This document shows, piece after piece, positions 1 through 64,000 of a stretch of DNA of 64,000 nt (position 1 is its first letter; every line of letters begins with the position of its first letter). The DNA lies in contig CM034542.1 in assembly GCA_020002185.1 (NCBI GenBank), forward strand, positions 57,941,592 to 58,005,591, read 5' to 3'. Origin of the DNA: Paraescarpia echinospica. Lineage: Eukaryota; Annelida; Polychaeta; Sabellida; Siboglinidae. A program made the position numbers and the translations under genes. The notes under the pieces were generated by a model that was not told the DNA's origin, ran no database searches, and saw nothing but the letters and a program-made list of their open reading frames with translations.

Positions 1-59
1 ATATTGACATATTGATTCGCACTAGTCGACACTATTCAATCGGTGCCAGAATCAGGACA

Positions 60-802
60 TCATAGCAAACTACTGTAGGAAACTACTGTAGGAAACTACT
101 GTAGGAAACTACTGTAGGAAACTACTGTAGGAAACTACTGTAGGAAACTACTGTAGGAAACTACTGTAGGAAACTACTGTAGCAAACTACTGTAGCAAAC
201 TACTGTAGCAAACTACTGTAGCAAACTACTGTAGCAAACTACTGTAGCAAACTACTGTAGCAAACTACTGTAGCAAACTACTGTAGCTGTAGAAACTACT
301 GTAGGAAACTACCTACTGTAGCAAACTACTGTAGCAAACTACTGTAGCAAACTACTGTAGCAAACTACTGTAGCAAACTACTGTAGCAAACTACTGTAGC
401 AAACTACTGTAGCAAACTACTGTAGGAAACTACTGTAGGAAACTACTGTAGGAAACTACTGTAGGAAACTACTGTAGCAAACTACTGTAGCAAACTACTG
501 TAGCAAACTACTGTAGCAAACTACTGTAGCAAACAACTGTAGCAAACTACTGTAGCAAACTACTGTAGCAAACTACTGTAGCAAACTACTGTAGCAAACT
601 ACTGTAGGAAACTACTGTAGGAAACTACTGTAGGAAACTACTGTAGGAAACTACTGTAGGAAACTACTGTAGCAAACTACTGTAGCAAACTACTGTAGCA
701 AACTACTGTAGCAAACTACTGTAGCAAACTACTGTAGCAAACTACTGTAGCAAACTACTGTAGCAAACTACTGTAGCAAACTACTGTAGCAAACTACTGT
801 CA
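60..802. repeat. 13-bp minisatellite, first block
   Basis: About 56 copies of a 13-bp unit (ctgtagcaaacta and variants). Variants occur in runs: first GTAGG, then GTAGC, then alternating blocks, with one small interruption near 285-315. Runs of one variant indicate spread by slippage or unequal exchange of neighbouring copies. It lies in the intron downstream of exon 28. Confidence 0.97.
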
Positions 803-984
803 ATCTGTAATTTATTCCATAACTGTATACAGATGTTATTTTCAATTTAACATTCAACAGTGTATGACATTATTAAATAATACACATTGATGCTAGTGAA
901 ATATAGAAAACTATAAAACCAACATATAGACATATTGATTCGCACTAGTCGACACTATTCAATCGGTGCCAGAATCAGGACATC

Positions 985-1350
985 ATAGCAAACTACTGTA
1001 GCAAACTACTGTAGCAAACTACTGCAGCAAACTACTGTAGCAAACTACTGTAGCAAACTACTGTAGCAAACTACTGTAGCAAACTACTGTAGCAAACTAC
1101 TGTAGCAAACCACTGTAGCAAACCACTGTAGCAAACCACTGTAGCAAACCACTGTAGCAAACCACTGTAGCAAACTACTGTAGCAAACTACTGTAGCAAA
1201 CTACTGTAGCAAACTACTGTAGCAAACTACTGTAGCAAACTACTGTAGCAAACTACTGTAGCAAGCTACTGTAGCAAGCTACTGTAGCAAGCTACTGTAG
1301 CAAGCTACTGTAGCAAACTACTGTAGCAAACTACTGTAGCAAACTACTGT
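985..1350. repeat. 13-bp minisatellite, second block of a larger duplication
   Basis: About 28 copies of the same 13-bp unit, with runs of aaaccact and aagctact variants. The bases before it (929-987) repeat those at 9-67 almost exactly, and the bases after both blocks (tttattccataactgta) are alike. The array with its flanks is therefore itself a duplicated unit of about 0.92 kb that probably continues beyond the left edge. Confidence 0.93.
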
Positions 1351-1812
1351 CGATCCACAATTTATTCCATAACTGTACATACAAGTTTTTTTAATTCAAC
1401 AGTGTATTATTTTAGAATAATACGCAGGGACGCAAGTAAAACCTTTCTAAAAACCACATATTGTTATTTATTATTATTAGGATAAATTTGTAAAGCGTCA
1501 TGTATCTGGGTTAAGAACCTGCTCAAAGGCGCTAACAATAAAAGACAAGTAAAGCAAAATAAAACAAGTAAACCAAGTCAAGCGAAATAAATAAGTTAAA
1601 TTAATAAAATAAATATGTTAAATCAACAAATTAAATCTAGGTAAAGGCCACACGGCCAGCACACCATTCCCAGCGAAGTGGCTGGATCAATTACCATCTA
1701 CATAGTAGTGGAAACACCTTGACACACCTCACTTCGAAAGTGGTCGGAAATCTTCGACCCAAACTCTGTGGTATAGATAGACCTAGAAAGTGTAGTGTCT
1801 GGCTGTACTTAC

Positions 1813-1992
1813 CTCACAGCTGCAAAAGTTACAGGGCTGGTCGACAGGGCTGAATTGTTGTCCATTCTTATAAACCCTTCGCTTGTAGCTACAACCATCA
1901 CATACAGGGCAACACTGCCCCGACACCCTCTGAGGGTGGGGGCAGTCAACCCTGCAGAGGGCGTCTAGACGTTCACAGTCTACTGTACCCTC
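1813..1992 (-). CDS. Exon 28 (last seen): second half of VWC 10 and first half of VWC 11
   Basis: 180 bp, residues 2241-2300, phase 0 at both ends: EGTVDCERLDALC and SGQCCPVC, then CSYKRRVYKNGQQF and CNFCSCE at donor GTAAGT. The domain is unfinished, so at least one more exon lies to the left, beyond position 1. The 23-bp array begins about 20 bp upstream of its acceptor. Confidence 0.92.
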
Positions 1993-4900
1993 CTGCAAGA
2001 ATCAGATGTTTATTACAGGTGAATTATCCCGAGGCTGTGAAAATCTTAAATGTAACATCAAATGCTGATTAAATTATCCCAATGATTACAGGCGAATTAT
2101 CCCAATGATTACAAGCGAATTATCACAATGATTACAAGCGAATTATCACAATGATTACAAGTGAATTACCACAATGATTACAAGTGAATTACCACAATGA
2201 TTACAAGTGAATTACCACAATTATTACAAGTGAATTACCACAATGATTACAAGTGAATTATCACAATGATTACAAGTGACTTATCACAATGATTACAAGT
2301 GAATTACCACAATGATTACAAGTGAATTACCACAATGATTACAAGTGAATTACCACAATGATTACAGGCGAATTATCACAATGATTACAAGCGAATTATC
2401 ACAATGATTACAAGTGAATTATCACAATGATTACAAGTGAATTACCACAATGATTACAAGTGAATTACCACAATGATTACAAGTGAATTACCACAATGAT
2501 TACAAGTGAATTATCACAATGATTACAAGTGAATTACCACAATGATTACAAGTGAATTACCACAATGATTACAAGTGAATTATCACAATGATTACAAGTG
2601 ACTTATCACAATGATTACAAGTGAATTACCACAATGATTACAAGCGAATTACCACAATGATTACAGGCGAATTATCACAATGATTACAAGCGAATTATCA
2701 CAATGATTACAAGCGAATTATCACAATGATTACAAGTGAATTATCACAATGATTACAAGTGAATTACCACAATGATTACAAGTGAATTACCACAATGATT
2801 ACAAGTGAATTACCACAATGATTACAAGTGAATTATCACAATGATTACAAGTGACTTATCACAATGATTACAAGTGAATTACCACAATGATTACAAATTA
2901 ATTATCACAATGATTACAAGTGAATTATCACAATGATTACAAGTGAATTATCACAATGATTACAAGTGAATTACCACAATGATTACAAATTAATTATCAC
3001 AATGATTACAAATTAATTATCACAATGATTACAAGTGAATTATGACAATGATTACAAAAGAATTATGACAATGATTACAAGTGAATTATCACAATGATTA
3101 CAAGTGAATTATCACAATGATTACAAAAGAATTATCACAATGATTACAAGTGAATTATCACAATGATTACAAGTGAATTATCACAATGATTACAAAAGAA
3201 TTATCACAATGATTACAAGTGAATTATCACAATGATTACAAGTGAATTATCACAATGATTACAACAGAATTATCACAATGATTACAAGTGAATTATCACA
3301 ATGATTACAAGTGAATTATCACAATGATTACAAGTGAATTATCACAATGATTACAAATGAATTACCACAATGATTACAAGTGAATTATCACAATGATTAC
3401 AAGTGAATTATCACAATGATTACAAGTGAATTATCACAATGATTACAAGTGAATTATCACAATGATTACAAGTGAATTATCACAATGATTACAAATGAAT
3501 TATCACAATGATTACAAGTGAATTATCACAATGATTACAAATGAATTATCACAATGATTACAAGTGAATTATCACAATGATTACAAGTGAGTTACCACAA
3601 TGATTACAAGTGAATTACCACAATGATTACAAGTGAATTATCACAATGATTACAAGTGAATTATCACAATGATTACAAGTGAATTATCACAATGATTACA
3701 AGTGAATTACCACAATGATTACAAGTGAATTATCACAATGATTACAAGTGAATTATCACAATGATTACAAGTGAATTATCACAATAATTACAAGTGAATT
3801 ATCACAATGATTACAAGTGAATTACCACAATGATTACAAGTGAATTACCACAATGATTACAAATGAATTATCACAATGATTACAAATTAATTATCACGAT
3901 TACAAATTAATTATCACAATGATTACAAGTGAATTATCACAACGATTACAAAAGAATTATCACAATGATTACAAGTGAATTATCACAATGATTACAAGTG
4001 AATTGTCACAATGATTACAAATGAATTACCACAATGATTACAAGTGAATTACCACAAGGATTACAAGTGAATTATCACAATGATTACAAGTGAATTACCA
4101 CAATGATTACAAGTGAATTACCACAATGATTACAAGTGAATGATCACAATGATTACAAGTGAATGATCACAATGATTACAAATTAATGATCACAATGATT
4201 ACAAGCGAATGATCACAATGATTACAAATTAATTATCACAATGATTACAAATTAATTATCACAATGATTACAAGTGAATTATCACAATGATTACAAATGA
4301 ATTATCACAATGATTACAATTGAATTATCACAATGATTACAAGTGAATTATCACAATGATTACAAGTGAATTATCACAATTATTACAAGTGAATTATCAC
4401 AATGATTACAAGTGAATTACCACAATGATTACAAGTGAATTATCGCAATGATTACAAGTGAATTATCACAATGATTACAAATTAATTATCACAATGATTA
4501 CAAGTGAATTATCACAATGATTACAGGTGAATTATCACAATGATTACAAGTGAATTATCACAATGATTACAAATTAATTATCACAGTGATTACAAGTGAA
4601 TTATCCCAATGATTACAGGTGAATTATCACCATGATTACAAGTGAATTATCACAATGATTACAAAAGAATTATCACAATGATTACAAGTGAATTATCACA
4701 ATGATTACAAGTGAATTATCACAATGATTACAAAAGAATTATCACAATGATTACAAGTGAATTATCACAATGATTACAAGTGAATTATCACAATGATTAC
4801 AAAAGAATTATCACAATGATTACAAGTGAATTATCACAATGATTACAAGTGAATTATCACAATGATTACAAGTGAATTATCACAATGATTACAAGTGAAT

Positions 4901-7900
4901 TACCACAATGATTACAAGTGAATTATCACAATGATTACAAGTGAATTATCACAATGATTACAAGTGAATTATCACAATGATTACAAGTGAATTATCACAA
5001 TGATTACAAGTGAATTACCACAATGATTACAAGTTAATTACCACAATGATTACAAGTGAATTACCACAATGATTAAAAGTGAATTACCACAATGATTACA
5101 AACGAATTATCACAATGATTACAAGTGAATTATCACAATGATTACAAGTGAATTATCACAATGATTACAAGTGAATAATCACAATGATTACAAATGAATT
5201 ACCACAATGATTACAAGTGAATTACCACAATGATTACAAGTTAATTATCACAATGATTACAAGTGAATTATCACAATGATTACAAGTGAATTACCACAAT
5301 GATTACAAGTGAATTACCACAATGATTACAAGTGAATTATCACAAAGATTACAAGTGAATTACCACAATTATTACAAATTAATTATCACAGTGATTACAA
5401 GTGAATTATCACAATGATTACAGGTGAATTATCACAATGATTACAAGTGAATTATCACAATGATTACAAATTAATTATCAGTGATTACAAGTGAATTATC
5501 CCAATGATTACAGGTGAATTATCACCATGATTACAAGTGAATTATCACAATGATTACAAATGAATTATCACAATGATTACAAGTGAATTATCACAATGAT
5601 TACAAACGAACTATCACAATGATTACAAGTGAATTATCACCATGATTACAAGTGAATTACCACAATGATTACAAAAGAATTATCACAATGATTACAAGTG
5701 AATTATCACAATGATTACAAATGAATTATCACAATGATTACCAATTAATTATTCTAAGATTGTGAAAATATAAATTAATATTTTGATTACAGGTGAATTA
5801 TCCCAATGTTTACAGGTGAATTATCCAATGAGTACAGGCGAATTATCACAATGATTACAGGTCAATCATCACAATGAATACAGGTGAATTATCAATGATT
5901 TCAGGTCAATCATCACAATGATTACAGGTGAATTATCACAATGATTACAGGTGAATTATCACACTGATTACAGGTGAATTATCACAATGACTACAGGTCA
6001 ATTATTTAAATGATTACAGGTGAATTATTACAATGATCACAGGTCAATTATCACAATGATTACAGGTCAACTATCCCAATGATCACATGTCAATTATCCA
6101 AATGGATACATGTCAATTACCCCAAGATTGGAAAAATGTAAATTCACATCTTGATGAATTATCCCAATGATTGCAGGTTACATCCAAATGATTACAGGTG
6201 AATTATACCAATGATTACAGGTGAATTATACCAATAACAGGTGAAGTATCCCAAGGCTGTGAAAAGGTAGCCTTGGCAGTGGATGGATTTATATTGCACC
6301 ATATTTTTTTGTTTATTGGAATGTTTGCCTGAGCACATGAAATTAACGTAATTATATGCCTGAACTCATGAAGTTAATATAATTAAAAGATAAAATATTG
6401 AACACAGCAAACAATATATTATTTGTAGTAATCTCATCTTAGAATATCTTTCATACAAACACTGGAAGTTACACCTACAACATTAGTTGGAATCCTATAG
6501 AAATGTTTACCATGTAACATGGTTGTTTTATCCTTGTGTTTGTATTTTTACCATTTAACATGGTTGTTTTATCCTTGTGTTTGTATCAAGATACTCTGAA
6601 AATTGCCAAACAAATCTGAACAAAAACAAATTAAAAATGATCAAAATATATATTTTACAAGAACAAAGAGGGTAGATAGAAGAAGGATGAACGACCTGAG
6701 GCAACACATTGGAATGCAAGGGATGGTGAGAAGCCGGATGAGATGGGTAGGCCACTTGGTAAGGATGGATGCAGGAAAATTAGCAGAGCAATGCCAAAAC
6801 AACATCAAAGACACAGAAAAAGGGGAAGACCACATGACATGAGAAGATGATGGATGAAAGATGGAGAGAGAGAGCAACGGATAGGAAACTTTGGAAAGAA
6901 AAAACACAGCGAGTGGTTCAGCAATATTGTACCTGACCCTCACCCCTGTAGAGGAGGGAACAAGGAGAACAACAACATTCCCGACTACTCACGAGACAGG
7001 TGCAATTTAGACAGGGGTTGCGAGGGGCGATGAAGGACGTCGCGTTGTGGAACACCTGGCCCTGGTAGTTGCAGGCACGACACACGGGACAACATCTGCC
7101 GGGGCGACGTACGGAGTCGACACACGACACTGGCGGGCACAGCTGCTTTTCACAGACGATGTCACCTGACAGTAAAGTAATAAAAGCTAAACACAAATTC
7201 TTATATAACACTGAATACATGGTCATTAAGGTAGTCACATAGTGACTGAATATATACAGTCATTAAGGTAGTCATATAGTGACTGAATACATACAGTCAA
7301 TAAGGTAGTCACATAGTGACTGAATATATACAGTCATTAAGGTAGTCATATAGTGACTAAATATATATAGTCAATAAGGTAGTCACATAGTGACTGAATA
7401 CATAGTCATTAAGGTAGTCATATAGTAACTAAATGCATACAGTCATTAAGGTAGTCATATAGTGACTGAATACATACAGTCATTAAGATAGTCACATAGA
7501 GACTGAATACATAGTCATTAAGGTATCTTTGAATACATACATTCATTAAGGTAGTCATATAGTGACTGAATACATACAGTCATTAAGATAGTCATATAAT
7601 GACTGAATACATACAGGCATTAAGGTAGTCATATAGTAACTGAATACATAGTCATTAAGGTAATCATATAGTGACTGAATACATACAGTCAATAAGGTAG
7701 TCATATAGTGACTGAATACATACATTCATTAAGGTAGTCATATAGTGACTGAACACATACAGTCAATAAGGTAGTCACATAGTGACTGGATACATACAGT
7801 CACTAAGGTAGTCATATAATAACTGAATACAGTCATTAAGGTAGTCGTATAGTGACTGAATACATACAGTCATTAAGGTAGTCATATAATGACTGAATAC

Positions 7901-10900
7901 ATACAGGCATTAAGGTAGTCATATAGTAACTGAATACATAGTCATTAAGGTAATCATATAGTGACTGAATACATACAGTCAATAAGGTAGTCATATAGTG
8001 ACTGAATACATACATTCATTAAGGTAGTCATATAGTGACTGAACACATACAGTCAATAAGGTAGTCACATAGTGACTGGATACATACAGTCACTAAGGTA
8101 GTCATATAATAACTGAATAGTCATTAAGGTAGTCGTATAGTGACTGGATACATACAGTCATTAAGGTAGTCATGCAGATTGCTTGTTATTGTAAAATCAT
8201 GATATAGTACAAACCATATCTATTCTAACATACTGACTGCCCAAATTTGTTTTATGATCCATAGTTTGTTTTACTATTTGAATATTATACTTCTATAATA
8301 ATAATAGTAATAAACTTTACACTAATAACCAGTCCAGGAATGTTAATATTCAACTAAATTGCCAAGACTTAAACACTGAATATTGACACTGCTATTGAGT
8401 ATCAACTACAAATGAGTATTGAAATTAATAAAACGAACTAAAATTCATTAAGACTTGGCTAAGCACAACAATTGACCTTGTTGTTCAAAGGTAATACATA
8501 TTCTGTTATGTATAACATAATAAACTATAACATAAGTTTTGTTTTCCCTAACAGTTTTTATCAGCATTCTATGACAGAGAATAAAACAGCACAAAAGTAG
8601 CATCAATTACTTTAGGGTTTTGGTTCTTGAGTCAACATGAGATATATATACGTTTTATTACATTCTCTTACAATGTGCGAGTTAATACCATACCAGCTAT
8701 ACAGGCACAGGCAGAACAGGGGTCATCAACTACCACCACTTCTCCAGGGTTATACTTCAGCCCCTTGCGCAGACAACCTTAACATCAAGAGTAAAACAAG
8801 TTTATATACATCACAGTATCCAGTCCTTAGAATTGCTCAAAGTGCTTTATACTTCAACCTCTTCCAACTCTGGGAAATATATAGTCCTGCAGCAATTACT
8901 GTGCAAAGACTATTCACTCTCGTTCACATTTATCCACCAACAGCCAGCTATACTCATACGCTAAGGCAACGTGGAGTGAACGAAATGTCCAAGCTTCAAA
9001 CTGGCAGAAAGAGGATTTGAAACCTGGCTCTGTCGACCGAGTGAGAGTGCAATGTTCTACAACTATGCCTCTGATGAGTGACAATGGAATAGTAAGTACA
9101 GAACACCAAAACAAATATATTTCATTCACTGGCCAACATAACTGAAATTGCATGAATCATATAATACAGTCAAGTAGTGTTTAACATTTATTGCTACATA
9201 CAGAACTGATTTACATATGTAATTGTGTTAATATGTTTATAAATCTTGACACCACAGATCTCATTTAGCAGCAGACAATGTCCATTAACTCAACACTCAC
9301 TTAAATATACATTTAACACTGCTGAGATCCTACAGAATGTCAACACACACTCCCTCTACAAATACAAACCCGAATAGTGACAAACCTTCACACCGGGGGC
9401 AGCACTCTCCAGGGACAGGCTCGGGGTATTTACAACTGACTGGACAAGCAGTCGGCTGACACTGTTCCTCGCCGTCGACGCAGTGACATGACAAACATGG
9501 GTCCGAGTCATCTGTCCAGTGACTGCCTTTGACACGCTCCACTCCAGTGCTGTCTCTACAGCCTGCAGCAACAACTTTCACTTTGATACACTGTGTCTTC
9601 AGCATGCAACAACAATTTTCACTTTCATACACTGTCTCTAGAGCCTGCAGTGATAACTTTTACTTTCACTTTGATACACTGTCTCTACAGCCTGCAGCGA
9701 CAACTATTACGTTCATTTTGATACACTGGCTCTACAGCATGCAGCAACAACTTTCACACACTGTCTCTACAGCCTGCAGTGATAACGTTTACTTTCACTT
9801 TGATACACTGTCTACAGCCTGCAGCGACAACTTTCACTTTCACGCAGTGTCTCTTCCAGGCAGTCCTTTCTCTGTTTGTATTGAATTTACACCAACCATT
9901 GGGTAGGTTGGTAATGGGCAATCCAATTTATTAACACAGGGATTGCCACTGTGCATATATAGTATATACAATAGTCACATCTGGGATGTAGAGCCCACAT
10001 TTCTCTCTCTAACTTAATCTCTTAATAAACGTCATTCATTTGGCCTTCTTTCATCACTATTCATGACTTGTGTTGGTGCTTGCATAAATGAGAATATGCG
10101 GCCACGGCACCGTGCTGCATATGGGTTTTTGTGCTGGCAACAACGCAGGACAAGTGATGATTGGCCTAATGTCTGATGCTAATTATTATGCTAATTACCT
10201 CGTTGTCTCTGGCGCAAGGAGCCAATCACCGCGCGGTAGTGGCGCGCAGTCACAGATTACAACGAGCTCTTGGTCACTTCGTTTTGTGAAAGCAGACGGA
10301 GTGGTCGCATCAACAAATTTTGGCCCTCCCATCCCTCCCAAATTTTTGATAGCGTTAGGGACTACCATGTACATCATTGGTGGAAGAGGGGTTGATAGCA
10401 TATCTCAAAGCTTTCCCCGTTTTCTTAGTGCAGGTGGACAATGTGTTCACGGGGTTTTAACGCCGAGACAGCTCGCTTCTCTTCCACCGGTGATTTTAGT
10501 AAGTGGGGCGTAATGGCCCCACTTATAGGTTTAGGCTAAATCTTGATACAATGTAAGTCTTCAGCAGGTAGTTGGGATTATAGTTAGGTGAATGAATGGT
10601 GTGCTTGGTTAGTACGGTACGGTGCCTAAGGTCTACTGTGATTACAGTAGTAATGATGTTGTATATATCTATAACAATACTGCTAATGTTGTATATGCCG
10701 AAATGTGGGCTCTGTCAACCTGAGGGACAGGAGACTAGTATGGGCTCAGTCACAGGCCTGGCCTTGGGATGTAGAGCCCACATTTCTCTCTCTAACTTAA
10801 TCTCTTAATAAACGTCATTCATTTGGCCTTCTTTCATCACTATTCATGACTTGTGTTGGTGCTTGCATAAATAGTATATACAATAGTCACATCTTGTGCA

Positions 10901-13900
10901 CAGCCAGGTACATCCAGATTACCGATTGATGGACCACACATGTTATGTACAACAATTTTGTGTACATATATAATACTCCTAATTCTTCAATTTTGCTAGT
11001 AATTTACAAAAAAAACCTTGATTGCTGTTACATTAAATTACAGCATACCGACTGTCATATGTTCACAGTATATAAAACATGATACTAAATATTTACACAG
11101 CCAACCAACACACAGTGGATGTTTGCTACCAGACTCCTGATGTAAGGATGTAACTCTGAAATCTCATCGCCACCTTAACTGTGGCTAGAAATTCTGTTCT
11201 TTTTCCTGAATGTCTGGGGTGAGGCTGGCCCCGATATTGGTCCTCAATTTTCCTTTTCTTTCCCCACACTGTTCTTGCACTGCTGTCTCCCCCAACTCCT
11301 CCATTGTTCCCTTGACTATGGCTAAAAGGACCATCAGATACAAGGAGTAATCCCAACATGTTCCTTTATGCGAGCTCCATACCTAGACCGCAAATGTCAC
11401 AGCTTGTACACTTACCCATGCACACGGGGCAGCACCGATTTGTAAGAGCAAGTGGCTTGCTGCATGGCAGTCTGGGACACAAAGGGACGGGCTGACACAA
11501 CATGTTGCCATGTCGACACTCGCACTCTTGACATACTTCACCGAATATGGCAAACTTGAGTTGATTCTTATACACAGTTCCCGCAAAGATGCAGTCTGGC
11601 GTAGAAGAAACAGCTTAGCAGTCAATCATGATAAAATATCAGTTTAAAATTTAATTAGAAGATTTTGTTTAAAAGTTTTAGGTGTGGGTTCACAAATATA
11701 TCTGTTAGTGCTATCATATATTATAAATGCTCAGTCTTAAATTGTAGCACTTACAAGCTCATGTTGTACAAGACCATAGATTAAAGCAAAAGGTGCACAT
11801 GTTCTGGCTACAGCATATTTGAAGTATTTTTTAAATTATCGATAGACTAACTTGGAATATGTCAAGAGAGTGCCTTATGCATTTGAACAAAATGCATAAT
11901 TTTAAAACGACACTTAACTGTAAAATATGAAAAAATTAAGTGTACAAAAACTTTTAAAATGCCTTTAGTTTTGCTAGCACTGGTCAGGCATGTGACTGCC
12001 ACAAGAACTAGGACAGATATAATAATTATTTTATACAGTGCCATATGCATTAATGTTTGCAACACAGTATATAAAGTAATAAATAAAAATACAACTAAAA
12101 AAAATCTAAAATACAAGTATACATAACTTAATAAAATAAACATCAGCAGATTAGATTTTCAATGTTAAAATAAATATGACCAGAGGTTACATGACATGGA
12201 CAGTAAGATGGCACCCACCTGTGCAAGGGCTACAGCAAGTGCCCGCCCGTATGAGGCCGTGAGTGCACTGGTGCTCGCATTGTTCCCGAGGTGCACATGA
12301 CACAGCACCATCCAGGCACTGGCACTGCTGACATGGGTCGGCCTCCGACAGCCACTCATCCCCGTAGCTATACTCTCTGTCCTCGTAGACACACCCTGAC
12401 ATACACAGACACGTCAACTACACATCCTGACACAAGACACATCAACTACACACCCTAACATGACAGACATTTATCAACTACATACCTAATATGTCAACTA
12501 AACACCCTAACACAACAGACATGTCAACTACACACAATGACACTATGTACGACATGTAATATTAGTAATAAAATCAAGAATAGTATTTTAACAATACAAA
12601 TACAAGATTATCTCACACCAATTTTGAGTAATGCTTAACAAATTTATCCAAACCACAGTACACAAAATTTAGCAATATGGCCTCAAGCAGTTTATTATCA
12701 CAAGTCACAAAGAACTATTTCATACAATTTATTTCTTGCTAGCTTCATATAAACAAAACATCTGATCAGACTAAAAATAATGTTTGAGGTCTATTTTTCC
12801 AGCACAGTGCTCCCATGATTTACAATAAAATCATATTATAAATGGCAATGTGAAATTGTTTCTGTTGCATGTCTGTCATAAGCTAAACGAAAACCTCATC
12901 AAATAGCTTTCAAGGAAGATTTTAAAATATACAGAAAACGAAGGCCACAGAAGAGGCGGAGTGACTAAATTAGAGAGGACACTGGACTCCCACTTTTAAC
13001 AGCAGAGCGGTGTGCTCTAGACAGGACGAAATGGAAGGGTGTGACATCCAGGAGGATAGCGAGGAGTCAAGTTGGCCTAGGCATTTATGTCAAGTAAGTC
13101 AAATGTGAAAATGTTCACAAAAAAGCTGTTTGCATTTGCTGTAAATGGTGATTTTCTTGCATTGAAATGGCTGTGGAGTACCTACACAAATATGTAATTA
13201 TTTAATCTTTACCCCTTCCCACTTACCTGGGCAAGTGAGGCAGCAACTGCTGTGGGTCTTCACTGGCTTGGGGCAGGGAAGTTGGTCTGGATCAGTGCAA
13301 CGAACCGGAGAGCAGTGGACCTGTCCACCGACACACGAACAGTTGAGACACGGATTGTAGACAGGCTGGAAGAAGTCTCCATGCTCGTAGTCTCTACCTT
13401 CATACACACAGCTCTGAGACGTCACTGCAACAGAAACAGTTGAGACATGGGTTAGAGATTGGAAGAAGTCTCCATGCTTGTAGTATCTACCCTCATACAC
13501 ACAGCTCTGAGATGTCACTGCAACAGAAACAGTTGAGACATGGGTTAGAGATTGGAAGAAGTCTCCATGCTTGTAGTATCTACCCTCATACACACAGCTC
13601 TGAGATGTCACTGCAACAGAAACAGTTGAGACATGGGTTAGAGATTGGAAGAAGTCTCCATGCTTGTAGTATCTACCCTCATACACACAGCTCTGAGATG
13701 TCACTGCAACAGAAACAGTTGAGACATGGGTTAGAGATTGGAAGAAGTCTCCATGCTTGTAGTATCTACCCTCATACACACAGCTCTGAGATGTCACTGC
13801 AACAGAAACAGTTGAGACATGGGTTAGAGATTGGAAGAAGTCTCCATGCTTGTAGTATCTACCCTCATACACACAGCTCTGAGATGTCACTGCAACAGAA

Positions 13901-16900
13901 ACAGTTGAGACATGGGTTAGAGATTGGAAGAAGTCTCCATGCTTGTAGTATCTACCCTCATACACACAGCTCTGAGATGTCACTGCAACAGAAACAGTTG
14001 AGACATGGGTTAGAGATTGGAAGAAGTCTCCATGCATGCTTGTAGTATCTACCCTCATACACACAGCTCTGAGATGTCACTGCAACAGAAACAGTTGAGA
14101 CATGGGTTAGAGATTGGAAGAAGTCTCCATGCTTGTAGTATCTACCCTCATACACACAGCTCTGAGATGTCACTGCAACAGAAACAGTTGAGACATGGGT
14201 TAGAGATTGGAAGAAGTCTCCATGCTTGTAGTATCTACCCTCATACACACAGCTCTGAGATGTCACTGCAACAGAAACAGTTGAGACATGGGTTAGAGAT
14301 TGGAAGAAGTCTCCATGCTTTAGTATCTACCCTCATACACACACCTCTGAGATGTCACTGCAACAGAAACAGTTAAGACATGGGTTAGAGATTGGAAGAA
14401 GTCTCCATGCTTGTAGTATCTACCCTCATACACACAGCTCTGAGATGTCACTGCAACAGAAACAGTTGAGACATGGGTTAGAGATTGGAAGAAGTCTCCA
14501 TGCTTGTAGTATCTACCCTCATACACACAGCTCTGAGATGTCACTGCAACAGAAACAGTTGAGACATGGGTTAGAGATTGGAAGAAGTCTCCATGCTTGC
14601 AGTATCTACCCTCATACACACAGCTCTGAGATGACTCTGCAACAGAAACAGTTGAGACATGGGTTAGAGATTGGAAGAAGTCTCCATGCTTGTAGTATCT
14701 ACCCTCATACACACAGCTCTGAGATGTCACTGCAACAGAAACAGTTGAGACATGGGTTAGAGATTGGAAGAAGTCTCCATGCTTGTAGTATCTACCCTCA
14801 TACACACAGCTCTGAGATGTCACTGCAACAGAAACAGTTAAGACATGGGTTAGAGATTGGAAGAAGTCTCCATGCTTGTAGTATCTACCCTCATACACAC
14901 AGCTCTGAGATGTCACTGTGACAGAAACAGTTGAGACATGGGTTAGAGATTGGAAGAAGTCTCCATGCTTTAGTATCTACCCTCATACACACAGCTCTGA
15001 GATGTCACTGCAAAAGAAACAGTTGAGACATGGGTTAGAGATTGGAAGAAGTCTCCATGCTTTAGTATCTACCCTCATACACACAGCTCTGAGATGTCAC
15101 TGCGACAGAAACAGTTGAGACACGGGTTAGAGATTGGAAGAAGTCTCCATGCTTTAGTATCTACCCTCATACACACAGCTCTGAGATGTCACTGCAACAG
15201 AAACAGTTGAGACATGGGTTAGAGATTGGAAGAAGTCTCCATTCTTGTAGTATCTACCCTCATACACACAGCTCTGAGATGTCACTGCAACAGAAACAGT
15301 TGAGACATGGGTTAGAGATTGGAAGAAGTCTCCATGCTTGTAGTATCTACCCTCATACACACAGCTCCGAGACGTCACTGCAACAGAAACAGTTGAGACA
15401 TGGGTTAGAGATTGGAAGAAGTCTCCATGCTTGTAGTATCTACCCTCATACATACAGCTCTGAGATGTCACTGCAACAGAAACAGTTGAGACATGGGTTA
15501 GAGATTGGAAGAAGTCTCCATGCTTGTAGTATCTACCCTCATACACACACCTCTGAGATGTCACTGCAACAGAAACAGTTGAGACATGGGTTAGAGATTG
15601 GAAGAAGTCTCCATGCTTTAGTATCTACCCTCATACACACACCTCTGAGATGTCACTGCAACAGAAACAGTTGAGACACGGGTTAGAGATTGGAAGAAGT
15701 CTCCATGCTTGTAGTATCTACCCTCATACACACAGCTCTGAGATGTCACTGCGACAGAAACAGTTGAGACATGGGTTAGAGATTGGAAGAAGTCTCCATG
15801 CTTTAGTATCTACCCTCATACACACAGCTCTGAGATGTCACTGCGACAGAAACAGTTGAGACACGGGTTAGAGATTGGAAGAAGTCTCCATGCTTTAATA
15901 TCTACCCTCATACACACAGCTCTGAGATGTCACTGCAACAGAAACAGTTGAGACATGGGTTAGAGATTGGAAGAAGTCTCCATGCTTGTAGTATCTACCC
16001 TCATACACACAGCTCTGAGATGTCACTGCAACAGAAACAGTTGAGACATGGGTTAGAGATTGGAAGAAGTCTCCATGCTTTAGTATCTACCCTCATACAC
16101 ACACCTCTGAGATGTCACTGCAACAGAAACAGTTGAGACATGGGTTAGAGATTGGAAGAAGTCTCCATGCTTGTAGTATCTACCCTCATACATACAGCTC
16201 TGAGATGTCACTGCAACAGAAACAGTTGAGACATGGGTTAGAGATTGGAAGAAGTCTCCATGCTTGTAGTATTTACCCTCATACACACAGCTCTGAGATG
16301 TCACTGCAACAGAAACAGTTGAGACATGGGTTAGAGATTGGAAGAAGTCTCCATGCTTTAGTATCTACCCTCATACACACACCTCTGAGATGTCACTGCA
16401 ACAGAAACAGTTGAGACACGGGTTAGAGATTGGAAGAAGTCTCCATGCTTGTAGTATCTACCCTCATACACACAGCTCTGAGATGTCACTGCAACAGAAA
16501 CAGTTGAGACATGGGTTAGAGATTGGAAGAAGTCTCCATGCTTTAGTATCTACCCTCATACACACAGCTCTGAGATGTCACTGCAACAGAAACAGTTGAG
16601 ACATGGGTTAGAGATTGGAAGAAGTCTCCATGCTTTAGTATCTACCCTCATACACACACCTCTGAGATGTCACTGCAACAGAAACAGTTAAGACATGGGT
16701 TAGAGATTGGAAGAAGTCTCCATGCATCTACCCTCATACATACAGCTCTGAGATGTCACTGCAACAGAAACAGTTGAGACATGGGTTAGAGATTGGAAGA
16801 AGTCTCCATGCTTGTAGTATCTACCCTCATACACACAGCTCTGAGATGTCACTGCAACAGAAACAGTTGAGACATGGGTTAGAGATTGGAAGAAGTCTCC

Positions 16901-19900
16901 ATGCTTTAGTATCTACCCTCATACACACAGCTCTGAGATGTCACTGCAACAGAAACAGTTAAGACATGGGTTAGAGATTGGAAGAAGTCTCCATGCTTGT
17001 AGTATCTACCCTCATACACACAGCTCTAAGATGTCACTGTGACAGAAACAGTTGAGACATGGGTTAGAGATTGGAAGAAGTCTCCATGCTTGTAGTATCT
17101 ACCCTCATACATACAGCTCTCGAGACGTCACTGCAACAGAAAAATTTGAGACATGGGTTACAGACTGGAAGAAGTCTCCATGCTTGTAGTATCTACCCTC
17201 ATACACACAACTCTGAGATGTCACTGCAACAGAAACAGTTGAGACATGGGTTAGAGATTGGAAGAAGTCTCCATGCTTGTAGTATCTACCCTCATACACA
17301 CAGCTCTTAGATGTCACTGCAACAGAAACAGTTGAGACACGGGTTAGAGATTGGAAGAAGTCTCCATGCTTGCAGTATCTACCCTCATACACACAGCTCT
17401 GAGATGTCACTGCAACAGAAACAGTTGAGACATGGGTTAGAGATTGGAAGAAGTCTCCATGCTTGTAGTATCTACCCTCATACACACAGCTCTGAGATGT
17501 CACTGCAACAAAAACAGTTGAGACATGGGTTAGAGATTGGAAGAAGTCTCCATGCTTGTAGTATCTACCCTCATACATACAGCTCTGAGATGTCACTGCA
17601 ACAGTTGAGACACGGCTACAAATACAGAATTTACAGTATTCAAAAGATAACCACTTCTGTTGCCATTCATGAAAATAAAGTCTTTTGTTTATCAGCTATT
17701 TCTATCATCTATCACAACTTTATGGTTCTAAACTCCATCATGCTATTTTCAGGTACCATGTTAAAATATAAAAAGGACACAGCATCAATGTGTCATACAT
17801 GACATCCTCACCGGGGTCATTTGGACAGACGGGACAGCACTCTCCCGGCTCCTTCAGTGGCTTTGTGGCGCAGTTAAGTGGAGGACACGACTTGGTACTG
17901 CACTTCACATCACCATGGCGACAAACGCACTTACGACACTCGTCTGCCGCCCACACATGTCCGTTGCGATACCTGCGCCCCTCGAAGAAACACCCTGCAA
18001 CCATGGCAAAGACATTACACAGCCTAACCTTATATTGTCTTGGCCATATAAGGTGAACTTTTTGTGACAACTAAAAAAATTAAGGTTAGAATGCAGGTTG
18101 ATTAAATTTGTTTTGAATATTTGTTATTGTATAATATTATACTTATACATATAGAGTTTAACTTGTGTTATTATGTTGTTTATGTATTCAACTGCAGTTC
18201 ATTTATGAATGCATAACATTGCTTTAATGAAATTTGGTCTTGTCTACCATCTTTATTAGTCATTTTCTTAGTTTAATACATTTCTCACCAGACACTAAAA
18301 TGTGAATACCAGAAAAGATATTGCAATGAAATTTGGTAGATGGCTTGCCTTCAAAATGTTTCTTTATTTAAATAATATTAGGCCTCACATGACCATTGCG
18401 GTACTTGCACCCTTCAAAGAAACATCATGCAATCATGGCACACACATTGTATGGCCTAATTTTATTATGTCTCATGATAAATATATTTATTTTTATATTT
18501 TTTTATAAAGTGTATTGTTATAATTCAATATATAGAAGTTAAACTCACATGGCTCTTAAAACAGTGACCAATTTTGGTCTTAATAGGAGTTTCTTATCCA
18601 TATATTAACCTATAATTTTATTCTATATGGTGCATTGTATACATTTTGTTCAACTGTGTTTGTATATCGTTTGTTGTTTATATGATTTATCAGTATAACT
18701 GTACACAGGACAAATAAATATTATTCTGATTCTGTTTCGGCCACAAGAGGAGAAAGAGGAAATATACATTCCTGTGACAATTGACCTATCCACCATGTGA
18801 CCTGTTGTCTAGCAACAAGATCCATCATGCCAACAAAAATAGATGCCGAAATCGTGGTGCATTCAAACATTCCATATTATATTTTGTTGAAATTCTGGCT
18901 GTAAACTTTTTCCTTATGACAAAAACATCAGACTATGTGGATAAAATGAAAACTGAATGGGAGAATGTGTGATCAATCAGATGTCATGCCACCCTAGTTA
19001 TGTAACAGCAAATGTTACATTATTCTCAAGGCAAAGTTAGATGGTCATGCACATAATTTTGACTGTGACAGGCAAACTATGACACAATGGATGCATCAAT
19101 TAGAACTATTAATGGGAAAGAAACAGTTGCTAACTGGCGACATATAATATCGAGAATCCTTTAAAAAATGTCTTATATTACCCTGACTTAAATGTAACAT
19201 GGATTATACAAATACACAACCTTGCATTAGATTGACTATTACCATTTCAAGGAAATATATAGCAAATAATAAATGAAATATCTTAATATTACAGTACTAT
19301 TTACCAAAAATATAATACGTTTTGTATAGCCACAGATTAAAAAACAACACATTTAATTATAGTTATTATTTTAAAATAACTACAGCCTCGTCAGCAATAT
19401 AATGAAGTAACTAATAAATAATTAAATAATTTACATAAAATTATGTATACTACGAAAAACAACCCGACATGTGACCTTTGACCTACCTCTACAACGAGGG
19501 CAGCAGCTATCCTTTGGGGTGGCTGGGTGATTGCAAGAGACAGGGGGACACTTGACGTCTTCACAGGTCACGTTGCCATTCTGTCACAAATACCCACATG
19601 ATTATACCCCATATGCCACACTGGTACTTCCTACCTACAGCACCCCTGGTGGACACCTTACATGATATTTGTATCTCAGCTGCTTGTGCAAAGGCAGTTT
19701 ATGTTGTTACTGCTACGCCGTTTGATCAAGTATTTATGATTGTTAAATATGGAAACCATTGTATACTCATCAGAAACAGTACCTTCGTAAGTAGTGACAG
19801 ATTTGCAACCCAATCACAAGCATCGGGTGTCAAGCCTGTTAAAATTAATTATATAAAATTTATTAGAAGTGAAACCTAGCAAGGAAACCAATGGCTGCCA

Positions 19901-22900
19901 TTTCTCCATTTTATTCCATGGTCGGATCGGTGCACATAGATTTCTGTATTTTAAAATATAATCCATAACAAATACAGAAAAATATGGATGGAGTGACAGC
20001 GGAACGTCTAAATTGTATAAGTCTTACTCTGTGTCCATATGTATTAAAATACAAACAATTTAAATACATAATATACAAAGCAGGCATTGTATGCATCAAC
20101 TGCTACAGAGTTATGAGATTGAGGCTGTATAAAGAAACATAGATTTAAAAAGATTAAAACAGAAAATACAAAGGGCAATTCATTAAAGCACAAAATTCAT
20201 ATTATATTTAATTAGTGCATTTATACAATGTTCCAGGCCTTTATGCAGGATCAAATGTTTACCAGTCCAAAAATGTCCCGGTAGATACTGCGTATACAAT
20301 CCAGTCTGTGTGCGCACACAAATACATATATATATATATACACATATATATATATATACACATATATTTATATATATACATAATACAATAATACTGGTAA
20401 CAGCCTTGGCTCTGCTGCCAACCAGGAATTGTAAAGTTTGTATACGCTTTGTGTTTCATTTATCTTCTGTACTATACAATTCTGAAATAAACTTACCTAC
20501 CTACATTTTTAAAGCGTAATAGACATAGAAATAACAGTGAGAGTCAATAATACATAATTTTGTTTGGCCTCTCAGCACAAATTTACACCCGTCCAAAATG
20601 AACTCAGCCCGTCCAAAAGACGGGTGGATGGGTCACTAGATAAAGCTATAGCATGTTCTGGCCTAAAGTGAAAATTGCTCATATTCAAATAGTGATGATC
20701 CTACCTTACAGGTGCACGTGGTGCAGGGTCCATCCTTCCAGACACTTCCATTGTTCCTCTCCCCACAGTCAGTACACTGGGGGCAGCACTCTCCTGGAGG
20801 CGTATCTGGGTGCTCACACTGAGGGTAGGGGGAACAGTCGACAGGGTGGCACACAATACTCCCGCTGCTACACAGACAGGTGTTGCAGGTGTCTGTGGGG
20901 ATACTGACCTCCGACCCCTCATTGTACACTTCACCAAAGTACAGACATCCTGCAATTATCAGGGGCAGAGGTGAGATGGCAGGATCTCATAGGTGGCTTG
21001 GTTACTTCTAGGAAGGGTTGCTACTTCTAGGAAATGGTTGCTATTATTAGAGAGTTGTTATTGACAGAAAGTGTTGTTGTTGTTATAGTAATATCAAGGA
21101 AATGTTGCTACTTTTAGGAAGTGTTGCTAGTGTTATAAATAATCATTTCTAGGAATGGCTGCTACTTCTAGGAAGAGTTGATATTTATTGCTTGAAAAAG
21201 TTGTTACTGCCAGGAAGTGTTGCTATTGGTATATAAAGTTATTTCAAGGAAGTATTACTACTGTTGGAAGTATGGTAGGGCTTATTATAATATTAATGAA
21301 TAATATAATATATATTATATTAATGAATATTATATTGTGACATAATAATTATACAGATGGCAAGGCAGGGTCATTCATGGGCTGCCTGCACAGTAGGACT
21401 CCCTTAGCTGATAGCAGAAAGGGTTGTCAAGAGATAAGCCTGGATCAATTAAGTCTCTCTAAGGAAGTGAAAAGTTGATTGTTAATGCTGGACATGTTTT
21501 AGTGGTTTAAGGGGCTAGTTGAGTAGTGGAGGGTTTATGAGACAGCTATTGGCTAGTTTGAAATAATGAGTAGTCAGAGACAGATATATATAGTAGTCAC
21601 ACAGAGACAGAGAGAGTTGACAGGCACACACAGAGTGCAGGATGTGCAGCTGGGGGTTTCCCTCCAGCTTGGGCTGGGATGTGAGGCTGAGCTGCCATGG
21701 TGTCTTAAGTTGGGCTGGACTAGCATGGGTCAGGGTAGAGTGTGCACTGGTTAGAATAAAGAATAAGACTGCGGAGTGTTGTTTATTAGTCTGTGAGTAG
21801 TTCTTTATAATCACTACCCCTATTGTCGTAGCGAGTGAGAGGATCGCTACGACAGAAGTGTTTGATTTTTGTTAGGAAGAACTGATAATACTAGGAAGAA
21901 TTGTCACTTTAAGGGATAAATACTATTTCTAAGAAGAGTTTCAGCTTGGAATAATTTAGAAAAATAGTATATGGAAAGTAAAATGTATGGTTGTGATTCA
22001 AATATGTGGTTACTGTCCAAGCAAACTTACAACTATACTGCATAAAAAATGAATGAATTAGACTCAATTGACAACTGGAATAATGGGTTTCTGCTTGTTC
22101 CTAGAACTTCTCAGTAAGGTGGTAACTACCAAAGATGTGTTACCTGTACACTGGGGGCAGCAGGCACCCTCAGGTGTGACAGCATGGGTGCAGGTGACGG
22201 GGGGACAGTCTATCGCCTGACACGTCACCACGTGGTTCTACAAACACATCACGTCAACACATGATATCCGGGTCTCATTTATTATCATTTATTTATTGTG
22301 TTAAGGGAATTAGAATAAATACGTTCACAGTATTGAAATTGGGTTTAATAAGCCTGAAACTGTTTGTAATTTGAAATTATAATATAAACAACTATACAGA
22401 ATAAAGAAAGCCACAACACTTTTATTTCTACCATCATGCAACTACAACCACTCTTTGGAACACAACTGATTCTCCATTTCACTTAATTTAGTAAATTTTA
22501 AAAATATTAAAAACTAAAGTGATCTGACATTTATTAAAATTTTCATAAAGTTGGAAGAATAATTAAATAATAAAATTCTGTTATTACGCAACTAGGACAT
22601 TTTATACCGAAAGCAATCAAAATGTTGATGTGAGTCGGACTTCCTAGGTGCGCAAAAAGAAAATTTTGTTATTTAAAATCTAACAATTTGTCATACCTGG
22701 CAGAAGCAGTAGTCACAGGTACTGATGCGCCACCGGTCTCCTTCAATACGCACGCGGCCATCTTTGTCCATGCACTCTTTGCAACAAACAACATCCAACA
22801 GTTTCTAGCCAGATTACCGGTGTATCAGTCACAACTATTCTTCTTCTTATGTTCAGCTTAGAACTCTGTATTAGCCACACTATGTGGGTAGGGTATTGCT

Positions 22901-25900
22901 GAGCTTGTGTGGAGCATCACAAGTTGCGCATACTGTTCATTTTGTGAAGTTTAGACAAATTAGAAAACCATGATGTTGGAGGGCCTATAGCTATGTGTTG
23001 CACCTATAACTATGTAGACATCTTTAATGCTGTATTTGTTAAGATTCATTTCTGGGTTAATAACTATGGCATATTTTGCAAATTGCCACAACTTTTAGGA
23101 AGGAAAATGTTCAGTTTTTGTACTTATAATAATACTAATAAATGTGTTATATAGTTTCCCCCCAAGTATTTGTTCTGAGATGTCTTGCAATGGTATAATA
23201 TATATTAGGGCCTTAAAATGAAGACAGAAGCACTGTAACCTTGCTCCCTGTTTAGAGTGAATGGAACAACATTCTACTGATTGTGTTAATACATCAAAGC
23301 AGCAATGTGAATATGTTGTATTACAATGACAACTGACCCAGAAGCATGGATGTTATACAATAATAAGCACAGATACAATCATGGTGGACTCTCAATAAGA
23401 ACATCCTTGTCTAACCTCCATGTAGGATTTTTGTTATCGATAGCAATCTTTTTTACCCTTTAGACCTAAAGTCGGCCAAACCCGCCCTGCGACCCACACT
23501 TCAAGTTAGTCAAATCCAGCCCAAAATACTGTATAGTGTGGTGGCGCCACCTAGTGGATATTTTTTGAAAATACATCAGAAACTATGTTTGAACGTACAG
23601 ACCTCATAGTTTCATGTTTTGGGTCAAATAAGTGAGGAAATGTGGACTTTAAAAAACTGGCTACGGTCTAAAAGGTTAAACCTTGTTAAACCAAATAACC
23701 CCACTTACGTTTGCACTGCACCCACTGTCCCGTCTCGCCATTGTACCAGCGGGGTTCACACGTGTCTCCACACCCGTAGACGCGACACACGGCGTCCGGG
23801 TAGCCAGCACACGTCTGCCCCGCACACTCGTCCTTCACACATGTGATCGGTGGCTCCCCCAGTGGACAGCCAGAGTGTAATTGCAACTCATAGCACAATC
23901 TGTCAGGGAGAAACGTTGCTGTCATTATGCCTGTAGTCTAAGTACATTTGAAAAGCATATACAGACTTAACAATCATTATTAGATTTTAGAAGTCCTATG
24001 TTTAAATAGCGAACCTAATAATCATTATTATATCATTTAACAAGTCACATCAGAACCTAGAATCAATTTGTAATGTCTGAAATTAGCAAAAAAATGAACT
24101 GGCTCAGATTTATTTTTTAACTGGTCCAAATCAATTTTGAACTGACCCTGCTGAATTTGAACTGGCCCGACTAATTTACAAACTGCATTGACACATTTAC
24201 ATTTTTCCACATTCTTTAATCACACACGTGAATATCTATCATTTGAATTTTACAAGTAAGTACATAAGATTATATATATATATATATATATATACATATA
24301 TAAGCCCAAGGGCAGCATAGGTGGACTGCTCCATTATGAGAGATAGGTAGGATATACAACCTCTGAGTAAACTTCTCAAAATCACCAAAAATATTTTTAT
24401 TACTGAACATTCTTCAGGATAGTTCGTTTTCAAATTAGATGCTGAATGACGTCATTCAGCGTCATAGGTACTGATGAAGTCGGCGTGACACGTCAACGAA
24501 AGCCTCTACCAGGTAATTTAACATGATTCTTGGATATGAAAAATGAAAGTTTCTAATTTTATTTACAAAAAATATTTGTTTTGGGTGCAAATAATTATTG
24601 ATATCATTATATGTCTGGGTATACTACATATACTAACAGTTAGAATTTTAAAATAAAATATATTAGCTATACAACCAGCGGTCAAAACTGCAGACTGATT
24701 CTGGTCTGCTTAAAAACGGCAGACTGCCTAAGGCGATCCCTTATGCATATTTGGTCGACGTTGGCTGAAGGAGTATAATAATATATATATATATATAAAT
24801 ATATGTATCAGTGTTTCCCCTGGTATATAACAAGCGAGGCGGGCCGGACTGCCTTGTCGTTTTTCTATGCCGCCTCGCCCAAAATATGCCGAAATTGCCG
24901 CCTCGTAGCTATTTCATACGCCCTTTTTTTTCGTTCTTTCACGGTATATTTAGCGTCGGCGAGCGGCGCGTAATGACACCACAAAGTCACTTATATTCCT
25001 GCAAAATCGCACATTTGTAGCAACATTGTTTAGCCGTCATTGGACAACGTGAAAGATATCACTTGTCAGTTGTCCAATCACTGAATATTCCTGCGGGATC
25101 CCCGGTGTCTCCAATGGTGACACCTTGCGGAGTTTCGACATACTAGAAATCTAGACATTCATGTAAAATGGCGCCCAAACGGTAACTTGCGTTTTGGTTT
25201 ATGACGGTGGTGGGAGTGAAAACCGTGCAGGCTGATGGCACTACGTCACTTGTCGACACTTGTGTCGAATGCGGACTCTTTTGAAGCCCGTGCATCCTAA
25301 TCCTATCCACTAGTCGGCATTTGTATCGAATCCGGACCCTGTTGAAGTTCAAATAGTGACCCGGTTTGCGCTAGTCTGTGCCGCTGCGACCGTGCATTAC
25401 CGCACAGCGCGCATAAAAAGATATATATGTAGAAGCGTATGTTGATACAAACCGGGGCGCTATTTACGCCTCAAATGGACGTAAGACGCAATATTCTTAA
25501 AGGTAAATATGCCTAGGATAATGTTGAATGATGGAACTACAGTATATCTCACTGACGTATCAAAGTTAAGCAAAACTCAAGCGGCAAAATCAATGACAAA
25601 GTGGGTCCGGATTCGACGCAAATGCCCACAAGTCTATTCAACTAATGTTCTATGGCTATGCGGTTTTGTTCTAGCAAAATAAGGAATGTGATTCGTAAGA
25701 TATCTGTGCTAAATATATAATACACATTCCGACAAAGTTGTGCAAACAAATTTTTGGGAAAGTTGATTTGAGTGAAATACTTACGAATATAAACCACCGA
25801 AGTTCACATCTCATAAAAAAATGCCTACTACCCAAAAGCAACTAGCATTCTAGCAAACAAATAAAATATAATCTTTTGAACATAAACCACCAATTTACCA

Positions 25901-28900
25901 TAATATTATGATACTAAAATAATTTAAAGGTGATGATGAGTCTTCAGATGATACCACTGGATGCTTCCCAGAGAAGTCGAGATGGTGTTTGACTGAACAG
26001 GTCTGCGAGGGAGTAAAGTGTAAAGCGCTTTTGAGCAGTCCTGCGCTATATAAGAACTTACCATTTACTTTTTTATTGACTCTGTCACCGAGGTCACAAG
26101 GCCTAGGGTTAGTGCAAGAAAACATAACCATAACCAAGTACCAGTGGTCAAGTGGAAACCACACCTCTACTGAATAGCAGTGGTAAAATGGAAACCACAC
26201 CTCAACATGATGAAACAATCATGATTACTGACTTTTATCAACCATGATTACTACATTTCGGAGTAGTGTCTTGTTGTTTTATATCTTCCCCTCTATATTC
26301 AAGAGTAAATGTTAAAACATACTTCAGAATGCACCATTTTAAAGCTAGTTTTAAAAATTCCCCGGGGGATCCCCCTAGCAATGCTTCGCGCCTGCGGCGC
26401 TCGCGTACCCCACCCCTACCACCTCGCCCATCATTTCACCCAGGGGAAACACTGTGTATGCATAAATAAATAATAAAAGTTAGGCCTTGAAAAATGTACA
26501 AATATATATGTATGCACAATATAATATTAAAGTGCAAATTATAAAATAATATTTTTAATTACCAAACTAGCCTATAATAATAAATAGTTCCAAATGTATG
26601 TCCTGATTGTTCAAACTCTGCCCAAAGCTAGTACTTGTATTTAACTGTATTAGTGTTGAACTCAGATGCATGTATACAGTACATTTGCCACTTCTTTTTA
26701 GGTGTTTCCCGTTTATTCGCTAGGTGACACCACCAAACTACGTTACGAAGTATACTTTTGTCACTAGTCAAATTTGGATTTAGGCCATATTTATTTGTAG
26801 ATAAACAACAAAAAGCGTGCCTAACTCTGACCTATAACCGAGACAACTTCCAAACACCATAAAATTTAGTCCAAAGGACGTGGCAAAACTATGAAAAATG
26901 GCATCCAGTCTGACTCTTGGAAAAGTGCACTGCCGGTGATGATGCCACCGATGTTTAGACTTGGCGTTTGTTGCCTTTGCCATTGAATGCAACCGTTCAC
27001 GTCATAAGTGTTCAGTTTTGACAAACTATTGTTGTATTATTACCAAAGTTGCGTTTACCATCTTCTATAAGTAGTATTACTGAGTCGTGTGTAAGAATTC
27101 TAATGAACTATGCATTATGCAGCATCATATGCAGCCTAGCCGTGTCCGCCGATATAAACTTGTGGCGTCTATGAACCGGCGGTGTCGGGCCGATAACTTG
27201 AACATTTTGACAAACTGAACTGGTGGGACGGATTTTGAATCAGCAGCCGCTGATTTATAGGCCTTAATTTTGAACACTGATTTATTTGACACACTTAGAC
27301 ATATGATATATACACTGGTAACTTAAATAAGTAAGGTCAGGGGACTCCCATTATATAATGTTGCTAGCACGGGAGACACCCCAACACATCAATTGTAATT
27401 ATTACAAGAAAACTGAACGTCTTAATAATAAATTAGTCACCAATACCTCAACCTGTTTTATAAACTATGGAGTACGTAATTTTTAAACAAATAAAAAAAA
27501 ACAGAATTCAACACAACTTCTCTATATGCTCCAGAAGGAATTTTAACATAAATTATGGTCTTCGTGAACATCCCTCGTTCTTAGAAATTAAGTACTTCTA
27601 GTTCTAATTTATGAAGACTTTTTGCCAAATCTTCCCAAAAATTCCAGTAATACAAATCCATATACATAAATGTCTCTTCATGAAGTATATGTCGATGATA
27701 AATGTAAATTTTATGACAGAGAGAAAATATATGCCTACCTTTCTTCTGGAGGTACAGGGACATAGATTTTGTCGGAAGTCACAGGATCCTTTGGTCCATT
27801 ATATTTTCCATCGAGCCCGTGCTTCCGTTCCCAGTCTTCGAAGCACTGCTTGAACTTTGATCCATTGTCGTCGCCAGGCAACCGCTTGCAGGTGTGCCAC
27901 CAGGTGGGCAGCTGGGTCACGGGGTCACATATTCGGTGGATTTTCTTTAGTTTCTCCGTTTTCAGATTGGCAAGCTGAACGTCAGCCCAGTACTTGCGAA
28001 GCACATAGAATGGTCCAAGGTAGTAATAGTTGCAGCCGACATGGTCGAGGCCCCAAATGTTAAAGCCAAACGCATCATAACCCTGCCGATTGTACCCAAG
28101 TTTACTGTAGTTGTAACGATTGTAGCCGAACTTGTCAAAGATCCCGAGGCCGTCTTCTCGCGTGCCGTAGACATAGCTGCCGTTGCGGTGATAACCGAAC
28201 GGGGTTGTGTCCGAGGTGTCAAAACCATATCGGTTATAACCGAACCGGTCGTAACCCGATGCGTTGAACCCATCCCGATTGTAAGAGTCGTTGTAGAATC
28301 CGAATCGGTCGAACCCTGACGTGTCAAACCCTGCTCGCGAATACCCTTCCCTGTCGAAACCGAACACGTCGTATATCCCACGGTCGTCAAATTCACCCTC
28401 TTTGTTGTGTCCTGTTCTGTTGAAGCTGTCCCGGTCGTAGCCGTTTTTATCAAAGCCATGCAAATCATAACCATCGGCATCAAACCCATAATTCGGGAGG
28501 GTAATATTACACAGCACACCCTTCGTGATGGTGATGTATTCGACACACAGTTGCTCCGTGCTGTGCCAGACGTCGTCGGCGGTGACACCAAAGGGCTCCA
28601 TTGGAACGTAGCGTTGCTCCGCGGGGAACCGGAGCAGACTGTCTGGATGCTGTCGTTGCCACTCGTCCCACAGATTGTCGATGTATGCAAAGTGAGCGAG
28701 GAAGACAGGATCATATGCGGGGTGACTTGTCAGCATATTCCCCCCAACCCACATGTGGAACAACCCCGAAGCCACCTCAAGCTGCCTCCGGAATGTCTCA
28801 TAATCCTCCTCGTGTAGCAACAACTGGATGTCAACGGCGTCTGGTAAACTGACGCTTGTGTTGAACTGTCGGTGTAGACACGGCATCCACGGGGTGTTGT

Positions 28901-31900
28901 AGTCCTGGAAGGGGTGGTAACGCACACACCCGTCCGCACCCTGCCCGTTCCCACCGAATGTGTTCGCCTGCCACGCCTGCGAGGTGTTCAGTGCCCCGAC
29001 ATCGACCGTCCAGTCGAAGTACGGGATCGCGACTCCGCAGTGACCGCCCATCTGTAGCTCCAACTCAACGGCACGCAGGAAGAAGCGGTGCCACGGAAGG
29101 AAGGCGGTGTTCCCGTGGGAGTGAGGGGAGTAGGCCGACTGCTGCTGGGAGAACATGTGCCACTGGGACGCGTACCCGTCCTTCGCCAGTCTCCTCACCG
29201 CCGCGTGGAAGGCCGTCCACTCGTCACGTGACAAGTCACGTATCTCCTTCCTGCGTGTCGGAGTGTCACAGTGGCACTCCACGGTGCCGGTCATCGTACA
29301 TGTGCACTGCATGCAGTCAAGTGTGAAGCGTTCGCCGAAGCGGTAGAGTTTGCCGGTAAAGCGACAGCCGCATGTGTCGTGACATTGGACGTCTTCACAC
29401 TGCATCGCCGGGGCGAATGAGATTACGTCGATCCGTCCATTGCTACGATGCTCCAAGTCCTCGCATTCTTCCCGTGTGCGCTGGGTGCATGTGTACTTGA
29501 AGCCCGCCACACGACCGTTGTAGTCCAGGCCGCGCTGGGTGTAACCCTCACAGTTCATTCCCGTCCTGCAAACACAACAATTTATGTACCCCTCACAGTT
29601 CATTCCTGCCCTACAAACACAACAATCTATGTAACTCTCACAGTTCATTCCTGCCCTACAAACACAACAATCTAAATAACCCTGCAAACACAACAATCTA
29701 TGTACCCCTTACAGTTCATTCCAGCCCGGCAAACACAACAATATATGTACCCCTCACAGTTCATTCCCGCCCTGCAAACACAACAATCTATGTACCCCTC
29801 ACAGTTCATTCCCGCCCTGCAAACACAACAATCTATGTAACTCTCACAGTTCATTCCTGCCCTACAAACACAACAATCTAATTAACCCTGCAAACACAAC
29901 AATCTATGTACCCCTTAGTTCATTCCAGCCCGGCAAACACAATATATGTACCCCTCACAGTTCATTCCCGCCGTGCAAACACAACAATCTATGTACCCCT
30001 CACAGTTCATTCCCTTCCTGCAAACATAACAATCTATGTACCCCTCACAGTTCATTCCCGCCCTTCAAACACAACAATCTACGTACCCCTAACAGTTCAT
30101 TTCTGTCCTGCAAACACAACAATCTATGTACCCCTCACAGTTCATTCCCGCCCTGCAAACACAACAATCTATGTACCCCTCAGAGTTCATTCCTGCCCTG
30201 CAAACACAACAATCTATGTAGCTCTCACAGTTCATTCCTGCCCTACAAACACAACAATCTAAATAACCCTGCAAACACAACAATCTATGTACCCCTTACA
30301 GTTCATTCCAGCCCGGCAAACACAACAATATATGTACCCCTCACAGTTCATTCCCGCCCTGCAAACACAACAATCTATGTAACTCTCACAGTTCATTCCT
30401 GCCCTACAAACACAACAATCTAAATAACCCTGCAAACACAACAATCTATGTACCCCTTAGTTCATTCCAGCCCGGCAAACACAACAATATATGTACCCCT
30501 CACAGTTCATTCCCGCCGTGCAAACACAACAATCTATGTACCCCTCACAGTTCATTCCCTTCCTGCAAACATAACAATCTACGTACCCCTCACAGTTCAT
30601 TCCCGCCCTTCAAACACAACAATCTACGTACCCCTAACAGTTCATTCCCGCCCTGCAAACACAACAATCTATGTACCCCTCACAGTTCATTCCTGCCCTA
30701 CAAACACAACAATCTATGTACCCCTCACAGTTCATTTCTGTCCTGCAAACACAACAATCTATGTACCCCTCACAGTTCATTCCCGCCCTGCAAATACAAC
30801 AATCTATGTACCCCTCACAGTTCATTCCAGTCCTTCAAACACAACAATCTATGTACCCCTCACAGTTCTTTCCCTTCCTGCAAACATAACAATCTATGTA
30901 CCCCTCACAGTTCATTCCCGCCCTTCAAACACAACAATCTACGTACCCCTCACAGTTCATTCCCGCCCTTCAAACACAACAATCTACGTACCCCTAACAG
31001 TTCATTCCTGCCATGCAAACACAACAATCTATGTACCCCTCACAATTCATTCCTGCCCTGCAAACACAACAATCTATGTAACTCTCACAGTTCATTCCTG
31101 CCCTGCAAACACAACAATCTAAATACCCCTGCAAACACAACAATCTATGTAACTCTCACAGTTAATTCCAGCCCTTCAAACACAACAATTTATGTACCCC
31201 TCACAGTTCATTCCAGCGCGGCAAACACAACAATCTATGTACCTCTCACAGTTCATTCCAGCCCTGCAAACACAACAATCTATGTACCCCTCACAGTTCA
31301 TTCCAGCCCTGCAAACACAACAATCTATGTACCCCTCACAGTTCATTCCCGCCCTGCAAACACAACAATCTATGTACCCCTCACAGTTCATTCCCGCCCT
31401 GCAAACACAACAATCTATGTACCCCTCACAGCAAACACAACAATCTATGTACCCCTCACAGTTCATTCCCGCCCTGCAAACACAACAATCTATGTACCCC
31501 TCACAGTTCATTCCCGCCCTGCAAACACAACAATCTATGTACCCCTCACAGTTCATTCCCGCCGTGCAAACACAACAATCTATGTACCCCTCATAGTTCA
31601 TTCCCGGTTCATATGGAATGGTTTTCTACTCTCCCTCCAGAGGGTGCCACTGATATTTTTACATTGTTTTTGTTATTCGTGACAGCATAAACACCATGGT
31701 CAGAGGAAACAAATTTATGGACAAGAATATGTAGTGGCGCTAGCCGCTGGGTTGTTACTCCATGACCAGGTATAAGCTAGTGTGTTTCTTTAACCTTGTA
31801 CTTACCCAGCTCTTATAATTATGGTTTATGTCATTCTTTCCTCATTTTACCTATCCTAAAATGTCATTTCAGCATACTGCCTCATTTCAAGTACACAAAG

Positions 31901-34900
31901 AGTACATTAAAATGGGTGACCTGCCCAGATATAAATAGAACACGTTAGTTGTCTATACGGGACTGATTAATGATGTATTTCTATGGACCTGCCAACAACA
32001 AAATGGGTATATAGGTGGCAAAAATGAGAAATGGAGTTTTCTACCGGTTTGGATTCCACAGATCATGCACTTCAAAGACGTACCATACTATTCGATGAAA
32101 ATTAAAAAGTCATTATACCCTCTAGACATTTTCACATATAAAGATGTGTCTATGTTTTACTGAAATGTTGAAAACAAATCATAGGTCACCGTACTCAATT
32201 TTGATCCATGGGGCATAAAGTGAATCGGAGAATGATCGAATCACTATGAAAACTATGTTTCCTTGTCTAGACAAATTTGTCATGCCTGAAATCCACCAAC
32301 AATATGAAAGACATTTTTCTACAATGCAACAAAAATAACAATTAGCAATGGTGTTTAAAATATAATTAAACAAATTTGGTTTACATTTGTTGAGTTTTTT
32401 ACATATATTTATTTTATTCTTTAAAATTTAATACAGGTATCTAATAGTCATTACACCATCTTGAAATTTTGACATATTACAAAAATGATTATGTATTTAT
32501 TACTGGAATGTCAACAAAAAATCATAGGTCACCTTGCTAAATTTTGGCCCACATGGAATAATGTGAATCGGAGAATGCATCTCAGTGAAATTAAGTGAAA
32601 TTGTCTATCATGTGCCCAATGGCACTGAGATACAAGTCAGGCATAGGACACCACAAATCCACAAGCAATAGTTTTTAAAGTTAAAAGTGGGGCCAATTAT
32701 AATTGATTTTCTACTGTAATAGTTTATACCTGGATTAGGGCAATTAGCTTTCATATGTGAGTTAAATTGGGTTTTTCTCACCACAAACAAGCTGTAGGTA
32801 GAGAATTTACCTTAACTCTTAGGACAGTGAGCTTTCAACACCACACAACTGATGCGTGAAAGAGACACAGGGGCTACAGGGACAGGGGGTAAAGACACGG
32901 GGGCTACTGGGACAGGGGGTAGGGACACGGGGGCTACTGGGACAGGGGGTAGAGACACAGGGGTTACTGGGACAGGGGGTAGAGACACAGGGCTATTGGG
33001 ACAGGGGGTAGAGACACGGGGGCTATGGTATGTCTTTAAAATTATACCTCACAAGTTGAAATATCTTCAGTAGTTTTTGTAAAATTGCTAAAACTGAAGC
33101 AAACTTTCAAAAAGCAACATTTTGTGAAACAAGGTCATTTTGATTCGTATTGTCTACTGCTTTTTAATCTATGGGTTAATAAATGCAGGTAATTTATTAG
33201 TTTTGAATTGTTTGTTGAGGAAAATAAACTGGACATTGAAAGATGAGATTATATGGCATGTATTTCTGCTAAAAACACAAAACTGATGGAACATGGCCTG
33301 GACAGCCTTTTTGACATATGTGCAGAATAGTATGACTTAACACCTGGTTTGCTGTAACAGGTCACACATTATGAATGAATGAATGAATGAATGCTTCTTA
33401 TTTTCAGGTAAAAAAAACAGAGTACATGTACAATTAAGTAATACATACAAATAGGAATAAAAGGTACACCATTAAAAAACAAATAATAATAATAACTTAA
33501 ATATATAAATGAGTAAACCAAACTAATAAGTTAAGAGATAAAAAGTAATAAAAATAGAACAAAAATAAAATAAATATGTAAAAAAGATATATAATATAGT
33601 TACTATTTTAGAGATTTCGACCAGCAGGACCACATGGGCCCATTAACAATTTCTCTACAGTTACACATATATTTTATCATATTATTGTCAATATTAAGAA
33701 CCCGTTTTCTAAAACCATAAACATTTTTGCACACTATGGCATCAAATGAGTCAATAGCATTATTTACAAACATATTACTTGCACTGTCCCATCGATGGTA
33801 TCCTAGGATCCGTCTATGCGTATTATTCGACTTTAAGTTTTAATTAGGTACCCTTTTTGAAATTTACCCAGAGTTCGGAACTGTAAATTGAACAACAATA
33901 TGTGACCCATCTTAATGAAATGAGTCGGATGTCGGCAAATCTGATTTTCCGTAAATGCCGTTTATGTGAATAAATCGCGAATCCACCGATTTTGAGATTT
34001 CCCCTGAAAATTATTCTTTGGTATTCGTTTTATCGATTGCTACTCTAGCTACCCTCTAATTAACTCTGTTTTGTGTATTTTAAAGCGATTTTTGTAGAGC
34101 TGTGCGAGGTGTTCCGCTCGATTTCCTTAAAATAACGCCGAAAATGCCAGTAATGGCGCGCGTTCGCAACTGCTAATTTTGGGATGCTCCTAACATATGA
34201 GATAGCACCATGAAGCTTGACGCATCATCTTCCCATATCTGGGCATAAATATGCTAATAACTACATTCTGTGATCTCCAGAGAGCTTGGAAGACGCCCCC
34301 TGTTAGGCCAGCAGTGTAAACAATTCGGATCATGTGGTAGCAAATGCAACTGCGTGACCCAAGCAGCTGTTCTCATTGGTTCAGTGATGGATCATTTACA
34401 TAATCTGTAAACACACGCATGCGCACCACGTATTTCCACTGCGTCACTGCTGACCCAGATAGCGATTAAGACGCAAAAAATTGTGTTTAACCCTCTCATG
34501 GTCAGAACGCCCGAATCAACCCGACTCCCACTCACGGCCAGAACGCCTGAATACGCCCGAATACAGGGGCACATTTAAACTGGTACCGTGAAACAGTGTC
34601 ATCCAATAACGGCAATTTATTTCGGCAGTTAACATATAATAATATTGAAGTTTCACTGGGAAGCGTCAAATGATGAAATGATGGCGATTTCCGTGACTAA
34701 ATAGCGCCAACCACCACGCGGTTTTGTAGTCGAACGCAGCGACAAACAATTTCCGGTCCCTCTTTTACGCCACGCAGTGAATATTTTAATGGTGATTTTC
34801 AGCCAATGAGATTAAAGTTTAACATTTGCTGCGGGCATAAACATGGAAGCACCCAGGAATTATTCCAAAACACGCATCCGCAGGCGATTTCTACGATTAA

Positions 34901-37900
34901 ATGCTAACTTTTGAGCGGTCTATTTTGTTGTAAAGAAGTATTAATGCGCCGCGCAACGAAGCCGGTGGTGTTTTTTAGCTTTGGTGTAATTCTCGACATT
35001 GTCATTATGTCGAACTCCAGTAATTCGGACTTTGATGGGATTTTCGAATCGAGTTTATAACTGCCATCGAAGGGGAATGTTTTGCACTATGATTACGCAT
35101 TTTAAACATAACACCAACTTAATAGTTCAGACGGGATGACGGCTATGATCACAAAGAACGCCATTTTGTATCAAATCTTGAAAATACATGCACTCTGAAA
35201 AACTTAAATTATTTCAGTTTTATTTACCATAGACATTTAATTAGTTTTCCATTCTGTAGCATAGTAATTTATGAACATTTCATACGCAGCATGTAACCGC
35301 TAATTAGTAATGAAAAATATAAAAAAAAATTAATTGTTTAAAATTATTTAAGTATTTTATTTTTGTCAAACTTTAGCAATTCATATTTGGGTAATAAATT
35401 GACAAATATGTCACATACTTGGCTAGTTACACCAGGAATTAGTTCTTCAGATGTAGTGAACATTTTATTTGAATCGGATCAAAAATTATTTATTTATTTG
35501 CATTCATGCAACCCGAGTATATCACGATTCACTCACAGCACATTCTCTTGATTTAATAGGATTCAATAACAGGCACATATTTGCATTAATCTGGCCTTGA
35601 TTTACAGTTTGATCAAGGAGTATTTTTTGGAAGACTTGACGGATGGAAGCGAGGCGGACTAGGACGAAATTTTAGCAAGATCTGTCCACGTTAACCAAGG
35701 TACATTTCATGAAACATAACGAATATTTTGCATCAACTTTGACGGCCGTTTTCTGAGTTTGAAGGTTTCTACCCCACATGTGTTTGTTAAGCCATAACTT
35801 CAGTTAGAATTAAGATATCTTCTTACTTGATACACCATGAGAAAGCAGAGATTCTGCTCTTTCCAATGCTGCTAATAACTCAATATTAAAAGTTTTCGAC
35901 ATGCGACTCATTTCGTTAAGATGGGTCACATATGTATGGAACAGATGAAATTTAACACTGTTGGAACAGTTGTGGAACTTTCGGATGATGCTGTTGGACC
36001 TGGCATAAACACTGCGCAGGTGTCTTAGCATATCTTCATCATCCTTCAGGTCATTGCAGATAATCACCCCTAAATATTTTTTGATTTCAACATATACCAG
36101 TTTGTTTCTGTGCAAGTAAATATCTGGACATCTGAGATGAAAACCATGCATACTGACTTTATAGGATGATATATAATGTCACTGTTGAAGCAACAGATCG
36201 CACAAATATTCAGCAATGCCTGGAGGCGACTGGGACTAGGTGCAATAACACATAAATCGTCTGCATATAATCAGACATTGTGGCTTAGGACACTTGTGGT
36301 CCAAACAGTGCTGCGAATTGACTCAGCCTGCACAGTTATCATCCATTCAGCTTGTGACAACAGAACTGGACAGTTCCTTGTGGGTGTTGACATCATGTTC
36401 TTTCTCTTTAATGCCTGCCTGGTGACCATGCTACTTGGAAGACTCATTCATTTAACTTACCTGTCAACTTCACCACGTTTGCCAAATACACCGAGTCTGT
36501 CATAGTGCCCAGTGCGGTTGTATCCGGTCACACTCAACCCAACCGCATTGAACCCATCTCGGTCATAACCATAGCGATCAAAGCCACTCCTGTCATACCC
36601 GTCTCTGTTGTAGCCTATAGATGGGAAATGTATTTGATTAAAACATGATTAATTACATAATGAATATACTGATATCAAAACACTGATGTCGTCGGTTATT
36701 TTATTTAGCTACATACATCCTTCTAGTTAAGAATTATTATTCAGTAATTTATCTTCTGATTAGTGAATAAGTGTGCTGATTTTATCAATGACAGCTGAAT
36801 ATGATTGGTATGTGATGTGTTATTTTATTTATTTATTGCATATTTAGTGCATAGATCTGCTAAGCTTTATTATTACTGTCTGCAGGATCGGGACATTTTC
36901 ACAGGTTGTCTAGGGTCGGTGTATTTCAAAGTTTCATGTAGATGGGAAGAAAGATCTGATGCTAAATGATCTCAGTTTCACTCAGTGTTACATGACCATG
37001 TTTTGAGAGCATCCATCTGGCATTCAGGAACTGTTAGATAGTATGATTAGTAAATAACTGACAGCTAGATTATAAAACTGATATGGCAAATTGAAAGCAA
37101 AACTCATATTGTTGGCCATATGCCTCCCACTCATGTTTCTCTTTACATCACACCAAATGTGGTTTTCTAAATAAGAGCTTTTCCAGAATTATTTATAATT
37201 TCTTTTTTTACACTGATAATGTCTCACAAATGTCACTTGTTTACACAATGAGGATTTTCTGAATACAGCAATATCATAGACAGCTGGTGATACCTTGCCA
37301 GTTGAAGCCATTTTTGTCATACTGGTCTGTCCCTCCACTGTCCCCCGGTGGCCGCCGATGTCCATCCTTGTGAACACCCTCCAGGTTGTAGCCGTACCTG
37401 AGGCACCATGACAGATAACAACCTTTCATCATCAAAATAATAGACACTTTCCTGTGTGCTATTCCTTATATGTTTTTGTTGAATAATTAATTGTCAGTGA
37501 ACGTTTTGATACTTAGATTTAACTTTTAAAAATAAAAGGTAAGTTCAACCACAGTGCAGTATCCAGTCCTCAGGACTGCTTAAAGTCGAGGGTCGGAGTT
37601 CTTACCACTGCACTACTGCGCTCCACAGAAGTTTAATAAAGTTAGGGTATTATTATTAATTGCTCTGGGGTATAATGTATAGATCTTGCATGCTGCAAAC
37701 AGAGGAATATGACAGTTATGATGAAATGTAAATGGGATTTCTCACGGAGTAAACTCGTATAAATAAGGGTGAAAGTTCCAGTCACTCACTTGTCGTATCC
37801 ATCGAGGGTGTAGCCAATCATCCCACTGCGTGACTGCGCCCTCTGACAACACGCCCCGACAACACACTTCTCCTGACACACGAACAGACTCACAAAGTTG

Positions 37901-40900
37901 TTGCCGTTACCAAGGCAACCAGTGTACAAGAACTCCTCGCACTGTTGTGTCTTGTGGTTGAAGTACCACCTAGGTGTGCTCTCGGAGCAGTTTCCTGTTA
38001 CAAAGAGAAGAGCAGCGGTTACTATAATAATAAATAATAATAAAATAAAATGGCTTCTTTACCACCAAAATCCTTGGAAAATCCGAGCTCCGAGATGCAA
38101 TGCAATACTGTAATTAGTATTAAAAAATACATCCATCCTCCTGGAAGAATACTTGGTAGTTCATAAGTGACTCTAGGCGACTGTCTTCATGGTTAGGTAA
38201 GAAACCAAACAACCATGTCCCTAGTATGATATTATAAACCAGATGGTATTGTCTACACATGCATAGGACAGTTTCCTAAGATATTGGGCTGTATCAGAGT
38301 TAAGCAGATATTTATCTAGCCATTTCATATATTCAGCCATGTAAACACGATAGCATCATACCACACACAGCACTTTCCCAATATGCATCAAATGCAAGCC
38401 ATCCTAATCATCCACAACAATGAATGAAGGTTCCCTTACCCAGCACCAGGGGTTGGTCGCAGGGGAAACGAGCCTCGTATTCACAATGTGTGCCCTCATA
38501 GCCCGGGGCACACTGGCAACGGACCAGCTGGGGCTCCTTGGGCCACACGGAGGGTAGACAGGTTGCCCCATTCTGGCAGGGGTTGGGTAAGCAGTAGTCA
38601 GGGGCAACAACTGGAAAAACACACAAACTTATTTAAAGTCATGTGACACACTGTGTAACGTCATTCAGCTGATGAGGACCGTGCAATGTGGTCGAAATAT
38701 ACAAATAAAAAAATTCTTGAGAGGTAAATGTCAAATAATAAGAACCATGAAACCGGATCATCAGTCCACTGGACATGTATTCACAGCTTAGAGAATAAAA
38801 CAAAATAAGCAGACTGACATTTTACTGATAGTTGAGTCAAATGAGGGTAATATTGATAGTACTTCTTTATTACATATTTAATATTTTACTACATTACTGA
38901 GGTGCGAAATCCACAATGAAAGCTCATCTTTATAATCCAATTCCAGAAACTCAAAAACAACCATATTCGTACACTCAAGTTATTCGTGCCCATTGTAGAA
39001 TGGTGCACCATTCTCCCCAGAGGTCGCCACTGTAGCATTAGCAAAAATGGCTTGGTCAGCGGGAACGAGTTTAAGAACAATAACATGTAATGGTGATGAC
39101 TGCTGGGCTTGGTATCATAGGTGCCAGATCTGAGTCCCCCAATATTTTGGTAGGGTAGCTGGAGACTTCCTGTGGGGGGTCCATATTTTATGACATATTT
39201 TTTATAGAAAATGGATCCCAATAATTTATGGACCCGGGGTCCATTTTCTATGGGGGTCCATATTCTATGACAAAGGAAATGGACCCACATAGATTATGGA
39301 CCCCCACCCGGGTCAAAATTCTACAGGGTAGTTCCATATTCTATAATAGAATATGGACCTGGCAGGTTGCTCAATGACCGGGAGTGAGCTAGTAAGTACA
39401 TACCTTTTGGCTGAGCCAGGCAGCTCACGACCCTGTCCTTCCACACCCAGTAGGCCTCACACTTGCCACAGAAACTGATGTGACACTTGGCTCCAGGGAC
39501 AGCCGGACAGACAGCGTCCACACACGGGTCAGTGTCACACGTCACCAGTCCAGCAGGACAGTCACAGCTCTGCAGAAACTTGTCAACGTCGAAGCAGAAT
39601 CGCTGTGACCAGTGTGACGTTGAAGTGTTCACGTCAAGGTGGGATGGCACCAAATCTGTAGGGAGAGTCGTTTTAGTGAAACCTCTCAGAAACATTTACC
39701 TAGAGAAAACATGACTGGCGTTAATAGCAAAACACCAGATGGCATCTGACAGGGAAGTCTTTCAAATGGATTGTCAAGTATCCAACCTTGCTTTCTGAGG
39801 TATTTTTCGAGGACACAAAGTAACATTAGTGAAGGAAGGGTGTAGATTTGATATGAGAAAATATACGTTCTCACAGTGGACTTTCAATAAATGAAATAGA
39901 TTATTGGCTGATTTTGTTTAACATGCAAGCTGGTAACCCCCCACACAATCAGTGTTAGCGTTGGCAACATGCATGTTTTAAAAAACAACAAATACCACAG
40001 AAACGTAGGACACACAATAATAACAAATTGGACTCCATATAAGCAAAGGCCTTCCTTGCCCACTTGCCATCTGGAGTAAAATCTCTGGATGGCAATCTTA
40101 TTAAATATTGTTACTACAGCCACAGAATGCATTAGAAGACGTCATTTGTCGATCACTGTCACCCACCTGAGACATTGCGAGGGTCTACCAGCCACTGCTG
40201 CTTCTTCCAGGTGTCCGGCAGCGGGTTGAGGGCACGACAGAGACGGGGTGACTTGAGCAGGAACCTGCGAGTCTGTTGAGTGAGTGTCTCCCACACTTTC
40301 ACCGAGATGGAGGGTGAATAAGGACCCCGTGCGTGGTAGTTACAGCGGTCGCGGTCGTAGCCGGTGTCATCAAACCCGTAGATACTGTAGCCATCATGGG
40401 TGACTCCTGGAACAGGGTGACTCGCCATAACAACAAACTTTACACATTAATGAATGCATTATATAATATAACAGTACACACTCATGTATGTATATATATA
40501 TATTATATATTCCTAAAGCAGCCTAGGCAGACATCTTTATTATGAAAGATATATAACAGTTGGCAACTGAAATATACAATGCCAGCTGAGTTTCTGTGAG
40601 GGACATAATATCATTACACACAGGTACATCGGGGAACTATTGTAATCACATGATTTCATTCTGAGGCTAAACTAAGTGAAGGTCTGCATTTTGGATTTCA
40701 ACAGCCAACGCACGCACACGTCTTGAGAAAATTCCAAGGTAATGACAGTACACACTTTAACACTTTCACTGGGAGAAAGAATTACATAAGATCAGTGCAC
40801 AATGCTACTAACTTCTCCCTGAAGTACTTAAAATAGACACACTCTTGTTTGCAATATTATCATAAATGGCACCAAGCAAATATACTTATTAATGCAGAAT

Positions 40901-43900
40901 GTAACTCTGAAATATTGATGAAATATTGTTAACATTTCTGTTCATCCAAATACACTGTGTCACAATAGAAATGTTATGACTTTGTGAGATATGCCTGTTA
41001 TAACCATTAGGCATGTGTTACTTGTTTAGACAGATAAGAAAAAAATCAAGACTATTCCTGCACACAAATTCAGGCAGATAGTAACAGTCTACATTCGAGC
41101 AGATGGTATCAATATTCAAACCATTCCTGCTTTGTATTCAAACAGATTGTGACAATATTCAAACCATTCCTGACTGCCCATTCATGCAGATGGTGAGAAT
41201 ATTCAATACCATTCCTGCCTATCAGTCAGGCAGATGTTAACAATATTCAATACATTCTTACATATCATGCAGACAGATAGTAACAATATTCAAGACTATT
41301 CCTACCCAACATTCGAACATATGGTGACAATATTTCAGACAATTATTGTCTAATATTAGAGCAGATGGTAACAATATTCAAACCATTCCTGCCTAAACAT
41401 TTGGGCAGATGGTAACACTGTTTACCCTACATTTGACAGATAGTAACACTATTTGAGACCATTTATGCCCAACATTCTAACAAAAGATAACACAGTTTCA
41501 ACCATTCCTGCCTACTAATAGAGCAGATCTATATCTATGGTAATACTGAATAGGAACTTCAGTCTCAATTTAGAGAGTATGCATATATTTCATGCTTGAT
41601 AATAATCAAATGCTTTGCAAATACATTTTATTAACTACCTTGTGCTGTCCCAAATAATTGCTTGCTTCAGCAACGATTGACACACCACTTCAACATGACT
41701 GATCTGCCACCTGCCAAGCAGCAACACAATCCCAGAACATCAAGCGCCAGGCAAGCACAAAGTAACCACTGACCCTCTACCAGGCAGAGACGACCACCAC
41801 ATTGGCTGGAGTTACGGTAGAGATGCTGCATCACTGTGGCATACGACCATATACAACTCACATACAAGAATTACGGTAATAAAATTGGTACAATCAACAA
41901 ACAGCAAAGCTACAAACAAACAATATCAACAACAAAGGGACACATTTGTTGATTTTCACAACAAAATACAAACAACATTTAGACTCAAATAAACTTCAAT
42001 CTTGATCTCTACGTTTGCTGAGCACCTACAACAGCAAGGGCTACGAAGCTCAGCGATATAAACGTACCTTTCAAGTTTCAGCCATAGACTAATGCAGAGA
42101 CCTGTCACCCCGTGTGTGACAGGCGCCGCACATGCGGTCTGTGTCAACCCGTCATTTGGCCAGGTAAAATTTCCAGGCACATGATGCACAGCTCTGTCAT
42201 GATGGGCAAAAATAGTATCCTGCATCCCTGCTTTCAACTATTTGTAATGTACACAAACTACTTGGCTACCCCGACCCTTCAGCCACATTCCTTGTCATTA
42301 AGACGTTACAAGGGGTATCGAACAGAGTGAAAGGAAACACTAGAGGCTGCCCATAACAAACACTGAACTGGGTCAAATAATACAAAACATTCCCTACTGC
42401 ACAAGTTATACCTACCACGGTATACACAGATCATGGTAAAGGCATTGTTCCTCCTAACATATTATGCCTGCTTACGGGTTGGAGAGTCTGTATACTCTAC
42501 TCAACGTTCACACACATTAACAATTAACTTCACCACTCCGCTAGAAAGCATCGGATACAAAATAAATTTCACCTCATACAAACGTAGCAATTTCACTACA
42601 CCAACACTAGTATTACAAATGAAGCCTGATGCTCTGCGTGGCCCAGTGATATCACTAAGGGAATACCTACTCATACGAGGAAAGACACTAGGCCCAATTT
42701 TTCTTAAGTCATTAGTGGGCTGTGAAATAAGGCCGGTCTGATCGTCCCAGACAAGTAGTTTCAGTGATCGGACTAGTCCATGTTTAGGGGAGCAGTCCCA
42801 TCGGACTGCTGTAATTATCTGAATTAAGAAATTAGAAAAGCTGTGTATAAGCTAGTTGGGTATTGTGATGGAATAAAAAAAAATAAAACAATAAGGTAGC
42901 ATTTTATAACACACAGCTAAATATTCCCGACGACCGTTGAATGGTAAACTCGCTGAACGCGGTGAATGTAAATGGCAGCTGTTTACATCCAGTTACATAG
43001 GATGGGTAGTGCCGATCATGAGTGATGAGCGAGATGAACAAACATACATGCGTGGGTTACAGACATCGATACGTGCTTTCCCATCGTGACCATAGTTACG
43101 TTATTCCCACATTGGGTGATATTTTAGCAAGTTACCAAACGCCAGCAATGCTATACTGATTGTTCAGTCGGCTTCGGGAAAGGAAACGCTAATGAAAATT
43201 ATAGGCCAAATGGTGCAACTTAGTGACTAGTCCGACAATGTCGGTCCTTTGCCGCCGTCAGGCTTCAAATTCAGCTGGCATCGTCTTGTCCACCACTGCT
43301 GTTTGCTGCCACTGATTAAACTAGTCATTTCTTCTGATGATTGCAACTGGATCTACGAAATCACATGTATTTGTTTCTATTAATGACATTTAGTTAAACA
43401 TTTAATTGAAATAAGAAACGGCTTGTTTTCTTTATGAAATAAAAGCCACTTTTACTGTGTGCCATAACTGTCATATATATATATGATACAACAGTATGAT
43501 TGATGGTATCTGGCACATTTATTTTTAAGGACTTATAAAACAATACCAGGACTAGTTGTTTCTGAGTCAGCTAGTCTGACAGTCTACCTGTCAGCTAAAT
43601 CCATTGTGCACCCTGCATTAGGTCAACCATTGGTTCACAAAAACTTTGCACACTACCTCAAACTTTGCCTGCAACTAGCAGGTTTACCAGAAAGAAACTA
43701 CAATAAACATTCACTACGAATTGGGCGCATTACTCAGCTAACCAAAGGAGTCTCGGAAACTACCATAAAAACCACAGGGCAATGGAAAAGTATTGCATTA
43801 CAGAAGTATATTCGCCATTCACTCTTTCATCTACCGTAATACTAATAGCAACAAAGTACACAACATGAAACCGATATATGAATCAACAAATAAATTACAT

Positions 43901-46900
43901 GAGCGTCAGTACCTGCTGACTCAAATACACAGTTTATACAGCACAACAACGGCTCTAATACACACTACATACAACTACAGAGCATCAGCACCTGCTGGCT
44001 CTTATATACACTACATACAATTAAGAGTGTCATCACCTGCTGGCTCTAATACACATTACATACAACTAAGTGTCAGCGCCTGCTGGCTCTAATACACACT
44101 ACATACAACTAAGTGTCAGCGGCTGCTGGCTCTAATACACACTACATACAACTAAGTGTCAGCGGCTGCTGGCTCTAATACACACTACATACAACTAAGT
44201 GTCAGCGCCTGCTGGCTCTAATACACACTACATACAACTAAGTGTCAGCGCCTGCTGGCTCTAATACACACTACATACAACTAAGTGTCAGCGGCTGCTG
44301 GCTCTAATACACACTACATACAACTAAGTGTCAGCGCCTGCTGGCTCTAATACACACTACATACAACTAAGTGTCAGCGGCTGCTGGCTCTAATACACAC
44401 TACATACAACTAAGAGCGTCATCGCCTGCTGGCTCTAATACACACTACATACAACTAAGAGCGTCATCGCCTGCTGGCTCTAATACACACTACATACAAC
44501 TAAGTGTCAGCACCTGCTGGCTCTAATACATACTACATACAACTAAGTGTCAGCGGCTGCTGGCTCTAATACACACTACATACAATTAAGAGCGTCATCG
44601 CCTGCTGGCTCTAATACACACTACATACAACTAAGAGCGTCATCGCCTGCTGGCTCTAATACACACTACATACAACTAAGAGCGTCAGCGCCTGCTGGCT
44701 CTAATACACACTACATACAACTAAGTGTCAGCGGCTGCTGGCTCTACTACACTACATACAACTAAGAGCGTCAGCGCCTGCTGGCTCTAATACACACTTC
44801 ATACAACTAAGAGTGTCAGCGCCTGCCAGCTCTAATACACACTACATACAACTAAGTGTCAGCGGCTGCTGGCTTTAGTACATCAATTGCTACAAACAAA
44901 TACCTAAAGCATCAGTGCCTGCTCTACTTCTTGGTCAGAACATTGTGTATTGTATGTGGGATTTCAGTATTATCTTAAGTGGATAAAATTATAATTTGGT
45001 GCTTACAGCAAACACTTCCACTGTACTTAAATATACAGATAAAAACTTGTAATAACAAGTATTTGCAAGTGACAGACTATAAAAATTACCTTTTCTATTG
45101 AGACAATTCCACCGCAGTCCTGTGAAGTCTGTGTTGCCCTCGATGTTGACCCCTTCACTGTTGTAACCCCACTTGTTGTACCCCTCCCTGTTAAAGCCGT
45201 AGCAGTCATATCCGTTGATGTCATATCCATTCTGGTCAAAGCCATCTCGGTTGAACCCTGGGACATACAAGTAGATGACACCATATGAACTGCCTGAAAT
45301 GTGTGAGCACTTTAAAGTCAGAGTATGTGAGATAGAAACCAGTCCCAATTGCCTTCAATAAAAGTTGTTAAACAAATCAGCCTCACTTATTGTGTGGATG
45401 TTTACAACTGATTTTAGCAACATGATTCCACACCAAATTAATTAATGTATTGGACATAAAGCATTCACGTACATCAGCCTTTGTTCACATGTATAATTAG
45501 TCCAATGATAAAACTGATGTTCTTGCAAATTTGTCTAAATAATTACTTATAACTACAGTAAAGCTTGTCCATACTGGACATCTTTGGGAATGGGCAATAT
45601 GTCCATTATGGCCAGATTACTGCTACGGACAGGTAGTGACAATGCAAACTTGTCATTTGGGACTTTCAAAAGTTTGCATCACTGACAGGTTTTCTTTATC
45701 AATATATATATACCACTAAGGCAGGTTTCACTGTATTCCTATAATCATTACAGTAGCTTTGACAACATCATGTACACTGGAACCTCCCTATTAAGGTCAC
45801 CCTTTGGACTGAGTCAGTGTCCTGAATCAGAATAATGAGATGATTGCATAGTAGCGAGACTATTTTCCTGAATAGTTTAACCTGGCTATATGGTCACCTC
45901 AGTAATACAGTCACCTCATAATTAAGGTCACTCTAAGATAGCCACAAATGATCTCTATGACAGTCAATTATAGGAAATTAGTCCTGCTAATATGGTCACC
46001 TCGTAATTCAGGTCACTTTGCCCCAGTGCCAAGGGACTCCTTAATGGTAAGGTTCTACTGTACTTTGGTGTTACGGAAATAATTTGGGACTCCTAGGTTG
46101 GCTACAATTGTGAGGTGGCTGTATTACAGAGCGACCTTAATTATGAGTTGGCTCTATTACACAGGTGACCATGAAGCAAAGTTTGACTGCGCATTTAAAG
46201 TTGTCTAACTCTGAGAAATCAAACCCTTACCTTGTCTGTTCACCCCAAAGATGTCATAGCCAATGCTGTCATAGCCATCCGCCCCGTAGCAGTGACTGTA
46301 CTGGGGAGGCACAACGCCCACGGGGTACCTTTCACCAGTCCCGTTACATGGCGCCCCTTTGGCCGAAACGGCGTAACCAACACAGAGTGCATCCTCAGAG
46401 TTCACAACATCCTTAGGCGAGACGTTGAATGGCACCATGATGGTATCCCAGAATGCAGCAGGATAGACGCGCTGACGCTGCGCCTTCTGCCACTGCCAGA
46501 ACAACATGTCTGCGAAGCTGTGGACAGCGAGAAAGACGGGATCGTAGACGCTCCCTGATGTCACCATGTCTCCGCCGACAAACACATGCACGTAGCTGAT
46601 GAGCGACTCCAAATTGGTGGTCATGTCCATGTAATCATCATAGTTCAATGACACCGCAATCTCCAGCAGTGACGGGATTGGAACAGACACGTTGAACCGC
46701 CGTCTCAAACACGGCTGCCATGAATCAGTCGGACCGAATGGATGACTACCGACACAGCCACCATGCGCAGCATCGCCATCACCGCCGAAATAATTTCCCT
46801 GCCAAACAATGGCTGTGGCCAGCGAGCCGGCGTCGGTTGTAAAATCAAAGTATGGAATGGCTATGGTGCAGTCTATTGCCTGGAGTTTGCGCTCGATGTG

Positions 46901-49900
46901 GCGTAGGAATACGCGATGCCAGGGTAAGTAGAGCTCGGGGCGGTTCGCATGGACTACGTGGTGCATGTACAGGTCTCGCAGTCGGTCCCATTCACCCGGA
47001 GTCTCTGTCAACTTGAGCTGTTGAACGGCTTGCTGGAACTTGAGGAGTTCCTTGGGTGTCAGGTCACGGATCTCCTTCCGTACCGTCTGTGCCGAGCACC
47101 TGGAAATACCCCACACATGTCACTGTACTACTGGCAATGATGCTGGTTAATTTGTCTTGCAAATTATAGTGTTATATTTGCATGTTATATTTATGTTACA
47201 TTAGTTTTACACTAGTTTTACATTCATTTATGTGCATGTGTTATTTTGTGAACTACATATATTGAAGTTGTATGATTTAGTAAAACTAAAAATGGCTGTC
47301 ATAATATACAAAGCAAGCAATAAGCTGTTACCAAATAATTTACAATTGTTAATCAATAAAGGGTCTGATAAGACACGTGAAACACATAAAAGTACAAATT
47401 TAGGAGAAGCCTTCGTAATGACAACTCTAAAAAGCCCAGTGTATATCAATATGTGGTATAAAATTGAGGAATTCGCTGGACCATCCTGTACAATGTGCCA
47501 AAACTTTTTTTTTTTCAGAAATTGTACAAAAGTAAAATGTTCCAATATTATCAATTGCTGGTTTGATATATTGAAAATATGCCAGAAACCAAAAAATACT
47601 ACTGTATTATGTTCATATTATTATGTTGTTATAATTCAAACTGTTCATATATTAGAACTGTTGAAAGGGGAAAGCACTTTGTTAAGTGTTAAACTTCTGC
47701 TTTCTCCTTTACTACAATAATTGGAAATACAATTAAAACATAGAATCATGTATGTATTATACAGATACTTTATTGCCATTATTGACATAAAATACATGTC
47801 AATTAGGAATGTGACTTGATGTTAAAACATACAGTCACATCAAACATACCACAAACATACAATAACAGATAAATAAATAAATATAATAAAATTAAAGTCT
47901 CAAATTGTCTAATATAAAAAATCCACTAAAATTGATAAATTAAGCTAAAACTACCACATAAAAGAAGTATAAAACACATCTGACAAAATTAACATTCCAT
48001 TGTCTCTATCTATCACTGAAGTCTATGTTTATTACCCGATAAGGCAGCCAAGGCATGGGGAAAGAAACTGTCTCGGAAACGATTTGTCTTCGCATGAATA
48101 TTTCTGAATCGCCTGCCTGAAGGGTTTTTTAATAGATGGTGGGCGGGGTGTGTTGGATCCATGAACATTTTCTCTCTTCCTGGTTCTTTCACTGAATATA
48201 GCTGACAGAGGGGTTCACTGCCGACGATCTTCGATGCTGTTTTTACCACTCTGTCTATCTTTTGACACTGGTTGATATTTCCAAACCACACACATGGCGA
48301 ATGTAAGTACACTCTCAATGGTTGAGCGATAGAATTGAAGAAGAATTTATCTCCTCAGCATGAACTTCTTCAATCTTTGCTGGGCCTTCTTCACGACTGC
48401 ATCCATGTTTTTTCCCATCCTAGGTCACTAGAGATGGTGGTGCCCAGAAAGTTGAAGAAGTCCACTCTTTTGATGGCTTCGCCATTGATAATAATGGGAG
48501 CAACTGGGGCTTTCTTCTTTCTAAAATCAACGATAATCTCCCTTGTTTTGGACGTGTTCAGTTGAAGATTGTTTTCGTTACACAACGACACCAGCCTGTC
48601 CATTTCATGGCGGTACCATCCGAGTTCCTCACCAACCCTTCTAAGGTGGTATCATCTGCAAACTTCACCAGCTGTACGGAGGAATGTTGGGACGCAGAGT
48701 CATTCATGAAGAGCGAGTACAGGAATGGGGAGAGGACACAACCCTGGGGAGTTCAAGATGATAGTGTTTGAAACAATGTCATTCATAACATTATGTTATT
48801 GTGGAAATAGCATGTATTATTATCCAGCTCGACACTCATGATTTATTAGATTGTTCTACATGTTTAAATTCTTATTTTTAACTGTTAATTATACACAGGT
48901 AACATGTATCTGTTTGCCTTGATAGTAAATTGTCCAATCTTTACATGCACTTAACAATGTTCTATTACAACCACAACATAAACATGAAAATCAAACTACT
49001 ATTTTCCTGCTGCTTTTCGGAAATAAAAACCTATTTCATTCCACTAGAGGATAAAAGGACCTGTAACTTATATAGCAATTTATATAACTATTGGTTAGAG
49101 CACCAGCCTGCCAATTAATTTTATTTACCCTACTTTGCCTGTATCTTTCGGAAGAGACACTAAAAGCTGTTGGTCTGTTTTACCTGGTGTCTATGCCAGG
49201 AGAAATAAAAGATCTCACACTAGAAATTATAAAAAACCAAGTCCATTATTGGCTCATGATCTTCAAAAAAACATATTGACAGTGCATTAGCGTCTACCAA
49301 AAAATTACTCCCATAATGGAGCAAACGCCATGAGTGCCTTATATAAGTTTTTAATATGTTTTACATAATGGAGTAAATGCCATGAGTAAATGCCATGCCG
49401 TGTTAAAATAAAGTTTTATATTATTATTAACATACGCAGATAATAACAATAGTAATATTATAATAACATAATTTAACAGGATGCACGCACCTACACTGTA
49501 CTTGTCCAGACATTTCACAGCGGCATGAATCACAGCCATAGCGGAAGGTACTTCCTAGGGGGTAGCTGAGCCCACCAGCCACCAGGCACCCCTCTTGGTG
49601 TTGACTGGGAATGCAGCCAGACCCCTGACAACTCTGCCCTGGCTTGAAGCTGAGCAGTTCAACAGGAGTGGAAACGGCCTGAGGAAGACTGCGACAGGCT
49701 GCCATGTCTAGCACCTGATGGACAGAAACACCTTGATATTACGACCACACCATGGTGCAACATATTGCTACAGGATGCCATGTCTGGCACCTAACGGATA
49801 GAAACACCTTGATATTATGACCACAGCATGGTGCGACATATTGCTACAGGATGCCACGTCCAGCACCTGATGGACAGAAACACCTTGATATTACAACATC

Positions 49901-52900
49901 ATGGTGTGACATGCCGCCATGTCCAGCACCTGATGGACAGAAACACCTTGATATTACGACCACATCATGGTGTGACATGCCGCCATGTCCAGCACCTGAT
50001 GATGGAGAGACCTTGTTATTACGACCACAACACGGTGCGACAGGCTGTCATGTCCAGCACCCGATGACAGAAACACCTTATTATTATTATGACCACATCA
50101 TGATGCGACAGGCTGCCATGTCCAGCACACGATGACAGAAACACCTTGTTATTACGACCAAAACATGGTGCTGCAAACTGCAACAGGATGTCATGTCCAG
50201 CACCTGATGTAAATACTGTATCTCATAAATAATAATAGTCTCACTCCATGTATACATGCATAAAATACAAAACATAAATACGTTATAAATACAGAGTGCA
50301 TTATGTACATGGATGATGGGCCATTCAGGAGTGAGACTAATGTAAAAAAAAAAATGTACACATAAACACGATACTAATTTAATTAATATCAATAAGCATA
50401 AACATTCTGTTGTGTCACAAACACGTATATGCAGTATTTTATTACTGTACAGGTAGTTTTAATTATAGTATCATTACTCAGTAATATATAAAATAATTTG
50501 TATTCGTATCAACATATTTTTGTAACTGACCATGTAGATGTTCTCTGTGTAAGAGTGTACTAGCCTGGCAGTCTGTCTTTGGCTTTGCTGTGGGGACGGT
50601 GGTTCGGTAACAACACGCTCCAACCAGACAGTTCACTCGACACTCATCCAAAGTCTCAAAGTTGTTCACATTGCCACCACAACCTACAGCAGAACTAGAT
50701 TTAACTCCCTAACATAATAAAACAAAGTTTTATTGGTCACACAGCCACCAACATTTTTAACATGATAAAACAATGTTTTATTGTTCACACTACCACCAAC
50801 ATTTTAACATGATAAAACAATGTTTTATTGTTCACACTACCACCAACATTTTTAACATGATAAAACAATGTTTTATTGTTCACACTACCACCAACATTTT
50901 TAACATGATAAAACAATGTTTTATTGGTCACACAGCCACCAACATTTTTAACATGATAAAACAATGTTTTATTGTTCACACTACCACCAACATTTTTAAC
51001 ATGATAAAACAATGTTTTATTGTTCACACTACCACCAACATTTTAACATGATAAAACAATGTTTTATTGTTCACACTACCACAAACATTTTTAACATGAT
51101 AAAACAATGTTGTATTGTTCACACTACCACCAACATTTTAACATAGTAAAATAAAGTGTTATTGTTCACACCGCCACCAAATTTTTTAACCTAGTGTTTT
51201 ACATCTAACGTAACTATTTCAATCTAGAATAAAAAGTATTGCTGATCACGATGCCACCTTGGCTTACAGCAATATGTCTTGCTATCACAACCCTATGGCA
51301 AAACAAGCTTTTACATTTAATGTTGGTATACATTAAATAGGTATATTCTTATACTGCACGGTACCCAGCCCCTTTGGAAGCATTACATTATTTATGTTTG
51401 TGCTGGAAAAGTTTAATAAAATTCAATCATATAACAATCTAGACTAAGACAAGGTTTTAATAAAACAATATACTATTCAGACTAGTATGAAGTGTGCTTA
51501 AAATACCGGACTCTCAATCAAAAGAACCCACTTTCACTTGCCGTCGTTTCAGTGCCTGGGCAAAGGAGTAATTGCTGTGAAGCTGAATGCTCCCAGAGAA
51601 GTCGAGATGGTGTTTGAATAAACAGGTCTGTAAACTGTAGACACTGTCCTATGTCTCTATTGTAGTAGTATCGCTGCAGTGACTGGAGACACTCACCTGT
51701 GTATGTAAACTGTAGACACTGTCCTGTCTCTATTGTAGTAGTATCGCTGCAGTGACTGGAGACACTCACCTGTGTATGTAAACTGTAGACACTGTCCTAT
51801 GTCTCTATTGTAGTAGTATCGCTACAGTGACTGGAGACACTCACCTGTGTATGTAAACTGTAGACACTGTCCTATGCCTCTATTGTAGTAGTATCGCTGC
51901 AGTGACTGGAGGCACTCACCTGTGTATGTAAACTGTAGACACTGTCCCATGTCTCTATTGTAGTAGTATCACTGCAGTGACTGGAGACACTCACCTGTGT
52001 ATGTAAACTGTAGACACTGTCCTATGTCTCTATTGTAGTAGTATCGCTGCAGTGACTGGAGGCACTCACCTGTGTATGTAAACTGTAGACACTGTCCTAT
52101 GTCTCTATTGTAGTAGTATCGCTGCAGTGACTGGAAGCACTCACCTGTGTATGTAAACTGTAGACACTGTCCTATGTCTCTATTGTAGTAGTATCGCTGC
52201 AGTGACTGGAGGCACTCACCTGTGTATGTAAACTGTAGACACTGTCCTATGTCTCTATTGTAGTAGTATCACTGCAGTGACTGGAGACACTCACCTGTGT
52301 ATGTAAACTGTAGACACTGTCCTATGTCTCTATTGTAGTAGTATCACTGCAGTGACTGGAAGCACTCACCTGTGTATGTAAACTGTAGACACTGTCCTAT
52401 GTCTCTATTGTAGTAGTATCACTGCAGTGACTGGAGACACTCACCTGTGTATGTAAACTGTAGACACTGTCCTATGTCTCTATTGTAGTAGTATCACTGC
52501 AGTGACTGGAAGCACTCACCTGTGTATGTAAACTGTAGACACTGTCCTATGTCTCTATTGTAGTAGTATCACTGCAGTGACTGGAGGCACTCACCTGTGT
52601 ATGTAAACTGTAGACACTGTCCTATGTCTCTATTGTAGTAGTATCACTGCAGTGACTGGAGACACTCACCTGTGTATGTAAACTGTAGACACTGTCCTAT
52701 GTCTCTATTGTAGTAGTATCACTGCAGTGACTGGAGGCACTCACCTGTGTATGTAAACTGTAGACACTGTCCTATGTCTCTATTGTAGTAGTATCGCTAC
52801 AGCGACTGGAGACACTCACCTGTGTATGTAAACTGTAGACACTGTCCTATGTCTCTATTATAGTAGTATCGCTGCAGTGACTGGAGGCACTCACCTGTGT

Positions 52901-55900
52901 ATGTAAACTGTAGACACTGTCCTATGTCTCTATTGTAGTAGTATCTCTGCAGTGACTGGAGGCACTCACCTGTGTATGTAAACTGTAGACACTGTCCTAT
53001 GTCTCTATTGTAGTAGTATCGCTGCAGTGACTGGAGACACTCACCTGTGTATGTAAACTGTAGACACTGTCCTTTGTCTCTATTGTAGTAGTATCGCTGC
53101 AGTGACTGGAGACACTCACCTGTGTATGTAAACTGTAGACACTGTCCTTTGTCTCTATTGTAGTAGTATCACTGCAGTGACTGGAGACACTCACCTGTGT
53201 ATGTAAACTGTAGACACTGTCCTATGTCTCTATTGTAGTAGTATCGCTGCAGTGACTGGAGGCACTCACCTGTGTATGTAAACTGTAGACACTGTCCTAT
53301 GTCTCTATTGTAGTAGTATCACTGCAGTGACTGGAGACACTCACCTGTGTATGTAAACTGTAGACACTGTCCTATGTCTCTATTGTAGTAGTAGTATCGC
53401 TACAGTGACTGGAGACACTCACCTGTGTATGTAAACTGTAGGCACTGTCCTATGTCTCTATTGTAGTAGTATCGCTGCAGTGACTGGAGGCACTCACCTG
53501 TGTATGTAAACTGTAGACACTGTCCTATGTCTCTATTGTAGTAGTATCGCTACAGTGACTGGAGACACTCACCTGTGTATGTAAACTGTAGGCACTGTCC
53601 TATGTCTCTATTGTAGTAGTATCGCTGCAGTGACTGGAGGCACTCACCTGTGTATGTAAACTGTAGACACTGTCCTATGTCTCTATTGTAGTAGTATCAC
53701 TGTAGTGACTGGAAACAGTCACCTGTGTATGTAAACTGTAGACACTGTCCTATGTCTCTATTGTAGTAGTATCACTGCAGTGACTGGAGACACTCACCTG
53801 TGTATGTAAACTGTAGACACTGTCCTATGTCTCTATTGTAGACACTCGCTGCAGTGACTAGTAGACTGGGATCACCTGTGTATGTAAACTGTAGACACTG
53901 TCCTATGTCTCTATTGTAGTAGTATCACTGCAGTGACTGGAGACACTCACCTGTGTATGTAAACTGTAGACACTGTCCTATGTCTCTATTGTAGTAGTAT
54001 CACTGCAGTGACTGGAAACAGTCACCTGTGTATGTAAACTGTAGACACTGTCCTATGTCTCTATTGTAGTAGTATCACTGCAGTGACTGGAGGCACTCAC
54101 CTGTGTATGTAAACTGTAGACACTGTCCTATGTCTCTATTGTAGTAGTATCACTGCAGTGACTGGAGGCACTCACCTGTGTATGTAAACTGTAGACACTG
54201 TCCTATGTCTCTATTGTAGTAGTATCGCTACAGCGACTGGAGACACTCACCTGTGTATGTAAACTGTAGACACTGTCCTATGTCTCTATTGTAGTAGTAT
54301 CACTGCAGTGACTGGAGGCACTCACTTGTGTATGTAAACTGTAGACACTGTCCTATGTCTCTATTGTAGTAGTATCGCTACAGCGACTGGAGACACTCAC
54401 CTGTGTATGTAAACTGTAGACACTGTCCTATGTCTCTATTGTAGTAGTATCGCTGCAGTGACTGGAGGCACTCACCTGTGTATGTAAACTGTAGACACTG
54501 TCCTATGTCTCTATTGTAGTAGTATCTCTGCAGTGACTGGAGGCACTCACCTGTGTATGTAAACTGTAGACACTGTCCTATGTCTTTATTGTAGTAGTAT
54601 CGCTGCAGTGACTGGAGACACTCACCTGTGTATGTAAACTGTAGACACTGTCCTTTGTCTCTATTGTAGTAGTATCGCTGCAGTGACTGGAGACACTCAC
54701 CTGTGTATGTAAACTGTAGACACTGTCCTTTGTCTCTATTGTAGTAGTATCACTGCAGTGACTGGAGACACTCACCTGTGTATGTAAACTGTAGACACTG
54801 TCCTATGTCTCTATTGTAGTAGTATCACTGCAGTGACTGGAAACAGTCACCTGTGTATGTAAACTGTAGACACTGTCCTATGTCTCTATTGTAGTAGTAT
54901 CACTGCAGTGACTGGAGGCACTCACCTGTGTATGTAAACTGTAGACACTGTCCTATGTCTCTATTGTAGTAGTATCACTGCAGTGACTGGACCTGTGTAT
55001 GTAAACTGTAGACACTGTCCTATGTCTCTATTGTAGTTGTATCGCTGCAGTGACTGGAAGCACTCACCTGTGTATGTAAACTGTAGACACTGTCCTATGT
55101 CTCTATTGTAGTAGTATCACTGTAGTGACTGGAAGCACTCACCTGTGTATGTAAACTGTAGACACTGTCCTATGTCTCTATTGTAGTAGTATCGCTGCAG
55201 TGACTGGAAGCAGGTGCCGGCATGTGGTGGAAACATACACATACTGGTGCGTGACTGACAAGCACTGCCATGGCATCCAATGAGGTACTGACACTGCTTG
55301 ATGTTGCCACTTTTCACCAGGCAAGTTCCGCCAGGATGGCACCGACACGGATCTGGTCATCAAACACATCCAGTCGTAGAATAATATATATGTATATATA
55401 TATATATATATATACCGGCTGTATATACACTTACACAGCACCAATCTAGTTAAAATGATTCAAGGCGCTTTACCAATAAAATATTAAATAAATAATGTAA
55501 TTAATTCAACATAAAAGTTATATCTTTATGGTATCAGTATGTATAAACACTCAAAATGAAAAGGATTTAATGCCAAGTCTAAATGTCATTATATCAGTTA
55601 AAATATAGATTATAACCTAATGTTTTTAAACTCCTCTTAAAAGCTGCCTTAGCATTCAATTCAGGCATTAGTAGATCATTCCAGAGATGCTGCCACTGGT
55701 GCCATTAAAATAACCCCACTGGAGTATGGCACACGTGACTGGATTTTTTAAATGTTAAGACATTGTTTCATAATGGGTTATGAACTCAAACATGTTGAGC
55801 TGTCAAATTAGAAAAAATACAAAACATTTGCAAATTTTTAAAATAATTGTTGTAGTCAGGTGCAGCATTATGTATACAAACAGAAAGTAAACTTTCAGTT

Positions 55901-58883: not shown

Positions 58884-59059
58884 CTACAAACCAACAGCAG
58901 TAACATCATGACAACTTATTCAACCTTCTTTACAATGTTGCGCTGACATTCCCTGGTTTTTGCTTATGTGTATGTCTATACAATAATCTGCAAGACCATA
59001 AAGATTATTAGTTTAACTTTTATTACGCCAGTGTGGGGACAGAGTGTAACTAAAGCCAG

Positions 59060-59490
59060 ATTTCGAAATTAAGGCCTTTGGCTTTGAATCGGCGGCCCCC
59101 GATTAAAAATCCGTCCCGCCAATTCAATTCGCAAAAATGTTCAAGTTATCGGCCCGATACCGCAGATTCACAAATGCCACCTGTTTATCTCGGCGGGCAC
59201 GGCTAGGCTGCATCAGATGCATAGTTCGTTAGAATTCTTAGACCCGACTCGGTTACACTTATAGCCATATCATCATATGGCATATAGGAGACGGTAAACG
59301 CAACTTTGCCTTTGCCTTGGTAATAATTCCTCAATAATTCGTCAAAACTGAACTGTTATCATGCTAACGGTTACATTCAATAGCAAACCCAACGAACACT
59401 AAGTCTAAACATCGTTGGCGTCGGTGGCATCGCCACCAACAGTGCAGTTTTCCGGGAGTCATTTTTAATCGTTTTGTCACGTCCTCTGCT
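59060..59490 (-). repeat. Dispersed repeat, copy B (inverted relative to 26,870-27,290)
   Basis: It matches copy A in reverse complement over about 420 bp with moderate divergence. It lies upstream of exon 1 as seen, so it is not a conserved exon of this gene. Confidence 0.8.
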
Positions 59491-59499
59491 CTGGATCTT

Positions 59500-61410
59500 A
59501 GGCAGGCACTTCAAACGATTCTGCTCGCTACGTAATTTTCCGTGCGCCGCGATCCGTTCACGATTTAGCCGTGTCGTTTACGCACCGCCCGGGTAGTGCT
59601 TTGTTTTAACTCTTGGATTCGCGCGCTTTATCTAGTCGTTGACGTCATCTGCTGATGGATTCATTTTGCTGGTAAGTCGAATTTTATTTACGTGTCTTTC
59701 TTTTTCAAATTTGACCAAATAATCTGCTAGATTTTATCGATTTGCCGACATAGCTGTTTTTCATTAGTAAAGTTAGCACATTTGCATTAGTATAAGAAGA
59801 AATCGTTTGTGTTTAGCAAGATCTACTAGGTTTATATTAGTCTGTGTTGAAAAATCTTTGGCGGAATCGGGCGCCATCTATGATTTTGAACCGTTCCAAA
59901 AAATTGAAGTTTCACCATTGTCAGGCATTGCGTTTCGATGAAATCGCATGCGCGTATACAAAACCAGGTCGGATTAAGCTATATAAGTGTGTCTAAGAGA
60001 AAAGATTTAGTGTTTAGCCTGATCTATAGGGATTTATGCTAGTCTGTGTTGAAAAATCTTTGGCGGATTCGGGCGCCATATATGGTTTTTGAGCCATTCA
60101 AAAATCATGATACGATTATTTGACCGATCGGTGACTATTGGTTAAGCCACTTGCGCCGCGTCATCGACATCGTGATGATGTCATCGGAGCCATATTGTGA
60201 CTTATTCCACATTACTGAAATTAAATCACTACAACACAACAGTTAAAGTAGTAGTTTAGAGTTGCTAGACTTTCACTTTGTTTAATTAATAGCCTATTAC
60301 TATGATACTATGGGCCAAGCATGGTAGTCTTAGACTTAGGCTAGCCTTAGCCTAGGAAAGGGCTGGTTACTGCTTACTCTTGCCTTGGCAGTCTTGAGAC
60401 TTGACTTGGGTTTGGCATGGCTTATCATTATGCCATTATTTATGGTTATGCTTTTATTTAGACTTAGAAATAATATAAATTTCATTATGCAATAATTTTT
60501 AATAATTGTTGTTACATATTAAATCAACAATTGGTTAGAATTTTTGTTTACATCAAATACGTAAATTATCCGACTTAATTTGTTTTAAAAAATATTTCAT
60601 GATAAACAGTCACTGCACAACATTTTGTAAAATGTAATATAACCCATAATGCCTTGGACAGATGTAACATAATTCGTTTCATTGTGTGACAACTGACATA
60701 ATGCATTATTATAGAATTTCACTCTGCTCTCTTGAGTAACAGTTGCAGGGATAAGAAAATTATTTCACAAGATTTGCATGCAGAATCAAAACAGTTATCA
60801 AAATATGGTACACGATGGCCTTTTTATTTCAGATATTCGCAATTACATGCAGTGACACTGATCTTACACTGATCTGTGTCTGACTGTGAAGGTACCGAGC
60901 CACAGTCGTCTGAATATGACATTCATCACATGCCTGCATACATACACATCTTGCTGATTATATATCTGATATCTAGATTGAACGGTGTCCATTCAACACG
61001 ACATGAACATTACTTATAGACATCATGTTGACGAACACAACGTTTTTCTACAAGATACTGAAATATGAACCTAGCTGCACAGATCTTGCAGTCTACTGGC
61101 ATTAAACTATGAGACAATCAACTGCCAATATTACAAAAAGACTGTATTGTGAGCACACCAGACTTCATCTTCAGGACTTGACTCCCATGGGGAGTAACAC
61201 AGAAAGCAGTCTTGCATTTGGTGCATTTGGGTCCGGCGACGGAATACTGTGAACAATTTATGAACATTACTTCATCAAGTTCATGTTGAAATGCAGAACA
61301 TTACATTATGAAACAGTGACAATTTATTACTGGACTGTACTGAGCTTGCAACATTCATCCAACCTGTCAGGACACAGTCACACATAGACACAGTGAAGTA
61401 TGACTACTGT
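59500..61410. other. Non-coding region with a ~200-bp direct duplication
   Basis: 59,800-59,905 and 60,000-60,105 share gtctgtgttgaaaaatcttt, ggcgga and tcgggcgcca. 59,500-59,690 is CpG-rich and ends ttttgctggtaagtcg, which could be a promoter with a first exon and donor on the plus strand, or element sequence. No exon of the minus-strand gene recognised. Confidence 0.4.
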
Positions 61411-62125
61411 ATTGATCTGTTGAGTTTGTGTGCTATTTAGCCAATATTTATTTATTAATAAAGTTATTGTTAATGATATATATGACTTGTTAATGTATAT
61501 TTATTATAATGTTTAATGTGGTGGTAAACATTGCATAAATTATATAACTGTCTTAATAATTATGGACATTCTAGCCTTTTATCGAAATGTATTGGTCAGT
61601 CATTAGCGTGCTAATATTAGCCAATATTAACTTATTAATTAAGTTACTGTTAATGTGAAATGACTGGTTAATGTATATTACTATAATTAATGTGGTTTAC
61701 TGCTTTCATAAATGATACAAATATCTTCATAATCATGGACATTATGGCCTTTTACTGAAATGTGTCCGTTTGTCGAGGTTGCACACTAATTAGCCAATAT
61801 TGACTAATTAAATCAATTATTAAATAATTTGTTAATGTATATTTATTACCATTATTAATGTGGTTATACACATTGCATAATATGTATAAATATCTTCATA
61901 GTCATGGACATTATGGCCTTTTACTGATATGTTTTGGTCTGTCGAGGTTGTGCGCTAATTACCCAATATTGACTAATTAATTAAATTATTATTATTTTTA
62001 AATTCATATTTATTACCATTATTAATGTGGTTATACACATTGCATAATATGTATAAAATCTTTATAATCATGGATATTATGGCCTTTAAATGGAGCGTTT
62101 TGGTCTGTTGAGTTTTGCATGCTAC
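61410..62125. repeat. ~170-180-bp tandem repeat, about 4 copies
   Basis: Units share catggacattatggcctttt, actgaaatg, a gtcgaggttg-type word, gctaattagccaatattgac and taattaa. Period about 170-180 bp with gradual divergence. Satellite-like. Confidence 0.85.
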
Positions 62126-64000
62126 ATAACTAAAATTAATTGCATTAATTTGGTTATAATTAGTACTAAAAATATTATAAATTTATTACTCTTGTCAATG
62201 TGTTTGAAAACCCTGAAGACAGTATTTAAATATCTGTATAAATAAAAAAGTTATTACATTTTAAAGCAAATATTTACCTATAGAAAACACAAAAATGAGT
62301 TCATTTTGCCATTGTAAGAGATACACAAAAATGACGCTGTTTTTCCGTCTTAAAATCGCAATATCTTTTGATCTATTAAAGGTATCTTAATAAAGTAAAC
62401 AGTTATGTGATCCTTAACCTATTACCTTTAATTTAAGCCCATTCCCAATGTTTTAGCATGATATTAATTTTTTTTTTGAAGTGCCGGCGGCGGGCGGGCG
62501 TCACTCACTTACTTAGCGTTAAGAACGTTCTTAGCCGCGTCATGAAACCGGCCCCGGTTGGTTCCGAGGCGAGTGACGGAGTGTGGAAGTTGGAACTTCG
62601 TTAAATAGTCGAACACAAACACTGTTATGACAAAGTAGGATGAGGAAGTTAATATCGAATAACTGGGAAGATAATGCACAATTATTAAGTTAAGTCAAAC
62701 CCCAAACATAAATGCAAACACATTAAAAGCAGACGACACCACAGACTCAAAGACCACACTTCTTCTGTCGCCCTCTAACGGATTATGTTGCAGAAAGAAA
62801 CGGATAATGAGCAGTTCACCAGATGGCGCACCGAGATTTAATGGTTCAGCTGTACGTCTCAACATTTCAGAATGTGTGTTCACCCAATGGACCGAAAAGA
62901 CGACATTTTCCGGATAGTTCATTAAAAGAAAGCACGGAATGCATATGCAATATAGTTTTTTGTATTTGCAGTATAAGTTGAAACACATACTTGTGTGTAA
63001 GAAATAGGAAATAGATGTATAGACGTATTATATTGGCTCCTAGTACTTGTTTAGGCATAGCTATGCTGAAAACGTGTGTGCATGTGCATGCAGGTATGTG
63101 TGTATGAACGTGCGTGTAGGTGCGTGTGAGTGCACGCGGCACTACGTGTGGCTGTGTGTACGTGTTCGTGTATGGGTGCACGTGCGTGCGTGTATGTGTG
63201 TGTGCATGTGTGCGTGCGTGCATAGGCGGTTCTAAAGGGCTTTGGACTTGCCCGCCTAGAACTTCTGGCGTGCTCCCCCTAGACATAGGCGGGGTTGTGT
63301 GGTGGACGAACATCTACACTAACAGGTATAAGGAAACAATTGGGTTAAGATAATCTGCACAACAAAGCAGTGTGAATGAAAGTTCATGGATGATAGACCT
63401 AATACAAAAAGAAACATATATAAAAATGGGAAGCTAACCAACAAACACTTGTAACGGGTACTGCAATTACAGATCATTGCCATACACTGAATTTAATACG
63501 TATGGCGTAAAACGAAAATAATGAAAACAGACAAAGCTAATACAGGTAGAAGAGAGAAAGGAAAAAAGAGAGACGAGATATTTGGAATAGAGCTATAATT
63601 TTATTACAGAAAACGGACAACTTTACAGGAGAGATTACGACAAGTAAAACTATGCGAATCTCGACCTAACTGTGAAACACACAGTTTGCGTAAATGCGCC
63701 ACACTCCAAATATGCACAGACCAAATACCTTTAGCAAAGCATATTAAGTTCAAAGCCAGAAAGATTATAATTCTAATCCAGAGACCTCGCTCAAATCACA
63801 GGACATTGATTGGCAGAAGCGAATTGTTACCAAGTGGTCCAACGAACTGTCTTGGCAAAAACTGTGCGTATGGATGACACATGCATGTAGTAGTGGCGTT
63901 TTAGGGTCTCAGAAGGGAGGAACTCTTGGATAGGGGGCCAACAATGCTTCATGTATCTAATGTAGAGACAGCATGCTTGAAAATCCTGTATCGCAAAACT
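62126..64000. other. Right end: palindrome, TG/CG microsatellite, no exon seen
   Basis: A GC-rich patch at 62,483-62,580 contains an inverted repeat gttaagaacgttcttagc. 63,070-63,225 is a (TG)n/(CG)n-rich simple tract whose apparent open frames are spurious. The missing 5' exon(s) of the gene could lie here or beyond, but none can be supported. Confidence 0.4.

Follow-up and report, generated by a model that had tools for sequence, protein, structure and literature searches.

Minisatellites that cross exon-intron boundaries, known as 'mirages', have been described in amphioxus, where they occur in Adh3, in the globin genes BflGb6 and BflGb9, and in PGBD5 and TnC (PMC3087553, PMC3902484). These reports bear out the statement in an earlier sequence-only reading of the present locus that repeats of this kind were known from amphioxus. 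Intron gain by tandem duplication has been proposed for the amphioxus globins (PMC3087553) and reported for an RdRp gene of potato (PMC4974935). Among annelids, earthworm metallothionein genes are described as carrying minisatellites in intron 1 (PMC12783039). In open-licence titles and abstracts, junction-spanning arrays appeared nowhere outside amphioxus, save in intron-gain papers such as that on potato; the accessible text of a sea bream myostatin paper (PMC3045353) describes no mirage, and that of an amphioxus VCBP paper (PMC2632668) no junction repeat. Here, we compare with these systems an annelid gene that runs through and beyond a 64-kb stretch of DNA (hereafter the window; positions are counted from its first letter).

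Splice-junction arrays in a large VWC gene

The gene lies on the minus strand, as do the E-series exons and their junction arrays located below, and combines Kunitz, EGF and tyrosinase-like domains with many VWC exons, extending beyond the window at its lower end. With 60 kb of sequence added below the window and 10 kb above it, 51 exons (E series and D series) were mapped over 110.8 kb of contig C12 on the basis of open frames, splice-site scores, VWC/Kunitz/EGF/tyrosinase motifs and phase checks. The spliced model keeps phase at 48 of the 50 exon joins, the two failures being E2 to E4 (exon 3 was not found) and D20 to D21, and yields a chain of 3704 aa without a stop. Pfam analysis of the first 1013 residues of this chain recovered two Kunitz stretches, tyrosinase and EGF. 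When placed on the exons, each Kunitz domain is interrupted by an intron, the position of which differs between the two. Tyrosinase-like domains at 46208–47119 and 27739–29565, each followed by YDxxGY repeats, were seen within the giant VWC protein; the nearest proteins found for the first of them were unnamed ENA entries with 88% and 78% identity. Six consecutive similar exons of 345–354 nt, D3–D8 (window coordinates -17849 to -5942, C12, L036–L038), form a whole-exon tandem duplication with the frame preserved. Open frames were also seen on the minus strand of the window at 48016–48752 and 35813–36270, with a putative likeness to broken reverse-transcriptase pieces. Neither an Rfam search at the gathering threshold nor a tRNA scan found anything in the window.

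After removal of TRF rows with a score below 100 or a period below 9, 31 arrays remained in the gene, making up ~37% of its intron bases. By interval, 11 of the 31 extend across a splice junction and take in 7 or more nt of exon, at the donors of E4 and D9 and the acceptors of E6, E15, E22, E23, E25, D3, D4, D5 and D19. The arrays at the E2 donor and the E5 acceptor were tied to their exons by alignment (z >5); in all, the gene holds 12–13 junction arrays. Each of the seven arrays listed by the sequence-only reading exists at the position given there, and six more lie beyond its list, namely E23 (weak), D3, D4, D5, D9 and D19. The accompanying claim, that all seven carry the exon edge with its splice site, was correct for E25, E22, E15, E4 and E2 and for E6 under one choice of acceptor; at E5 the array is exon-derived and the splice AG has been lost.

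At the donor of exon E4 (55143–55352), which encodes the initial portion of Kunitz domain 1, TRF delimited a 75-bp array of ~48 copies (51629–55208), with a unit of ~68 nt of exon followed by GTGAGTG and a TRF overlap with the exon of 66 nt. The acceptor of exon E22 (VWC; 13227–13424) bears a 93-bp array of ~46 copies (13367–17604), whose unit has ~80 nt of exon and 10–16 nt of intron and whose TRF overlap with the exon is 58 nt. The 45-bp array (29540–31606) at the acceptor of exon E15 (27739–29565), which encodes the second tyrosinase-like domain with its YDxxGY repeats, has units of 26 nt of exon and ~19 nt of intron, and a 47/82/129-bp array (9550–9854) at the acceptor of exon E25 (VWC; 9386–9562) includes 13 nt of exon. 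A weak array of ~3 copies of 28 bp (12389–12486; z 3.2) reaches 7 nt inside exon E23. From the donor of exon E2 (a VWC-like half bounded by AG..GT, with an open frame; 57772–57906), a 27-bp array extends over 56553–57771 (TRF 56553–57526, with degenerate units up to the exon; alignment z 5.4); its consensus retains the GT, and the last exon base is altered. The 48-bp array at 50710–51190 (alignment z 5.3) resembles the start of exon E5 (50531–50683), the exon that completes Kunitz domain 1, and stops 27 nt before it. A 65–76-bp array (49690–50171) contains the start of exon E6 (49491–49707), for which the acceptor is either TAG at 49707 or CAG at 49714. The CAG and the exon start that follows it are present in the units; the frame-consistent acceptor is the TAG, 7 nt further in, which is absent from the unit consensus, so that the status of this array as a junction array depends on the acceptor chosen. 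At D3, D4 and D5, arrays of differing lengths sit at the same junctions and may share one origin, because these exons are paralogous. As measured by TRF overlap, the exon share of the unit spans 7/28 to 66/75, and the break point thus has no constant position relative to the splice site. Two further repeats were observed, a 169-bp tandem repeat of four copies upstream of exon E2 (61408–62112) and a 54-bp array of 47 copies (L035; window coordinates -33135 to -30603). The 54-bp unit presumably resembles a coding piece of a retroelement, and the array has perhaps grown from a mobile element.

The number of junction arrays was compared with a null model of one unit-length seed per array, in which arrays were collapsed and wholly exonic seeds excluded. 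For the whole gene, 1.93 junction arrays were expected, compared with the 11/31 observed (P 1e-6); with D3–D5 counted as one, the values were 9/29 and 1.73 (P 2e-5). When whole intervals were placed randomly, the mean was 3.2, with 0/1500 trials reaching 11 and 0.2% reaching 9. The window part alone has 6/14 junction arrays vs 0.85 expected (P 8e-5), and the part below exon E28, which was almost wholly new to the first reading (one array extends into the window), has 5/17 vs 1.06 expected (P 0.0027), or a borderline 3/15 with D3–D5 as one (P 0.051). These results support the earlier claim that the repeated use of exon edges in this gene is not random placement. A reading without any junction bias, with seeds falling anywhere, exons dense and the gene picked as striking, draws on that borderline value and on the choice of the window after the fact; the whole-gene probabilities stand against it, also with D3–D5 as one.

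Arrays in other genes of the genome

Loci were searched in the 1.08 Gb assembly, where matches fall on C1–C14 and a few small contigs. Fourteen of its contigs are of chromosome scale, with lengths of 55.6–96.7 Mb for eleven of them; Branchiostoma has 19 chromosomes in about 0.5 Gb, and 14 chromosomes have been recorded for the annelids Alitta virens and Sabellastarte. A search with the annelid erythrocruorin linker domain (PF16915) gave six matches, with a best E of 6e-22, and one for COX1 found no match in the assembly. The myosin head family was picked before arrays were seen there. From 30 of the 76 myosin matches listed, which were read in gene orientation, 7 loci were removed as duplicates, as was one repeated 44-bp array (L051), leaving 23 non-redundant loci in which 6/19 arrays carry a junction vs 1.18 expected. 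Locus L042 has two junction arrays, at the acceptor at PMGILALVDEEC and at the donor after IIPNHEKK; L058 has one, L060 has one at the acceptor of the SGESGAGK P-loop exon, and L065 has a donor array whose real edge lies outside the fetched piece. In the chromosome-14 myosin cluster (L049 and relatives), a 44-bp donor array recurs in several loci with differing lengths. The marginal case of L064 was left out of the junction count.

Other VWC genes had 1/6 arrays at a junction (L021, a VWC gene on C5). From the sample outside the gene, L016 was removed as a duplicate of L020, and L027 because it is part of the discovery gene. The CCT sample (20 of 52 matches) showed no excess, with 1/8 arrays at a junction (L101) vs 1.09 expected. 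In another CCT locus (L105, 456–688), a 67-bp array begins at the second intron base and contains no exon letters. The Sushi sample (20 of 150 matches listed) had no array of score 100 in its 20 exon slices, each of which reaches only 250 nt from the exon. With Sushi left aside, 8/33 arrays outside the gene lie at junctions vs 2.40 expected (P 0.0014), as called by reading the sequence on incomplete exon maps, with the L049 exon added by eye; without L065 the count is 7/33 (P 0.0066). The phenomenon is thus not limited to the discovery gene, and the outside excess is uneven and comes mainly from the myosin genes. An excess in other genes, as the sequence-only reading would lead one to expect, was thus seen in the combined sample and was missing from the CCT and Sushi samples. 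The latter two, CCT with 1/8 and Sushi without a large array, would fit a genome without junction bias. The combined excess outside the gene, and above all the myosins with their prior choice, speak against this, and we regard the absence of any bias as improbable.

Decoy splice sites and the origin of the arrays

The array copies contain decoy splice sites, which were scored with matrices not trained on the host. Decoys equalled or exceeded the score of the real site in 40/47 cases at E4, 39/45 at E22, 5/5 at D9 and 20/20 at D19. In the other eight arrays, the authentic score was reached by 4/41 decoys at E15 (median 4.8 vs 5.0 for the authentic site), 3/5 at D3, 2/4 at D5, 2/6 at E25, 1/2 at E23, 1/6 at E6, 0/3 at D4 and 0/1 at E2. 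The AG or GT is kept in 45/47 copies of E4, 45/45 of E22 and 32/41 of E15, and is not kept in the E5 copies or, at the in-frame TAG, in most E6 copies. Where decoy and real site are equally strong, as for most or all decoys of E4, E22, D9 and D19, position beside the exon body, and not strength, would have to decide between the sites, as in exon definition.

The full scores in these four arrays are also what one would see if extra splice sites had been selected, with multiple acceptors or donors strengthening splicing or giving alternative forms. Homogenisation predicts full scores as well, the AG has been lost in E5, and in 11/12 arrays a frame extended past the exon edge runs into a stop within 5–189 nt of intron (the exception is E22, at 655 nt), all of which makes such selection quite unlikely. 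Harmless in-frame insertion, suggested by the many units that are multiples of 3, was likewise rejected, given these stops and given that the distances from the real site cover all three frames in 8/12 arrays; at E4, 45/47 copy distances fall in a single frame.

Four arrays were compared copy by copy. At E22 and D19, the consensus differs from the exon at 4/56 and 6/50 sites, respectively, and forms a homogenised block distinct from the exon copy; E4 and E15 are not clearly set apart from their exon copies (1/60 and 2/24 sites differ). None of the four shows a gradient with distance, and adjacent copies have a mean identity of 82–97%. These differences between copies, together with the differing array lengths at paralogous junctions, weigh against an assembly artefact, an explanation that we consider very improbable even though long arrays are difficult to assemble and the basis here is one assembly.

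In our interpretation, the arrays are probably exon-edge minisatellites, or mirages, produced by short tandem duplications that are biased to exon edges and whose spare copies become intron. Exon edges would be favoured sites of such duplication in this genome. Duplications wholly within exons would be purged, and those crossing a junction would survive because the spliceosome would continue to splice at the copy joined to the exon body, by exon definition, while the spare copies turn into intron. Unequal exchange would then lengthen and homogenise the spare copies, with selection holding the exon copy, and the arrays would mostly be neutral passengers that lengthen introns.

Microhomology slippage was considered as the sole cause and rejected. 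With array stretches masked, junction-spanning pairs of direct 6- to 8-mers at a spacing of 25–100 nt are 3–7 times rarer than pairs in introns (6-mers, 2.5e-4 vs 7.3e-4; 8-mers, 1.3e-5 vs 9.4e-5). The repeats that could prime slippage are thus rarer, not commoner, across junctions, and simple slippage therefore does not account for the excess. It is quite conceivable, if somewhat less so than an edge bias, that exonic DNA overall duplicates rather than the junction, the exon-internal duplications being purged and the junction-crossing ones staying visible. The variable exon share of the units, with no fixed break point, agrees with this, as does the finding that TRF detects just one tandem repeat once the coding exons are joined, namely a whole-exon duplication. 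Against it, exons have a lower frequency of short direct repeats than introns (k=8: 4.9e-5 vs 9.4e-5); with one genome, the two readings are inseparable. The sequence-only reading had further suggested that R-loops seed the arrays, through transcription- or splicing-coupled breakage at junctions. Non-template G skew is indeed positive in 11/13 junction arrays vs 7/18 others, yet exon composition alone could yield such a skew, the longest junction arrays (E22 and E4) have a skew near 0, and break positions vary. The skew is therefore weak evidence, and we judge seeding of this kind unlikely. The bias of short duplications towards exon edges remains our preferred reading.

Intron 4 and comparison with known systems

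Intron 4 (50684–55142; 4459 nt) splits Kunitz domain 1 and consists to 89.6% of arrays, of which 3.5 kb derive from the end of exon E4 and 0.48 kb resemble the start of exon E5. The E4/E5 exon join reads ACACAG/GTTGTGG, with AG/GT at the join (marked by the slash). The last 60 nt of the intron showed no similarity to exon E4 (P 0.996) and a non-significant similarity to exon E5 (P 0.087), and the 438-nt stretch that separates the arrays matched neither E4 nor E5 (P 0.49 and 0.15, respectively). A genome search with the spliced Kunitz domain gave 47 rows in its own locus (exon E4, exon E5 and array copies; counted by eye). Among the matches listed, ~100 Kunitz matches elsewhere were all unbroken through the site of intron 4 as judged by eye, these being paralogues rather than orthologues, in a search that favours unsplit copies. 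The gene's second Kunitz domain is one of these matches.

On this sequence evidence, intron 4 is a candidate for an intron gained by tandem duplication, which the arrays may have helped to make. A wider proposal, which we hold only tentatively, is that exon-edge duplication is an ongoing, junction-biased and genome-wide process, independent of that in amphioxus, that makes introns, and that intron 4 arose in a continuous Kunitz exon at AG/GT by repeats from both edges. As far as the accessible sources go, the AG/GT at the E4/E5 join agrees with the Rogers model, and in the potato RdRp gene, too, the duplication crosses an intron-exon boundary and pieces of exon turn into intron (PMC4974935). 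Unlike in that case, the copies in intron 4 number in the tens and stem from the exons on either side, and the absence of the intron from the ancestor is a presumption.

The origin of new introns is a long-standing question for which few cases have been caught. A genome in which exon edges multiply, and in which some arrays hold tens of full-strength decoys, lends itself to the study of intron gain by tandem duplication and of how the spliceosome chooses among identical sites.

The earthworm metallothionein genes resemble the present gene as annelid genes with long intronic minisatellites; unlike the arrays here, their repeats are not described in the accessible text as containing an exon edge (PMC12783039). 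The closest likeness is to the amphioxus mirages, for which the accessible reports likewise describe repeats across exon-intron boundaries, on the donor or acceptor side, with AG/GT in many, not all, copies. The boundary copy of the amphioxus arrays stands outside homogenisation, a pattern that of the four arrays compared here is clear in E22 and D19 and not in E4 or E15. The amphioxus arrays were reported to vary in length and to leave splicing unaffected, whereas the arrays here are known from one assembly and an open spliced frame only. In copy number, the arrays reach ~48 copies and 4.2 kb here, compared with the 3 and 6 units given for amphioxus BflGb6. The presence of 12–13 junction arrays in a single gene and the measured excess over random placement also set this host apart from the amphioxus reports. 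The host is an annelid, compared with the cephalochordates of the mirage reports as far as these are accessible, a difference that reflects a limit of those reports and not a property of the arrays. The arrays are of the same kind as the amphioxus mirages; what is new is the host, the scale and the measured excess, and they would carry mirages beyond amphioxus.
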